59,159 nt of DNA, from the NCBI GenBank assembly GCA_017649485.1, contig JAGCGS010000016.1:1-59159 (forward strand). The letters are read 5' to 3'. The position numbers were made by a program, and so were the translations under genes. Below are positions 1 to 59,159 of this stretch, in pieces; the stretch's first letter is position 1, and each line of letters opens with the position of its first letter. The DNA comes from Bacteroidaceae bacterium. GTDB lineage: Bacteria; Bacteroidota; Bacteroidia; Bacteroidales; Bacteroidaceae. The notes under the pieces are model-generated. The model made no database searches and was not told the DNA's origin. It saw nothing but the letters and a program-made list of their open reading frames with translations.

Positions 1-273
1 CATGTACAAAGTTATCAAAAGCTGCCCAAAAGCTACAAAAGGGTATCAAAGAGTACCAATGGGTACAGTAACTATTTTGCCATGTTGTAACTTTGCATCG
101 TCATCCGGGATGATAATGCTTGCTATGGCCAAGGGAAGACGTTCCCAAGACCTGTCGCAGTATCTCCCACGACTGACGGGAAGCATTCCAATAGGGGGAA
201 AGGAAGCTTTCCGACGGGTGATGGGAGGTAATTCGACGACCAGAAGCAGGCGCTGGCTTACCTCAGCGGAGGT

Positions 274-343
274 ATTGACCATTGACCATTGACGATTGAC
301 CATTGAACGTTGAGCGTTGAGCGTTGAGCGTTGAACGTTGAGC
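274..343 (+). repeat. Heptanucleotide array, 10 units
   Basis: Ten units in perfect 7-base register: ATTGACC, ATTGACC, ATTGACG, ATTGACC, ATTGAAC, then five units of the GTTGAGC/GTTGAAC type. The gradual change from ATTGACC to GTTGAGC along the array looks like slippage with divergence. The unit matches ten other arrays in this window. Confidence 0.93.
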
Positions 344-413
344 TTTTGCTCGTTGCTCCAGAAAAGCGATCTTTGACATTTTGAAACACGCCGTTCGTCC
401 GCCCCACCCTGTT

Positions 414-528
414 CGTTCGGATTTGCAATCCGAACGGGCTAAATATGAGCATTTGTAATGCGGGAAATATATCTTATCAGGTTGCAAATCCTAATACTCA
501 ATTCGTTCGGATTACAAATCCGAACGAA
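414..528. repeat. Cluster of three REP-like palindromes
   Basis: Three inverted repeats share a GGATT-loop-AATCC theme. At 414-436 a 10-bp stem CGTTCGGATT/AATCCGAACG has loop TGC. At 449-461 a 5-bp stem GCATT/AATGC has loop TGT. At 502-528 a perfect 12-bp stem TTCGTTCGGATT/AATCCGAACGAA has loop ACA. The first and third share the same arm sequence, so they belong to one family. Such short dispersed palindromes resemble REP elements. No RAYT transposase is visible in the window. Confidence 0.7.
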
Positions 529-533
529 CGAGG

Positions 534-575
534 GGGCAATGGTCAACGTTCAATGGGCAATTGTCAATTGTCAAT
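534..575 (-). repeat. Heptanucleotide array, 6 units, at a gene end
   Basis: On the + strand the units read GGGCAAT, GGTCAAC, GTTCAAT, GGGCAAT, TGTCAAT, TGTCAAT. On the coding strand of the neighbouring dipeptidase gene this is the ATTGACA/ATTGACC orientation, and the TGA stop of that gene (564-566) plus its last codons lie inside the array. Confidence 0.85.
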
Positions 576-1352
576 TGAGTTCACTGGGAACGTGAAGTAG
601 GTATCGGGGAAAGGCTCGTCGCGCAGGGTGAAGTGCCACCACTCGGAATCCAATGCCTTGAAGCCGTGACGCAGCATGGCACGGCGCAGAATCATGCGGT
701 TCTGGAACTGCTGCTCGGTAATGGTTCTGCCTGTGGGACTGCGGTCATCGTTGGCATTATACTCACCCGTCTCTGGGTCGCCACAGAAGTCTGGATGGCT
801 CTCCACACCAAACCAGTCGAAGGTGCCACCCATGTCGAGTTCCTTCTCAGTAGCCATATCAAACAAAGTGAGGTCCACTGTAGAGCCACGTGTGTGTCCG
901 CTCTTCTCCATGATGTATTCCTGGGCAAAAAGCACACTCTTATCCAAATCGGGATAGAAATAGGTCTTCATCAGCGTATCAGGTATGTTCTTCGACCAAC
1001 GCACAAAGTGATCCACCCCTTCCTGCGGACGGTAGGCATCGTAAATCTTCAGGCGATAGCCATGCGCCTTCACGTCATCACTCACAGCCTTCAAACACTC
1101 AGCTGCCTGGCGTGTTAGCAGAGCCGTTGGCTCCAGATAGCCGTCAATGCGTTCACCCACGAAGTTGTATGTGCCATAGTAGCGAATCTCCAAGATAGCA
1201 TCGGGCACCGCTTCAGCCAAGTTTACAAACTCGCTGCGGTCTTCCGTTGGTTTCACTTGCTCAGCGAAGAAACTCCTTCTGCAGGTAATGACTCCACAGC
1301 AAAGAATCACAAGCAGCACAACTACCAACGCTATTTTATATTCCTTTTTCAT
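564..1352 (-). CDS. D-alanyl-D-alanine dipeptidase, VanX/DdpX-like (peptidase M15D)
   Basis: 262 residues with an N-terminal hydrophobic anchor (about residues 7-22) and the M15D zinc-peptidase fold. Visible motifs are the catalytic arginine in YDAYRP (R108), the zinc ligands in SGHTRGSTVD (H153, D160), and EWWH (E237 as general base, H240 as third ligand). The family cleaves D-Ala-D-Ala dipeptides. In organisms without a vancomycin operon, as here, it usually recycles or degrades cell-wall dipeptides in the envelope. No vanH/vanA-type genes are adjacent, so a resistance role is unlikely. The last codons (NSIDN) and the TGA stop come from a heptanucleotide array, so the C-terminus may have been reset by repeat growth. 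Confidence 0.88.
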   Translation of the reverse strand: MKKEYKIALVVVLLVILCCGVITCRRSFFAEQVKPTEDRSEFVNLAEAVPDAILEIRYYGTYNFVGERIDGYLEPTALLTRQAAECLKAVSDDVKAHGYRLKIYDAYRPQEGVDHFVRWSKNIPDTLMKTYFYPDLDKSVLFAQEYIMEKSGHTRGSTVDLTLFDMATEKELDMGGTFDWFGVESHPDFCGDPETGEYNANDDRSPTGRTITEQQFQNRMILRRAMLRHGFKALDSEWWHFTLRDEPFPDTYFTFPVNSIDN

Positions 1353-1599
1353 AACAAATAATCAAATTAAATCCGTTGAGCCAGAAGAAATATCTCAAGT
1401 CTCATCTGTGCAAGCAAAGCATAACGCTTCTTCTAATAATCCACAATATGTTGGAGGAATTGCTTCCTTACACCGCAAATGTAGTGATTATTTTTATAAC
1501 ACCAAGAATCCTATGCAGCTTTTTACTATCAATAGCATTAATAACATCATGTTGTAGTATTCTCTTGCTTTTTCATTACATATTCATTAATTTTTCAGC

Positions 1600-2043
1600 A
1601 TGTTTGAGCAAGAGATTGAGACATACGAGTTAGTGCGAGAGGAATACCAAAAGAAGGTGACCGGCAGCATGGGGCGCCACGAAAAGCTGATAGCACGTAT
1701 TCCTCAGTTGATGACATCGACAGAACAAGCCATTAAGAACGGGCAACACCCAATGGTGGTAGCTGCCCGGTTCCATGGCTATTTTGAATACCTGCACCCC
1801 TTTCGAGATGGAAATGGACGCACAGGCAGGTTACTTAGCAACTTACTTCTGCTCAGGGCCAACCATCCCCTCCTAATTATTGAGGTGAAAGACAGAAATG
1901 CTTATATCGAGTCACTCAAAATGATTAGGACTGATGGAACTGACGAGCATCTGATAGCCTTATTCTTCCAATTAGCCATCAACAGGATGAAGGGCGAATT
2001 AGAACAGAAGGCTAAGAATTCAAGGTCTATGTTCTTCTTTTGA
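1600..2043 (+). CDS. Fic/DOC-type AMPylase core, N-terminally short
   Basis: 147 residues carrying the Fic signature HPFRDGNGRTGR (H66 to R77) with catalytic histidine H66. Fic proteins transfer AMP or another nucleotide moiety to a hydroxyl of a target protein. Usual bacterial Fic proteins are 300-400 residues and have an N-terminal domain carrying the inhibitory (S/T)xxxE(G/N) helix and, often, a C-terminal winged helix. Here only the core is present and no inhibitory motif is seen upstream. The same frame is closed by a TAG at 1555-1557. It is either a 5'-truncated remnant or a deregulated minimal Fic. No antitoxin-like partner is adjacent. The 246 bp upstream hold no recognisable gene. 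Confidence 0.7.
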   Translation: MFEQEIETYELVREEYQKKVTGSMGRHEKLIARIPQLMTSTEQAIKNGQHPMVVAARFHGYFEYLHPFRDGNGRTGRLLSNLLLLRANHPLLIIEVKDRNAYIESLKMIRTDGTDEHLIALFFQLAINRMKGELEQKAKNSRSMFFF

Positions 2044-2056
2044 AAAGAAGGAAGCT

Positions 2057-2314
2057 TTATTTGCCCTTCAAAGCGTCTTTAGCTATAATCTGCCCTGCCT
2101 TCAATGACACTTGGGCAACCTTTAGCTGGTCATATCCATGGTCAGAGTAATACTCCTGCAGCTCTTTTACTGCATCCTGCAAATTGGAATCGCCGTTAAT
2201 CACTTTTTCCGCCAGGATCTTAGCGTCATGGTCAACATCGCCATTGTAGCCACCACAAGCCGTCAGCATGAAAAGGGCGACGCCCATACATAATGTGATA
2301 AAAAACTTCTTCAT
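2057..2314 (-). CDS. Small lipoprotein of unknown function
   Basis: 85 residues. The N-terminus MKKFFITLCMGVALFMLTAC is a lipoprotein signal with a lipobox ending at C20. It is followed by GGYNGDVDHD and a predicted helical segment rich in charged residues (about 30-80) containing two KEL/KxG-like stretches. No family is recognised. It lies 60 bp downstream of the riboflavin synthase gene on the same strand and may be co-transcribed with it. The Fic fragment is convergent and ends 13 bp away. Confidence 0.72.
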   Translation of the reverse strand: MKKFFITLCMGVALFMLTACGGYNGDVDHDAKILAEKVINGDSNLQDAVKELQEYYSDHGYDQLKVAQVSLKAGQIIAKDALKGK

Positions 2315-2374
2315 AACAATAAACTTTTTAATTATACTACTTTTATTTAAACTTCAACTTGTCTGCCTAACTCT

Positions 2375-2977
2375 CTATTTATACTCCATTAGGCGGCTGA
2401 TGTACTTGCCAATGATGTCGAACTCGAGGTTGACTATTGTCCCAACCTGAATGCTGTGGAAATTGGTGTTGTCGAAAGTGTAAGGGATGATTGCCACCTG
2501 GAAGGTATCGTCGGTGGGGTTGCAAACCGTAAGACTGACGCCATTTACCGTGACAGAACCTTTATCCACCGTGAAGTAACCACGCTGAGCCATCGCCTTG
2601 TCGAAGGCGTACCTGAAGGTAAAATAGTAGCTGCCATCGGCATCATCCACAGCGATACACTCGGCAGTCTGGTCCACATGTCCCTGCACGATATGACCGT
2701 CTAAACGGCCGTTCATCATCATGCTTCGTTCCACATTCACCTCATTACCCACGTTCAACAACCCGAGGTTGGAGCGGTCGAGCGTTTCTTTCATGGCTGT
2801 TACCACATACGTATCAGCCGTTTTCTTCACTACCGTGAGGCATACACCATTGTGCGACACGCTCTGATCAATGCCCAGTTCACCTACAAATGAGCACGTT
2901 AAGGTGAAGTGCACATTCTCTCTATCTTTCTCTATTGCCACTACTTTGGCACATTCTTCTACAATACCGGAAAACAT
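2375..2977 (-). CDS. ribE: Riboflavin synthase, alpha subunit
   Basis: 200 residues with two tandem lumazine-binding barrels. It catalyses dismutation of two 6,7-dimethyl-8-ribityllumazine molecules to riboflavin, the last step of riboflavin synthesis in the cytoplasm. Hallmarks are the MFSGIVEE start, NGVCLTV in barrel 1 (about residues 43-49), GHIVQGHVD between the barrels (about 94-102), and the matching VNGVSLTV in barrel 2. Length is normal for the family. Other rib genes are not adjacent. A Bacteroidota promoter lies just upstream at 3004-3035, giving a short leader of about 20 bases, which leaves no room for an FMN riboswitch. Confidence 0.96.
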   Translation of the reverse strand: MFSGIVEECAKVVAIEKDRENVHFTLTCSFVGELGIDQSVSHNGVCLTVVKKTADTYVVTAMKETLDRSNLGLLNVGNEVNVERSMMMNGRLDGHIVQGHVDQTAECIAVDDADGSYYFTFRYAFDKAMAQRGYFTVDKGSVTVNGVSLTVCNPTDDTFQVAIIPYTFDNTNFHSIQVGTIVNLEFDIIGKYISRLMEYK

Positions 2978-3003
2978 ATCAATTCTTTTTTATATCTTTG
3001 CTG

Positions 3004-3035
3004 CAAATATAGTACAAGTAGAAGACAAAAACAAA
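3004..3035 (-). promoter_or_regulatory. Promoter for ribE
   Basis: On the minus strand, TTTG (3032-3035) and TATATTTG (3004-3011) are separated by 20 bases, matching the Bacteroidota -33/-7 consensus. The surrounding ~45 bases closely resemble the topB promoter region (see findings). Confidence 0.75.
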
Positions 3036-3113
3036 TAAGCTTGGCTATTTTGTTTCGTCCCGACACTGCCGGCTATCTTTAGATGAAACGCTCCCCCGTA
3101 AGACCCTAAAAAA

Positions 3114-3143
3114 GCGAGGAGCTTTTCACAAAGCCCCTCGTTT
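3114..3143. terminator. Hairpin with T-runs in the ribE/glnS divergent gap
   Basis: CGAGGAGCTTT and AAAGCCCCTCG pair with one mismatch around a TCAC loop. On the minus strand the stem is followed by CTTTTTTAG, and on the + strand by TTTTC. It lies between two divergent genes, where a terminator is not expected, so it may end a short leftward transcript starting in this gap. Confidence 0.6.
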
Positions 3144-3298
3144 TCAGTTTTCAATAGGTATTAGTTTTTTTAAGGTAAAAAGATTGTTTTCAGGATAACA
3201 ATGCAAATTAACGCCAATTATAAATAATATGCAAATAAAAAATTATGTCTTATAACATGTTTTTATCTTTTACATTTCTTTATCCAAGAAAATATGCT

Positions 3299-3306
3299 TA
3301 CTTTTG
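3299..3306 (+). promoter_or_regulatory. -7 element for glnS
   Basis: TACTTTTG fits TAnnTTTG and lies 36 bases before the chosen glnS start at 3342. It shows that the in-frame upstream ATG at 3294 is not the start, because it precedes the expected transcription start. The -33 element is weak (a T-rich stretch). Confidence 0.6.
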
Positions 3307-3341
3307 TGCCGTTATTTACACTTAACATACCTATATATATT

Positions 3342-5081
3342 ATGGCAGAGATTAAGACTGAAGAAACGGGCGAGAAGAAGAGCCTGAATTTTATTGAACA
3401 AATAGTTGAAAAAGACCTGGCAGAGGGTAAGAACGGAGGCAGAATACAAACCCGATTCCCGCCCGAGCCGAACGGATATCTGCATATAGGACATGCCAAA
3501 GCGATATGTCTGGACTTCGGCATAGCTGCACGCTATGGCGGTGTGTGCAACCTGCGCTTTGACGACACCAATCCCACTAAGGAGGATATGGAGTATATAG
3601 ATGCCATCAAGGAAGACATCAATTGGCTAGGCTTCCAATGGGGCAACGAATACTATGCTTCCGACTACTTCCAGCAGTTGTGGGACTTTGCAATCATGCT
3701 TATCAAGGAGGGCAAGGCTTATATTGACGAGCAAACTTCTGAACAGATAGCTGCCCAGAAAGGCACCCCTACCCAACCTGGCACCAACAGTCCCTACCGT
3801 GACCGTCCGATGGAAGAGAACATGCGCCTGTTTGAGCAGATGAACACAGGTGAGATTGAGGAAGGCAAGATGGTGCTGCGCGCCAAGATTGACATGGCAA
3901 GCCCGAACATGCACTTCCGCGACCCCATCATCTATAGAGTTGTGAACCATCCGCACCCACATACCGGCACAAAATGGAAGGCATACCCCATGTATGACTT
4001 CGCCCACGGACAGAGTGACTATTTTGAGGGAGTGACCCACTCGCTCTGTACCTTGGAGTTCGTGCCTCATCGTCCGCTCTATGACTTGTTCGTGGATTGG
4101 GTGAAAGACGGCAACGACCTGGACGACAACCGTCCTCGTCAGTATGAGTTCAACAAGCTGAACCTGAACTATGTGTTGCTGAGCAAGCGTAACCTGCTGG
4201 TGCTGGTAAAGGAAGGTTTGGTGAACGGATGGGACGACCCACGTATGCCGACTCTCTGTGGCTTCCGCCGCCGCGGTTACTCACCAGAGGGCATCCGTAA
4301 GTTTGTAGATAAGATTGGCTATACCACCTTCGACGCGCTCAACGACTTTGCCTTGTTGGAAAGTGCCCTGCGCGAAGACCTGAACGCCCGCTCAACCCGA
4401 GTGTCTGCCGTGCTGCATCCGGTGAAGCTGATTGTGACCAATTATCCAGAAGGGAAAGTGGAAGAGATGGAGGCCATTAACAACCCTGAAAACATGGAGG
4501 AAGGTACGCATCAGATTGAGTTCAGCCGTGAGTTGTGGATTGAGCAGGAGGACTTTATGGAGGATGCTCCTAAGAAATATTTCCGCATGACACCTGGTCA
4601 GGAGGTACGACTGAAGAACGCCTACATCGTGAAGTGTACAGGATGCAAGAAGAACGAGGCTGGCGAAGTGGTGGAGGTATATTGCGAGTACGACCCGGAA
4701 AGCAAGAGTGGTATGCCTGGTGCTAACCGTAAGGTGAAGGGCACCATCCACTGGCTGAGTTGCAACCATTGCCTGGAGGCAGAGGTACGCCTGTATGACA
4801 GATTGTGGAAGGTGGAGAACCCCCGTGACGTGATGCAGCAGATACGCGAGGAGCAGAACTGTGATGCGCTGACAGCCATGAAGCAGATGATCAATCCTGA
4901 TTCGTTAGAGATTCTGCCCAAGTGCTATATCGAGAAGTTTGTGCAAGGCATGAAGCCACTCACATATTTGCAGTTCCAACGTATCGGCTATTTCAGTGTA
5001 GATAAGGACTCAACCCCAGAGAAGATGGTGTTTAACCGCACCGTCAGCCTGAAAGATACCTGGGGGAAGATAAATAAGTAA
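3342..5081 (+). CDS. glnS: Glutamine--tRNA ligase
   Basis: 579 residues from the ATG at 3342. It charges tRNA-Gln with glutamine in the cytoplasm. The class I catalytic domain shows the HIGH motif in PPEPNGYLHIGHAKA and a KMSKS-equivalent VLLSKRNLL. The C-terminal half forms the two beta-barrels of the anticodon-binding domain, with a Cx2C...Cx2C-like cluster (CTGCKK ... LSCNHC) in the distal part. Length fits bacterial GlnRS. An in-frame ATG 48 bases upstream is rejected because the -7 element overlaps the region just behind it. The downstream TPR gene starts 27 bp after the stop. Confidence 0.96.
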   Translation: MAEIKTEETGEKKSLNFIEQIVEKDLAEGKNGGRIQTRFPPEPNGYLHIGHAKAICLDFGIAARYGGVCNLRFDDTNPTKEDMEYIDAIKEDINWLGFQWGNEYYASDYFQQLWDFAIMLIKEGKAYIDEQTSEQIAAQKGTPTQPGTNSPYRDRPMEENMRLFEQMNTGEIEEGKMVLRAKIDMASPNMHFRDPIIYRVVNHPHPHTGTKWKAYPMYDFAHGQSDYFEGVTHSLCTLEFVPHRPLYDLFVDWVKDGNDLDDNRPRQYEFNKLNLNYVLLSKRNLLVLVKEGLVNGWDDPRMPTLCGFRRRGYSPEGIRKFVDKIGYTTFDALNDFALLESALREDLNARSTRVSAVLHPVKLIVTNYPEGKVEEMEAINNPENMEEGTHQIEFSRELWIEQEDFMEDAPKKYFRMTPGQEVRLKNAYIVKCTGCKKNEAGEVVEVYCEYDPESKSGMPGANRKVKGTIHWLSCNHCLEAEVRLYDRLWKVENPRDVMQQIREEQNCDALTAMKQMINPDSLEILPKCYIEKFVQGMKPLTYLQFQRIGYFSVDKDSTPEKMVFNRTVSLKDTWGKINK

Positions 5082-5108
5082 TTTCATTGGTTGAGTTATT
5101 GTTTTTAG

Positions 5109-6422
5109 ATGGTAAAAAGGAATCCGTTATCTGATCAGGAGAAAAGGCTGAACGAGTTGGCACGCAAGTATGAGGCGATGCGTGCCGAGGGGAAGTATGC
5201 GTATATGGAACCTAACGACTTGGCAGACCTTTGTACTTGGTACAGCAACAACTATGAGAATGAGAAGGCCGACGAGGTGATGGCTTTTGCCCTGAGTTTG
5301 TTTCCCGACAACACGATGCTGAACATCGAACAGGCTTACCGCTTGATTGACAAGGGTGACATTGAGGGAGCAGAGGCTATGGCAGACGCGATAGAAGAGG
5401 ATTTCTCCGGTGACAGGCAGATCCTAAAGGCTCGCCTGATGATTGAGAATGACCAATTTGAAGAGGCTGATACTTACCTGAACTCATTCCCTTCAGACTT
5501 TTTCGACCCCATCATGGTGGCGAATATGTATCTGGAGACTCACTTCTCTGAGAAGGCTATCAACTGGTTGAAGAAACACTGCGAAGGTATGGAGGATGAA
5601 GAGGATTACATGTCTATCATGGTAAGTGCCTACTGCTACCTGAGCCAATATGAGGAAGCCATTGAGATATGTGAGAAGTTGATTGACAAGGATCCTTTTT
5701 CTGCCCACTATTGGTTGAGCCTTGCCAGATGTCGCTTGGCTATAGGGGAATATAACAAGGCCATAGACGCCTGTGATTTCTCTATCACCAACGACGAGGA
5801 TTTGGGTGAGGCTTACTTGACTCGTTGTAACTTGTTTGCCATCTTAGGCAATGAAGCACGTGCCAAGGAGAACCTCAAGGAGGCCATCCGGCTGCATGCT
5901 GTAACGCCCGATGAGATGAACGAGTTCGACTTGGCACTGCTGCTTGACCAAAACCGTGGAGAGGATGCCATCCGACTGATGAAATTCTACCTGAAGAATA
6001 TGGACTTCTCTGAAGAGCAGAAGCTGAATACCTATTTCCGACTTGGTGTCTGCTATGGTGACATGCGTTGGGACAAAGAGGCGTTGGCATACTACGACAA
6101 GGTGCTTGCCAAAAGGCCTGACGATGCCGAGGTGCTTATCCAGATAGCATCCGTGTATTTGGCACAAGACAACCTTGACGAGGCAATGAATTATCTCAAA
6201 AAGGCTGTTGAAGCTGAGCCCAGCCGCAAGTATATCTATAGGGCAATGGGCATTATTGCACTGGTGCATAAGAAGTATGACGATTTCAGGAAATACAGCG
6301 ATTTGAGCGACGAACCCTTGACGGAGTATGAGATTAAACAATCCATTGAACTGATAGAAAGCGAAGACAAAACGTCCATCGACATGCTCCTGGAGAGTTT
6401 ACGCAACAATATTGGTTATTGA
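5109..6422 (+). CDS. Tetratricopeptide-repeat protein
   Basis: 437 residues made almost entirely of helical TPR-like repeats. Clear units include YEEAIEICEKLIDKDPFSAHYWLSLARC, GEYNKAIDACDFSI (both around residues 180-225) and two near residues 330-380 with DKEALAYYDKVLAKRPDDAE and LDEAMNYLKKAVEAEPS. There is no signal peptide or membrane segment, so it is probably a cytoplasmic protein-protein interaction scaffold. The partner is unknown. It is acidic, as many Bacteroidota TPR proteins are. It sits 27 bp behind glnS and 6 bp before the DedA gene, suggesting one transcript. Confidence 0.85.
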   Translation: MVKRNPLSDQEKRLNELARKYEAMRAEGKYAYMEPNDLADLCTWYSNNYENEKADEVMAFALSLFPDNTMLNIEQAYRLIDKGDIEGAEAMADAIEEDFSGDRQILKARLMIENDQFEEADTYLNSFPSDFFDPIMVANMYLETHFSEKAINWLKKHCEGMEDEEDYMSIMVSAYCYLSQYEEAIEICEKLIDKDPFSAHYWLSLARCRLAIGEYNKAIDACDFSITNDEDLGEAYLTRCNLFAILGNEARAKENLKEAIRLHAVTPDEMNEFDLALLLDQNRGEDAIRLMKFYLKNMDFSEEQKLNTYFRLGVCYGDMRWDKEALAYYDKVLAKRPDDAEVLIQIASVYLAQDNLDEAMNYLKKAVEAEPSRKYIYRAMGIIALVHKKYDDFRKYSDLSDEPLTEYEIKQSIELIESEDKTSIDMLLESLRNNIGY

Positions 6423-6428
6423 TAGAAT

Positions 6429-7067
6429 ATGGAGTCTGTAGCATTTATACAATGGTGCCTTGATCACCTTAACTATTGGACCATCACGCTACTGATGGCG
6501 ATAGAGAGCTCTTTCATCCCATTCCCCTCTGAAGTGGTAGTGCCTCCGGCAGCCTGGAAGTCTGCCAGCGACAGCAGCATGAACGTGTTTTTAGTGGTAT
6601 TCTTTGCCACCTTGGGTGCAAACATCGGGGCACTTATCAATTATTATCTATCCCGCTGGTTAGGCAGACCGATTATCTATAAGTTTGCCAACAGCCGACT
6701 CGGACATATCTGCCTGATAGACGAGGAGAAGGTGAAACGGGCAGAGGTTTATTTTGCTGAACACGGAGCCATATCTACCTTTATCGGCAGATTGATTCCG
6801 GCAGTACGCCAGCTGATATCCATCCCGGCAGGTTTGTCTAAGATGAAACTCAGCACATTTATCCTCTATACTACCTTGGGTGCAGGCATCTGGAACTCCA
6901 TCCTTGCCGCCATTGGCTATTACCTGAGTAAGGTGCCAGGCATCGAGACGGAAGAACAGCTGCTGACACAGGTGAAGGAGTATAGTCACGAGATAGGCTA
7001 TGCATTCATTGCCATTGGTGTGGTGATTGTAGGCTATTTGATTTATAAAGGAACAAAAAAAGATTGA
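6429..7067 (+). CDS. DedA-family membrane protein (SNARE-associated domain)
   Basis: 212 residues with four to five membrane segments (about 15-35, 50-75, 140-160, 190-208). The DedA/VTT signature is visible: FPSEVVVPPA in the first re-entrant loop and GRLIPAVRQLISIPAGLSKM around residues 118-137, with the conserved arginine and glycine. DedA proteins are inner-membrane proteins linked to undecaprenyl-phosphate or phospholipid flipping and to membrane-potential maintenance. The substrate here cannot be read from sequence. It follows the TPR gene by 6 bp. Confidence 0.9.
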   Translation: MESVAFIQWCLDHLNYWTITLLMAIESSFIPFPSEVVVPPAAWKSASDSSMNVFLVVFFATLGANIGALINYYLSRWLGRPIIYKFANSRLGHICLIDEEKVKRAEVYFAEHGAISTFIGRLIPAVRQLISIPAGLSKMKLSTFILYTTLGAGIWNSILAAIGYYLSKVPGIETEEQLLTQVKEYSHEIGYAFIAIGVVIVGYLIYKGTKKD

Positions 7068-7085
7068 CAATTAAACTATTAAACT

Positions 7086-7553
7086 ATGGCTTTACATACT
7101 TGGTTTGAATGTAAGATTCAATACGAAAAGACGATAGAGAACGGAATGACTAAAAAGGTTACTGAACCTTACTTAGTGGATGCCCTCAGCTTTACTGAAG
7201 CAGAAGCCCGCATCACCGAGGAGATAGCTCCTTTCATGTCTGGTGAGTTCTCTGTGGCCAACATCAAACGCGCTAATTATTCAGATCTTTTTTATAGCAT
7301 AGACACTGCTTCAGACCGTTGGTATAAGGCTAAGTTGGTGTTTATTACCCTCGACGAGAAGAGTGGTAAGGAGAAAAAGATTAACACTTATGTGCTGGTG
7401 CAGGCTACCAACTTCCACACAGCCCTGAAGAATCTTGATGAAGGTATGAAGGGTACGATGGCTGATTATGTCATTGCCAGCTTACAGGAAACTCCGCTGA
7501 TGGATGTTTATCCGTTTGGGGGGGAAGAAGAACGATTGACCATTTACCATTGA
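7086..7553 (+). CDS. DUF4494 family protein
   Basis: 155 residues, cytoplasmic, matching the Bacteroidota-specific DUF4494 family by overall sequence (start MALHTWFECKIQYEK, central YSDLFYSIDTASDRWYKAKLVFITLDEK). Function unknown. The last six residues (RLTIYH) and the TGA stop are translated from the heptanucleotide array at 7535-7583, so the natural C-terminus probably ended near GGEEE. It is 18 bp behind the DedA gene. Confidence 0.88.
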   Translation: MALHTWFECKIQYEKTIENGMTKKVTEPYLVDALSFTEAEARITEEIAPFMSGEFSVANIKRANYSDLFYSIDTASDRWYKAKLVFITLDEKSGKEKKINTYVLVQATNFHTALKNLDEGMKGTMADYVIASLQETPLMDVYPFGGEEERLTIYH

Positions 7554-7583
7554 CAATTGACAATTGACGATTGACCATTGAGC
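7535..7583 (+). repeat. Heptanucleotide array, 7 units, holding a stop codon
   Basis: Units are ATTGACC, ATTTACC, ATTGACA, ATTGACA, ATTGACG, ATTGACC, ATTGAGC. The first units encode the last residues and TGA stop (7551-7553) of the DUF4494 gene. The array has the stop orientation relative to that gene. Confidence 0.93.
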
Positions 7584-7636
7584 TTCGTTCCTATTTCATC
7601 ACAACTCGGCATAGCCGATGCAAGCATTGCTCTGCA

Positions 7637-7653
7637 CTCGCTGCTCCGAAAAG
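7637..7653 (+). repeat. Motif shared with 349-366, next to heptanucleotide arrays
   Basis: CTCGCTGCTCCGAAAAG here and CTCGTTGCTCCAGAAAAG at 349-366 differ by one substitution and one indel. Both lie on the same side of, and within about 60 bases of, a heptanucleotide array that ends in TTGAGCTT. Confidence 0.5.
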
Positions 7654-7681
7654 TGACCATTGATTATAGGTAATTTGTAAC

Positions 7682-8347
7682 ATGATTTCGGAAGAGATAA
7701 AGAAGATTACGGCTGAACTACCAGAGGGGGTGAGACTGATTGCTGTCTCGAAGTTCCATCCTGCTGAAGCAATCATGGAGGCTTACGATGCCGGACAACG
7801 ACTCTTTGGCGAGAACAAGGTGCAAGAGATGAAGGCCAAGCACGAGGTGCTTCCTGCTGACATAGAATGGCACTTTATCGGACACCTGCAGACCAACAAG
7901 GTGAAGTATATCGCTCCGTTCGTATCCATGATTCACGCCATTGACAGTCTGCATCTGCTGCAAGAAGTGAACCGTCAGGCTGAGAAAGCAGGACGTGTGA
8001 TCGACTGCTTGCTGCAGATTCACATTGCCCATGAGGAAACAAAGTTTGGTATGACATTTGACGAATGTCGTACACTCTTGGATGATGGCGAATGGAGGGA
8101 GCTGAAGCATGTGCGCCTCTGCGGACTGATGGGTATGGCAACGAATACGGATGACATGGAGCAGGTGGAACGTGAGTTCACTTCTTTACAGGCTTTCTTC
8201 GAGGAGCTGAAAGGCACTATCTTCCAGAACAAGCAAGCATTTAAGGAATTGTCGATGGGTATGACGGACGACTACCCCATCGCCATCCGCCACGGAAGTA
8301 CCTTCATCCGCATAGGTACCCTGATCTTTGGCGAGAGAAATTACTAA
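7682..8347 (+). CDS. YggS-family PLP-binding protein (PLP homeostasis)
   Basis: 221 residues forming a single alpha/beta barrel. The PLP Schiff-base lysine is K24 in AVSK. Other family motifs are FGENKVQEM, EWHFIGHLQTNK and the C-terminal SMGMTDDYPIAIRHGSTFIRIG that binds the phosphate. The family (YggS/PROSC/PLPBP) has no catalytic activity known. It buffers pyridoxal phosphate and affects amino-acid and keto-acid pools. Length is standard. The 128 bp in front hold a heptanucleotide array and no clear promoter. Confidence 0.95.
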   Translation: MISEEIKKITAELPEGVRLIAVSKFHPAEAIMEAYDAGQRLFGENKVQEMKAKHEVLPADIEWHFIGHLQTNKVKYIAPFVSMIHAIDSLHLLQEVNRQAEKAGRVIDCLLQIHIAHEETKFGMTFDECRTLLDDGEWRELKHVRLCGLMGMATNTDDMEQVEREFTSLQAFFEELKGTIFQNKQAFKELSMGMTDDYPIAIRHGSTFIRIGTLIFGERNY

Positions 8348-8373
8348 GCACACCAGCTCGTTTAAGTTGGCAT

Positions 8374-9246
8374 CTATACATTTCCCAAATACACATACCG
8401 GATGCCTGCCTCCTCAGCGATCTGCTTGGCAGCTTTAAGTGTTTGGACAGGTGTAGGCGACAGTTGGCTCATCTTATATCTGGGGAAGAAGCGACTAAAA
8501 TGCAGAGGGGCATCAGCTAGGTTGTTCTCCTTAAGCCATTGGCACATCTCCTGAATCATCTTCATATCATCATTGATACCAGGTATCACAAGGTTGGTGA
8601 TTTCCACCCACACCCCAGCATCACGCATAGCGAGAATCGTGTTAAGCACAGGCTGCAAGTGGCCACCACTAACTTTTCTATAGATGTCATCACTGAATGA
8701 TTTCAGGTCGATATTGGCAGCATCGAGATAAGGCAGCAGGTCTTTTAACGGATCCTGACAAACATAGCCTGCCGAGACCAAGATGTTCCAAAGTCCAGCT
8801 TCGTGGGCAAGCTTCGCTATATCAATGATGTATTCAAGATAAGTAAGTGGCTCGGTATAGGTATAGGCGATACCTGGACAATGGTGCTTCTTGCAAAGAG
8901 ACACCACCTCTTCGGGCGACAATTTATAATAATCAACTTCTGCAGGAGCCACCTGCGAGATTTCGTGGTTCTGACAGTTCAGACAACGGAAATTGCAACC
9001 AGTGCAAGCAAGAGAGAGGCAAGCGGTACCCGGATGAAAATGATAGAGCGGTTTCTTCTCCACAGGATCGATAGCCAGCGAACAGAGTTTGCCATAGACC
9101 TCACTTATCAACACACCATCATGATTACGACGGCTACGGCAGATTCCCGTCTTGCTATTGCCTATATGGCAGTGATGCGGACAAAGCTGGCACTCTACAG
9201 AGCCATCATCCAAACGCAGGTAATATCTACACTCGCATGGCCCCAT
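8374..9246 (-). CDS. amrS: AmmeMemoRadiSam system radical SAM enzyme
   Basis: 290 residues. The radical SAM cluster motif is C84-N-F-R-C88-L-N-C91, with an upstream cysteine-rich segment (C4, C6, C19, C22, C26, C36) typical of this family. The TIM-barrel body follows, with YTYTEPLTYLEY and VISAG-like strands. Its start overlaps the stop of the Memo-AMMECR1 gene by one base (TGATG), so the two are translationally coupled. AmrS is known only as the radical SAM partner in the conserved AMMECR1/Memo/radical-SAM trio. The reaction is not established as far as I know. Confidence 0.93.
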   Translation of the reverse strand: MGPCECRYYLRLDDGSVECQLCPHHCHIGNSKTGICRSRRNHDGVLISEVYGKLCSLAIDPVEKKPLYHFHPGTACLSLACTGCNFRCLNCQNHEISQVAPAEVDYYKLSPEEVVSLCKKHHCPGIAYTYTEPLTYLEYIIDIAKLAHEAGLWNILVSAGYVCQDPLKDLLPYLDAANIDLKSFSDDIYRKVSGGHLQPVLNTILAMRDAGVWVEITNLVIPGINDDMKMIQEMCQWLKENNLADAPLHFSRFFPRYKMSQLSPTPVQTLKAAKQIAEEAGIRYVYLGNV

Positions 9247-10709
9247 CAGAAAACAATAGCTTCATAAACATACAACTCCGCATCGCGCCAACCATTCCAA
9301 CCAAGTCCAGCCTTGTCTTGTGAACAATGCCCCACAAACTCCTCCTTCGTCCAATTCACCTCGTCTGCCACCTGCGGCAAGAAAGTACCACTTCTGTAGC
9401 CCTTACGGATATAGATGCCGTGACGGTGCAACTCAAACTCATCGAGGCTATGGATGCGTCGCATAGGCGTGAGCACAGAAATCTCAATGCCTATATTATC
9501 CAGCTCCTTACACTTGACGGGGTCGAAGCGTGGGTCTTCAAATGCTGCCGCTCTTGCCATTTCCGCCACAATCTCATGCAGGGGGAAGTCCTCACCGAAA
9601 TGTCCGATGCAACCACGCAACCTGCCATTTTTATAGAGAGACACAAAAGCCCCACATTTCATCTTCAATACAGGATGAATCGCGAAAAATGAAGAGTCGA
9701 TAGGCGAGGCATCCTTACCTGCCAACGCATCTTCGATACTCTGACGAGCTATCTTCTTCAACACTTGCTTGTCCTCATCTGTCAAAGCAAAGTCCACCTT
9801 ATTGCGCAGGAAAGCAAAAGAATGATAGCCCACCACCCGACTGTGGTCGTGGTTGTCGATATCGCCCGAGTTCTGATACATCAGGTGCTTCACCTCATAA
9901 TTAGGATCCAACATCAGCATCAGCGTAATGATAGGGAACTCACCACAGGCACTTGTTGCCAAGTTCCGCTTCCCACTTTGTTCATTCTCATTCAAGACCT
10001 CAATAAACTCCTCCACATTGCCGCTCTCGATAGCTTTACCCGTCTTAGCATCCACCTCATAAGCATCCTTATACGATGGATAGTGAGAGAAATCGCTGCT
10101 GATGATAAAGAGATTCTCATCAGTGAAATAAGGCTTCAGCTCGTCTGCCATCCGCTTCAGTTTCTGAAAGTTATTGGTTGCGATGATGATGGGTATGATC
10201 GGTGGCACCTCCTTTAGCCTTCTTTGCAAGAAAGGCAGCTGTACTTCTAAGCAATGCTCTTGTTCATGAGCAGAAGCTTTATAGGTAAACACATTCTTGG
10301 TCTTTGCCAGCTTCTTAGCCGTCTCGCGATCCACTTTCACGTTGCCCAACGGAGTGGCATAATAATCAGCCTCTGTATCCACTGACGCCCCATCGAGCCA
10401 TTCCTGATGACTGGGACCCAAGAGAAAGATCCGCTTGTAAGTTTTCTTAGGGTCGAGTGTCATATAAGCCGAAGCAGCCACATTGCCCGAGAAATAGTAA
10501 CCTGCATGAGGCACGATGAGAGCAGACACATTACTGTACACATCCTTGCCACTATGAAGAGCCAAGAAGCTGTCAACCTCCTGCGTCAGCATCTTGGGAT
10601 CGCCCGTATAGAACCGGTTGGCCTGCATGGCTGGTCGCACCACAGGCTCTTTAGCTTGCCCGTTAAATAAATTCAGCAACATAACAACTGCTAAGGTTTT
10701 TATTATCAT
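9246..10709 (-). CDS. Memo-AMMECR1 fusion protein (AmmeMemoRadiSam B + A) with a signal peptide
   Basis: 487 residues in one chain. Residues 1-17 (MIIKTLAVVMLLNLFNG) look like a signal peptide ending in FNG before Q18, fitting the Bacteroidota Q-rule. Residues about 25-300 are a Memo-like domain (LIVPHAGYYFSG, FLLGPSHQEW, SSDFSHYPSY, EVQLPFLQ). Residues about 310-487 are AMMECR1 (GRLRGCIGHF, AAFEDPRFDP). Memo is structurally related to non-haem dioxygenases (LigB) and human MEMO1 binds metal. AMMECR1 function is unknown. Fusion of B and A is known in bacteria. The apparent export signal is odd because the radical SAM partner next door must stay in the cytoplasm. Confidence 0.9.
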   Translation of the reverse strand: MIIKTLAVVMLLNLFNGQAKEPVVRPAMQANRFYTGDPKMLTQEVDSFLALHSGKDVYSNVSALIVPHAGYYFSGNVAASAYMTLDPKKTYKRIFLLGPSHQEWLDGASVDTEADYYATPLGNVKVDRETAKKLAKTKNVFTYKASAHEQEHCLEVQLPFLQRRLKEVPPIIPIIIATNNFQKLKRMADELKPYFTDENLFIISSDFSHYPSYKDAYEVDAKTGKAIESGNVEEFIEVLNENEQSGKRNLATSACGEFPIITLMLMLDPNYEVKHLMYQNSGDIDNHDHSRVVGYHSFAFLRNKVDFALTDEDKQVLKKIARQSIEDALAGKDASPIDSSFFAIHPVLKMKCGAFVSLYKNGRLRGCIGHFGEDFPLHEIVAEMARAAAFEDPRFDPVKCKELDNIGIEISVLTPMRRIHSLDEFELHRHGIYIRKGYRSGTFLPQVADEVNWTKEEFVGHCSQDKAGLGWNGWRDAELYVYEAIVF

Positions 10710-10748
10710 CTGATTCTCAGTTATACAATAGAACTAAGAGCGCCACAG

Positions 10749-11114
10749 CTAATCTATAGACGGTTCCCAATAATAGCGGGTCATATCTACATAGCCATTA
10801 GCTTTGAACTGCACACCCTCTTGCTCCAGCAAATGCCGATGAAGGAGCCATCCTGGAGCTGTACGTCCTTCTTTATTGACTACCCTGTGGCAAGGATATT
10901 GCTCAGCGCCTGGTGTATATCTCAGTGTCCTGCCCACCATGCGCGAATGGCTTGGCCAGCCCACCAAGGCAGCTATCGTACCATAGGTAGTAACCTTCCC
11001 ATGTGGGATCTGGCCAACAATATTCAACACATCATCTCGAAAAATGCGTGCCTCCTCAGGCGTCATCTTATCGGGATAGTCCTTCATATAGGCTTTTGCT
11101 TTTTCAAGAATCAA
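10749..11114 (-). CDS. MGMT-family DNA alkyl-repair protein
   Basis: 121 residues from a TTG at 11114, or 112 from an ATG at 11087. It is the C-terminal methyltransferase domain alone: IPHGKVTTYGTIAALVG forms the helix-turn-helix region, and YPCHRVVN holds the active-site motif PCHR with cysteine 75 (TTG numbering). Because the cysteine is kept, it could accept alkyl groups from O6-alkylguanine. Alkyltransferase-like proteins have PWHR instead. The usual N-terminal domain and the VxPCHRV-flanking G(S/A)L are shortened, so activity is uncertain. It is packed between aldA (adjacent) and the Memo fusion gene (39-bp gap). Confidence 0.8.
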   Translation of the reverse strand: MILEKAKAYMKDYPDKMTPEEARIFRDDVLNIVGQIPHGKVTTYGTIAALVGWPSHSRMVGRTLRYTPGAEQYPCHRVVNKEGRTAPGWLLHRHLLEQEGVQFKANGYVDMTRYYWEPSID

Positions 11115-12557
11115 CTATTCATCATAATGGGTATCCAGATAAGTTACATGGGTAACCAAATACTCATCAACACCATGCTTGCCATCGGCACCGCCGATAC
11201 CACTCTTCTTCACACCAGCATGGAAGCCTTGGATTGCCTCGAAGTGCTCACGGTTTACATAAGTCTCACCAAATTCTAACTCACGGCAAGCCTTCACAAT
11301 GGTATCCATATCCTTCGAGAAGATAGATGATGCCAAACCATATTCACAATCGTTTGCATACTTGATAGCCTCGTCGATATCTGAGAATTCTATCAGCGGA
11401 ATCACAGGGCCAAAGGTCTCCTCATGGATGATGTCCATATCCTGAGTACAGTTATCCAGCACGGTAGCAGCATAGAAGTAGCCCTTCTCGCCCACACGGT
11501 GACCACCACACAGCAACTTAGCACCTTGCTTGATGGCACGTTCCACCTTCTCAGTCACACTCTCCAGCGCACGTTGTTCTACCAGAGGACCCATGTCAAC
11601 ACTCTCGTCGGCACATACATCACCCACCTTCACCTTCGACATCTTATCCACCAGAATCTTGGTGAATTCTTCCTTCACCTCCTTCTGCACATACACACGC
11701 TCTGCATTGTTGCAAATCTGTCCGTTGTTGCCTATACGAGAGTCAACAATCCATTGAGCAGCCTTCTCCAAGTCGGCATCCTTCATCACGATGGCTGGTG
11801 CTTTACCACCCAATTCCAGACTCACCTTGGTGATGTTCTTCGATGCAGCACGCATGATACTCTCGCCAGCACCCACACTACCCGTCACACTCACAATGTC
11901 AATCTTCGGGCTACCAGCCATCTCGTTGCCAATTACAGAGCCCTTACCTGTCACAATATTGATGACACCTGCAGGCAGGCCAATCTCATCTACGATCTTG
12001 GCAAACTCTGTGCAGTTCTCTGGGGTCAACTGTGAAGGCTTGATAACAATGGTACAACCAGCTATCAAAGCGGCTCCAGCCTTGCGGGCAATCAGGAAGA
12101 ACGGGAAGTTCCAAGGCAGGATACCAGCCACCACACCAATAGGTTTCTTGGTCAGCAAGATGGTCTCATTCGGACGGTCAGATGGGATGATTTCACCCTC
12201 AATATGACGCGCGAAGGTTGCCATATACTCGAAATAGGAAATGGTAGCGCCCACCTCTATAGAAGCCCAGGCACGGGTCTTACCCTGCTCACGCATAATG
12301 ATTTCAGTAAAATCATTCTCACGTTTCCTGATGCCCTCAGCAATTTTCAACAGATAGCCTGCACGCTCAATGGCCGGAGTCTTAGCCCAAGCTTTCTGTG
12401 CGGCTTTAGCTGCATCGAGCGCTTCATTCACATCTTCAATGGTTCCTTCTGGCTGGCGACTGATTACTTCTTCCGTTGAAGGGTTCAGCACGTCAATCCA
12501 TTTTCCTGAACGGCTCTCGCAAAAGCGGCCGTTGATGTACATTTTTAAGTCTTTCAT
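11115..12557 (-). CDS. aldA: Aldehyde dehydrogenase, lactaldehyde dehydrogenase (AldA) type
   Basis: 480 residues, NAD-dependent ALDH superfamily, closely resembling E. coli AldA over its whole length (WIDVLNPSTEEVISR, ILPWNFPFFLIARK, AERVYVQK, HAGVKKSGIGGADGKHG). The catalytic base is the glutamate in LELGGKAP and the nucleophile is the cysteine in GQICNNAERV. AldA oxidises L-lactaldehyde from fucose or rhamnose breakdown to lactate, and also glycolaldehyde. No sugar-deoxy catabolic genes are adjacent, so the substrate is inferred. It leads the operon with the MGMT-like and AmmeMemoRadiSam genes. Confidence 0.88.
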   Translation of the reverse strand: MKDLKMYINGRFCESRSGKWIDVLNPSTEEVISRQPEGTIEDVNEALDAAKAAQKAWAKTPAIERAGYLLKIAEGIRKRENDFTEIIMREQGKTRAWASIEVGATISYFEYMATFARHIEGEIIPSDRPNETILLTKKPIGVVAGILPWNFPFFLIARKAGAALIAGCTIVIKPSQLTPENCTEFAKIVDEIGLPAGVINIVTGKGSVIGNEMAGSPKIDIVSVTGSVGAGESIMRAASKNITKVSLELGGKAPAIVMKDADLEKAAQWIVDSRIGNNGQICNNAERVYVQKEVKEEFTKILVDKMSKVKVGDVCADESVDMGPLVEQRALESVTEKVERAIKQGAKLLCGGHRVGEKGYFYAATVLDNCTQDMDIIHEETFGPVIPLIEFSDIDEAIKYANDCEYGLASSIFSKDMDTIVKACRELEFGETYVNREHFEAIQGFHAGVKKSGIGGADGKHGVDEYLVTHVTYLDTHYDE

Positions 12558-12581
12558 GGTAAAAATAAGTTATAAAGTTAG

Positions 12582-12624
12582 TATCTTTGTGGTGACAAAT
12601 TTACAAAAAATAAAATGGATTATC
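12582..12624. promoter_or_regulatory. Divergent promoters for folC (+) and aldA (-)
   Basis: On the + strand TATCTTTG (12582-12589) precedes folC by 26 bases. On the minus strand TAAATTTG (12596-12603) has a TTG 20 bases upstream and faces aldA. The two -7 elements lie six bases apart, so the polymerases probably compete for this stretch. Confidence 0.6.
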
Positions 12625-13862
12625 AAGAGACTTTGACATATTTATTCAACCAAGTACCGATGTTCCAACGGATAGGTGGAGCAGCATATAAGGAGGGGTT
12701 GGACAACACCCTGACATTGGATGAACATTTCGGCCATCCTCACCAGAAGTTCCGCACCATCCATGTGGCAGGAACCAATGGGAAAGGGTCGGTGAGTCAC
12801 ACCTTAGCCGCTGTTTTACAAAGCGCAGGCTACAAAACCGGACTCTACACCTCGCCTCATCTGGTGGATTTCCGTGAACGCATTCGGATGAATGGCACAC
12901 CCATCTCCCAAGAGTATGTGATGCAGTTCGTTGAGCAGGAACGTAGTTTCTTCGAACCTCTGCGCCCTTCTTTCTTCGAGTTGGCCACAGCTATGGCTTT
13001 CAAGTACTTTGCCGACCAGCAGATTGATGTTGCCATAATAGAGGTGGGCTTGGGAGGCAGGCTCGACTGCACCAATATCATTATGCCCGACCTAAGTATC
13101 ATCACCAACATCAGTCTCGACCATATCCAGTTCTTGGGAGATACTTTGGCAAAGATTGCCTCAGAGAAAGCCGGCATCATCAAGCCTGGTGTCCCAGTGG
13201 TAATTGGTGAAACAACCCCAGAGACAAAACCAGTCTTCCTAGCGAAAGCCGAGAAAGTGGATGCACCCATCTTCTTTGCCGAAGAGAACGACCGTGAGGA
13301 CTATCCTGGTGTGGAGTATGAGCTAAAAGGTATCTATCAGGAAAAGAACAAGCGCACCTTATTCACTGCTTTACCCCTACTCAAGGAAGCAGGCTATCAC
13401 ATCGATGAGGAAACTGTTCGACAAGGTTTTGCCCATGTGGTAGAGCTGACCGGCTTGATGGGCAGGTGGCAGAAGCTACACGATAATCCCACCTTGGTGT
13501 GTGATACTGGCCACAATGTGGGTGGCATGCTATATGTTACCGAGCAACTGAAACAACAGGATTGTCACGAGCTACATATAATAATAGGTATGGTGAATGA
13601 CAAAGACATCAGCGGGGTGTTGGCTTTGTTGCCTAAAGAAGCGAAATATTACTTCACACAAGCCAGCGTAAGCCGTGCCTTGCCTGCCAAGCAGCTATAT
13701 GAGTTGGCAACCCAGGCAGGCTTAGAGGGAGAGGCTTATCCCAACGTAAAGTCTGCTGTTGAGGCAGCGATGCAAAAAAGCCTCCCGGAAGATTTCATCT
13801 TCGTAGGAGGCAGTAACTTTATCGTTGCCGACTTGCTCGAATCAAAAGTATTTCTCGATTAA
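12615..13862 (+). CDS. folC: Bifunctional folylpolyglutamate / dihydrofolate synthase
   Basis: 415 residues. The ATP-binding P-loop is GTNGKGSV (residues 53-60), with the Mur-ligase-type features YTSPHLVDFRERI, EVGLGGRLDCTN and ITNISLDHIQFLG. The C-terminal domain has DTGHNVGGM. It adds L-glutamate to dihydropteroate and/or extends folate polyglutamate tails in the cytoplasm. Length fits FolC. The 3' end overlaps the convergent protease/TPR gene by 21 bp, so no intergenic terminator separates the two. Confidence 0.94.
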   Translation: MDYQETLTYLFNQVPMFQRIGGAAYKEGLDNTLTLDEHFGHPHQKFRTIHVAGTNGKGSVSHTLAAVLQSAGYKTGLYTSPHLVDFRERIRMNGTPISQEYVMQFVEQERSFFEPLRPSFFELATAMAFKYFADQQIDVAIIEVGLGGRLDCTNIIMPDLSIITNISLDHIQFLGDTLAKIASEKAGIIKPGVPVVIGETTPETKPVFLAKAEKVDAPIFFAEENDREDYPGVEYELKGIYQEKNKRTLFTALPLLKEAGYHIDEETVRQGFAHVVELTGLMGRWQKLHDNPTLVCDTGHNVGGMLYVTEQLKQQDCHELHIIIGMVNDKDISGVLALLPKEAKYYFTQASVSRALPAKQLYELATQAGLEGEAYPNVKSAVEAAMQKSLPEDFIFVGGSNFIVADLLESKVFLD

Positions 13863-15560
13863 GGCATCAACCTGCGGATCACCTAACTCTTTGGCTTTGT
13901 CGAAAGCGGTACGAGCATCCTTGTTCTTCTTCTGCTGCAACAGAGCCAAGCCTTTCAGGCGATACAGCTCAGCATAAGCTGCATCCTTCGCTATTGCCTC
14001 ATCCAGCACCTTCACGGCTTCATCATTCCGTCCTACCCTCATATTCACCACAGCCAACTCAGCCCGATAGGTCAACTCATCAGGATTCTGCTCTATCGCC
14101 TCAGCATAATCGTCCAACGCACGTTGGAAAGCCTTTGCCTGCATAGCACATTGTCCGCGCAGATAATAGAATTGGTCGTTTACCTTACCGTTAACAGCCT
14201 TGAAATACTCATCGTAATCCACCAATGCAGGACGATATTTCTCAGCATTCGTCAAGATACGGGCACGCTCCAACAGGTAAGGAGCAGCAGCTTCCGTGAA
14301 GGGAGGGGTGAAAGTGGCAATACATTTATCCATCAAGGCTATCACCTCGTCGGCTGGCGCATTCATCAGCTCTTTACAATGAGCGGCACTGTACCAGGTA
14401 GATTCTGATGCCAACGCAGAATTGTTCACTTTCTCAATGGCTTGATAAGCTTCGTCGTAACGCTGCATAGCGAACAGGATATCAGCCTCTAACTTGTCGT
14501 AGGCTGGCAGATCATTGGTAGCCAAAGCCTCACGCACCTCACCCAACGCTTTCTCAAAAGTCCAATCCTTATAAGTCTGCTCGGGATTGGTCAGCTGGTA
14601 GTTGTAAATCAAGTTGGCACGTTCATAATATGTCTCACCTTTGTTAGAAGATACCTCTAACGCTTTGTCCAGATCTGCCTCTGCTTTCGCCAACGAAACC
14701 TCATCCAGCGAGCGACTTAACTGATGGGTGGCCCTGCGTACATATCCGTCGGCATTACCTGGGAACTTAGCCACAAAATCATTCAACAGCATCGCGTAAC
14801 CGTCTGGGTTGGTAGTGGTGGATGCCATATAGAGCGTCACCAGTGCCTGGTCTTCGGTGTCAGGCAAAGCTTTCTTGATACCGATGCTTGACAACGAACC
14901 ATCGTTCAGCGACAGAGCATTGATTTCCTGTGTCATTGCAAAACGGGCATCTATCGCATAACAAATATTCTTGTCAGTCTCATCGGAGTTCTGCTGTGCT
15001 AAAGCAAATACCTGTCCGTTGGCATCCATCAGCGGGCAGCTCACCATCTTGTCCTGTAGAGGTAACTCTAATGTGTAATACTGATATGTTCCAGACACGC
15101 GGGATGACTCCTTCACCTTACCAGGTGTCACATCGGTTTTCTTTTGTGTCGAGTAAGGCAACAGATAGACTGTGCTACCCACAACTGGTGTATTCGCCGA
15201 CACCGTTAACGCTGTGGCTTTCTGCCCATTCAATGCCACCTTGAATTTCAGTACATCATACATCTCGTTGGCACCCATAATCTCCAACACTTGCAGGCGC
15301 TTGCCTTCAGCGTTCACGATTTCAGCCCTTGAGGCTCCCTTGAACAAAGCATAGTCCGACAGGGCGGCACCACCCTCGCTCACGAAGAATCCGTTGCCTG
15401 TGCCCAGCATCTTGCCCTCATTATCGTAGGTAACTACGGAGAACACAGCCTGACGGGCTTTGTCTGCCCACTTTGGCGATTGTCCATTAACCATTGACCA
15501 CTGTCCGCTGAAGAATACAATGACCAACGCAAGCACTATCCTAATCATACTCTTTTTCAT
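13842..15560 (-). CDS. Secreted degenerate trypsin-like domain plus TPR protein
   Basis: 572 residues. Residues 1-26 are a signal peptide whose c-region is translated heptanucleotide repeat (GQWSMVNGQ at 19-27), cleavage expected before Q27. Residues about 30-200 have a HtrA-like trypsin fold (GTGNGFFVSEGGAALSDYAL, YDVLKFKV), but the catalytic histidine position reads SDY and the GNSGG serine position reads VSCPLMDANG. The usual catalytic triad is therefore not intact. Residues about 260-572 are TPR repeats (AFQRALDDYAEAIEQNPDE, NDEAVKVLDEAIAKD, KDARTAFDKAKELGD). It is probably a periplasmic scaffold or peptide-binding protein. It is last in the dnaN-exonuclease-recN operon. Confidence 0.78.
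   Translation of the reverse strand: MKKSMIRIVLALVIVFFSGQWSMVNGQSPKWADKARQAVFSVVTYDNEGKMLGTGNGFFVSEGGAALSDYALFKGASRAEIVNAEGKRLQVLEIMGANEMYDVLKFKVALNGQKATALTVSANTPVVGSTVYLLPYSTQKKTDVTPGKVKESSRVSGTYQYYTLELPLQDKMVSCPLMDANGQVFALAQQNSDETDKNICYAIDARFAMTQEINALSLNDGSLSSIGIKKALPDTEDQALVTLYMASTTTNPDGYAMLLNDFVAKFPGNADGYVRRATHQLSRSLDEVSLAKAEADLDKALEVSSNKGETYYERANLIYNYQLTNPEQTYKDWTFEKALGEVREALATNDLPAYDKLEADILFAMQRYDEAYQAIEKVNNSALASESTWYSAAHCKELMNAPADEVIALMDKCIATFTPPFTEAAAPYLLERARILTNAEKYRPALVDYDEYFKAVNGKVNDQFYYLRGQCAMQAKAFQRALDDYAEAIEQNPDELTYRAELAVVNMRVGRNDEAVKVLDEAIAKDAAYAELYRLKGLALLQQKKNKDARTAFDKAKELGDPQVDALIEKYF
15479..15506 (-). repeat. Heptanucleotide array inside a signal peptide (4 units)
   Basis: On the + strand the units are ATTGTCC, ATTAACC, ATTGACC, ACTGTCC. 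On the coding strand they read in the open GGTCAAT orientation and encode GQWSMVNGQ at the signal-peptide cleavage site of the protease/TPR protein. Confidence 0.9.
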
Positions 15561-15586
15561 AATTTGCTTTTATGTCTGTTTTACTT

Positions 15587-17275
15587 TTATATTCCCAAAA
15601 GCTCTTTAGCATTCTGCATCGCAGCCTCCGTCAGCTTCTCGCCACTCAGCATGTGTGCTATCTCCTCCACACGCTCTTCCTGCGTAAGTCTTCGGATATG
15701 ACTCACCGTTTCGTTTTCGTTATCTTTCTTGTACACCTTATAGTGCACCCTACCCTTAGCTGCAATCTGAGGCAGGTGCGTGATGCTGATCACTTGACGC
15801 TCCAATCGCTGTTGCCCGTTATCATCACCTATCGTCTTGGCCATATCTTCCATCATTTTGGCCATCCGGGCGGCTATCTCGCCTGACACACCCGTATCTA
15901 TCTCGTCGAAGATTACGGTGGCATAGTTCGCCTCCTCAGCCAGCATCGCCTTCAGCGACAGCATCACACGGGCTATCTCGCCACCAGAAGCCACTGTAGA
16001 GATATCTTGCAACGCGCCATTCTTATTTGCAGAGAAAAGGAACTTCACATTATCTATGCCCGACTCATTGATCTCCTGGCGAGCCTCCTTCTCCACTTTG
16101 AAACGCACTTTCGGCATACCCAGCGGAACCAGCAGATCCTGCATAATTTTCTCCACCTTCTTGGCAGCTTCCCCACGCTTCTCCGACAACTTCCGTGCCA
16201 TCTGCACCTCTTCCTTATAAAGCTTGTCAGCTTCCTTCTCCGCTTTGGCTATCTCATCATCCAGCGATGTCATGTTGTCTAAGCGGCTCCGATAGTCATC
16301 CGCTATCTGCAACAACTCGCTCACGGTATCTACATGATGTTTCTTCTGTAAGGTATAGATGGTGTTCAGCCTCTCGTTCACCTCTTCCAGTCGCTGTGGA
16401 TTGAACTCCACCTGCTCCTCCTGCGTCATCAGCTCATCTGCTATGTCTTTCAGCTCAATGTAGGATGAGTCCACCCTTTCAGCCAGCTCTGCGACAACAG
16501 GATAAACCTTCACGATACCCTGCAGGGCAGCATGACAATCCTTCAACGCTTGCAACATACTCTGCTCGTCGCCATCCAGCATTTGCGATGACTGGTACAA
16601 CGCCGACTTGATTTCCTCCGCATGACTCAGCATCTCAGCCTCCTGCTCCAGTGCCTCCTGTTCGTCGGCTTGCAGATGAGCCTCATCCATCTGGTTCAGC
16701 TGAAACCGCACATAATCCTCATCAGCACTAGTTCGTTCAGCCTCCTCTTTCAGTTTATTCAGTTTAATCATTGCGTTCTTCCAACCGCTATAACGAGCTG
16801 CATAGTTCACCACCTCCTCGTGCTGGTGGGCTACTGCATCCAACACATGCAATTGGAAATGCTGGTCGTTGAGCAATAGGTCCTGATGCTGCGAATGGAT
16901 ATCAATCAGCCTGTCGCCCAACTCCTTTATCACACTCAGTTGCACAGGCGTATCGTTGATGAACGCCCTGCTCTTCCCCGATGTATTTACCTCTCGGCGA
17001 AAGATGCAATCGTCGTCATACTCAAGTTCATAATGGCTGAAAAAGTCGGAAAAAAGCTGCTGGGGAAACTCAAAATGTGCCTCAATCACACACTTCTTCG
17101 CCCCTTGACGGATAGCCTTGCTATCAGCTCTTTGGCCTAACAGCAACGCCAACGCACCCAGCATGATAGACTTGCCTGCACCCGTTTCGCCAGTAATCAC
17201 AGAGAAGCCCTGCTCGAAGGTAATGTCGAGCTGCTCAATCAGCGCATAGTTCTCTATATGGAGCGAACGGATCAT
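15587..17275 (-). CDS. recN: DNA repair protein RecN
   Basis: 562 residues, SMC-like ATPase acting in double-strand break repair on the nucleoid. Walker A is GETGAGKS (residues 29-36). Two long coiled-coil arms cover about 150-370. The ABC signature ASGGEIARVMLSLK and Walker B VIFDEIDTGVSGEIAARM lie in the C-terminal head, followed by the HLPQIAAKG D-loop region. Length is normal. The start overlaps the stop of the upstream exonuclease gene by 4 bp, indicating coupled translation with exonuclease and dnaN. Confidence 0.96.
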   Translation of the reverse strand: MIRSLHIENYALIEQLDITFEQGFSVITGETGAGKSIMLGALALLLGQRADSKAIRQGAKKCVIEAHFEFPQQLFSDFFSHYELEYDDDCIFRREVNTSGKSRAFINDTPVQLSVIKELGDRLIDIHSQHQDLLLNDQHFQLHVLDAVAHQHEEVVNYAARYSGWKNAMIKLNKLKEEAERTSADEDYVRFQLNQMDEAHLQADEQEALEQEAEMLSHAEEIKSALYQSSQMLDGDEQSMLQALKDCHAALQGIVKVYPVVAELAERVDSSYIELKDIADELMTQEEQVEFNPQRLEEVNERLNTIYTLQKKHHVDTVSELLQIADDYRSRLDNMTSLDDEIAKAEKEADKLYKEEVQMARKLSEKRGEAAKKVEKIMQDLLVPLGMPKVRFKVEKEARQEINESGIDNVKFLFSANKNGALQDISTVASGGEIARVMLSLKAMLAEEANYATVIFDEIDTGVSGEIAARMAKMMEDMAKTIGDDNGQQRLERQVISITHLPQIAAKGRVHYKVYKKDNENETVSHIRRLTQEERVEEIAHMLSGEKLTEAAMQNAKELLGI

Positions 17276-18042
17276 TTATTCATCATTTCACGAACGCGGA
17301 TGCGCGTCAAAGCCGCTTTGGTATTCAGCGTAAAGTCTCCGCCCAGTATCCAACTATAGTAGCCTGGGTCTTTAGCCAGCACATCTTTCACCAGCTGACC
17401 TTTATACTTGCCGAAGTTGAACACCTCATTGCCATTGCCATCATACACCATCCTGCCCGCGAAATCCACATTGCGGGTGAACGATGAATATTCCGACAGG
17501 AATTTGATGTCGTTCTTCAAATCAGGATATTTGTCGAGTTGTGCCTTCAGCACCTCATAGGTGGCGCGTGTGTCGGCCAGTGCTGTGTGTGCATCCTCCA
17601 GGTTCTTGCCGCAATAGAATTGATAGGCAGCCGAGAGGGTTCGCTGTTCTTTCTTGTGATAGATTACCTGCACATCAATGAAGCGATGACGCCCTAGGTC
17701 GATATCCACACCTGCACGCAGAAACTCCTCTGCCAGCAGGGGCACATCAAAGCGGTTGGAGTTGAAGCCGGCAATGTCGCAGCCCTCAAAGTCCTTGGCT
17801 ATGTTCTTTGCCACCTCCTTGAACTTAGGACTGTCCTTCACATCGTCGTCATAGATTCCATGCACTTTCGAAGCCTCCTCAGGTATGTGCATATCAGGAT
17901 TGATTCGCATTGTGTGCGCATCCTCATTTCCGTTAGGCCACACCTTCAGGTAGCAGATCTCCACGATGCGGTCCTTATTGATATCAGTTCCCGTTGTCTC
18001 TAAGTCGAAGAAGACAATCGGAGTAGTTAAGTTCAATTTCAT
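17272..18042 (-). CDS. DnaQ-like 3'-5' exonuclease
   Basis: 256 residues. The DEDDh active site is complete: D13 and E15 in FFDLETTGTD, D99 in NRFDVPLL, H152 and D157 in AHTALADTRAT. After residue about 190 there is an exodeoxyribonuclease X-like C-terminal segment (NFGKYKGQLVKDVLAKDPGYYSWIL). It degrades DNA (or RNA) 3' to 5', either as a proofreading-type subunit or in repair. Its position 5 bp behind dnaN and overlapping recN supports a replication/repair role. It is not clearly the Pol III epsilon subunit. Confidence 0.9.
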   Translation of the reverse strand: MKLNLTTPIVFFDLETTGTDINKDRIVEICYLKVWPNGNEDAHTMRINPDMHIPEEASKVHGIYDDDVKDSPKFKEVAKNIAKDFEGCDIAGFNSNRFDVPLLAEEFLRAGVDIDLGRHRFIDVQVIYHKKEQRTLSAAYQFYCGKNLEDAHTALADTRATYEVLKAQLDKYPDLKNDIKFLSEYSSFTRNVDFAGRMVYDGNGNEVFNFGKYKGQLVKDVLAKDPGYYSWILGGDFTLNTKAALTRIRVREMMNK

Positions 18043-18047
18043 ATTCC

Positions 18048-19175
18048 TCAGTCGTTCAGCATCATCGGCATCAGCAGCATCAGCAGGCTCTCTCCCTCTT
18101 CCTGATCCACAGGTTTAATCACACCAGCCCTCGACGGGTCAGCCACAGCAACCGCCACATTGTCGCAATCAATATTGCTGAAGATATCCAAGAGGAAGGT
18201 AGATTTGAAACCAATGCTCATATCCACACCCTCATACTGGCAGTCAATCGTTTCCTGAGCCGAGGTAGAGAAGTCAATATCCTGTGCATACAGAGTCAGT
18301 TTGTTCTCACCCAGTGTCAGCTTGATCAAGCTACTTGCCTGTGAAGAGAAGATTGACACGCGACGGATGGAACTGATGGCTGTCTGACGATCCAGTGTCA
18401 GCACATAGGGGTTATTATTTGGAATCACTGAGTTATAGTTAGGATACTTACCCTCAATCAATCGGCATACCAGGCGATAGTCACCTACCATAATCACACA
18501 GTTACGGTCATTGAAAGCCAATGTTACATCACCCTCTTCCTTCACCAGCAGGTTCTTCAGCAAGCCGGCAGGCTTCTTGGGCAGGATGAAAGCAGCCTGG
18601 TTGCTTCCGCTGGCAGCAGTGGTGCGATAACGCACCAACTTGTGTCCGTCTGAAGCCACAAAGGTGATATCCTGCTCGGTTATGTCGAAATAGATACCAT
18701 TCATCACGGGACGCAGTTCATCGTTGGCGGTAGCAAACAGTGTGCAACCAATGGCTTTCTGCAACACGCTTGACGAGATAACCACCTTTGTATATTGATC
18801 GCCCAAGCCCAACGGCAACGGATAAACATCGGCATTCTGTCCCATCAGACTATAGTGACCGTTCATGTAGCTCACTGTCACTGCCATTGTATCCTCATCA
18901 ACCTCAAAAGTCAACGGAACATCAGCTCCCTCACGCAGGGCATCCAGCATCGTCTTGGCGTTGATGGCTATCTTACCGTCTTTTTCACTCTCTGTCACCT
19001 CCACCTGGGTAGTCATTGTCGTCTCTCCGTCAGAGCCTGTCATATAAAGGGTTCCGTCACGCAACTCAAACAGGAAACTGTCGAGAATAGGTAGTGTGTT
19101 TTTCGCGTTGATTACGCGGCTGATGGCCTGCAAATGGGCAGACAAGTCAGAGCTTGAAACGATAAACTTCATCAT
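18048..19175 (-). CDS. dnaN: DNA polymerase III beta sliding clamp
   Basis: 375 residues with the three clamp domains of about 120 residues each, starting MKFIVSSSDLSAHLQAISRVI and containing FVASDGHKLVRY, IEGKYPNYNSVIP and the C-terminal LLMPMML hydrophobic pocket end. The dimeric ring tethers polymerase to DNA. The start could be either of two adjacent ATG codons. It is not next to dnaA here; instead it leads an operon with a DnaQ-like exonuclease and recN. A TATCTTTG -7 element is about 37 bases upstream. Confidence 0.97.
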   Translation of the reverse strand: MMKFIVSSSDLSAHLQAISRVINAKNTLPILDSFLFELRDGTLYMTGSDGETTMTTQVEVTESEKDGKIAINAKTMLDALREGADVPLTFEVDEDTMAVTVSYMNGHYSLMGQNADVYPLPLGLGDQYTKVVISSSVLQKAIGCTLFATANDELRPVMNGIYFDITEQDITFVASDGHKLVRYRTTAASGSNQAAFILPKKPAGLLKNLLVKEEGDVTLAFNDRNCVIMVGDYRLVCRLIEGKYPNYNSVIPNNNPYVLTLDRQTAISSIRRVSIFSSQASSLIKLTLGENKLTLYAQDIDFSTSAQETIDCQYEGVDMSIGFKSTFLLDIFSNIDCDNVAVAVADPSRAGVIKPVDQEEGESLLMLLMPMMLND

Positions 19176-19211
19176 ATTTTTTCTGATTTAAATGTTCAAC
19201 ATATTAACATG

Positions 19212-19219
19212 CAAAGATA
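19212..19219 (-). promoter_or_regulatory. -7 element for the dnaN operon
   Basis: TATCTTTG on the minus strand fits TAnnTTTG. No clear TTTG is found 19-22 bases upstream, so the -33 part is uncertain. The rest of the gap 19176-19374 shows no gene. Confidence 0.5.
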
Positions 19220-19374
19220 GAAAGAATAAATGAATAACCGAAGAAAAAAGCAATTAAAAATAGGTATTGCCTAAAAAATCACTATCTATGCGAAAACAAT
19301 TCAACGAATTTGGTATTTGGCACTAACCTCACAAGAGATGGCAGAAAGAGAAATAGATTACCCAAAAGGCCAAA

Positions 19375-21561
19375 TTACTGAGACTTGAATGGCAAACGGA
19401 AAGAGCAACCTGCCTTCCATTCTGAACAACCATAGGCAGTTTTTCCCTTGATGATGTGACCTTTGCCACAAACGGGGCAAGGGGTGCCTATGATAGCATC
19501 ATCGGGAACCAACACTTTCTGAGCAGGTTTCTTTTTTGCTATCGAAGCACCTTCTTTCTTTGAAGCTGTTGCCTTCTTCTTCTTATTCTCCTCCCCTGGA
19601 TTCACAACCGTTATGCGTCGATTGGAATTATCTGAGAGCACAGCATTTACTATCTCTGTCACCATCTGCTTCAGCTCCTCCAGGAATTGTCCGGCTTGAT
19701 AGGTTTTCTTCTCAATCTCACGAAGCTTTTTCTCCCAGCGGCCAGTCAGTTCGGCACTTTTAAGCAAATCTTCACGAATCAAGCCAATCAGCTCGATGCC
19801 TGTGGGGGTGGCAATGAGCGTCTTTCTCTCCTTACGGATATAGTTGCGCTTGAACAACGTTTCAATGATAGCAGCTCTGGTAGATGGTCGCCCTATCCCA
19901 TTCTCCTTCATGGCATCCCGCAACTCATCGTTATCTACCAGTTTACCAGCTGTTTCCATTGCTCGTAGCAAGGTTGCCTCTGTATAAGGCCTTGGGGGTT
20001 GCGTCCACTTTTCTTGTAGTTCAGGAATGTGCGGGCCTTGCTCGCCTTTTTTGAATTGACCATTGACCATTGATGATTGACCATTCTTTGAAGATAGAGT
20101 ATTGTTATTAATATCGTCATCATCATTGTCGCCTTGAAACACAACCCTCCAACCAGGATCGAGAACTTGTCGCCCACTGGTTTTGAAGGGGATATCCTCC
20201 ACTCTGCCCTCTATCGTTGTGGTGCTGATCTTGCACTCAGGATAGAATACTGCTATAAAATGGCGAGCCACCAAGTCGAACACTTTCTTCTCTTGGTCAG
20301 TGAGGTTTACAGGAGGCTGACCTGTTGGGATAATGGCATGGTGGTCAGTCACTTTGGAATTATCGAACACTTTCTTGCTCTTGGGTAATTTGCCATTGAC
20401 CGTTGACGATTGACCATTAACCATTAACCATTGACCATTGACCAATTTACCCACGAGAGGCTCAATCAGGTTTTCATAGCCTTTCAAGCCTTTCAAGATA
20501 GCTGGACATTTGGGATAGATATCATCACTCAAGAATGTGGTATCCACACGCGGATAAGTGGTTACCTTCTTTTCATACAGACTTTGGATGAGCTTCAAAG
20601 TCTCATCAGCGCTAAAGCCAAACTTCTTGTTGCAATCCACCTGCAGGGAAGTGAGGTCATACAACCTGGGGGGGTATTCCTTACCTGCCTTCTTCGTTAC
20701 ATCAGTCACCTCGAAAGGCAAGTTCTTGATGCGCTCCACCAACGCCAATCCATCTGCCTCATTGGCAATGGGTTCCATGCCAGGATTCACTACCTTAGAG
20801 ATGTCTATTGGCTCATCATCCTTTTTATTCTTCTCAGCCTCAGCAATCAGTTCCTCATCGCTCTTCTTCACTATCGCATTGAACAATGTATCGCGATAGG
20901 TGGTCTTCAGCTCCCAGTATTGGCGAGGCACGAAATTCTCAATCTCCTGTTGGCGATTCACTATCAGTGCCAAAGTGGGGGTTTGCACGCGTCCTATGCT
21001 CAACACCTGACGATTCTGACCGTATTTAATGGTATAAAGGCGTGTGGCATTCATGCCCAAGAGCCAATCACCGATGGCGCGACTCAGGCCTGCCTCATAA
21101 AGCGACTGGTAGTCGGAAGCCTCATGCAACTGGTTAAAGCCTTCACGGATAGACTCTTCCGTCAGTGATGAAATCCAAAGCCTTTTTACGGGACACTTCG
21201 CCCCAGCCTTCTGCATCACCCATCGCTGAATCAGCTCACCCTCCTGGCCGGCATCACCACAGTTGATAATCATGTCTGCCTTTTGCATCAATCCCTCAAT
21301 GATGTGGAACTGCTTCTCGTAAGTAGGATTAGAGATGAGCTTGATGCCGAAGCGTGGAGGCACCATAGGCAAGGAGCCTAAGTTCCATGATTTCCAAGCA
21401 TCTGTATAGTCCTGCGGCTCTTTGAGTGTACAAAGATGGCCGAAGGTCCAGGTTACCTGATACCCGTTACCCTCGATATATCCGTCCTTACGCTCGCGAG
21501 CCCCCAAGACTTGCGCTATATCCCTCGCCACCGATGGTTTCTCAGCTATGCAAACAATCAT
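19375..21561 (-). CDS. topB: DNA topoisomerase III (type IA)
   Basis: 728 residues from the ATG at 21561 (MIVCIAEKPSVARDIA); an in-frame ATG 60 bases earlier is rejected because it lies upstream of the promoter. The TOPRIM domain is at the N-terminus (IAEKPS, GDAGQEGELI). The catalytic tyrosine is in TTYPRVDT (about residue 336). The C-terminus has one cysteine motif (CPVCGKGH...CSEWKAGC). It relaxes or decatenates single-stranded crossings. Two loops are enlarged by translated heptanucleotide repeats, at about residues 373-389 and 494-502. The first sits just before KKVFDNSKVTDHHAIIPTG. Confidence 0.94.
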   Translation of the reverse strand: MIVCIAEKPSVARDIAQVLGARERKDGYIEGNGYQVTWTFGHLCTLKEPQDYTDAWKSWNLGSLPMVPPRFGIKLISNPTYEKQFHIIEGLMQKADMIINCGDAGQEGELIQRWVMQKAGAKCPVKRLWISSLTEESIREGFNQLHEASDYQSLYEAGLSRAIGDWLLGMNATRLYTIKYGQNRQVLSIGRVQTPTLALIVNRQQEIENFVPRQYWELKTTYRDTLFNAIVKKSDEELIAEAEKNKKDDEPIDISKVVNPGMEPIANEADGLALVERIKNLPFEVTDVTKKAGKEYPPRLYDLTSLQVDCNKKFGFSADETLKLIQSLYEKKVTTYPRVDTTFLSDDIYPKCPAILKGLKGYENLIEPLVGKLVNGQWLMVNGQSSTVNGKLPKSKKVFDNSKVTDHHAIIPTGQPPVNLTDQEKKVFDLVARHFIAVFYPECKISTTTIEGRVEDIPFKTSGRQVLDPGWRVVFQGDNDDDDINNNTLSSKNGQSSMVNGQFKKGEQGPHIPELQEKWTQPPRPYTEATLLRAMETAGKLVDNDELRDAMKENGIGRPSTRAAIIETLFKRNYIRKERKTLIATPTGIELIGLIREDLLKSAELTGRWEKKLREIEKKTYQAGQFLEELKQMVTEIVNAVLSDNSNRRITVVNPGEENKKKKATASKKEGASIAKKKPAQKVLVPDDAIIGTPCPVCGKGHIIKGKTAYGCSEWKAGCSFRLPFKSQ
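20055..20082 (-). repeat. Heptanucleotide array inside topB (4 units)
   Basis: On the + strand the units are ATTGACC, ATTGACC, ATTGATG, ATTGACC. On the topB strand this is the open orientation, encoding NGQSSMVNGQF. It lies in a hydrophilic loop between the conserved parts of the gate domains. Confidence 0.92.
20395..20443 (-). repeat. Heptanucleotide array inside topB (7 units)
   Basis: On the + strand the units are ATTGACC, GTTGACG, ATTGACC, ATTAACC, ATTAACC, ATTGACC, ATTGACC. On the topB strand they encode VNGQWLMVNGQSSTVNGK in a loop between two conserved blocks. The reading frame is kept although 49 bases is not a multiple of three, so flanking bases must compensate. Confidence 0.93.
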
Positions 21562-21578
21562 AAATCTCAATTTGGGTG

Positions 21579-21610
21579 CAAAGATAATGCAAGCGGAAGA
21601 CAGAACAAAA
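21579..21610 (-). promoter_or_regulatory. Promoter for topB
   Basis: On the minus strand TTTG (within 21606-21610) and TATCTTTG (21579-21586) are 19 bases apart. The transcription start would fall just before the ATG at 21561, which fixes that start. The stretch is about three-quarters identical to the ribE promoter region. Confidence 0.75.
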
Positions 21611-21648
21611 TAAGCTTGCATTTTTTATTGAAGCGAAGCTGAAAATAG

Positions 21649-21843
21649 TTATTGGTTAATCACAAAAAATAGAGGAACGTTTTTTAGACTTGCCACATTA
21701 TCCAACTCATCGTCAGTAAGTTCTTCACGCATTATAACCTGAGCATCCTTATCCATACCCTCGATAGTGAGTTTCTTTACATTGTCGTCTATTTCAATCT
21801 GCACGACTTTTTTGTTCTTGGTCATAAAGAATGAAAATCCCAT
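21649..21843 (-). CDS. Small peptide with a leader-like EELTDDELDNVA motif
   Basis: 64 residues (or 58 from the ATG at 21825). Not recognised as a known family. The first two thirds are charged and helix/strand-like (KKVVQIEIDDNVKKLTIEG). Then comes EELTDDELDNVA, similar to the ELxxxELxxVxGG end of bacteriocin or RiPP leader peptides, followed by a hydrophobic 14-residue tail, SLKNVPLFFVINQ. The GG is not present, and no modifying enzyme or exporter is adjacent. It could equally be a small regulatory protein. It lies downstream of nothing obvious and 28 bp before the topB promoter region. Confidence 0.5.
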   Translation of the reverse strand: MGFSFFMTKNKKVVQIEIDDNVKKLTIEGMDKDAQVIMREELTDDELDNVASLKNVPLFFVINQ

Positions 21844-22011
21844 AGCAAAGTCTCTGGAAAAACGTGGGAGAGATAGTAGAAAGAGTTATATGAAACTATC
21901 AGAGGCTTCAAGCGAATGGCTTGATTAGTTGAAGTAATCGGGCCTTTTACTTGAAGCAAGCGTTCGAATTCTCTAGAGAATTTTGAAGCCCGCCCGAAGA
22001 GGATGGACGCT

Positions 22012-22099
22012 CAGGTCGGAGCTGAGTACTTGCCAGGTCGGAGCTGAGTATTTGTCAGGTCGGAGCTGGGCACTTGCCAGAAAGTAGCTGAGTAACCGA
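22012..22099 (+). repeat. 22-bp tandem repeat, three good units plus one degenerate
   Basis: Units start at 22012, 22034 and 22056 and share the core AGGTCGGAGCTGAGTACTTG, with 2-3 differences between units. A fourth unit at 22078 keeps CAG..AG.AGCTGAGTA only. The units abut without spacers, so this is not a CRISPR array. Confidence 0.88.
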
Positions 22100-22223
22100 T
22101 TACCGAAACCGAGAGGAGTTTTGGTCAGTTTCAAAATGTCAAAACAGCATTATTGGTATCATTGACATCATGCAATAAAAATTTCATTCTTGATTAACAA
22201 TCAATTAACAAGACATAATAACA

Positions 22224-22577
22224 ATGAAAACGAATTTCCCGAAAACATGCCGACACTTCACTTTGACTATTTAATACAAAGAAACACAATGTGATAAGTT
22301 GGTGGAGTGTTTGGCAAACACTTCACCAACACTCCACCTTTTCAGCCTTGAAAAAGCAGGTAAAATATGACACTATATCAATTAAAAGAACAGAAGACAA
22401 GCACATAGTCAGCAAAACAAACAAAACATTTTCATTACGTCAAATTTTAACACTTTACAAAAAGTGAAGTGTTAGTGAAGTGTTTGGCAAACACTTCACT
22501 AATTAAACAAACTGAAAAGCAATCACTTAAGACATAAAAGTGAAGTGTCGGCATGTTTTTGCAAAATTCATCTGCAT
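22224..22577. repeat. Fold-back element: long imperfect inverted repeat with nested hairpins
   Basis: The outer arms contain a perfect 23-bp inverted repeat (22242-22264 against 22537-22559; core GTGAAGTGTCGGCATG on the right) and extend imperfectly about 18 bases outward. Inside, at mirror-image distances of 35 bases, lie two hairpins: 22299-22329 (TTGGTGGAGTGTTT, loop GGC, one G-T pair) and 22472-22502 (TTAGTGAAGTGTTT, loop GGC, perfect 14-bp stem). Each hairpin has an extra copy of one arm on its inner side (22328-22338; 22462-22473), allowing alternative pairing. The word GTGAAGTGT or its complement recurs through the element. The centre is at about 22400. Confidence 0.88.
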
Positions 22578-22595
22578 GAATAATACTTGATGAAA

Positions 22596-22627
22596 TTTGC
22601 TTTTCTCTGCAACAACCATTATATTTG
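22596..22627 (+). promoter_or_regulatory. Promoter for the CocE hydrolase gene
   Basis: TTTG (22596-22599), 20-base spacer, TATATTTG (22620-22627). It gives a leader of about 25 bases to the ATG at 22657. Confidence 0.8.
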
Positions 22628-22656
22628 CACCATTATTATAAAAAAAAAGAAACACT

Positions 22657-24543
22657 ATGAGAAGAATAGGTTTAGGTTTAATATGCATGCTGATATGCCT
22701 CGGCTTACAGGCACAGGATGTGACTCGTGATTGGGTGGAGCAACACTACACAAAACGAGAGGTAATGATTCCGATGAGGGATGGCGTGAAACTGTTTACT
22801 GCCATCTATGAACCCAAAGACGCCACCAAGCTGACGCCTGTAATTATGCAACGAACTCCTTATCAGGCATCTCCATACGGAGAGGGCTATAGTGGCAACC
22901 TATGGAACAAGATGAGGAACTATGCGAGAGAACGTTATGTGATTGTATTGCAAGATGTTCGAGGCAGATGGATGAGTGAGGGAAACTTTGTGGATGTGCG
23001 CCCTTTCATTGCCAATAAACAAACCAACAACGACATTGACGAGGCAAGCGACACCTATGACACCGCTGAATGGATTGTCAAGAATGTGAAGAGTAATGGC
23101 AATATCGGTGTGTTAGGCACCTCATACCCTGGCTTCTACGCGACAATGGCGGCTCTGAGTGGGCATCCTGCCATCAAGGCAGTAGCGCCACAGGCTCCTG
23201 TAACGGATTGGTGGATGGGCGATGACTACCACCATCATGGCGTATTGATGATAACTGACATGCTGAACTTTGTGGCTCAGTCGTTTGGCAGGCCTCGCCC
23301 TGTACCCACTAAGACACAAACTCGCATGAAGCCTTTCTTCCTGGACGATGAATATTCTTTCTTCCTGAGAGAGAAAACGCTGAAGAACATCACAAAGATT
23401 GTGGGCGACAGCATTGCCTTCTGGAAAGACCTGATGGCTCACCCTGACTATGATGATTTCTGGCAGGCTCGCGATGCCCGCAGGCATTTGAAGGATGTGA
23501 AGCCAGCTATGTTGGTAACAGGTGGCTTGTTCGACGCAGAGGACTGTTATGGCACTTGGGGCGTGTATAAGGCATTGAAGGAACTGAGTCCTCAGACAGA
23601 AACACAGTTCATCATGGGTCCCTGGTTTCATGGAGCTTGGGAGCGAGACAAAGGCAACCACTTGGGCGACATCTACTTCGGAGCCAACACCTCTGACTAT
23701 TACTTGCATGAGGTGGAGTATAATTTCTTCCAGCATTACCTGAATGGTGAAGGGCCAGAACCTGACTTGGATAACCATATCTATATGTTTATCTCTGGTG
23801 CCAATGAGTGGAAAAAGTTCAACCAATGGCCTCCAAGAAACAGTGAGCCTGTTAGCTTCTACCTGCAAGCAGGCGGAAAGCTGTCGAACGAGGCTCCCCA
23901 GGCAGGCAGGTCATTCAGTCAATATACCTCCGACCCCAATCATCCTGTGCCTTACACGGATGAGATCAACAGGGGCAAGACGCGTGAGTATATGACTCAC
24001 GACCAGCGTTTTGCAGAGCGTCGTCCGGATGTATTGACTTTCCGTACGGAGACATTGACGGAGGATGTTACACTGACAGGAGAGATTATGGCCGACCTGC
24101 AAGTAGCCATCAGCACCACTGATGCCGACTTTGTGGTGAAGGTGATTGACGAGTTCCCTGAGGACTTCAGATACAGTCAGGAGATAGCCGATAAATTCAA
24201 TGAAGGCAGACCTTTGACGAAGATCATGGGAAGCTATCAGATGTTGGTGAGAGGTGAGGTGATGCGAGGCAGGTATCGCAATAGCTTTGAACATCCAGAG
24301 GGCTTCAAGCCTGGTCAACTGACACAGGTGAAGTTTGCTTTGCCAGACATCGCCCACTGTTTCCAGAAGGGACATCGCATTGTGATTCAGGTGCAGAGTA
24401 CCTGGTTCCCATTGAATGACCTCAATCCGCAACAGTTTATCGACATCACCAAGGCTGATGAGCAGGATTTCGTGAAGTCAGACATCAAAATCTTCCACGA
24501 AAAGGCCCATCCGTCAAAGATTACAGTGAATAGGTTAAAATAA
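22657..24543 (+). CDS. Secreted CocE/NonD (peptidase S15-like) alpha/beta hydrolase
   Basis: 628 residues. The signal peptide ends LQA before Q20 (Q-rule). The alpha/beta-hydrolase domain has the nucleophile S156 in GTSYPGF, an acid candidate in TGGLFDAEDCYG and a histidine candidate in GPWFHGAWERD. The C-terminal third is the jelly-roll domain typical of X-Pro dipeptidyl-peptidases and alpha-amino-acid ester hydrolases (LTGEIMADLQVAISTTDADF, GHRIVIQVQSTWFPLND). It most likely cleaves peptides or acyl esters/amides in the periplasm or outside. The exact substrate is unknown. It is monocistronic, with its own promoter, and the next gene also has one. Confidence 0.9.
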   Translation: MRRIGLGLICMLICLGLQAQDVTRDWVEQHYTKREVMIPMRDGVKLFTAIYEPKDATKLTPVIMQRTPYQASPYGEGYSGNLWNKMRNYARERYVIVLQDVRGRWMSEGNFVDVRPFIANKQTNNDIDEASDTYDTAEWIVKNVKSNGNIGVLGTSYPGFYATMAALSGHPAIKAVAPQAPVTDWWMGDDYHHHGVLMITDMLNFVAQSFGRPRPVPTKTQTRMKPFFLDDEYSFFLREKTLKNITKIVGDSIAFWKDLMAHPDYDDFWQARDARRHLKDVKPAMLVTGGLFDAEDCYGTWGVYKALKELSPQTETQFIMGPWFHGAWERDKGNHLGDIYFGANTSDYYLHEVEYNFFQHYLNGEGPEPDLDNHIYMFISGANEWKKFNQWPPRNSEPVSFYLQAGGKLSNEAPQAGRSFSQYTSDPNHPVPYTDEINRGKTREYMTHDQRFAERRPDVLTFRTETLTEDVTLTGEIMADLQVAISTTDADFVVKVIDEFPEDFRYSQEIADKFNEGRPLTKIMGSYQMLVRGEVMRGRYRNSFEHPEGFKPGQLTQVKFALPDIAHCFQKGHRIVIQVQSTWFPLNDLNPQQFIDITKADEQDFVKSDIKIFHEKAHPSKITVNRLK

Positions 24544-24544
24544 T

Positions 24545-24575
24545 TTTGATAATTCAAAACCATTGCTTATTTTTG
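24545..24575 (+). promoter_or_regulatory. Promoter for the G1P dehydrogenase operon
   Basis: TTTG (24545-24548), 19-base spacer, TATTTTTG (24568-24575), about 34 bases before the ATG at 24609. Confidence 0.7.
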
Positions 24576-24608
24576 CTATTTGAATAACGAATGAAATAAA
24601 AGTAAGTT

Positions 24609-26072
24609 ATGCAGAATTACGAGTTTTCACTGGAGTTTAATCCAGACATTATCCAACATATCTACTCCTTGATTAAGGAAGATCCTGCTTATACACCACG
24701 TTTCTTCAGAAGTGGGATGTTGCAGATGGAACAGGCTTTACAATCCATCAACGATACGCGAGCTATGCGCATTGGCTTTGGTATTATCGACCAGGTGGGA
24801 GAGTTGTTCATGAAGCAATTCCCTCATGCTCGCGCCATTGTGGTGGCAGACACCAACACCTACCCCATTGCAGGCAAGTCTGTGGAAGAATCACTGATGA
24901 AGGCAGGTATAGTGGTGGAAGAACATGTGATTTATGAGGGTAAGAACCTGCATGCCAACTTCGACACGATGGGCATTCTGCTCGACAGGCTAAAACAACT
25001 GCCTCTGGAAGTGATTCCTATCGCAGTGGGTGCAGGCACAGTGAACGATTTGACCAAGTTGGCTTCCCACTTGGCTGGGCGTCATTATATGGTGGTGCCT
25101 ACAGCTGCATCAAATGGTGGATATACTGCCTATGGAGCAGCCATCCGCATGAATGGCATCAAGCAGACGTTCCCTTGCCCTGGTCCTCAAGCGGTTTTGG
25201 CTGATACGGAAATCATCATCAATGCGCCAACCGAACTGAATCAGAGTGGCTATGCCGACTTGCTGGCAAAGATGACTGCTGGTGCCGATTGGATTTTAGC
25301 TGACTGGATGGGCATTGACCATATCAACGAAAAGGCTTGGAAGATGAGCCAGAGTGGTTTTCATGAAACGATGCTTTCAGTTGAACGCATCATGGCTGGT
25401 GAGCCAATAGACGAGAGAAAGAACATCGAGAAGATGATGGAAGGCTTGTTGTTGAGTGGTTTGTCGATGCAGGTGGTAAAGAGCGACCTGCCCGCTTCAG
25501 GTGCAGAGCATCAGTTAACAGGTATCTGGGAAATGGAGCGAGCCGTGAATGGCAAGGACAAGATGCCTCATGGCAAGCTGTTGAGTATCGCCTTATTAAC
25601 AGTTACAGCTATCTATAACAAATTGCTAACTTGCTCTTTGGAAGAAGTGCTGGATGTGGATCAGTGTGTGAAGGAATGGCCTTCGCTGGAGGCATACGAG
25701 CGCCAAGCTCACGAAGCGCTGAGCAAGGTAGGTCTGCAGAAATTGGGTATGCAAGTGGCCGTGTCGAACTATGTGACTCCAGAGCGACTGAGCATCGAAT
25801 TGCAACAGTTAAAGGAGTATTGGCCAGAGGTGAAAGACCGACTGAATCAGCAGATCATGCCTGTAAGACAGTTGTATGATATCTTGAAGCTGGGTGCTTT
25901 GCCTACGAAACCCATTGAGGCTGGAATCACTTGGGAACATGTGTATCAAACAGTTATGTGTGTACCTTATCTGAGCAAGCGATTCAATGTGCTGAGCTTG
26001 GTAGCAAGAACTGGCTACCTGAACAGTTGGTTGGATGACTTGTTTAAGAAAACAAAGAAATGGTTTGATTGA
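24609..26072 (+). CDS. sn-glycerol-1-phosphate dehydrogenase-like protein (AraM/EgsA type)
   Basis: 487 residues. The iron/zinc alcohol-dehydrogenase (DHQ-like) fold is seen in AVGAGTVNDLTKLAS (nucleotide binding), VVPTAASNGGYTAYGAAI, YADLLAKMTAGADWILADW and the metal-ligand region SGAEHQLTGIWEME..PHG. These match bacterial G1P dehydrogenases, which reduce dihydroxyacetone phosphate to sn-glycerol-1-phosphate with NAD(P)H. The usual PSMDGY motif reads SNGGY here, so specificity may differ. About 90 extra residues at the C-terminus go beyond the ~395-residue family length. It is followed at 29 bp by a GDPD gene, pointing to glycerol-phosphate metabolism. Confidence 0.82.
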   Translation: MQNYEFSLEFNPDIIQHIYSLIKEDPAYTPRFFRSGMLQMEQALQSINDTRAMRIGFGIIDQVGELFMKQFPHARAIVVADTNTYPIAGKSVEESLMKAGIVVEEHVIYEGKNLHANFDTMGILLDRLKQLPLEVIPIAVGAGTVNDLTKLASHLAGRHYMVVPTAASNGGYTAYGAAIRMNGIKQTFPCPGPQAVLADTEIIINAPTELNQSGYADLLAKMTAGADWILADWMGIDHINEKAWKMSQSGFHETMLSVERIMAGEPIDERKNIEKMMEGLLLSGLSMQVVKSDLPASGAEHQLTGIWEMERAVNGKDKMPHGKLLSIALLTVTAIYNKLLTCSLEEVLDVDQCVKEWPSLEAYERQAHEALSKVGLQKLGMQVAVSNYVTPERLSIELQQLKEYWPEVKDRLNQQIMPVRQLYDILKLGALPTKPIEAGITWEHVYQTVMCVPYLSKRFNVLSLVARTGYLNSWLDDLFKKTKKWFD

Positions 26073-26101
26073 TGAATTAGCAATAATTAATAGTTGGGAT
26101 T

Positions 26102-26872
26102 ATGAAGAAATCTATTTATAAGTTAGTTGTGTCATTACTGTTGATCATGGTCAATGCCCAATGGTCAATGGTTAATGCTCAAAAGGTAATTTGTCATCGT
26201 GGTTTCTGGGACACCCCAGGGTCGGCACAAAACTCCATCGCCGCTTTGGTAAAGGCAGATTCAATCGGTGCCTTTGGCTCTGAGTTCGATGTCTGGATGA
26301 CAGCAGATGGCGAACTGGTGGTAAATCACGATAAGGTATATAAAGGTGTGAACATGGAGACTTCTACCTTTGAGCAGGTAAGGGCTATCCGCTTGGACAA
26401 TGGTGAGAAGCTACCTACCCTGGATGAATACTTAGCTAAAGGCAAGGAGTTGAAGGTCAGGCTGATTTTGGAGATGAAATCACTCTCCGACTTCAATCGC
26501 GAGGACGAATGTGCCGCTAAGATTGCACGTAAGCTGAAGCACTATGGGGTGTTGGATCGTACTGATATCATCGCTTTCAGTATCAATGCTTGTCTGGCAT
26601 TCAAGAAGCTGTTGCCTGACACCAAGATTTACTATCTCGACAATGACTATACGCCTAAAAAGCTGAAGACGTTGGGCTTTGCCGGATTGGACTACGAGCA
26701 GAATGTATTGAAAAACAATCCTGAATGGACACAGGAAGCACATAAACTGGGTTTGGAAGTGAATGTCTGGACAGTAAATGATGTTGATGCCTTGCAGTTT
26801 TTCATCGACGAAGGCGTTGATTATATAACAACAAACAATCCGTTGAAGCTTCAACAGCTTTTGGAACATTAA
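26102..26872 (+). CDS. Secreted glycerophosphodiester phosphodiesterase
   Basis: 256 residues. The signal peptide carries a translated heptanucleotide array (MVNAQWSMVNAQ at 16-27), and cleavage is expected at VNA before Q27. The GDPD barrel shows HRGFWDTPGSAQNS, the metal ligands in SEFDVWMT, the second catalytic histidine in VVNHD, EMKS, and the C-terminal VNVWTVNDVDAL. It hydrolyses glycerophosphodiesters to glycerol-3-phosphate and an alcohol, in the periplasm. It lies between the G1P dehydrogenase-like gene and pyrH (21 bp) on one transcript. Confidence 0.92.
   Translation: MKKSIYKLVVSLLLIMVNAQWSMVNAQKVICHRGFWDTPGSAQNSIAALVKADSIGAFGSEFDVWMTADGELVVNHDKVYKGVNMETSTFEQVRAIRLDNGEKLPTLDEYLAKGKELKVRLILEMKSLSDFNREDECAAKIARKLKHYGVLDRTDIIAFSINACLAFKKLLPDTKIYYLDNDYTPKKLKTLGFAGLDYEQNVLKNNPEWTQEAHKLGLEVNVWTVNDVDALQFFIDEGVDYITTNNPLKLQQLLEH
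26149..26176 (+). repeat. Heptanucleotide array inside a signal peptide (4 units)
   Basis: Units are GGTCAAT, GCCCAAT, GGTCAAT, GGTTAAT, in the open orientation relative to the GDPD gene. The GCCCAA variant changes NGQ to NAQ, giving the favoured alanine at position -1 of the signal-peptidase site. Confidence 0.9.
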
Positions 26873-26893
26873 AGAATTAAACTGTAAATCAAT

Positions 26894-27598
26894 ATGTATA
26901 AGAGAATATTACTGAAGTTGAGTGGCGAAAGCCTGATGGGTGCCAAAGGTCATGGCATCGATGAACAGCGATTGGCAGAATATGCCGAGCAGATTAAGGA
27001 AATCCATGGTATGGGAGTGCAGATTGGCATCGTGATTGGTGGTGGCAATATCTTCCGAGGCTTGAGTGGGGCATCGAAAGGCTTTGACCGTGTGAAGGGT
27101 GACCAGATGGGTATGCTGGCTACTGCCATCAACTCTTTGGCTCTAAGTAGTGCACTTACCGCCATAGGGGTAAAGACACGCGTTTTGACGGCTATCCGCA
27201 TGGAACCTATTGGCGAGTTTTATACAAAATGGCGTGCCATCGAGTGCTTAGAGGCTGGTGAGGTTTGCGTATTTGCCTGTGGTACTGGTTCGCCTTACTT
27301 CACTACCGACACAGGATCAAGCCTGAGAGGCATTGAGATTGAGGCTGATGTGATGTTCAAGGGTACTCGTGTAGATGGTGTCTATACAGCTGACCCAGAG
27401 AAGGATCCTACGGCTACGAAGTTCGATGATATTTCTTATGACGAGGTATTGGCCCGTGGCTTAAAGGTGATGGACCTATCTGCTATCTGTATGTGTAAGG
27501 ACAATGGCCTACCCATTGTGGTGTTCAACATGGATGTGGTGGGGAACTTGAAGAAAGTAATTGCAGGTGAAGGCATTGGCACATTGGTGCATCCTTGA
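26894..27598 (+). CDS. pyrH: UMP kinase
   Basis: 234 residues of the amino-acid-kinase fold: KRILLKLSGESLMG at the start, GIVIGGGNIFRG for phosphate binding, GDQMGMLAT, and the C-terminal DGVYTADPEKDPTA. It phosphorylates UMP to UDP, is hexameric and cytoplasmic. Its gene is followed by frr, the usual pyrH-frr order in bacteria. The TGA stop lies in the first, slightly diverged unit (CTTGACC) of a heptanucleotide array. Confidence 0.97.
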   Translation: MYKRILLKLSGESLMGAKGHGIDEQRLAEYAEQIKEIHGMGVQIGIVIGGGNIFRGLSGASKGFDRVKGDQMGMLATAINSLALSSALTAIGVKTRVLTAIRMEPIGEFYTKWRAIECLEAGEVCVFACGTGSPYFTTDTGSSLRGIEIEADVMFKGTRVDGVYTADPEKDPTATKFDDISYDEVLARGLKVMDLSAICMCKDNGLPIVVFNMDVVGNLKKVIAGEGIGTLVHP

Positions 27599-27642
27599 CC
27601 ATTGACTATTGACCATTAACCATTAACCATTGACAGTTGAGA
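27594..27642 (+). repeat. Heptanucleotide array between pyrH and frr (7 units)
   Basis: Units are CTTGACC, ATTGACT, ATTGACC, ATTAACC, ATTAACC, ATTGACA, GTTGAGA, in the stop orientation. The pyrH TGA (27596-27598) is in the first unit. The array fills most of the 64-bp gap before frr. Confidence 0.93.
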
Positions 27643-27662
27643 AATTAAAAAATTAAGATATT

Positions 27663-28223
27663 ATGAAAGATGTAAAGACAGTACTGGCCGAAGCCCAGGA
27701 AGCTATGGGCATGGCCGTAGAGTATTTGGAAGACGCACTGGCTCATATCCGTGCCGGCAAAGCCGATGTTCGTTTACTGGATGGCATCAAAGTGAATTCT
27801 TACGGATCTATGCAACCCATCCAGAATTGTGCCACAGTGACCACCCCTGATGCACGAAGCATCGCCATCAGACCTTGGGACAAGAATATGTTCCGTGTGA
27901 TTGAGAAGGCAATTATCGACTCCTCTCTGGGCATTATGCCAGAAAACAACGGTGAGATTATCCGCTTAGGCATCCCACCATTGACAGAGGAGCGTCGTAT
28001 CCAACTCACCAAACAGTGCAAGGGCGAGGCTGAGAATGCAAAGATGAGTATCCGCAATGCCCGTCGTGATGGCATCGATGACCTGAAGAAATCCGTGAAG
28101 GAGGGTCTATCTGAGGACTTCCAGAAAGATGGTGAGGAAGAACTGAAGAAACTGCATGACAAGTTCATCAAGCAGGTGGATGAGGTGCTGGCAGCGAAGA
28201 ACAAGGAGATTATGACAGTTTAA
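27663..28223 (+). CDS. frr: Ribosome recycling factor
   Basis: 186 residues, a tRNA-mimicking two-domain protein that, with EF-G, splits the post-termination ribosome. Family motifs are [60 protein letters not shown] and a long C-terminal helix pair. Length is standard (about 185). It lies 64 bp behind pyrH and 5 bp before rsgA. Confidence 0.97.
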
Positions 28224-28228
28224 GTGGA

Positions 28229-29167
28229 TTGAGAGGACTGGTCATTAGGAATACAGGAAGCTGGTACTTGGTCAAGACTGACGAGGGACCAGTGGTGGAG
28301 TGCAAGATAAAAGGCAACTTCCGACTCAAGGGCATCCGTAGCACAAACCCTGTTGCTGTGGGTGATTGGGTGCGTATAATCCGTAACCCTGAGGGTACGG
28401 CAATGATATCTGAAATAGAGGATCGAAAGAATTACATCATTCGCAAGGCATCGAACCTGTCAAAGCAGAGCCACATCATTGCCGCCAACCTCGACCAGGC
28501 TTTCCTCATGGTAACAGTGAGCCACCCAGAGACGAATACTATCTTTATTGATCGCTTTTTAGCAACAGCAGAGGCCTATCGTGTGCCTGTCTGTCTCATC
28601 ATTAACAAGACAGACCTCTACAACGAGGATGAAACTCGCTATATGCAAGCCCTTATAAACCTATACACCACCATTGGTTATGATTGCTTCCCCATGTCAG
28701 TGAAGACAGGCGAAGGCACAGAAGCCGTGAAGGATAGGTTGCAAGGTAAAGTTACCTTGCTTTCTGGTAATTCAGGCGTAGGAAAGTCGTCACTCATCAA
28801 TCTGTTGCTACCCCATTTGGATTACAAGGCAAAGACTGCAGAAATATCTGCTGCACACCTCAAGGGTATGCACACTACCACTTTTAGTGAGATGTATGAA
28901 CTCCCAACAGGTGGCTATATCGTAGATACCCCTGGCATCAAAGGTTTCGGCACATTCGACATGGAGGTAGAGGAAATCGGTCACTATTTCCCTGAGATTT
29001 TCCATACTTCCGCCAATTGCAAATATGGCAATTGCACCCACACCCACGAGCCAGGCTGTGCTGTTCGGGATGCTGTAGAACAACACCTGATCAGTCAAAG
29101 CCGCTATGCCTCCTATCTCAGTATGTTGGAGGATAAAGACGAGAGCAAATATCGCGAAGCTTATTAA
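28229..29167 (+). CDS. rsgA: Ribosome small-subunit biogenesis GTPase RsgA
   Basis: 312 residues. It starts at a TTG five bases after the frr stop; no ATG is available near the conserved start [13 protein letters not shown]. There is an N-terminal OB fold, then a circularly permuted GTPase with INKTDL (G4) before the P-loop [12 protein letters not shown] (G1) and DTPGIKGF (G3). The C-terminal zinc motif is C-x4-C-x-H-x5-C in [14 protein letters not shown]. It helps late maturation of the 30S subunit. A strong bidirectional hairpin follows. Confidence 0.96.
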
Positions 29168-29195
29168 TAAGGCGAGGCATCTGCCTCGCCTTATT
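29166..29195. terminator. Bidirectional terminator between rsgA and the Smr gene
   Basis: A perfect 13-bp stem AATAAGGCGAGGC / GCCTCGCCTTATT with an ATCT loop lies between convergent genes, touching both stop codons. Confidence 0.9.
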
Positions 29196-30316
29196 TAATG
29201 AATAGTGACCTGTGTCGCTCCAAAGCCGTATTCCTGGAAACTGGCATCTTGCCACTTGCATCGAGGATACTTGCGTTTAAGCTCGTCGAGAATGGCTTTA
29301 CGCAAGACTCCCTCACCTTTGCCGTGAATAAACACGATGCGCTTGCCCTGTTGGTTCTTGTATTGCTCCATTACCTCAATGAACTTCTTGAGCTGATATT
29401 GCAACATATCGGCATTACTTAGGCCATGCGTATTGTCGAGCAAAGCATTAATATGCAAATCCACCTCCAAGATGGCATTACGTTGCTCCTTCTGACGTAC
29501 TGGTTTGCGGGCAGGTTGTACATCTTTCTTCTGTATCAAGGCATTCTTCACATCCTCGGCACTAACATACATCTGCTTGACAGGTTGGTCGTTTCTCACA
29601 ATGTCGTAGAGTAAGGCAGGCTCTTCAAAGAAATCATTCTCCTGGAAGGTATGCAACTTGTAGAACTTCACAACATCGATGCGTAACTCCACACTAACAG
29701 CAGGCTTCAAGGCAAAAGGTTTACCCTCTTTGAAGGCGATACATTGCACGGCTACACGCTCTAAATCATTGAGTTGTGACTTCTCAAACTCCTCCAAGAA
29801 AAGCTTCGTATTGGGCTCAATCAGTCCTTGTGAACGCACTTGACAAGATTGGTTCTCTATATTAGAATAGGTGTAATAAAGGTAGTAGTTACTATCGTTC
29901 ACCAAGTAGGTTTCAAAAGGAGTGGTGCTTACTTGCTTGATGTCAATAGGGACATAGGCAAGATAGACGTTGAGTATGTCACCACCTTTTATTTCGGATT
30001 GACTATTAACCACTGAAGATTGACTATTGGCCATTGACCTTTGGCTAATATTGCCATTGGGAGGTGTAGGTGTCTTACCACGATAGGGAGCAGCAACATC
30101 AGATTTGGCACGAGGGGCTTCCTCTGCTTTCTTCTGTTTCTGCTGGGGTGTAGGGATATTGTAATCATCCGTTTCAATCACCACCAACTCTTTTATCTGC
30201 ATGGGTATTTCGAAGCCATCAGCATCTTCAACCAAGGCAATGTCTTTGCCTCGAAAACCTACTACCTTACCACCTCCCACTTCTGAGAGAAAACGCACTT
30301 TGTCTCCAATCTTCAT
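29195..30316 (-). CDS. DUF2027 protein with C-terminal Smr domain
   Basis: 373 residues. The N-terminal ~60 residues resemble a small barrel ([21 protein letters not shown]). A low-complexity linker (about 60-110) contains a translated heptanucleotide array (residues about 91-107). Residues about 110-270 are the DUF2027 body. Residues about 290-373 are the Smr domain with [16 protein letters not shown] and the final GATQVTIH. Smr domains are nucleases acting on DNA or on mRNA at collided ribosomes. The role of the Bacteroidota DUF2027-Smr form is not known to me. It is cytoplasmic. Confidence 0.88.
29998..30046 (-). repeat. Heptanucleotide array inside the DUF2027 gene (7 units)
   Basis: On the + strand the units are ATTGACT, ATTAACC, ACTGAAG, ATTGACT, ATTGGCC, ATTGACC, TTTGGCT. 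Relative to the gene they are in the open orientation and encode [17 protein letters not shown] in the inter-domain linker. Confidence 0.85.
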
Positions 30317-30372
30317 TGTTACCTAATATAAAAATGTAGAGACGAGCCAATGCCCGTCTCTACTGTTACTAA

Positions 30373-32247
30373 TTACTCATACTTGAATGCCATATAAGAG
30401 TGAGGCTTCACCGTCATGGCGAACTTACTCATTGGCTGGCGAGTATATTTAATCAAAATTTCTTCCTGGTTAGCATTTACCACAGAGCCATCTTCCAGGT
30501 TGGTGAACTTCTTGAACTTAACATCACCCACCAACTTAACATTTACTGGCTCATCATTGAAGTTCTCTACAATCAGCGTCTTGTTATCATACATAAACAA
30601 GCTCACCTTAGCAGGACCTTCCATGTAGAAATCCATATCCTGGCTCATGATGCGACGAATTTCATTCAGAGCTGGTTCTGGATAGTCATACAGATTACCC
30701 TTGTCATCTGGAACAGTGAGCACATACAGATATGCACCAGAATACAAAGCCTTGTGAAGGATAGGGAAGCCAGATACACCACCCGTCAATGGACGACCTG
30801 CGCTAATCAACTCCCAGCTATCGTTGGTTTGATAAAGAACTTGAGGAATGATAAACTCACGCTGGCTCTTGCCAAAGCGACCAAAGTCGTTTACTATTGC
30901 CTTAAGGTCGGAGCAACGCAATTCGCATACTTCAGCAATCTTCTCTGGGATAGCCTTCAATAAGCCTGAGGTGATAATCACATCGTGCCCACCCTGGAGC
31001 TGTTTCTTAATCTTAGTCATGATATCTGGATCGCCCGCAGCTTGCTCTGTCAGCAATACAATGTTTTGGTCAGTTGCAAAGGTAGGATACATATCCATTG
31101 GCAAGCCCATCATACCCAAGTAGTTCTGGAGGAAGTCCTCACCTAGCACATGGAATGGCTTATAAGACTTGATGCCGATAGGATTGCCCAGCTTGCCACA
31201 CAACTCATCAGCCTTACGCAAAACGATATCGGCAATGCGAGCCATAGTGGAAGGAGTTATTGTCTCTCTACCTTTTTGGAATGGAGCACGCATCTCGTCA
31301 TAGTTCCAACTGGTGCCTGTGCCTTGCCACTTGCCACGGAAATTATCTGGCAGACCTACACCAATCAACTGGTTGTAAGCAAAAAGCATCACATCGCGAC
31401 CTTTGGCAATAGCGGTCAGATGCAACTGCTCAGCATAGCGATCCATGCTCATATTAATGCCACCTGAGTCAACCCATCCACCACCATTGTAGCCGGGACG
31501 AAGGTTCTCAAAGTAGCGCATGATGTTATAACTGAGATAATTCTGCAAGTGTTGGTCACCTGCTGGATCACGAGTTTCTGTACCTGTCCATACTCCATCG
31601 AAGATAGTAGGGCCATCCTGCAAGTTGAAGCCCAAGCCAGCGAAGTGGTCATACCAATTAGGGTATTTGATAATCACCTTTACTTTAGGGTTCACTGCCT
31701 TGGCAGGGCCTACCACCAAGTTACGTCCAGCCTCGTTCATCAGCTTTAGGCGATATTCTGTCCAAGTCATATTACCTTTGGCGGCAATCTCCACAGGACT
31801 CTTGCAACTGGTGAAGAAGAAGTCATCAAGCAGGAACTCATCAAAGTGACGAGCCGTAATCTCGGCAATGTTTTGTACAATCTTTCTATGTTCGGGGTCA
31901 GAGTAGCAGAATGTCTCGAAATCATTGCTCTCATCGATGGTATAAGTGATACCACCAGCTACCTCCAGACCTTGCTTAAGGAAGAAGTTCTTTGCCTTCT
32001 CAATGGTAGCATCATCCACAATCAGTAGGTCGCGATGTGTTTCCAGATAAATCTTATCCACATCCAACTGATCAGAGATGGTCTTCCAAGTGGATTCCAG
32101 CCACTGTGTGTCCTTCATCTTATCCACTTCATACGCGCGAACATAAACAGAAACCTTGAAATTTCTGTGTTTAGCCTCTGCTAAACTCACTGTCATAAAG
32201 CAAGCCATCAGGCAAAGGCATACCTTGCAAATTAAATTTTTCCACAT
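30373..32247 (-). CDS. Secreted TIM-barrel, glycoside-hydrolase-like protein
   Basis: 624 residues with a signal peptide ending AEA before K27. I do not recognise the exact family. Residues about 30-370 look like a TIM barrel (VSVYVRAYEVD, FDEFLLDDFFFTSCKS, KVIIKYPNWYDHFAGLGF, VWTGTETRDP, RDVMLFAYNQL), with paired acids in LLDDFFF and GTETRD as possible catalytic residues. Residues about 380-560 look like a glutamine-amidotransferase-like or beta-galactosidase trimerisation-like domain (GGHDVIITSGLLKAI). The end is a small beta-domain. It is last in the operon with the nucleobase permeases and DUF5020. Confidence 0.6.
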   Translation of the reverse strand: MWKNLICKVCLCLMACFMTVSLAEAKHRNFKVSVYVRAYEVDKMKDTQWLESTWKTISDQLDVDKIYLETHRDLLIVDDATIEKAKNFFLKQGLEVAGGITYTIDESNDFETFCYSDPEHRKIVQNIAEITARHFDEFLLDDFFFTSCKSPVEIAAKGNMTWTEYRLKLMNEAGRNLVVGPAKAVNPKVKVIIKYPNWYDHFAGLGFNLQDGPTIFDGVWTGTETRDPAGDQHLQNYLSYNIMRYFENLRPGYNGGGWVDSGGINMSMDRYAEQLHLTAIAKGRDVMLFAYNQLIGVGLPDNFRGKWQGTGTSWNYDEMRAPFQKGRETITPSTMARIADIVLRKADELCGKLGNPIGIKSYKPFHVLGEDFLQNYLGMMGLPMDMYPTFATDQNIVLLTEQAAGDPDIMTKIKKQLQGGHDVIITSGLLKAIPEKIAEVCELRCSDLKAIVNDFGRFGKSQREFIIPQVLYQTNDSWELISAGRPLTGGVSGFPILHKALYSGAYLYVLTVPDDKGNLYDYPEPALNEIRRIMSQDMDFYMEGPAKVSLFMYDNKTLIVENFNDEPVNVKLVGDVKFKKFTNLEDGSVVNANQEEILIKYTRQPMSKFAMTVKPHSYMAFKYE

Positions 32248-32274
32248 AATAAAAACCAGTTACTTATAATTTAA

Positions 32275-33024
32275 TTAAAATGTCCATTTAGCCGCCAAAG
32301 AAGGGATGACATAGAACTTGTCGTTCTCTCCTTTGTCATTAAAAATGAAATTATTGCTAACTTCGACTTCCGCACCCAAGCTCAGGTTTACACCATCCAT
32401 ACCTTTCAGTGTATTGAGGTTCACCCAGAACTGTGGCTGGCTCAGCAAGCTAAGCTTGCCCTTCACATCAGGGTCATACCATACATCGCAGAAGCCGGAA
32501 AGGGTTACCAAACCATTGGAAAAGTTCAACCCCCAAACAGCAGTAAGCTGGGCACTGGAAAAACCTTTTCGACCCATACCTTTGAAGTACTGTTTATATA
32601 AAGCTTGTACAGAGAATGTTTTAGAGAAATCTGCACTTGCCCAGTTCCATGCACCACCTAACAAAAGCGCATGTTGGAAACGGGAAGCGATGGCGGTATG
32701 CTCAATACTTGTTGCACCACCATTATACTCTATATGTGCTGCCCAACGCTTGTTTTTTGTTACATTGAACTCGCGAGAAAACTCCCAATACACACCTGCT
32801 GCACCATCAGTATAATAGTTGATATCAGTAAACAGGAAGGTAGAACCCCACTTATCAGGTTTAAACATCTCCACTGTAGAGGTGATATTTGGACGGCCAG
32901 ACAGATCGCCATATAAAGTATGACCTAAGTCGTACAACAACTGTACATTCTGACCATTGACCATTGACCATTGACCATTGACCATTGTCAATGCCACTAT
33001 AATACTAAACAACCACTTTCTCAT
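32275..33024 (-). CDS. DUF5020 family protein (Tsx-like outer-membrane channel candidate)
   Basis: 249 residues. The signal peptide contains a heptanucleotide array (MVNGQWSMVNGQ at 14-25) with cleavage expected before Q25, giving the mature start QNVQLLYDLGH seen in this family. The mature part has alternating aromatic/polar strands and ends in a C-terminal aromatic (WTF), as in outer-membrane beta-barrels. DUF5020 resembles the nucleoside-specific channel Tsx. Its place 25 bp behind a purine permease and a uracil permease supports a role in moving nucleosides or bases across the outer membrane. That function is inference. Confidence 0.82.
   Translation of the reverse strand: MRKWLFSIIVALTMVNGQWSMVNGQNVQLLYDLGHTLYGDLSGRPNITSTVEMFKPDKWGSTFLFTDINYYTDGAAGVYWEFSREFNVTKNKRWAAHIEYNGGATSIEHTAIASRFQHALLLGGAWNWASADFSKTFSVQALYKQYFKGMGRKGFSSAQLTAVWGLNFSNGLVTLSGFCDVWYDPDVKGKLSLLSQPQFWVNLNTLKGMDGVNLSLGAEVEVSNNFIFNDKGENDKFYVIPSLAAKWTF
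32949..32990 (-). repeat. Near-perfect heptanucleotide array inside a signal peptide
   Basis: Four consecutive perfect ATTGACC units (32956-32983) are flanked by partial units. On the coding strand of the DUF5020 gene they are in the open orientation. It is the least diverged array in the window, so it may be the youngest. Confidence 0.93.
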
Positions 33025-33049
33025 AACTATATCCTTATTAAATAAACTA

Positions 33050-34366
33050 TCAAATCAGTGGAGCTATATACTTCAGCACGAAGAATGCAGCCAACACATA
33101 CATTACCCAAGAAATCTGCTTCGCCTTGCCTGTGAGTACCTTCACTGCCACATAAGAGAGCATACCCAACACAATGCCCTCAGAAATGCTGGCCGTAAAT
33201 GGCATCATCAAAATGGTGATGAAGCAAGGCATGGCCTCTGTCATATCATCAAGTTCTATCTTAGTAATAGGCCTCATCATCATAACGCCCACCAACACCA
33301 AAGCACTGGTGGTAGCTGCACTTGGAATCATCAGGAATAAAGGCGAGAAGAAAAGCGACAGGATAAAGAACATAGCTACCGTGAAAGCAGTCAAACCTGT
33401 GCGACCACCTTCAGCTATACCAGTAGTGCTCTCCACATAAGTGGTTACTGTAGAAGTACCACATATAGAACCCACTGTAGTACCTACAGCATCAGCCATC
33501 AGCGCCTTGTTCAAGCCATGAATACGCCCATCCTTTTTAACCATACCTGCACCAGTAGCTGCACCAATCAGGGTGCCAAGGGTATCAAACAAGTCCATGA
33601 GCAACAGGGTGAATACCACAATATAATACTCGATATCCAACGATATGAAGCGAGAGAAATCGAACTTGAAAGCCACAGGACCGATTGAGTCGGGCAAACT
33701 AAGCAATGTGAAGCCTTCAGGAACCTGGGTAACGCCAAATGGAATGCCAATCAGCGTCATCAAGATAATGGTGAAGAATAAGGCTCCTTTCACTTTGAGC
33801 TTGAGCAAAGCGGCACCCACCAAGATACCTAACATGGCTATCAATGAGGTGGGAGTCCAACTACCCAAAGCTGTAATTGTAGATTCATTAGCCACAATCA
33901 CCCCACCGTTTTTCAAGCCGATATAGGCAATAAACAAACCAATACCTACGGAAATGGCATAGCGCAGGTTGAGGGGGATGGCATGGACAATGGCCTCGCG
34001 CACCTTGAATAGGGTCAACAGGATAAAGGTGATACCCTCGAAAAATACAGCCGCCAAAGCCTCTTGCCAGGTATAACCCATGACTGCCACCAAAGTATAG
34101 GCGAAGAATGCATTTAAACCCATGCCTGAAGCCAAGGCAAATGGCAACTTGGCATAAAAAGCCATTACCAAAGTGGCTACTGCTGCAGCTATCACAGTCG
34201 CCGAGAAAACGGCTCCTTTATCCATACCTGCATCACCTAAAATCAATGGGTTGACAGCAAGGATATAGCTCATGGTGAGGAAGGTTGTCAAACCTGCCAG
34301 CAATTCAATTTTGATTCTATGATTGTCTGGGTCGAAGCCCAAATAACTCAATAATTTGTATTTCAT
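33050..34366 (-). CDS. NCS2 purine permease (AzgA/PbuG type)
   Basis: 438 residues with about 12-14 membrane segments. The family signature is clear: LAGLTTFLTMSYILAVNP at the N-terminus, ASGMGLNAFFAYT in TM3, and GTSTVTTYVESTTGIAEGGRTG in TM8-10. Members take up adenine, guanine or hypoxanthine with protons. Which base is used cannot be told. It is followed by DUF5020 (25 bp) and preceded by the uracil permease (31 bp) on one strand. Confidence 0.93.
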   Translation of the reverse strand: MKYKLLSYLGFDPDNHRIKIELLAGLTTFLTMSYILAVNPLILGDAGMDKGAVFSATVIAAAVATLVMAFYAKLPFALASGMGLNAFFAYTLVAVMGYTWQEALAAVFFEGITFILLTLFKVREAIVHAIPLNLRYAISVGIGLFIAYIGLKNGGVIVANESTITALGSWTPTSLIAMLGILVGAALLKLKVKGALFFTIILMTLIGIPFGVTQVPEGFTLLSLPDSIGPVAFKFDFSRFISLDIEYYIVVFTLLLMDLFDTLGTLIGAATGAGMVKKDGRIHGLNKALMADAVGTTVGSICGTSTVTTYVESTTGIAEGGRTGLTAFTVAMFFILSLFFSPLFLMIPSAATTSALVLVGVMMMRPITKIELDDMTEAMPCFITILMMPFTASISEGIVLGMLSYVAVKVLTGKAKQISWVMYVLAAFFVLKYIAPLI

Positions 34367-34397
34367 AGTATTTCAATTGGAATGTTAAGATACTCTA

Positions 34398-35600
34398 TTA
34401 CGATTCCTTTGTTCTTGGCAGAATAAGGTTCAGCACCAAACCTGTAAGAGCTGCCAAGCCAATGCCGGAAAGGCTGAAAGAACCTGCCGTCAAAACAGCA
34501 CCACCTATGCCTGTTGTAAGAATCACACTGGCAATAATCACATTGCGTGTAACCCCAAAATCTACCTTATTACGCATCAGGTTCTGAATACCAACAGCTG
34601 CTATAGAACCAAAGAGTAGCAACATGATACCTCCTAATACTGCCTGGGGGATGCTCTGCAACAAAGCATTAAGTTTTCCTACCACAGAGAATATCAAAGC
34701 TGTTACTGCAGCAATTCTAATGACTTGAGGATTAGTGATGCGAGTAATTTGAACAGCGCCTGTTACCTCACTATAGGTTGTTACTGGAGGGCCACCCAAT
34801 AATGAAGCAGCCAAACAAGCCAAACCGTCACCCAACATGGTGCGATGCAAGCCTGGATCCTTGACAAAATTTTCATCAGCTACTGCACCGATAGCATAAA
34901 CATCACCCACATGCTCAACCACAGCGGCCAAAGCCACAGGCATCATGAAAACAAAGGGCTCCCACTGGAAAGCAGGTAACTCAGGATGTCGGATATGCTC
35001 TGGCAAAGCCAACCAAGGGGCACTCGCCACAGCAGAGAAATCCACCTCACCCAGGCAAATTGCCACCACAAAACCAGCGATTATGCCACAAATCACAGGC
35101 ACCAACTTCACCAAGCCTTTTCCAAACATCAATACCACAACGGCAACTGCCAAGCTAATGAGAGCCAAAAGCCAGTTGGTCTTCGCCATATCAACGGCTG
35201 TACCACTGAGTGATAGACCAATCAGCATGATGACAGGACCTATCACCACTGGAGGAAATAGCCTGTCGAGCAGTTGCATACCTTTCCACTTTACCAACCC
35301 TGCCACAATGAAATAAATGAGTGCCACACCTGCAAACCCTGCTAAGGTGCCAGGCATGCCCCATTGTCCGGAAGCGGCTATGATAGGAGTAATGAAAGCA
35401 AAGCTGGAACCCAAGAAAATGGGCACCATACCTTTGGTCACTAAATGAAAAATGAGAGTGCCAATACCGGCGGAGAACAGGGCGGCCGAGGGATCAAGCC
35501 CTACTAACAAAGGCACCAAGACAGTAGATCCGAAAGCAACAAAGAGAAATTGCACACCTACTACTGTTTTTCTAAATGGTGTTAGATTCAGGTCATCCAT
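34398..35600 (-). CDS. uraA: Uracil/xanthine permease (UraA-like, NCS2)
   Basis: 400 residues, 14 predicted membrane segments. Family features are FLGSSFAFITPI, the TM8 glutamate in VALAAVVEHVGDVYAIG, and the TM10 region GGPPVTTYSEVTGAVQITR. UraA-type permeases import uracil by proton symport through the inner membrane. It leads the operon with the purine permease, DUF5020 and the secreted hydrolase-like gene, and its promoter overlaps that of queA. Confidence 0.9.
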   Translation of the reverse strand: MDDLNLTPFRKTVVGVQFLFVAFGSTVLVPLLVGLDPSAALFSAGIGTLIFHLVTKGMVPIFLGSSFAFITPIIAASGQWGMPGTLAGFAGVALIYFIVAGLVKWKGMQLLDRLFPPVVIGPVIMLIGLSLSGTAVDMAKTNWLLALISLAVAVVVLMFGKGLVKLVPVICGIIAGFVVAICLGEVDFSAVASAPWLALPEHIRHPELPAFQWEPFVFMMPVALAAVVEHVGDVYAIGAVADENFVKDPGLHRTMLGDGLACLAASLLGGPPVTTYSEVTGAVQITRITNPQVIRIAAVTALIFSVVGKLNALLQSIPQAVLGGIMLLLFGSIAAVGIQNLMRNKVDFGVTRNVIIASVILTTGIGGAVLTAGSFSLSGIGLAALTGLVLNLILPRTKES

Positions 35601-35626
35601 GAAATATACATTTTAAATTGTTGATG

Positions 35627-35661
35627 CAAATATAAAGATTTTTATTATCTTTGCACACAAA
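35627..35661. promoter_or_regulatory. Overlapping divergent promoters for uraA (-) and queA (+)
   Basis: On the minus strand TATATTTG (35627-35634) has CAAA complement (TTTG) at 35658-35661, a 23-base spacing. On the + strand TATCTTTG (35646-35653) has TTG upstream at 35621-35623. The two core promoters interlock, so expression of permeases and queA may be mutually exclusive at this site. Confidence 0.6.
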
Positions 35662-35674
35662 TTAAGAAAAAAAT

Positions 35675-36904
35675 ATGATACAAGACCCGAAACGCATCAG
35701 AATCCAAGATTACAATTACGACTTGCCTGATGAGCGAATAGCCAAGTTCCCTTTACCCCAAAGAGACCATTCGAAGCTATTGCTATATCGCCAAGGCAAT
35801 GTGAGCGAAGACATATTCACTTCTCTGCCCAACTATATAGATAAAGGAGAATTGATGGTATTCAACAACACTAAAGTCATTCAGGCTCGCCTGCATTTCC
35901 GTAAGGAGACTGGTGCCTTAATAGAGGTGTTCTGCTTAGAGCCCATAGAGCCAGCAGATTATGCTTTAAACTTCCAACAGACAGAGCATGCGGCTTGGCT
36001 TTGTCTGGTTGGCAACCTCAAGAAATGGAAAGGCGAGATTCTGAAAAGGGAGATGATCGTGAAAGGCAGGCTCATCAAACTAACGGCAGAAAGGAAACAA
36101 GATATTGGCACAAGCCAGTGGGTGGATTTCCGTTGGAATAACAAGAAGGTGACATTTGCCGACATCCTGGAGGTGTTTGGCGAGTTGCCCATCCCACCAT
36201 ATTTAAATAGAGAGACTCAGGAGAGCGACAAGGTAACCTATCAGACAGTTTATTCCAAGATCAAAGGTTCTGTAGCGGCTCCTACGGCTGGGTTGCATTT
36301 TACACAAAAGGTGCTTGATGCCCTAAAAGAAAAGGGAGTTGATATGGAGGAGCTGACCCTGCATGTGGGAGCTGGCACCTTCAAGCCCGTAAAGAGCGAA
36401 AGAATCGAAGGGCATGAGATGCATACCGAATGGATTTCTGTTAACAAGGCTACTATTGAGAGCCTTATCCATCATAAAGGTCAAGCTATCGCGGTAGGCA
36501 CAACCTCTGTCAGGACTTTGGAGTCACTCTACCACATGGGTGTGACCCTGATTCTGAACCCAGAGGCAACGGATAATGACTTGAAAGTGAAGCAGTGGCA
36601 ACCATATAATTTGCCATCTAAGGCTCAGGACATATCTCCTGTAGAGGCTCTACAAGCTTTGCTCGCCTATATGGAGCATCATGAATTGGAAACCTTGCAT
36701 AGCAGTACGCAGATTATCATTGTACCAGGTTACACATACCATGTAGTGAAGGCAATGGTGACTAACTTCCACCAACCCCAAAGCACCCTACTCCTTTTGG
36801 TATCAGCCTTTGTGAAAGGGGATTGGCGCAAGATCTACGATTATGCGATGGCACACAAGTTCCGTTTCCTCAGCTATGGTGATTCTTCTTTTATTGAGAA
36901 TTGA
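35675..36904 (+). CDS. queA: S-adenosylmethionine:tRNA ribosyltransferase-isomerase, long form
   Basis: 409 residues. It transfers and isomerises the ribosyl group of AdoMet onto preQ1 in tRNA to form epoxyqueuosine. Motifs are YNYDLPDERIAKFPL, GSVAAPTAGLHFT, LHVGAGTFKPVK, GTTSVRTLES and the C-terminal TNFHQPQSTLLLLVSAF. E. coli QueA has about 356 residues, so this is the longer Bacteroidota version with a larger insert in the first half. The TGA stop is inside a heptanucleotide array. Confidence 0.93.
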   Translation: MIQDPKRIRIQDYNYDLPDERIAKFPLPQRDHSKLLLYRQGNVSEDIFTSLPNYIDKGELMVFNNTKVIQARLHFRKETGALIEVFCLEPIEPADYALNFQQTEHAAWLCLVGNLKKWKGEILKREMIVKGRLIKLTAERKQDIGTSQWVDFRWNNKKVTFADILEVFGELPIPPYLNRETQESDKVTYQTVYSKIKGSVAAPTAGLHFTQKVLDALKEKGVDMEELTLHVGAGTFKPVKSERIEGHEMHTEWISVNKATIESLIHHKGQAIAVGTTSVRTLESLYHMGVTLILNPEATDNDLKVKQWQPYNLPSKAQDISPVEALQALLAYMEHHELETLHSSTQIIIVPGYTYHVVKAMVTNFHQPQSTLLLLVSAFVKGDWRKIYDYAMAHKFRFLSYGDSSFIEN

Positions 36905-36927
36905 AGATTCACCATTTACCATTGACC
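36893..36927 (+). repeat. Heptanucleotide array at the queA stop (5 units)
   Basis: Units are ATTGAGA, ATTGAAG, ATTCACC, ATTTACC, ATTGACC, in the stop orientation. The queA TGA (36902-36904) is in the second unit. Confidence 0.85.
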
Positions 36928-36955
36928 CATAAATCCCATTAACCCCATCCCAAAA

Positions 36956-37453
36956 ATGAAAGACAACCAACAAGAACTCCTCCCCCTCTGCGACGAGCAA
37001 GGTAACATCACAGGAGCAGCTACCAGAGGTGAATGCCACAATGGAAGCCGATTGATGCACCCTGTGGTGCACCTTCATGTTTTTAACTCCAGAGGTGAAT
37101 TATATCTCCAGAAGCGTCCTGATTGGAAGGATATCCAACCAGGCAAATGGGACACAGCTGTTGGTGGACATGTAGATTTGGGCGAGAATGTGGAGCAAGC
37201 CCTCAAACGCGAAGTGGAAGAGGAGATTGGCATTACTAACTATACCCCTGAGCGCATCAAAGTATATGTATATGACTCCGTAAGAGAGTGTGAGCTGGTG
37301 TTTGTACATAAAACAGTTTATGATGGAAATATTCGTCCCACTAACGAACTCGATGGAGGACGCTTTTGGAGCATAGCAGAAATCAAAGCCAAGATCGGCA
37401 AAGAGGTTTTCACTCCCAATTTCGAACAAGAGTTCCAACAGGTATTTGGATAG
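36956..37453 (+). CDS. Nudix hydrolase (IPP isomerase/YfcD-like subgroup)
   Basis: 165 residues. The complete Nudix box G-x5-E-x7-REVEEEIGI is in GHVDLGENVEQALKREVEEE. The preceding LHVFNSRGELYLQKRPDWKDIQPGKWD is typical of the subgroup related to isopentenyl-diphosphate isomerase and YfcD, which cleaves nucleoside-diphosphate-linked compounds. The substrate is not predictable. It is cytoplasmic, 51 bp behind queA, with the heptanucleotide array in the gap. Confidence 0.92.
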   Translation: MKDNQQELLPLCDEQGNITGAATRGECHNGSRLMHPVVHLHVFNSRGELYLQKRPDWKDIQPGKWDTAVGGHVDLGENVEQALKREVEEEIGITNYTPERIKVYVYDSVRECELVFVHKTVYDGNIRPTNELDGGRFWSIAEIKAKIGKEVFTPNFEQEFQQVFG

Positions 37454-37565
37454 GCTCCCTTTAAGCTGATTAGCTTTATTACAACAAGAGGTCTGTTTTA
37501 TCACAACCCGAGTTCAGCTTAAGGCCATCAACTTTTCTTCTTCCCTAAAATCTTAGGCATAAATA

Positions 37566-37596
37566 TTGCGTTTTATCGTTTTATCTATTATCTTTG
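37566..37596 (+). promoter_or_regulatory. Promoter for the esterase gene
   Basis: TTG (37566-37568), 20-base spacer, TATCTTTG (37589-37596), about 46 bases before the ATG at 37643. Confidence 0.7.
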
Positions 37597-37603
37597 CGGT
37601 TGA

Positions 37604-38812
<1,209 letters not shown>

Positions 38813-38948
38813 TATTTCTATTTAATGGAAACGAACAAGAACAAAATCTATTAACAAAATACTTGTGTCATCGATACCGATGTTCATTGTCTTCATGTAA
38901 ATCCATCATGTTCAATCCTTTTTAAACGATAGTTTACAATAGAGAGTA

Positions 38949-39821
38949 ATGACTAATAGACTGAAAACCTTGATAATAAGTTTGGTTTGTGCCATCTCAC
39001 TGATGGCACAAACTGATTTCCCTTTGCCTCAGATACCAGAAACAATCATCCTACCTGAGGCAAGGCTCAGCTATCTGTTGAATCATTATTGGGACAACTA
39101 TCAGTTCAGTGACACCACACAAGTAAACCAAGACTTAGGCGAGCAAGGCTTTGCCGATTTTCTGAACTTGTTGAGTTATGGCAACGACATCATCATAGAT
39201 GAGGCAACAAAGGCTTTCTACAACAAGGCTTTCTCTTCTCGTTGGAGCAAGAATTATTATAGTCAACTGATAAGCCATTACCTTGACAACCCCAACTCTC
39301 CTTTGCGTAATGATGCCATTTATGTGCATTTCTTACGTAATATTAGGCCTTACTATGCCAACGATGTGGCTCAGCGTGAACGCTATGTATTTAAATTGGC
39401 GCAAGCCAAGAAGAACTTGCCAGGAAGTGTGGCAACAGACTTTGCCTATATAGAGCGTGATGGGAATCAAGGCAATATGAGCTCGATACAGGCAAAATAC
39501 ACATTGTTGTTCTTCCACGACCCAGATTGCGAGAATTGCAAGCGTATTATGCCCATTGCCATAAAGGAAGAGGTTCTGCAACGCTCTGATGTAAAGGTGT
39601 TGGCAATCTATGCCGACAAAGATATTGATGCTTGGCGCAAGGACGTTCATCAATATCCAAGCAATTGGATTGACGCTTATAGCCCCAATGGAGAAATAAG
39701 GGACAAATTACTGTATTTCATACCTGCCACTCCTTCTTTCTATCTGTTGGATGCTAATAAACAAGTTATCATGAAGGATGCCGACTATAATAATATAGTG
39801 GCATTCCTGAATCAGAACTAA
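38949..39821 (+). CDS. Secreted thioredoxin-like protein with DUF5106 domain
   Basis: 290 residues. The signal peptide ends LMA before Q21. The N-terminal half (about 25-165) is the DUF5106 helical domain. The C-terminal half is thioredoxin-like with the redox pair C194-E-N-C197, preceded by LLFFHDPDC, and a cis-proline in PATPSFYLLD. It is probably a periplasmic disulfide or thiol-redox protein. Bacteroidota carry many such fusions, and their substrates are mostly unknown. It is followed by a terminator shared with the convergent BspA-like gene. Confidence 0.87.
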   Translation: MTNRLKTLIISLVCAISLMAQTDFPLPQIPETIILPEARLSYLLNHYWDNYQFSDTTQVNQDLGEQGFADFLNLLSYGNDIIIDEATKAFYNKAFSSRWSKNYYSQLISHYLDNPNSPLRNDAIYVHFLRNIRPYYANDVAQRERYVFKLAQAKKNLPGSVATDFAYIERDGNQGNMSSIQAKYTLLFFHDPDCENCKRIMPIAIKEEVLQRSDVKVLAIYADKDIDAWRKDVHQYPSNWIDAYSPNGEIRDKLLYFIPATPSFYLLDANKQVIMKDADYNNIVAFLNQN

Positions 39822-39862
39822 TAATCTTATTCTTTCAAAGACCCATTTATTAACAGAAATAA

Positions 39863-39890
39863 GGAGAGGACAACGTGAATTGCCCTCTCC
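39863..39890. terminator. Bidirectional terminator, DUF5106 gene / BspA-like gene
   Basis: GGAGAGG and CCTCTCC pair, with an inner CAA/TTG pair around a CGTGAA loop. It is flanked by A/T-rich ends between convergent stop codons. Confidence 0.75.
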
Positions 39891-39915
39891 ATTATTTTAC
39901 TATTAAGCCCAGCTA

Positions 39916-42405
39916 TTATGGGATTGCCCCGATTCGGTCAGCAAAGGAAATCCACCATTCATTCGCCTTGTAGCTATCCACAGAACCAGCAGGGACATAA
40001 AATTTGGCTTCCGTACCTATTAAAGCGCCAAAACTCAATACCGGTGGGTTGACAGGTGTACACATGATGTAGGCGAGATTGGCGCAATTCTTGAAAGCAT
40101 AAATACCAATATTAGTCACACCTTCAGGTATCTTGAGGTTTTCCAGACTTCCGCATTCAGAAAACGCATAAAGAGGAATGTTTGTCAAACCAGAAGGTAA
40201 ATTAATGCTTATCAGACTTCTGCAACCATAAAATGCGAAAACGCCTATAGATGTCACACTCTCAGGTATCTCAAGTTTCATCAGGCTTCTGCATTCATAG
40301 AAAACATTGTCGCCAATCCCGATCAAGCTATCAGGTAATTTAATGCTGGTCAGATTGAAGCAACCCTCAAAAGCACTTTCTGCTGTGGAAGTTACACCTG
40401 TGAAATACTGGAACTCATTGAAAGAGATTATGTCTTTTTGCTGCTTGAATATCTGACCGATATCCTTTACAGCAGCCGCCTCTGCATAACTCAGCTCTTC
40501 ATCGCCGTTCGTATCCCAATTCTCAACGCAGATGGTCTTAACATAAGTGTCAGCAAAGAGGATATTGTCAGATGACGGTATTGCCTTGATTCGCTCGGCA
40601 TAGTCGCTCCAACCTGCAGCATTCCTGTAATCATACAAAGAGGCTGCGGGAACATAGATTGGACAATCTGAACCATCAAATGCACTACTTGACAAATGAG
40701 GAGGAGTAAGAGGTAGGCAGGTAACACTGGTCAGAGAGCCACAATCTTTGAAAGCTCTTTCACCTATGGATATAACGCCACCAGGTATCACGATGCTGAA
40801 AAGATCGGTACCAGAGAAGACTGCTCCGGCAATGGTTTTCAAGCTTTGAGGCAACTCAATGCCATTCAGATTGACACAATCTCTGAATGCTTCACGGCTA
40901 ATGCCTGTCAATCCCTCATGTAACTTAACATTGGAAAGATTATCACAGCCATAAAAAGCATTAGCTTCTATGTGCTTCACTGATGCAGGTATCTCAATGC
41001 GGGTAAGACTCACACAACCATAAAAAGCATTTGGGAAAATCCATTCAAGACTCTCAGGGAACTTAACACTGGAAAGGTTAGTGCAACCAGAGAAAGTATA
41101 AGGAGAAATGGATGTTACACCTTCGGGTATCTCAACGCTGTTCAGGCTAGTACAATCCTGGAATGCGAAATAACCAATGGTAGTTACACCTTCTGGAAAA
41201 TCAATATTAGTCAGACTACTACAGCCATAAAAAGCAAGATCTTCTATAGATGTTACATTTGTAGGTATCTTTATGCTGGACAGGTTGGTACAGCCCCTAA
41301 AAGCAGAATTTGGTATTGACTGAACACCTGTGAAATATTGGAATTCATCAAAAGTGTCGATGTAAGTATCATATGAGAAGTCATCGCCAATATCCGTCAC
41401 AGCAGCTGCTTCTGCATAACTAAGCTCACCATCACCGTCTGTATCCCAATGCTCAACACAGACATTCTTTACATCACTGTCAGCAAAGCTAATCGGTTCA
41501 TTTTTTCTAAGTTCTTCCTCTATATCCACCGTTGGGTAATGGTTTATCTCGCCACGCTTGATTTCCACGGATGCGGTTGTCTTCTTAATAATGCTAATCG
41601 GTGCTCCAGTTGCTTCATGACTCTTTACCTCCAAACTAAAGCCTTTCTCGAAGACCATTGGCGGTAAGGGGAAGTAAATGTCCAGCACTTCGCCCTTTTC
41701 CAACGTGTTGTTATATCCCGTTCGGAAGATACCACCCAAAGTAGTAGGAGGTGCCGTCGTGACTGACTGTTTAGAGTCTAGTTTAATAACAGGCTCTGCT
41801 TCAGAAAGGTCAACGGTTCCTGTACCATAGAGCATTTCACCATTGTTGCCACGGAGATAGATTTCCTCAATCCTAGTAATGCCAGTAATGTTGAAGTGAA
41901 TCATACCACCCAACTGTTTGAACAAAAGATTGTCGTTATTTGAAACAGCCAGCATGGGGATATTGATGAGATCTCCCTCATTAACTCCTTGTGATAATAA
42001 CGTGATGTGGAGAATGTTGGGATTATCGGCATCCTTTTCAATGAATGTTTGGGAAGAATTGGTGGGGAAAGCGGGGAAATAGGCATAAAATTCTGTTCCC
42101 GTTACCTCATCCCCTCCGAAAGTCGTTGTATTACCATCAACACCTTTTGCATAGAAAAATTTTAACTCACTATCCACATCACTGAACACGGCAATCGCAT
42201 CCTTTTCATCCCAATACACATCTCTCTTGCCGTCTTGAACATTGTCACTCATAGAAACACGAGTGTCAGCAGGCTCGCCAATGGTAGCCTTGAAGGATGT
42301 AAACGTTTTTAATCCTTCATCGATACCATCAAGAAAATCGTCATTTGTGCAGGCTGATAATCCGAATATCATCAAGATTATGCCCAAATATTTGATAGCT
42401 TTCAT
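39916..42405 (-). CDS. BspA-like leucine-rich-repeat lipoprotein with fimbrillin-like head
   Basis: 829 residues. Lipoprotein signal with C19 in LSAC. Residues about 35-300 resemble a fimbrillin-like (Mfa/FimB) domain (DKAIAVFSD-type strand, MIHFNITGI, EINHYPTVDI). Then two copies of one module follow: an EF-hand/dockerin-like segment (FADSDVKNVCVEHWDTDGDGELSYAEAAAV at about 308, repeated as FADTYVKTICVENWDTNGDEELSYAEAAAV at about 640), each followed by LRR_5 repeats of about 23 residues (SIxDxAFxGCSSLTxIxxPEGVT). Each module closes with PPxLSxxAxxGxx..IYVPAxS. It is a surface lipoprotein, probably an adhesin. A TATATTTG -7 element lies upstream. Confidence 0.92.
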   Translation of the reverse strand: MKAIKYLGIILMIFGLSACTNDDFLDGIDEGLKTFTSFKATIGEPADTRVSMSDNVQDGKRDVYWDEKDAIAVFSDVDSELKFFYAKGVDGNTTTFGGDEVTGTEFYAYFPAFPTNSSQTFIEKDADNPNILHITLLSQGVNEGDLINIPMLAVSNNDNLLFKQLGGMIHFNITGITRIEEIYLRGNNGEMLYGTGTVDLSEAEPVIKLDSKQSVTTAPPTTLGGIFRTGYNNTLEKGEVLDIYFPLPPMVFEKGFSLEVKSHEATGAPISIIKKTTASVEIKRGEINHYPTVDIEEELRKNEPISFADSDVKNVCVEHWDTDGDGELSYAEAAAVTDIGDDFSYDTYIDTFDEFQYFTGVQSIPNSAFRGCTNLSSIKIPTNVTSIEDLAFYGCSSLTNIDFPEGVTTIGYFAFQDCTSLNSVEIPEGVTSISPYTFSGCTNLSSVKFPESLEWIFPNAFYGCVSLTRIEIPASVKHIEANAFYGCDNLSNVKLHEGLTGISREAFRDCVNLNGIELPQSLKTIAGAVFSGTDLFSIVIPGGVISIGERAFKDCGSLTSVTCLPLTPPHLSSSAFDGSDCPIYVPAASLYDYRNAAGWSDYAERIKAIPSSDNILFADTYVKTICVENWDTNGDEELSYAEAAAVKDIGQIFKQQKDIISFNEFQYFTGVTSTAESAFEGCFNLTSIKLPDSLIGIGDNVFYECRSLMKLEIPESVTSIGVFAFYGCRSLISINLPSGLTNIPLYAFSECGSLENLKIPEGVTNIGIYAFKNCANLAYIMCTPVNPPVLSFGALIGTEAKFYVPAGSVDSYKANEWWISFADRIGAIP

Positions 42406-42429
42406 AATGATGAAGTTTTATGTTTGTTG

Positions 42430-42437
42430 CAAATATA
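42430..42437 (-). promoter_or_regulatory. -7 element for the BspA-like gene
   Basis: TATATTTG on the minus strand, 25 bases before the ATG at 42405. No clear -33 element is found at the right distance. Confidence 0.45.
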
Positions 42438-42542
42438 ATTATTTTCAAGCAAAAAAGAAAGTATTCTACGCTCTTAATTATCATAAAACAAAGTAAAAGA
42501 TGGTGGTAACCTCAAAGAAATGCTAAATAACACATCAAAAAG

Positions 42543-42573
42543 TTGGAGATATTAGAGAAAAGGTGTAGGTTTG
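42543..42573 (+). promoter_or_regulatory. Promoter that fixes the start at 42592
   Basis: TTG (42543-42545), 20-base spacer, TAGGTTTG (42566-42573). The only upstream start candidate, TTG at 42571, is part of the -7 element, so translation must begin at the ATG at 42592, leaving a leader of only about 12 bases. Confidence 0.65.
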
Positions 42574-42591
42574 CGAAAAAATACTGTCGCG

Positions 42592-43224
42592 ATGAAGAGA
42601 TTGGTGTATATATGGTTGGTTTTGGTAGTTTGCGTGGCTTGCAGTCCGTTCAGGACATTCAGGATTAATCGCATTATCGGAAACGAAGTGCAAAGGTCGC
42701 TGAGCTATCCATACAGCTATGATCCTGTGTCTATTCATGTAGATAGTGCCTTTGCTCCTTACGACCTGCCCGAACTGTATAATCTGCTGGTGGAGGATAT
42801 GGGGCTAAACATCAGTATTGAGGCTTATAACACGAACATCAGGACTCACATGATGACAATGAGCGCGGCGGAGAAGAACTACACACCTGAGGCAAGGAGG
42901 CTATATGAGGAAGCAAGGAATGAGTTAAGGAGGAATATAGCTTTGAAAAGAGAGGCCATTGAAAAGCAGGATGTAGTGAGAGAGGTGATAGAACGACTGA
43001 AGGAGATGCCCAAAAGGTTTATAGGCTTCAAGGCTAACCATAAGTATCACGCTATGGATAACGAGCTCAGGTTGCTGCTGCTGAACGAGCTGTTTATCCT
43101 GAGTCCTGAGCTGGATGCCATTCTCGGAAGGTATGATCTGAATGACGAATATGATAAGGATGTGAGGGCATTGATTGAAGAAGCTAAGGAGGAAGAGAGA
43201 AGAATTGAGACAGAGGAGGTTTAA
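42592..43224 (+). CDS. Putative lipoprotein of unknown function
   Basis: 210 residues. The N-terminus MKRLVYIWLVLVVCVAC looks like a lipoprotein signal ending at C17 (the -3 residue is unusual). The mature part is helical and highly charged, with long stretches such as EARRLYEEARNELRRN and a C-terminal acidic tail (EEAKEEERRIETEEV). No family is recognised. It stands alone between the BspA-like gene (divergent) and fumarase (convergent). Confidence 0.75.
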   Translation: MKRLVYIWLVLVVCVACSPFRTFRINRIIGNEVQRSLSYPYSYDPVSIHVDSAFAPYDLPELYNLLVEDMGLNISIEAYNTNIRTHMMTMSAAEKNYTPEARRLYEEARNELRRNIALKREAIEKQDVVREVIERLKEMPKRFIGFKANHKYHAMDNELRLLLLNELFILSPELDAILGRYDLNDEYDKDVRALIEEAKEEERRIETEEV

Positions 43225-43249
43225 CGATGTTAATCCACCAAAAGAAAAT

Positions 43250-43282
43250 AAATGGGGGAGCTATTTGTTAGCCCCCCCATTT
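43250..43282. terminator. Bidirectional terminator before fumarase
   Basis: AAATGGGGG-A-GCTA pairs with TAGC-C-CCCCCATTT with one mismatch and a TTTGT loop, followed by T-rich sequence, between convergent stop codons. Confidence 0.85.
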
Positions 43283-43287
43283 TTGTC

Positions 43288-44931
43288 TTACTTGCAAGCG
43301 CAGCGAGGTTTGATCTGTTTGAAGAAGTCGTTGCCCTTGTCATCCACCAGAATGAAAGCAGGGAAGTCAACCACATCAATCTTCCAGATAGCCTCCATAC
43401 CCAATTCTGGATATTCCACACACTCGATGCTCTTGATGTTATTCTGTGACAACACAGCTGCAGGACCGCCGATAGAGCCGAGATAGAAGCCTCCGTGCTT
43501 CTTGCACGCCTCAGTCACCACATCGGTACGGTTACCCTTGGCAATCATTACCATAGAGCCTCCATGATCCTGGAACTCATCTACATAAGGATCCATACGG
43601 TTGGCGGTGGTAGGACCCATAGAGCCACAAGGCATACCTTTAGGAGTCTTGGCAGGACCTGCATAGAGCACAGGATGATTCTTGAAGTAATCTGGTAAGT
43701 CCTCGCCAGCATCTAAGCGAGCTTTCAGCTTGGCGTGAGCGATGTCGCGAGCCACGATGATGGTTCCGTTCAGTGATACGCGTGTAGCCACAGGATACTT
43801 AGAAAGGATCTTGCATACCTCGCTCATAGGCTGGTTGAGGTCAATCTTCACCACATCACCCTCACCTGCCTGACGCAGAGCCTCAGGAATCAGTTCGCCT
43901 GGGTTGTCATCCAGCTTCTCAATCCAGATACCATCCTTGTCAATCTTCGCCTTGATATTGCGGTCGGCAGAGCAAGACACACCCATACCGATGGGGCAAG
44001 ATGCTCCGTGACGAGGCAGACGAACCACACGGATATCATGAGCCATATACTTGCCACCAAACTGTGCGCCCAAGCCGATGTTATAGGCTTCTTCGAGCAG
44101 CTGCTTCTCTAATTCCACATCGCGGAAGGCACGGCCATACTCGTTGCCAGTGGTCGGCAATTCATCATAGAAATGAGTAGAAGCCAATTTCACGGTGAGT
44201 AAGTTCTTCTCAGCAGAGGTTCCACCAATAACGAATGCAATGTGATAAGGAGGACAAGCGGCAGTACCCAAGCTCTTCATCTTATCTACCAGGAATGGAA
44301 TAAGTGTGCCAGGATTCTGGATGCGAGCCTTGGTTTCCTGATAGAGGTAAGTCTTGTTGGCAGAACCACCACCCTTCGTTACACAGAGGAAGCGGTATTC
44401 CATACCTTCTGTAGCTTCCAGGTCAATCTGAGCAGGCAGGTTGCATTTGGTGTTCACTTCATCGTACATATTCAATGGAGCGTTCTGAGAGTAGCGCAGG
44501 TTCTCCTCAGTATAGGTCTTATAAACACCTAAAGAGAGAGCTTCTTCGTCACAATAGCCAGTCCATACCTGTTGACCTTTCTCACCATGAATGATGGCGG
44601 TACCGGTATCCTGGCAAGTAGGGAGCTGACCTTTGCAAGCCACCTCAGAGTTACGCAGGAATGACAGGGCCACATACTTGTCGTTGTCGCTGGCCTCTGG
44701 ATCGTTCAGAATCTTAGCCACCTGCTCATTATGAGAGCGACGCAACATGAAAGACACATCGCGGAAAGCAGCATTAGCCAAAGCGGTCAAACCTTCCTTC
44801 TCAATCTTCAGGATGGGTTTGCCCTCAAATTCGCTTACTGACACATAGTCTTTGGTAAGCAGATAATACTCAGTCTTATCTTCTCCATGTTCGAACATGG
44901 GTTGATAGTGAAACGGAGGATTTGTTGCCAT
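43288..44931 (-). CDS. Fumarate hydratase, class I (iron-sulfur)
   Basis: 547 residues, single-chain class I fumarase with the alpha-like part first ([16 protein letters not shown], cluster cysteines, [21 protein letters not shown]) and the beta-like part last ([24 protein letters not shown]). It interconverts fumarate and malate with a [4Fe-4S] cluster, in the reductive branch used by anaerobic Bacteroidota to make succinate. Length equals E. coli FumA/FumB. It lies 32 bp behind the DUF4954 gene. Confidence 0.96.
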
Positions 44932-44963
44932 AATTACGTTAGTTTTATTTGGTTAAAAAAATA

Positions 44964-46952
44964 TCATTCTACCAGTGGTTTCAGACGTTCAATGAGCTCA
45001 TCACCCAAAGCGGTCTTAACCTTGATGTGGTCGAGCACAGCGGTTACAAACGGATTGCTTTCAAAGTCGCCGCGAACCTGTTCAAAGTCTTGCTCCTTCT
45101 CGAACTTGGTACCATCGGCACCAAAGCCCGTCATTGATGCCAAAGAGAATTCTTTCTTAGCATCTTCATACACCATCCAGTCGAGACCCACTACTGCCTC
45201 TTTCCATTTTTCCACGATATGTATAATATCAGCAGCAGTAATCTTCTCTGGATCCAGATTGAAGAACTCCTGCATACGCCCATAAGCCCAAGTCCACTCG
45301 TAAGTATAATAATTGGTGTGCATCCGAAGGAAGTCGGCATTGATTTCTTTCAGCTTGTTCACCCTGCCACTCTCAATGTTGTCAAGCAGCTGATCCACCT
45401 CGCTCTTGGGGGCAATCAAGCCAGAGATGTCCACCCATTCTCCCTTCCCAATCTCGGTATCAGGCTTTAGACGCTCACGGATTTCCGCATCGCTTTGGAA
45501 ATGGATGCCTTCCAAACGCTTGATGACGGAGTTGCCCAAGAATTTTCTGATACCTGTCTCATAGAACTTGATGCCATTTACCAAGGATGAATTGCGAATT
45601 TTGGCACTATGGTAAGAATATTCATCGGAGAGCTCGCCTGAAGCATGACGCAGGTCTTTCAAAATCTCGCAACCCTTGAACATCTTCTGGATGGTATATG
45701 GACTTAGGAGGTTGTAGTTGATACAATCCAGCTTATCAGGGTCAGTACGCTTATCTCGCTTTGGCCACTTCTGCGCATCGCGGATGGTTCCCACACTACG
45801 CAGATTGACACCAGGCACCAGATAGGTGGTGTCTTTCTTCTCTATCAAGTAACTGAAAGGCAGGTTGGAGGTGTCAGAATGATTTACATGACGCCCCATC
45901 ACTAACGAGAAGGCACCCACTCGTGCTGGCCAAAGGATGTAAGAATCGGATGAAGTCTTGGCTCCACGCTCCAAGATACCCTGATGGATTGGCCCCAACT
46001 TATACATGTGATTACTTTGGTTAGAGCCAGAGCCTGCGTTCATAAACGAGAACATACCTGCAATCAGCAGGGTAGATTTATGGTGAGTCACCGTGAAAGG
46101 ACCAGCAAAGATGGCACAGGCCTCACCATTTTCCTCTTGGCAATTACTGAAAAACAGAGAGTCGGAAGCTGAATAGCCATGTCCCAATGTACAAGCTTGA
46201 CCCACAAAACAGCGAGTCAGCATAGCTCCATCGTCAAGGGTTGAGCCAGAAGAAATGATGAAATCATCGCATATCACATTATGACCTATATGTACAGGAG
46301 CCTCCTGCTTGCTGTTGATAGAACCATTGTACAAACGGTTGGCGCCAATGATGTTAGCATATGACCCAATGCGAACATTTGTAATGGAGCCCACATTCAG
46401 GATGGTTACATGATCTGCGATATCGCCCACCTCAGAAGCATGCTTGTCAGAATAATAGTCGGCTATCTCACGCAGACGAACTGCCAACTCGGGACGATGA
46501 CGATACATAGCCATAATATAAGCCAGCTGAGCCGATAGCTTGTCGCTGATAGCCACCTCTCTACCACCTGTCTCGTTGAGCACAGACACCTCTACACCAT
46601 TACCAAAACGCGTCTTACCATCCACAACAATATTATCGACATTCTCGATGTAGGTATAATCGCCAATTGTATAGTTGGCAATGTAATTGTGTACATTCTT
46701 GATATAGCAGCCATCACCCACCGTAACATTGTGCAGTGTAACATGCCTTAATCCTGCATGTTTGGTGATGCCACCCTTCAAGGTAAATTCTCCATGTAGC
46801 GATCCCAGGCGGATGTCGCCAGAGAAATGAGCTCCCACTACATACTGCGTGTCGAAATCAGGTGCCACACTCACCTGACTCCAATCTGTGGCTGTACAAC
46901 CCTGCAATTCGAGCTGCGCCACTTCATCCGTTGTTAAGTTTCTGTAGTTCAT
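44964..46952 (-). CDS. DUF4954 family left-handed beta-helix protein
   Basis: 662 residues, cytoplasmic. The first half is a left-handed beta-helix of hexapeptide repeats, shown by runs such as VTVGDGCYIKNV, YTIGDYTYIENV, VRIGSYANIIGA and PVHIGHNVICDDFIIS. The second half is alpha-helical. DUF4954 is common in Bacteroidota and has the scaffold of acyl- or sugar-nucleotide transferases, but its activity is unknown. Its start overlaps the stop of hflX by 4 bp, indicating coupled translation. Confidence 0.9.
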   Translation of the reverse strand: MNYRNLTTDEVAQLELQGCTATDWSQVSVAPDFDTQYVVGAHFSGDIRLGSLHGEFTLKGGITKHAGLRHVTLHNVTVGDGCYIKNVHNYIANYTIGDYTYIENVDNIVVDGKTRFGNGVEVSVLNETGGREVAISDKLSAQLAYIMAMYRHRPELAVRLREIADYYSDKHASEVGDIADHVTILNVGSITNVRIGSYANIIGANRLYNGSINSKQEAPVHIGHNVICDDFIISSGSTLDDGAMLTRCFVGQACTLGHGYSASDSLFFSNCQEENGEACAIFAGPFTVTHHKSTLLIAGMFSFMNAGSGSNQSNHMYKLGPIHQGILERGAKTSSDSYILWPARVGAFSLVMGRHVNHSDTSNLPFSYLIEKKDTTYLVPGVNLRSVGTIRDAQKWPKRDKRTDPDKLDCINYNLLSPYTIQKMFKGCEILKDLRHASGELSDEYSYHSAKIRNSSLVNGIKFYETGIRKFLGNSVIKRLEGIHFQSDAEIRERLKPDTEIGKGEWVDISGLIAPKSEVDQLLDNIESGRVNKLKEINADFLRMHTNYYTYEWTWAYGRMQEFFNLDPEKITAADIIHIVEKWKEAVVGLDWMVYEDAKKEFSLASMTGFGADGTKFEKEQDFEQVRGDFESNPFVTAVLDHIKVKTALGDELIERLKPLVE

Positions 46953-48208
46953 AAAATTTGGTCTTCAGCTTGAGGGTACAGGAAATCGTTATAAGGATAT
47001 TTCTGCACATGCAGCTCTCTCACCCGCTTATACATTTCCTCCCTCAGGTTATCAATATTTGTCTTCTCTTTGGCAGAGATGAAGATGCAATCGTCCTCCA
47101 TCTTTGCCATCCAAGAATGCATCAGTTCTTCTAACGAGATGTTCTCTTTGGTCTTGGGAGTCAGGTCGTCTGGGTCTTTCTCCACAAACGTGTAGGCATC
47201 CACCTTGTTAAAGATAATCATTGTGGGCTTGCCTCCGGCATCAATCTCAGCCAGCGTCTTATTCACCACCTTGATTTGCTCTTCAAAATCAGGGTGAGAA
47301 ATATCTACTACATGCATCAGCAGGTCAGCTTCACGCACCTCATCGAGGGTAGATTTGAAGGAATCCACCAGGTCTGTAGGCAACTTGCGTATGAATCCTA
47401 CAGTGTCGCAAAGCAGGAAAGGCAGGTTGTCAATCACCACTTTGCGGACAGTTGTATCAAGAGTGGCAAACAGTTTATTTTCGGCAAACACCTCACTCTT
47501 GGCCATAAGGTTCATAAGGGTTGACTTACCCACATTGGTATAACCCACAAGAGCCACACGAATCATACGGCCCCTGTTCTTACGTTGGGTGGACATCTGC
47601 TTGTCAATATCAGCCAGTCTTTGTTTGAGCAACGACATTCGGTTGAGGATAATTCGACGGTCCATCTCCAACTGGGTTTCACCAGGGCCACGCAAGCCCA
47701 CCATACCTTTGCCGCCACCTGCTCCAGAGCCACCTCCCTGTCGTTCAAGGTGTGTCCACAAACGTTGCAAACGAGGCAGCATGTACTTATATTGCGCCAA
47801 TTCCACTTGAGTCTTGGCACTCGCTGTCTGAGCTCGCATAGCGAAGATGTCAAGAATGAGGGAAGTTCTATCGAGTATCTTAATCTTCAGTACCTGCTCG
47901 ATATTACGAAGCTGTTTGGGTGATAGCTCATCGTCGAAGATAACCATACCCACTTCTCGCTCAGCATCTTCCTCATCCAGTATATATTGTTTGATCTCCT
48001 GCAGCTTACCCTCGCCCACATAGGTAACAGCATGTGCTTGCACCAACTTTTGGGTAAAGCGCCTAACCACCTTCGCGCCAGCAGTCTCAGCCAGAAACTC
48101 CAACTCGTCGAGGTATTCATTCGTTTTCTGTTCGTTCTGCCTTTGGGTAATCAAACCCACCAGCACAGCGGTCTCGGTTTTAGCCTCGGATATAACAAAT
48201 TCCTTCAT
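46949..48208 (-). CDS. hflX: Ribosome-associated GTPase HflX
   Basis: 419 residues. The N-terminal HflX domain includes the conserved GGGSGAGGGKGMVGLRGPGETQLE glycine-rich segment (about 158-181). The GTPase P-loop is GYTNVGKST (222-230), with DTVGFIRKLP as switch II and FNKVDAY as G4. HflX splits stalled or hibernating ribosomes under stress. A TATTTTTG -7 element (48238-48245, minus strand) precedes it. DUF4954 and fumarase follow on the same transcript. Confidence 0.95.
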   Translation of the reverse strand: MKEFVISEAKTETAVLVGLITQRQNEQKTNEYLDELEFLAETAGAKVVRRFTQKLVQAHAVTYVGEGKLQEIKQYILDEEDAEREVGMVIFDDELSPKQLRNIEQVLKIKILDRTSLILDIFAMRAQTASAKTQVELAQYKYMLPRLQRLWTHLERQGGGSGAGGGKGMVGLRGPGETQLEMDRRIILNRMSLLKQRLADIDKQMSTQRKNRGRMIRVALVGYTNVGKSTLMNLMAKSEVFAENKLFATLDTTVRKVVIDNLPFLLCDTVGFIRKLPTDLVDSFKSTLDEVREADLLMHVVDISHPDFEEQIKVVNKTLAEIDAGGKPTMIIFNKVDAYTFVEKDPDDLTPKTKENISLEELMHSWMAKMEDDCIFISAKEKTNIDNLREEMYKRVRELHVQKYPYNDFLYPQAEDQIL

Positions 48209-48284
48209 TCAATACAGTTGTCGATAGTTTAACAAGGCAAAAATAATAAAATCCTTTGAAAAACCATGAAAAAAAACGAACAAA

Positions 48285-49223
48285 TTAAAGGAAGAACAGC
48301 GAAGCACCGATTACACTGATGATGGCACCCACGATTTCGAGAGGTTTAACCTCTTGTTTGAACAATACATGAGCCGGCCAGATGATGAGGACAGGCACCA
48401 GCGCCATCAATGTGGATGCGATACCTGCTTCAGTATATTGTACAGCCATCAACGACAAAGAAACACCTATAAACGGACCAGTAAGGGTTGCCCCGATAGC
48501 TGCCTTCATACCTTTACTGTCCTTCAAGGCGATGGGCAGGGTATAGAACTGTTTCTGGAAGGCCATCACACAAAGGAAGCCCAAGCTACCAGCTATCGCC
48601 CTGATAAAGGTGGAAGCGAAAGGCAAAAGGTCGTTCACAGCATCCATACCTTCAGGCACACCTGCCTCATAGTGGTTCATGCCCACCTTACTGAGCACCA
48701 AGCCCAAACCTTGACCTACACCAGCCCCTATGCCAAAAATAACTCCTTTCAGCGGGAGTTTCAACGCCACTCTATGATGACTCTCCTTATTGCCTTTATT
48801 GAGTACAGACATACCAATACCCACCAGGGTTATCAACATACCTATCCAGGCTTGCAGATGAAGGTGTTCACCCAGCATAATCCAACTGGCAAAAGCAGCT
48901 GTGGGAGGAGCCAAGGTCATAAAGAGCTGTCCGAAACGGGAGCCTATCAGGATATAAGAATTGAAAAGACAGTAGTCGCCAAAGACATAGCCCACCAAAC
49001 CAGACATCAAGAGCCACATCCAAGCTTGCGGACCGGCATATTGCGGGATGGGTGAACCAGTGAAAAACCACAATGTGACTCCCAACAGAAAAAGTGAGAG
49101 CAGCATGCGGATGACGTTTAATTGTAAGGCTCCGAGTCGCTTACTTGCCACTTCGGAACAAAGAGCAGTGATGGTCCAAGAAAAAGCCACCACCAGCGAT
49201 ATAGTTTCGCCTAAATATAACAT
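48285..49223 (-). CDS. EamA/DMT-family transporter
   Basis: 312 residues with ten predicted membrane segments in two EamA halves (about 5-140 and 160-300). Typical patterns are AFASWIMLGEHLHLQAWIGM and LVPVLIIWPAHVLFKQEVKP. It is a drug/metabolite-type inner-membrane exporter with unknown substrate. It lies 54 bp downstream of a coiled-coil lipoprotein gene with a terminator in between. No separate promoter was found in the short gap. Confidence 0.92.
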   Translation of the reverse strand: MLYLGETISLVVAFSWTITALCSEVASKRLGALQLNVIRMLLSLFLLGVTLWFFTGSPIPQYAGPQAWMWLLMSGLVGYVFGDYCLFNSYILIGSRFGQLFMTLAPPTAAFASWIMLGEHLHLQAWIGMLITLVGIGMSVLNKGNKESHHRVALKLPLKGVIFGIGAGVGQGLGLVLSKVGMNHYEAGVPEGMDAVNDLLPFASTFIRAIAGSLGFLCVMAFQKQFYTLPIALKDSKGMKAAIGATLTGPFIGVSLSLMAVQYTEAGIASTLMALVPVLIIWPAHVLFKQEVKPLEIVGAIISVIGASLFFL

Positions 49224-49241
49224 CGTGATAGGTTGAAAACA

Positions 49242-49267
49242 TTATCCCCGCCGTTTGGCGGGGATAA
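49242..49267 (-). terminator. Terminator after the coiled-coil lipoprotein gene
   Basis: Perfect 11-bp stem TTATCCCCGCC / GGCGGGGATAA with a four-base loop, 10 bases past the stop of the lipoprotein gene on the minus strand. It leaves the EamA gene dependent on read-through or a weak local promoter. Confidence 0.85.
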
Positions 49268-49277
49268 ACCATTCATT

Positions 49278-50174
49278 TTATTTCACCTGAATAACCAGAT
49301 ACTTGCTGGCACTCCAGAACTGAGTGGGGTTGGTGATGTTCAGAGTAAGTTCACCTCTGGCATCCTTATCCAAAGTATAAGTGCCTGCTGGATGACTGGT
49401 CAGGAGAGTTGCTGACTTAGAGTAGAGACGAATCTCCTTTGTGGTACGGATATCACACTCTGTGAAGTAATCCAGGTTGGCCTCATCGCTCTTCAACACT
49501 TCACCCTTGCTGAACAGCTCACCGTTCTTGAACAGTCCACCACCAGTCAGAATCTTCTGCTCCTTGAGCTCGCTCTTAGTTCCAAATACAAACCAAGCTG
49601 TGTTCAAGGCACGGTCCTGCTGTTCAACAACTTCCGTCTTAGCCATATTCTGAGCATGCAATTCTTCAGTTACAGCTGTCAACTCACTTACCGTCTCATC
49701 CAACTCCTGGATACGGATGTTCTTAGCCATCAGTTCCTGTTGCAGAGAAGTTATTTCAGCAGCTTTCTCCTCCAACTGCTTGGTGAAAGTTTCAACAGCT
49801 TTCTTAAGCTGAGAGTTCTGGTTCTTGCTGTTGGCGAGTTGTTCGTTGAGCTTTGCAATCTGCTCACGGTTCTCCTGCATGGTCTTTTGGATAAACTCGA
49901 TATCACGTGCTATCTGCTGCTTGGCGCTGGCAGAACCCTCTGCCATAGAGCCGCGTTGCAAATCCACACGGTTTTCAGCTGCACTAATCTGACGGAAGCC
50001 TTCGGTAATCTGGTTGAAAGTACCCATCATCTCGTCCAACTCAGCATCGCGCACATTCAGTTCATTCATCAGTGAGTCATTCTGCGCCTGCAGATTCTTG
50101 TCGTTGCCACCCAGACTATTGCAAGATGCAAAGCTAACAGCGGCAACCATCAATGTAAACATAATTTTCTTCAT
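49278..50174 (-). CDS. Coiled-coil lipoprotein (possible Cbp1-type adhesin)
   Basis: 298 residues from the ATG at 50174; an earlier ATG at 50186 overlaps rsmI by 8 bp. Lipoprotein signal with SFASC ends at C18. Residues about 25-190 form a long coiled coil (KNLQAQNDSLMNELNVRDAEL, EQIAKLNEQLANSKNQNSQL, EEKAAEITSLQQELMAKN). The C-terminal ~110 residues are a beta-rich domain (LFKNGELFSKGEV, TLDKDARGELTLNI). Similar Bacteroidota proteins are sometimes named collagen-binding Cbp1-family; that name is uncertain here. Confidence 0.75.
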   Translation of the reverse strand: MKKIMFTLMVAAVSFASCNSLGGNDKNLQAQNDSLMNELNVRDAELDEMMGTFNQITEGFRQISAAENRVDLQRGSMAEGSASAKQQIARDIEFIQKTMQENREQIAKLNEQLANSKNQNSQLKKAVETFTKQLEEKAAEITSLQQELMAKNIRIQELDETVSELTAVTEELHAQNMAKTEVVEQQDRALNTAWFVFGTKSELKEQKILTGGGLFKNGELFSKGEVLKSDEANLDYFTECDIRTTKEIRLYSKSATLLTSHPAGTYTLDKDARGELTLNITNPTQFWSASKYLVIQVK

Positions 50175-50178
50175 ACGC

Positions 50179-50868
50179 TTAAACATTTTTATCTTTTCCA
50201 GCCACTACAATCACAAATTCACCGCGTGGCTCGGTTTCGGTGAAATGGGTTATCAATTCTGCAAGGGTGCCTCTTAGGGTTTCTTCATGCACTTTAGAAA
50301 TCTCTCTCGACACAGATGCTTCTCTATCCTTACCAAAAGCCTCACCCAGTTGGGTAAGGGTTTTGAGCACCCTATAGGGTGACTCATAGAATACCATCGT
50401 TCTCGTCTCTTCCACTAAAGCGTTGATGCGAGTCTGACGACCTTTTTTCTGTGGCAGGAAACCTTCAAAACAGAACCTGTCACAAGGTAAACCGCTATTC
50501 ACTAAGGCTGGAATGCATGCTGTCGCTCCTGGCAGGCATTGTATCTCCACCCCAGCTTTAGCACACTCCCTGGCCAAAAGAAAACCTGGGTCAGAGATGC
50601 CTGGTGTGCCTGCATCAGATATCAAAGCCACATGCTCGCCAGCCAGTAAACGCCTTACTAAAGGCTCCACTGTTTGGTGCTCATTGAATTTATGGTGGGC
50701 ATATAAGGCACCATGTTGTATATCAAAATGCTTCAGCAAGATGCCAGAAGTCCGGGTGTCTTCCGCCAAAATCACATCTGCTTCCTTCAAGATACGGATG
50801 GCTCTTAGCGTCATATCCTCCATGTTTCCCACTGGGGTAGGTACGATATACAAGATACCTGTTTTCAT
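50179..50868 (-). CDS. rsmI: 16S rRNA 2'-O-ribose C1402 methyltransferase
   Basis: 229 residues of the tetrapyrrole-methylase fold: LYIVPTPVGNMEDMTLRAI start, ALISDAGTPGISDPGF for AdoMet binding, and FEGFLPQKKGRQ, FYESPYRVLKTL in the C-terminal half. It methylates the ribose of C1402 in 16S rRNA at the decoding centre. Length is slightly shorter than E. coli RsmI (286), as usual in Bacteroidota. The coiled-coil lipoprotein gene follows directly. Confidence 0.95.
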   Translation of the reverse strand: MKTGILYIVPTPVGNMEDMTLRAIRILKEADVILAEDTRTSGILLKHFDIQHGALYAHHKFNEHQTVEPLVRRLLAGEHVALISDAGTPGISDPGFLLARECAKAGVEIQCLPGATACIPALVNSGLPCDRFCFEGFLPQKKGRQTRINALVEETRTMVFYESPYRVLKTLTQLGEAFGKDREASVSREISKVHEETLRGTLAELITHFTETEPRGEFVIVVAGKDKNV

Positions 50869-50893
50869 GCTCTCTTTTCAATAAATTCGGGGG

Positions 50894-50951
50894 CAAAGTT
50901 ATAAATTAATTGGCTTAAAATAGCAAATACTCCACAAAAGTAGTACTTTTG
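50894..50951. promoter_or_regulatory. Divergent -7 elements for rsmI (-) and tdk (+)
   Basis: On the minus strand TAACTTTG (50894-50901) has a TTTG 22 bases upstream (50924-50927). On the + strand TACTTTTG (50944-50951) lies 22 bases before the tdk ATG at 50974; its -33 element is not clear. Confidence 0.55.
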
Positions 50952-50973
50952 TAACTAAATTTAGTATTTGTAT

Positions 50974-51555
50974 ATGGAAGTTTATTCTGAAAACAATATG
51001 CAAGAGACCCGTAGAAGAGGTAGAATCGAGGTTATTTGCGGATCGATGTTCTCTGGCAAGACGGAAGAACTGATACGCCGCATGAAGCGTGCCAAGTTCG
51101 CCAAGCAGAAGGTGGAGATATTCAAACCCTCCATCGACACCCGCTACTCCGAGGATGATCTGGTGACTCATGAGGGTCAGAGCATTGCCTCCACCCCACT
51201 CGACTCTTCTGCCAGCATCCTTTTGCTTTCGTCAGATATCGACGTTGTGGGTATCGACGAGGCACAGTTCTTCGACATGGGTTTGCCAGACATCTGCAAT
51301 CAACTTGCCGACAATGGTGTGCGTGTGATTGTTGCTGGTCTTGATATGGATTTCAGAGGAGTTCCTTTCGGACCTATGCCTCAACTGATGGCGATAGCCG
51401 ACGAGGTAACCAAGGTGCATGCCATCTGCGTGGAGTGTGGCGACCTGGCGATGTATTCTCATCGCAAGGTAAGTGGGGAGAAACAGGTGATGTTAGGTGA
51501 GACGCAAGAGTATGAGCCTTTGTGCAGAGCTTGTTATAAAAAGATTAGGAGGTAA
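50974..51555 (+). CDS. tdk: Thymidine kinase, type II
   Basis: 193 residues from the ATG at 50974. The P-loop is [11 protein letters not shown] near residue 24, the catalytic glutamate is in GIDEAQFFD, and the lasso/zinc region has CVECGD and CRACYKK (two CxxC pairs). It phosphorylates thymidine to dTMP in pyrimidine salvage. It fits a genome that also imports nucleobases. The AI-2E transporter gene starts 3 bp after its stop. Confidence 0.95.
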
Positions 51556-51558
51556 AGT

Positions 51559-52647
51559 ATGATTTTGAACAAGGAGATAACATTTGACAAATTTATTCGT
51601 GCCGCGATGGGAGTGGTGATTGCGGTCATCATCCTCATGATACTCAACAGGCTGAGTAATGTGCTGTTGCCTTTCTTTGTGGCTTGGCTCATTGCCTACC
51701 TCATATTCCCTATGGTGCAATTCTTCCAATATCGATGCAAAATGAAGTATCGTGTGTTGGCGATTATCTGTGCTATTACCGTAGTAACGGCTGTAGGCTT
51801 GGGCATTTTCTTCTTGATTATTCCTCCAATGGTGTCTGAGTCGCTGCGTATCAAGGATTTGTTGTTTGAATACATCGAGTCATCCCCTTCTGATGGTGTG
51901 CCTGCGATGATTCACGGTTTCATTGAGCAACACCTGAACCTTGAACAGCTCAAATCCTTGATTAAACGTGAGGATTTTATCACGGCTGTGCGTGACGCTC
52001 TTCCCAAAGTGTGGTCTGTTATAGCAGAGAGTGTGAATGTGGTGTTTAGCTTCTTCTCCTTGCTGATGATTCTGCTCTACACTATATTTATCTTGTTGGA
52101 TTATGAGAGTATCTCTGAGGGATGGGTAAACCTGGTACCTAAGCGTTATCGTCCGTTCAGCATAAAGTTAGTAGGCGATGTGAAGGACGGAATGAACAAG
52201 TATTTCCGTGGGCAGGCAATAGTGGCTACTTGTGTAGGAATCCTGTTCTCCATTGGTTTCCTGATCATCGACTTCCCATTGGCCATTGGCTTGGGTATGT
52301 TCATCGGCTTGCTGAATATGGTACCTTACCTGCAAATGCTGGGGTTCATCCCTACCATCATACTGGCCATCTTGAAGTCGGCTGATACAGGGGGAAACTT
52401 CTGGCTCATCCTGCTGTCAGCCATAGCGGTGTTCGCTGTGGTGCAGGCCATTCAGGACGCTTATCTGACACCCAGGATTATGGGTAAGGTGACAGGCTTG
52501 AGCCCTGCCATCATCCTACTTTCGCTCTCCATCTGGGGTTCGCTGATGGGTGTGATGGGTATGATTATTGCCCTACCCATCACCACTTTATTGATTTCTT
52601 ATTACCAGAAATACGTAATAAACCGAGAACATCTCAAGAAAGAATAG
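51559..52647 (+). CDS. AI-2E family transporter (PerM/TqsA-like)
   Basis: 362 residues with about eight membrane segments and the large soluble loop (about 90-150) of the family. The C-terminal half shows LGMFIGLLNMVPYLQMLGFIP and VTGLSPAIILLSLSIWGSLMGVMGMIIALP. Members export or import small molecules or ions; AI-2 transport applies to only one E. coli paralogue. Here the substrate is unknown. It is co-transcribed with tdk. Confidence 0.92.
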   Translation: MILNKEITFDKFIRAAMGVVIAVIILMILNRLSNVLLPFFVAWLIAYLIFPMVQFFQYRCKMKYRVLAIICAITVVTAVGLGIFFLIIPPMVSESLRIKDLLFEYIESSPSDGVPAMIHGFIEQHLNLEQLKSLIKREDFITAVRDALPKVWSVIAESVNVVFSFFSLLMILLYTIFILLDYESISEGWVNLVPKRYRPFSIKLVGDVKDGMNKYFRGQAIVATCVGILFSIGFLIIDFPLAIGLGMFIGLLNMVPYLQMLGFIPTIILAILKSADTGGNFWLILLSAIAVFAVVQAIQDAYLTPRIMGKVTGLSPAIILLSLSIWGSLMGVMGMIIALPITTLLISYYQKYVINREHLKKE

Positions 52648-52658
52648 GACAAAAAAAC

Positions 52659-52683
52659 AAGCCTCCCTCAAGCGGGGAGGCTT
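52659..52683. terminator. Bidirectional terminator, AI-2E gene / beta-helix operon
   Basis: Stem AAGCCTCCC / GGGAGGCTT with a TCAAGCG loop, flanked by an A-run on one side and TTATTTGTTT on the other, between convergent genes. Confidence 0.85.
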
Positions 52684-52726
52684 ATTTGTTTCTTTTACTC
52701 TTTCAAACGAATATAGTACCAACAGT

Positions 52727-54211
52727 TTACTTCGGAATGTCTATCCATTCGGGCTGCCAATAGGAGAAATTCCACTTGATGCCACGATGAAGAATCTTGT
52801 CAGCCTCAGCCTTTGGTATTTCCTTATCGTCCAAGACATAGGTCTCTTTGCCGTCCTGATCGCTGACAGAAACCAATGTATGCGCAGCCACACTGCTCAG
52901 CAGCTGAAACGCGATGGTTACAGGACTATTGTTGGCATAGCCCCTGAACACCACCCAGTTTCCTTCCAATATCACATCGGCATAGATATCCTGCGATTCC
53001 AATCCAAGGATAACAGGATGGCTGGCTACCTGTCCGAACCAGGCACCGTGCTTGTTGTCACTGTTCCTGAAGCATATCTCAGGAATGCCGTCATTGTCAA
53101 GGTCTATAAGTGCATATTTGTCTAACGACTTATGCGTGAAATTAGGGGCTAATTCCTCATACATCTGGTTTATCTTGCCCATATCACTCAGATAAACGCC
53201 CAAATACTCGTATTCGTCGAAGCCCTTGCCGTCTTCATGGATGCCGCCCAAACCCGGGTCTCTGGGTCCCACTTCCTGCCTGCGGCTCTCGCTCTCGCCA
53301 TTATCATCATTCCAGATATAGTCAACCTCTTCGAAGGAGAGCACATTCACATTGCCGCGCGAATCGGCAGAATGCCACATCTCGCATCCGTCGAGCATAA
53401 TCTTGCGGTCAACAGCGAACAGCAGTCCGCTATTGCGGAAGAAACGGCAGTTATTGAACCAAACGTTAGTGGTGTGATAGGTTGTCAAGCCTCCGGCATT
53501 GTCGAAAAAGTCACAGTTTATGAATGTGGCGTTGTTGCAGTCAATCAGCCACATAATGCCGTCGGAGCAGTCGCGTATCAGGCTGCTCACCATATTGATG
53601 ACGCTGCAGTTCATAGCTTCTATGCCATAAGTGCCGCAGCCATACAGGTCGCAGTTAAAGATACTGGTATCATAACAATAATGGGCTCCTATCACAGCTC
53701 CTGAACAGGTACCTTCCTCGGTATGTCCCATCACCAGGTTCTGGAAGCGAATGTTGGAGCATCTCCACAGGTTAATCACACAGGCATAGCGCGGTTCCAC
53801 AATGAGCTGGCTGTTGGCACCGCCGATAATGGTGAGGTCAGCAATGTTCTTCAGTGTCAGTTGCCTTCCGTCATATACCTCATCGCTGGCGATGCGGATG
53901 GCGTATTCACCCACCTCTTTCTCATAGTCATACATATCGCTTACCCAGTCATTATACTTGCCTACGAAGAAATCGGGGTCATTGAGCACAGGAGAGAGAT
54001 TGATGGTTATCCCTTCGGCTATGCGCACTGTGCGGTTACTACCCAAGGCATCAATAAACTCTGCTGCCGTAGTTACGGTGATATCCACATATTCGGCAAA
54101 GTCATCGTCTTCCTCCTCATAGTCATCTATGTCATAATCTTCGCCGACTACCTGCGCACTGACTGCCACCACAGCCATCAGAGCCAGCATCATCAAAAAA
54201 AACTTTTTCAT
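52727..54211 (-). CDS. Secreted parallel beta-helix paralogue with extra C-terminal domain
   Basis: 494 residues from the ATG at 54211 (an in-frame ATG lies four codons earlier). The signal peptide ends VSA before Q20. An acidic linker follows (YDIDDYEEEDDDFAEY). The shared segment ALGSNRTVRIAEGITINL precedes the right-handed beta-helix (about 110-290) with runs such as NCDLYGCGTYGI, SLIRDCSDGIMW and NCDFFDN. The helix domain ends with SFEEVDYIWNDDNG..EVGPRD. Residues about 310-494 are a further domain with a calcium-loop-like DLDNDGIPEICF. Catalytic residues of pectate lyases are not obvious. Fifth and last gene of the operon. Confidence 0.8.
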   Translation of the reverse strand: MKKFFLMMLALMAVVAVSAQVVGEDYDIDDYEEEDDDFAEYVDITVTTAAEFIDALGSNRTVRIAEGITINLSPVLNDPDFFVGKYNDWVSDMYDYEKEVGEYAIRIASDEVYDGRQLTLKNIADLTIIGGANSQLIVEPRYACVINLWRCSNIRFQNLVMGHTEEGTCSGAVIGAHYCYDTSIFNCDLYGCGTYGIEAMNCSVINMVSSLIRDCSDGIMWLIDCNNATFINCDFFDNAGGLTTYHTTNVWFNNCRFFRNSGLLFAVDRKIMLDGCEMWHSADSRGNVNVLSFEEVDYIWNDDNGESESRRQEVGPRDPGLGGIHEDGKGFDEYEYLGVYLSDMGKINQMYEELAPNFTHKSLDKYALIDLDNDGIPEICFRNSDNKHGAWFGQVASHPVILGLESQDIYADVILEGNWVVFRGYANNSPVTIAFQLLSSVAAHTLVSVSDQDGKETYVLDDKEIPKAEADKILHRGIKWNFSYWQPEWIDIPK

Positions 54212-54244
54212 AGCGATCTGCATTTTAGTATAACTTACTTACTA

Positions 54245-55759
54245 TCATTCCTCATGATTCGGCACCAACAGGTCTTCCCACTTCGTTATTCCCATAGGAC
54301 CTTTGCCCTGATACTCGAAGAGCTTGTAATTGCCGTCGAACCACTTATTAACCGAATAGCCTGTCTCGATCAAGTCGGTCGTTCCCCAGTTCTGCATGGG
54401 ATGGGCAATCATGTTGTCACCCATCGTAATGGGATGATTCATATTGAACAAAGGAGATTCAGGCCAGTTGGAGAAGAAACGGCACGAGTCGATAATCACA
54501 TCCTCGTTGCCCCAGCTGTTGAAAAGCGAGAATTCCTTGTTGGCGAAGATGTCACAGTTATAGAATGTCAGGTGCCTGCTGTCGTTCAGCTCCGCTATGC
54601 CATAAGTGCAATGACGGATAAGAGAATTCATCAGCGTCACATGCTCCGCCTGGCGCGTACAGATTCCGTAAGTGCCACAGCCGAAGAGGTCGCAGCTGTT
54701 GATGACCACATTACGCGAATTTTCCACATTGATGACACCTCCGTCGCAATAACCCTCAAAGGAATGACCCAGGATGAGGTTGTCGATCATGATATCTTCG
54801 CAGGAATTCAAGGAGAGAACGAAAGAATAGCGGGGTTCGGCATATAGCATCGAGCCGCTGAGTCCGCGAATGGCAAGGTGCCTCATATTGGTAAGCACCA
54901 GCTGGCGTCCGTCGAAAACTTGCTCTCCCACAACAGCCTCCTGATCGGCATCCACCTCGCCGGTCACATCATCCACAAGAAGTCGGTTGGCCTTCTTGCC
55001 GAAATCGGGATCTTCCAGCATCTTGGTGACATTGATAACCACATCCATATCGAGCAGAATCTCCCTGTCACTGCCCAAGGCATCGAGGAACTCCTTCTCG
55101 TTCTTCACGACAATCCGCTGACCAAATTCAGTCTCCATAATTTCGGGTGTCCTCACCCCATGACGCATATAGTCGGAAAGCTGCAGCTCCGATATCACCA
55201 TCTGCAGGTTGGTCTGCCCGATCACCGAAAGACCCTGTCCTGTCATCAGGCGCTTCTGCAAGGAATGACGGATTCCATCCAACTCATACTTGGTGAAGTG
55301 TGACAGATAGCGGGCATTCATCATATAGGTATCAAGCAACTCTTCAACTGGCTTTTCCTCATACTCACGCTGCCTGATCACGCATTCATTGAGGTTATAG
55401 CTGAAATCGTGCTTGGCCAGTGTCCACACGGCATTTCCTTCCTTGTTTCTCATCACCAGATACTCCTTGCCGTCAAACACGATATGCTCAGCCTTCCACC
55501 CCGACTTGGCGCGGAAAGGCACATCCTTGAAGCCCTCGCCAATGGGAAGAACGGTGTAGTCGGTTTTGGTCATGCGCTTCAGCAGGCCCTGTATGGCATC
55601 CCCGTCAATGCGTTCACCAAACATGTTCACAAACTGGCCGCTGATGCTCATGCTGTAGTTGGCATATCCGTCGAACCACCAGCTGCCGTTGTTAATATTT
55701 TGCGCCTTGAGCTGTGCCAAAGCCAAGAACATCATCAAAAAGAGAACTATTCTTTTCAT
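54245..55759 (-). CDS. Secreted parallel beta-helix paralogue, domain A + B
   Basis: 504 residues. The signal peptide ends LKA before Q20. Residues about 25-215 are a beta-rich domain (call it A) shared with the gene at 56733: GWKAEHIVFDGKEYLVM, EELLDTYMMNARYLSHFT, TNLQMVISELQL. Residues about 240-450 are the beta-helix (B) in its most diverged form (ALGSDREILLDMDVVINV, NSCDLFGCGTYGI, SLIRHCTYGIAEL). The conserved EEVDYIWN end of the other copies is absent. Secreted, enzymatic activity not evident. Confidence 0.78.
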   Translation of the reverse strand: MKRIVLFLMMFLALAQLKAQNINNGSWWFDGYANYSMSISGQFVNMFGERIDGDAIQGLLKRMTKTDYTVLPIGEGFKDVPFRAKSGWKAEHIVFDGKEYLVMRNKEGNAVWTLAKHDFSYNLNECVIRQREYEEKPVEELLDTYMMNARYLSHFTKYELDGIRHSLQKRLMTGQGLSVIGQTNLQMVISELQLSDYMRHGVRTPEIMETEFGQRIVVKNEKEFLDALGSDREILLDMDVVINVTKMLEDPDFGKKANRLLVDDVTGEVDADQEAVVGEQVFDGRQLVLTNMRHLAIRGLSGSMLYAEPRYSFVLSLNSCEDIMIDNLILGHSFEGYCDGGVINVENSRNVVINSCDLFGCGTYGICTRQAEHVTLMNSLIRHCTYGIAELNDSRHLTFYNCDIFANKEFSLFNSWGNEDVIIDSCRFFSNWPESPLFNMNHPITMGDNMIAHPMQNWGTTDLIETGYSVNKWFDGNYKLFEYQGKGPMGITKWEDLLVPNHEE

Positions 55760-55782
55760 TTTTCAGGAGAATTACAGGGTTA

Positions 55783-56736
55783 TTACCGCGGACCTAAATC
55801 CCTAAACTCAACATCCTCGCCTCGCTCATCGTTCATGATGTAGTCGAGCTCGTCAAACGAGAGCAGATTCACATTGCATCTGTCAGCCACAGGATGCCAA
55901 AACTCGCAATTATCCACCATCGTCTTCCTGTCGATATAGAACAGGCAGCCGCCGTTGCGGAAGAAATGGCAGTCGCGGAACTTGGTGTCGGTGGTAAGGT
56001 ATGACCACACCCCACCGCCATTGTCGTAGAAGTCACAATTGGTGAATACAGAGCGGTGGCAGTAGTTCAGGTCAATGATGCCGTCGGAGCATTCGCTGAC
56101 AATGCTGTTCGACATAATGATGTCGTCGGAGTTGAGGGCTGAGATAGCATAGAGTCCGGGACCGAAGAAACCGCAATGGTTAAAATACACCATATTACAG
56201 TTTTCCATATTGATGACACTGCCGTAGCACTTTTCCAAGCCTTTAGACTCGGAGTGTCCTAAATTCAGGTTCTCGAAATTGATGTCTAAGCAATTCTTGA
56301 GCGTGAACAGGTTGGCATGCCGGGAATCCACCTCAATTCCTGAACCTGTCTTGCCGATGATGTAAAGTCTCTCCACATTCATCAGAACCAGCTGGTATTC
56401 TCCTTCTTCCACCTCCTCGCTGACGATAGTCTCTCCGTCGGTCACCAACTGGTCGATATCATACGTCCTGCGGCGGTTGTCCTCATAGAAAAGCGTCTCG
56501 CTGCCGAGCACATTACTCAGGTTGATGGTTATATTCTCGGCAATCGTTATCTGGCGGTTGCTGCCCAAGGCTTTGATGAAATCAACGGCATTATCCACCT
56601 CAAACAGTTGCATCTCATCGTAATCCTCGTAGTCCATGTAATCTGGAACAACCGGAACATCCTCCTGCGCCATCAAGGCGAGCGCGGAGAGTGTCATAAA
56701 CAATGTCAAAAGCACTTTTTTCATAATCGTAGTCAT
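55783..56736 (-). CDS. Secreted parallel beta-helix paralogue, domain B only
   Basis: 317 residues. The signal peptide ends LMA before Q (residue 24 from this start), and an acidic linker follows (MDYEDYDEMQLFEVDN). Then the shared KALGSNRQITIAENITINL and the beta-helix with NHCGFFGPGLYAI, SIVSECSDGIIDL, NCDFYDNGGG. It stops right after the family end segment SFDELDYIMNDERG. Its ATG overlaps the TGA of the preceding gene (ATGA), so translation is coupled. An alternative ATG is 4 codons inside. Confidence 0.78.
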   Translation of the reverse strand: MTTIMKKVLLTLFMTLSALALMAQEDVPVVPDYMDYEDYDEMQLFEVDNAVDFIKALGSNRQITIAENITINLSNVLGSETLFYEDNRRRTYDIDQLVTDGETIVSEEVEEGEYQLVLMNVERLYIIGKTGSGIEVDSRHANLFTLKNCLDINFENLNLGHSESKGLEKCYGSVINMENCNMVYFNHCGFFGPGLYAISALNSDDIIMSNSIVSECSDGIIDLNYCHRSVFTNCDFYDNGGGVWSYLTTDTKFRDCHFFRNGGCLFYIDRKTMVDNCEFWHPVADRCNVNLLSFDELDYIMNDERGEDVEFRDLGPR

Positions 56737-58298
56737 TTATTCTGAGGTCCTACACCTTCCCTGCGCTGCTCATTCTCGCCGCGGTCGTTATTCCAAATAT
56801 AGTCAACTTCCTCATACGACAGCACGTTCTCAGTGCCTCGCGAATCATCCGGCTGCCACATCTCACAGGCATCGAGCATCACCTTGCGGTGTACATTGAA
56901 CAGCTCACCCAAGTTACGGAAGAAGCGGCAATTATTAAACTTCAGCTCAGGAGTATCATAGGCAGACACACCGCTCTTGTTGTCGTAGAAGTCGCAATTC
57001 GTGAAAGAGCAGTTATAATCGTCGTTCAGCCACATGATGCCCTCGGAGCAGTCACGGATAACAGAGTTTGTCATCTCGATAAGGCTGGTGTTCTCGGCAT
57101 AGATGCCATAGGTGCCGCAGCCATACAGGTCGCAATTCTCCACATACATGCCGTGGAAGTACTTCGAGCCTATCACGGCTCCCATGCAGTAGCCCTCGTC
57201 GGTATGCCCCATCGTGAGGTTACGGAATTTGATTTCGGTGCTCCTGTACAGATTGAACACGCACGCATAGCGCGGCTGCACCACGATCTGACTGCCGTTA
57301 CCGCCCTCGATGGTGAGGTTGTGCACATTGTACAGGGTAAGCTGGCGACCGTCATACACCTCCTCGCTGAAGATCCACACCGCCCCGTCGTGATACTCTT
57401 CCATGTCGCCATCCATCCAGTTGGTGTGACGGTTATCCCAGAAGAAATCCTGATCGTTCAGGATGCTGCTCAGGTTCAGTGTCACGCCATCGGCAATGCG
57501 CACAAGGCGGTTGCTGCCTAAAGCCAAGATAAACTCCCTCTCGTTACTTACCTCCACTTCAACATATTCATCGAAGTCAGCATCTTTCTGTGCAATGCCA
57601 TCGTCTTCTTCTATATAGTCACCGTCGCCAACATAGTCGCCTTCGCCAAACTCGCCAGACTCTATACGTGCCATGAATTCTTCACGGCTCATCAGGGGCT
57701 TCAGGCGCTGGTTAGGGTTAATCTCCAGCTCGGTCTCTATCAGCTGCATGTTTATCTTGCCCTTGAAGCTCAGGTCTGGCATGTCCTGCAACTGCGCCTT
57801 CATCTCCCTGAGTTCCTCCGGCGAGAATCGGGCAAGATACTGGCCATCCATGAGATAGGTGTTGAGCATCTCACTCACAGGGTACTCATCGGCTGTGATA
57901 CCGTTCAGATACACATCTACAATGCTCATGACATTGTCTTCATCCATGAGGGTAATCACACTCACGATCCTGTCCTGCGGATTCTTGAAGGCCATGAAGG
58001 TGATGCCCTGCTCACTGATATAATCTACTTTCCAGCCGCCTTCAGCGCGCAGGAAAGGGATATATCCTTGCGCGTTCAGGACATACTGACCTTTACCATT
58101 ACCAGCTTTCAAGTTGAACTGATAGTAGTTGTTATCAATGTCATAGCCTTCAAGGTGGGCAGCACCTGTGGTTTCATCAACCTCAGTGGCCACGAAGCGG
58201 ATGCGTCCGTCCCAGAACACATCGTACTCGTTGATTACCTGCGCCTTGACCGCCATCACAGCCAGCAGCGCCAACAATGTCAATAAAAACTTTCTCAT
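56733..58298 (-). CDS. Secreted parallel beta-helix paralogue, domain A + B
   Basis: 521 residues from the ATG at 58298 (MRKFLLTLLALLAVMAVKA, then Q20). A longer in-frame extension to 58397 would run into the preceding gene and destroy the signal peptide, so it is rejected. Domain A (about 25-205) matches the gene at 54245 (GWKVDYISEQGITFMAF, SEMLNTYLMDGQYLARFS, INMQLIETELEI). An acidic linker (GDYVGDGDYIEEDDG) leads into ALGSNRLVRIADGVTLNL and the beta-helix (NCDLYGCGTYGIYAEN, SVIRDCSEGIMWL, NNCRFFRN). The end is SYEEVDYIWNNDRG. Second gene of the operon. Confidence 0.8.
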   Translation of the reverse strand: MRKFLLTLLALLAVMAVKAQVINEYDVFWDGRIRFVATEVDETTGAAHLEGYDIDNNYYQFNLKAGNGKGQYVLNAQGYIPFLRAEGGWKVDYISEQGITFMAFKNPQDRIVSVITLMDEDNVMSIVDVYLNGITADEYPVSEMLNTYLMDGQYLARFSPEELREMKAQLQDMPDLSFKGKINMQLIETELEINPNQRLKPLMSREEFMARIESGEFGEGDYVGDGDYIEEDDGIAQKDADFDEYVEVEVSNEREFILALGSNRLVRIADGVTLNLSSILNDQDFFWDNRHTNWMDGDMEEYHDGAVWIFSEEVYDGRQLTLYNVHNLTIEGGNGSQIVVQPRYACVFNLYRSTEIKFRNLTMGHTDEGYCMGAVIGSKYFHGMYVENCDLYGCGTYGIYAENTSLIEMTNSVIRDCSEGIMWLNDDYNCSFTNCDFYDNKSGVSAYDTPELKFNNCRFFRNLGELFNVHRKVMLDACEMWQPDDSRGTENVLSYEEVDYIWNNDRGENEQRREGVGPQNK

Positions 58299-58311
58299 AT
58301 CTCCACTATTT

Positions 58312-58995
58312 TTATTGTAAACCATGCCATTTTCCCTTGCTGCGTTTGCACTGCACATAGAGCGAAGGGCAGTTAAATACCTTGAACAGGTCGTCATCCG
58401 AAGTCTTCACAATCTCGACAGAACGCTGCTCGGTGTCCCATCCCTTGCCCATGATATAGATATACATCACCATGCCGTCGAAGAGCTGCATCTCCTGGTG
58501 CTTATTCACGCTGGCTTTCATCTTGACGGTATAGGGCTTGGTGGGGTTATACCCGTTCCCTGGGGTAGCTCCCTGCAGGGTGGCAGCAGGCAGGTAACGC
58601 TGGCGGTATGTGTCGCCCTCGCCCACATCCTTCAGTTTGTCGCGCACCACCGACAGCACAGAGCTTACATTGCTTGGTGTATTGATGAGTTTGATGCACT
58701 CTTCACCTACTTTACTATCGCGTGCATACATCTCCATTGCCATAGGCATCATGGCAGCCACCCCATAAGGTGTCTCGCCGAGGAAGTGATAAACTGCCTC
58801 AAACTCATCGAAGTCGGCAGGAACGTTAGTGAAGGTCACCTCGCCCGTTGCCTTGGCATTATACTTGTCCATTGACAAGTTGCCTTTCATCGTATATACA
58901 TGACTGCCATAAGTCAGCGTTTGCTGAGCATGAGCCACAACTATCGCCGCTATCAGGAAGCAGATTGTCAATATCAATTTTTTAGAAGTTTCCAT
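58312..58995 (-). CDS. Secreted protein of unknown function, first in the beta-helix operon
   Basis: 227 residues. The signal peptide ends AHA before Q24. The mature protein has mixed beta/alpha character: TYGSHVYTMKGNLSMDKYNAK near the start, a helical GVAAMMPMAMEMYARD segment, and a C-terminal strand region (YTVKMKASVNKHQEMQLFDGMVMYIYIMG). I do not recognise the family. It starts the five-gene transcript, 13 bp before the next start, with a good promoter upstream. Confidence 0.75.
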   Translation of the reverse strand: METSKKLILTICFLIAAIVVAHAQQTLTYGSHVYTMKGNLSMDKYNAKATGEVTFTNVPADFDEFEAVYHFLGETPYGVAAMMPMAMEMYARDSKVGEECIKLINTPSNVSSVLSVVRDKLKDVGEGDTYRQRYLPAATLQGATPGNGYNPTKPYTVKMKASVNKHQEMQLFDGMVMYIYIMGKGWDTEQRSVEIVKTSDDDLFKVFNCPSLYVQCKRSKGKWHGLQ

Positions 58996-59035
58996 ATACT
59001 TTCAACATTCAAGTAACCAACCATCTTTACTATTA

Positions 59036-59067
59036 CAAAGGTACAAAAAATAAATGTGACAGCCAAA
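59036..59067 (-). promoter_or_regulatory. Promoter of the beta-helix operon
   Basis: On the minus strand TTTG (59064-59067), 20-base spacer, TACCTTTG (59036-59043), about 40 bases before the ATG at 58995. Confidence 0.75.
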
Positions 59068-59134
59068 CATTTAGGCTGTTTTTTCCAAAAAAAGTTGCAG
59101 GAGCAATTTTGCCCTGAAGTACGTTATATAACAC

Positions 59135-59159
59135 CTAACCTAACATCTAACATCTAACA
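59135..59159 (+). repeat. Second heptanucleotide repeat, CTAACAT type, cut by window end
   Basis: A partial unit CTAAC (59135-59139) is followed by CTAACAT, CTAACAT and CTAACA to the last base. The unit differs from ATTGACC. The array may continue beyond the window. Confidence 0.75.

Follow-up and report, generated by a model that had tools for sequence, protein, structure and literature searches.

A family of dispersed heptanucleotide arrays in a Bacteroidaceae genome, probably drifting and filtered by translation

Short tandem arrays of a seven-base unit occur at many loci in the genome of a Bacteroidaceae bacterium and its relatives. We consider it probable, at about three chances in four, that they constitute a drifting family of dispersed heptanucleotide repeats, spread and renewed at the level of DNA and passively filtered by translation. 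Within genes, the reading frame, rather than orientation, is what decides whether an array is tolerated.

Results

A dominant seven-base repeat unit

The stretch of DNA analyzed here (the window; 59,159 nucleotides) is contig C22 of a 2.6-Mb genome assembled in 69 contigs and 82.6% complete. Searching the whole genome for (GGTCAAT)x3 with up to 3 mismatches returned 277 + 285 = 562 overlapping matches on the two strands, against 0 + 0 for the reversed pattern. A motif-free search of 1.19 Mb with Tandem Repeats Finder gave 103 rows of period 7, compared with 79 for all other periods from 5 to 13. The core TCAAT fits at least 70% in 96 of 121 merged regions whose period is a multiple of 7, a share that is inflated because the core was chosen after the units had been seen and was then used to align and select them. 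Across the 544 units of these 96 regions, the core bases are T (0.97), C (0.89), A (0.97), A (0.98), and T (0.88, with C at 0.09), followed by G (0.54), C (0.25), T (0.12), or A (0.09) and then by G (0.66) or T (0.30). Given these frequencies, K-TCAAY-N describes the unit better than GGTCAAT does. TCAATGG, TCAATCT, TCAATTG, and their kin, rather than TAACTGA, are the main units.

Arrays in the window

A preliminary description had reported eleven heptamer arrays within 37 kb of the window. All eleven places do hold arrays (Table 1), but five are worn and only six pass a strict rule requiring at least three units with the core TCAAY or RTTGA, one skipped unit being allowed (those at 274, 543, 7535, 20055, 20395, and 32956). 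The arrays at 15479, 26147, 27594, 29998, and 36893 are worn copies and therefore fall outside the genome-wide counts below. Tandem Repeats Finder (score 30) recovered 10 of the 11, that at 29998 only in its second half and as period 14; it missed 36893-36927, which is readable by eye.

Table 1. Positions of heptamer arrays and of the companion element in the window
Feature	Position	Strand	Basis or remark
ATTGACC/TTGAGCG array, 10 core units, stop orientation, end of ORF 2-292 (+)	274..343	+	Tandem Repeats Finder, strict rule
Stop-orientation array across end of D-Ala-D-Ala dipeptidase-like gene 564-1352 (-)	534..577	-	Strict rule, Pfam
Stop-orientation array giving TGA of gene 7086-7553 (DUF4494)	7535..7581	+	Strict rule, Pfam, relatives
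Copy of ~75-base interspersed element, 90% to typed query, heptamer units on both sides	7579..7656	-	
Worn open array near N-terminus of gene 13842-15560 (-) (trypsin-like/TPR protein)	15479..15500	-	
Open array in topoisomerase III-like gene 19375-21561 (-)	20055..20085	-	Relatives: other heptamers at site
Second open array in topoisomerase III-like gene 19375-21561 (-)	20393..20444	-	54-nt in-frame insertion
Worn open array in signal-peptide-like N-terminus of gene 26102-26872 (+) (GDPD family)	26147..26182	+	Translation judged by eye
Worn stop-orientation array from stop codon of gene 26894-27598 (+) (amino acid kinase family)	27594..27634	+	
Worn open array in variable linker of gene 29195-30316 (-) (DUF2027/Smr)	29998..30045	-	
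Best open array (37 bases perfect), gene 32275-33024 (-) (DUF5020)	32949..32987	-	
Worn stop-orientation array, end of gene 35675-36904 (+) (queuosine biosynthesis)	36893..36927	+	

The orientations originally described stand: GGTCAAT lies on the coding strand in 6 of 6 in-gene arrays and ATTGACC in 4 of 4 gene-end arrays. By codon reading, perfect units form a three-frame stop one way and are open the other way. The further statement that open arrays have no stop in any frame and always translate as GQWSMVN applies to perfect units but not to worn ones; four of the six in-gene arrays (15479, 20393, 26147, and 29998) contain stops in one or two unread frames, and worn copies are open in the read frame only.

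Several window arrays can be placed against their hosts. The dipeptidase-like gene takes its stop from the TGA of its array, with the Peptidase_M15 profile extending to position 198 of 199, and the Pfam profile of the queuosine biosynthesis gene runs to position 322 of 322. The amino acid kinase family gene stops at the same position as in relatives. At 7535, four relatives have no array in the same place, the array and element together accounting for 115-135 extra bases; a fifth relative was not alignable. The insertion at 20393..20444 is missing from 3 of 5 relatives, and the alignment to E. coli topoisomerase III (1d6m) has a gap at this place. The array of the DUF5020 gene lies at the end of an N-terminus that, by eye, resembles a signal peptide. 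The array at 274 is part of a sequence stretch that recurs in the genome; it ends an ORF in a plain ORF listing, yet is intergenic according to our home-made gene caller.

Orientation and placement of arrays across two genomes

Orientation was tabulated in 1,191,812 of the 2,615,097 bases of this genome, yielding 91 rows with at least three core units (one array, C14:19966-20075, was split into two rows at a stretch boundary). These comprise 25 arrays inside genes (22 open and 3 stop), 22 across stop codons (0 open and 22 stop), 16 across called starts, and 28 between genes. A relative, G133, was sampled over 328,705 bases that were mostly picked for matches; its 61 arrays include 31 inside genes (28 open and 3 stop), 13 across stop codons, all in stop orientation, 1 across a start, and 16 between genes. 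Pooling both genomes, 50 of 56 in-gene arrays are open (one-sided binomial, 5e-10). All 35 arrays across stop codons are stop-oriented, although the definition of this class partly guarantees the result, because the stop could not lie within an open array. No open array is read through less than 100 nt from a gene end, the nearest lying at 285 nt in this genome and 147 nt in G133. The start class (10 open and 6 stop here, 0 and 1 in G133) was left unused because the home-made caller can place starts inside arrays; such misplacement is proven for one gene, whose start-class array really lies inside it.

Between genes, orientation shows no clear bias. Counted per flanking gene, intergenic arrays of this genome number 20 open and 16 stop on the 3' side and 11 and 6 on the 5' side; within 100 nt in G133, the figures are 6 and 8 on the 3' side and 5 and 5 on the 5' side. 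Placement is far from random: in 400 random placements, 79.1 arrays would be expected inside genes (SD 3.1) against the 25 seen, 2.3 across stops (maximum 8) against 22, and 7.1 between genes against 28. Arrays are thus depleted within genes and enriched across stops and between genes.

In five of the six stop-oriented arrays inside genes, the in-phase unit has been destroyed (TTGA changed to TTCA, TTCG, TTTA, or TGGA). This affects units 2 and 5 of 7, 21 bases apart, in L213, and unit 2 in L048, in L209, and in two arrays of L279; the sixth array (L083 6392) looks like chance. Inverted array pairs likewise lie inside genes in a stop-free frame, in four cases in G175 and one in G202. The proposal that selection filters arrays by orientation is supported inside genes and at gene ends in both genomes examined: the in-gene strand bias is present, and in 21 gene-end genes of this genome no domain is clearly cut by the array, although the start and stop classes were built from ORFs and genes truncated long ago that lack a recognizable domain would escape them. 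The accompanying proposal, that the repeat acts as an in-frame linker one way and a three-frame stop the other, is not supported, as arrays lack a clear intergenic bias and are depleted in genes, and passive tolerance suffices.

Arrays at gene ends and inside genes

In the 22 gene-end arrays of this genome, the stop codon (TGA in 20, TAA in 2) falls at array base 5, 12, 19, or 1 in 7, 6, 6, and 3 cases, respectively. A stop at base 5, 12, or 19 is made by the array, as is so in 19 of 22, with no preferred frame; in G133 the stop positions number 6, 5, and 2. We ran 21 of the 22 genes against Pfam, the other being cut by its stretch, and found no domain clearly cut by an array. In 13 of the 21, the last profile is covered over at least 97% of its length and ends within 18 residues of the protein end; in two genes the match stops 4 and 16 positions short of the profile end, and the remainder are uninformative.

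Hosts of in-gene arrays include the topoisomerase III-like protein (two arrays), a HisD-HisC linker, an NADH pyrophosphatase-like Nudix protein, a phosphoglycerate mutase-like protein, and an ABC protein linker. The array region of the phosphoglycerate mutase-like protein is gapped against 2zkt, and the structure alignment of the Nudix protein stops short of its array. At the interior window sites 20055, 20393, and 29998, all 15 lengths in five relatives differ from the window by multiples of 3, and array insertions of 54 and 33 nt are in frame.

One candidate role was rejected, and a second is not claimed. The array between HisD and HisC (L212:11975-14338) did not create the hisD-hisC fusion, which is present in all five relatives examined. 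Open arrays contain ATG at called 5' ends and could have supplied start codons, but in the strongest example, the gene at L063 17468-18139, another ATG lies upstream in frame, in agreement with G133.

Different heptamers at the same sites in related species

At 20055, where the window carries ATTGACC, the units begin in the same column but are a worn GTTGACC in G133, AATTGAG in G128, and AATTGAG-like in G149. At 27594, G126 carries AATGGAG/AATGAAT units. In G175 and G202, SpoIID-domain genes that appear orthologous hold an element at the same site with a similar interior, but with arms of different heptamers. Unit spectra also vary between genomes: TCAATGG (52) and TCAATCT (16) predominate here; TCAATCG (19), TCAATTG (15), and TCAATGG (14) in G133; AAGAATG (12) and TCAATTT (9) in G127; and TCAATTG (11) in G175, with small samples for several other genomes. 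Relatives additionally use units lacking the core (AATGAAG, AATGGAT, and TAGTGGT).

At least one four-unit TCAAY match was found in 88 of 149 genomes of the genus and none in 61, in a search whose reversed control is not independent because (TCAACTN)n fits both patterns. Among the 80 named loci listed, of at least 109 matching the exact repeat, 45 are from Prevotella, Prevotellaceae, Bacteroidaceae, Bacteroides, or Bacteroidales, and the rest from other groups. Many of the listed Prevotella/Bacteroidales-group loci come from rumen. Of the listed loci, a Prevotella sp. assembly (L104) gives the sampled genome its longest strong match in translated comparison (78%, 724 residues). These affinities suggest a Prevotella-like bacterium within the Bacteroidaceae. 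The exact unit also occurs in Fischerella, Nostoc, Longitalea, Niastella, and Chloroflexi. We draw no conclusion of horizontal spread from these distant occurrences; in a sample of the phylum, 10 of 296 genomes match with at most two mismatches, this genome among them.

A companion element of about 75 bases

The interspersed element next to the array at 7535 has 15 copies in the sample of this genome, 9 with an array within 30 nt and 6 without; G133 has 17, 9 with arrays and 8 without one at that distance. The arrays neighboring it all point in one direction (14 of 14 here and 12 of 12 in G133; 26 of 26 together). Most arrays have no such element alongside. In 116 element flanks from ten species, autocorrelation is 0.458 at lag 7, compared with 0.23-0.29 at the other lags from 3 to 12. 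A 64-base query (E <= 0.001) matched 21 of 149 genomes of the genus and, in the family, 57 of 151 genomes and 16 of 30 sampled genera, many matches being partial, few candidates being scored per genome, and the counts standing without a shuffled control. Six of 24 copies lie inside genes, all in the gene's direction and read in frame. The fold of its single strand is no better than that of shuffles (DNA fold z-scores of -0.91 and -0.70), and Rfam returned no family, either for the whole window at gathering scores or for positions 7480-7720 at E <= 1.

Arrays themselves form inverted pairs within 150 nt, all of the form RTTGA...TCAAY (7 in this genome, 2 in G133, and 4 in G127, G175, and G202 combined; 13 to 0). 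Same-direction pairs number 5, 3, and 3 in this genome, G133, and G127. Two of the seven inverted pairs in this genome are expected, as two gene ends face each other there; for the others, the filter does not predict this arrangement.

Discussion

We propose that K-TCAAY-N arrays are spread and renewed by a DNA-level process, sometimes accompanied by the ~75-base element, and that copies would land widely, with translation filtering them afterwards. A copy inside a gene would persist only if its read frame is free of stops, usually in TCAAT orientation or, alternatively, in RTTGA orientation with every third unit mutated. An RTTGA copy would be tolerated at the 3' end of a gene because all three frames then meet a stop within 19 bases, near the natural end, and both orientations could persist between genes. 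Such an orientation filter follows from coding constraint, and we infer that purifying selection is what applies it. Where units differ between species, replacement of the units of an old array is more probable than a fresh insertion. Slippage explains growth at one site, but not one species-specific spectrum across many sites. Against this reading stand the inverted pairs that the filter does not predict and the stronger conservation of the TCAAT core relative to the two remaining bases, for which translation gives no need.

That conservation could instead reflect binding by a sequence-specific DNA or RNA protein. In arrays detected by the motif-free search and then aligned on the core, core positions are 88-98% conserved and the two others 54-66% (in G133, similarly but more weakly, 81-100% and 35-71%). 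Copying of units would likewise yield shared cores, however, and relatives also use core-less units; we regard binding sites as unlikely. A unit length not divisible by 3, together with several arrays within signal-peptide-like N-termini, would suit contingency (phase-variation) loci, in which 7-base slippage shifts the frame and switches genes. Yet many hosts resemble housekeeping genes (topoisomerase, HisD-HisC, RecR, UvrB, and an Obg-family GTPase), and the lengths compared between species, with one genome for each, differ by multiples of 3 at the three interior sites of the window; phase variation seems quite unlikely. Were arrays kept because they are useful, as three-frame stops behind genes and as flexible spacers within them, one could account for the 22 of 22 stop-oriented arrays across stop codons, itself partly a matter of construction, and for the arrays that some relatives carry at matching positions in their genes. 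Relatives without the array nonetheless end with an ordinary stop at 27594 (G149), 36893 (G147, G149, and G128), and 7535 (four relatives), and neither the depletion inside genes nor the absence of a clear bias between them favors usefulness, which we judge very unlikely.

The conserved element beside or between arrays in many copies raises the prospect that an IS200/RAYT-type transposase moves a REP-like element whose ends are the arrays, and this genome (partial matches, best E 7e-8) and G126 each have two Y1_Tnp matches. In the genus, 33 genomes out of 149 have Y1_Tnp, which was not found in the array-rich G133, G127, G175, and G121 (drafts could miss the gene), on which ground we reject a RAYT transposase as the general mover. 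Element copies also occur without a nearby array in both genomes, and most arrays are element-less; the REP-like reading is highly improbable. There is a slim chance that a dedicated genome-wide activity writes and rewrites heptamers, with a species-specific unit and the ~75-base element as landing site or seed. Such rewriting would leave a site with ATTGACC in one species but with AATTGAG or GTTGACC (20055) or ATGGAGA (27594) in others; if it were true, arrays would be renewed almost like telomeres.

A DNA-level process followed by passive filtering would make these arrays a clean natural experiment in which translation filters repeated DNA by orientation, by frame, and even by single units. 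The apparent exchange of units at fixed sites, beside a conserved element, raises the question of how unlinked seven-base arrays are homogenized.

Genes also tolerate in-frame copies of another short repeat, the Rickettsia palindromic elements. In this respect the ~75-base element resembles them, since its 6 in-gene copies lie in frame and all follow the direction of the gene; here, by contrast, the arms are heptamer arrays and palindromy appears local only. As with long simple sequence repeats and short tandemly repeated sequences, period 7 is dominant and genomic loci are many, but here there is one main core family, with in-frame copies in housekeeping-type genes. Heptamers dominate long simple sequence repeats (Mrazek 2007, as cited in PMC4679880).

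GGGAATC and GGGGA(C/T)T heptamers of Xanthomonas and Nostoc are described, in the part of the source available, as G-rich, quadruplex-forming, and under-represented in coding regions (PMC4692102). Like K-TCAAY-N arrays, they sit near gene ends with strand preference (PMC4692102). Unlike K-TCAAY-N, GGGAATC repeats have no stops on either strand by our own codon reading, and therefore not every such bias need be about stops.

The closest precedent is the TAACTGA heptamer, for which the accessible text of MacGregor (2015; PMC4679880) describes three-frame stops one way and an open reading the other, an asymmetry considered probably a major factor in the genomic distribution of the repeats. These repeats are present in five Bacteroidetes and, in a Beggiatoaceae genome, lie mostly just upstream of start codons (PMC4679880). 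The filtering principle is thus not new; the preliminary description knew of no account of such behavior in Bacteroidota. K-TCAAY-N arrays share with TAACTGA repeats their dispersal and their stop/open asymmetry, but differ in unit and are not mostly upstream of starts. The available part of that account mentions neither an interspersed element nor site-by-site change of unit between species (PMC4679880), and the titles and abstract openings listed by literature searches, subscription papers being mostly outside them, contained no description of site-wise unit exchange or of the ~75-base element. Two points seem to go beyond the published systems: relatives carry arrays of different heptamers at the same sites, and arrays often flank the ~75-base element, in one direction.

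Arrays within coding sequences

HisD and HisC are joined as one protein in the genome to which the window belongs and in all five relatives examined. The linker between them is hypervariable, and in this genome and in the relative G133 it contains a heptamer array (tandem seven-base units). The same site in two SpoIID-domain genes is occupied by an in-frame element; its interior is similar in both, whereas the arms consist of different heptamers. Open arrays (TCAAY on the coding strand) also end N-termini judged by eye to be signal-peptide-like, where they encode VNGQWSMVNGQ and similar peptides.

Coding sequences associated with arrays or an in-frame element (L, loci)
Feature	Location	Basis
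HisD-HisC single protein	L212:11975-14338	
SpoIID-domain genes, two species (G175 and G202), apparently orthologous	L230:5805-7175; L238:3234-4637	
Open arrays closing signal-peptide-like N-termini	window 26147, 32949; L217:8623; L222:17752	by eye

Inverted pairs and multicopy DNA

Inverted array pairs spaced by at most 150 nt occur solely as RTTGA...TCAAY in the samples of this genome (7 to 0 against the reverse) and G133 (2 to 0), and the count across G127, G175 and G202 is 4 to 0.

The window begins with multicopy DNA, as further copies of positions 1-522 lie on other contigs of the genome: C35:844-1456 (74%), C11:25940-26248 (window 7-306, 85%) and C5:35917-36111 (window 1-195, 99%). Positions 418-432 and 508-522 belong to another palindrome family. 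Its pattern, CGGATT(n)AATCCG, was found 59 times in the 1.19 Mb sampled, compared with 0-2 times for each of five scrambled control palindromes.
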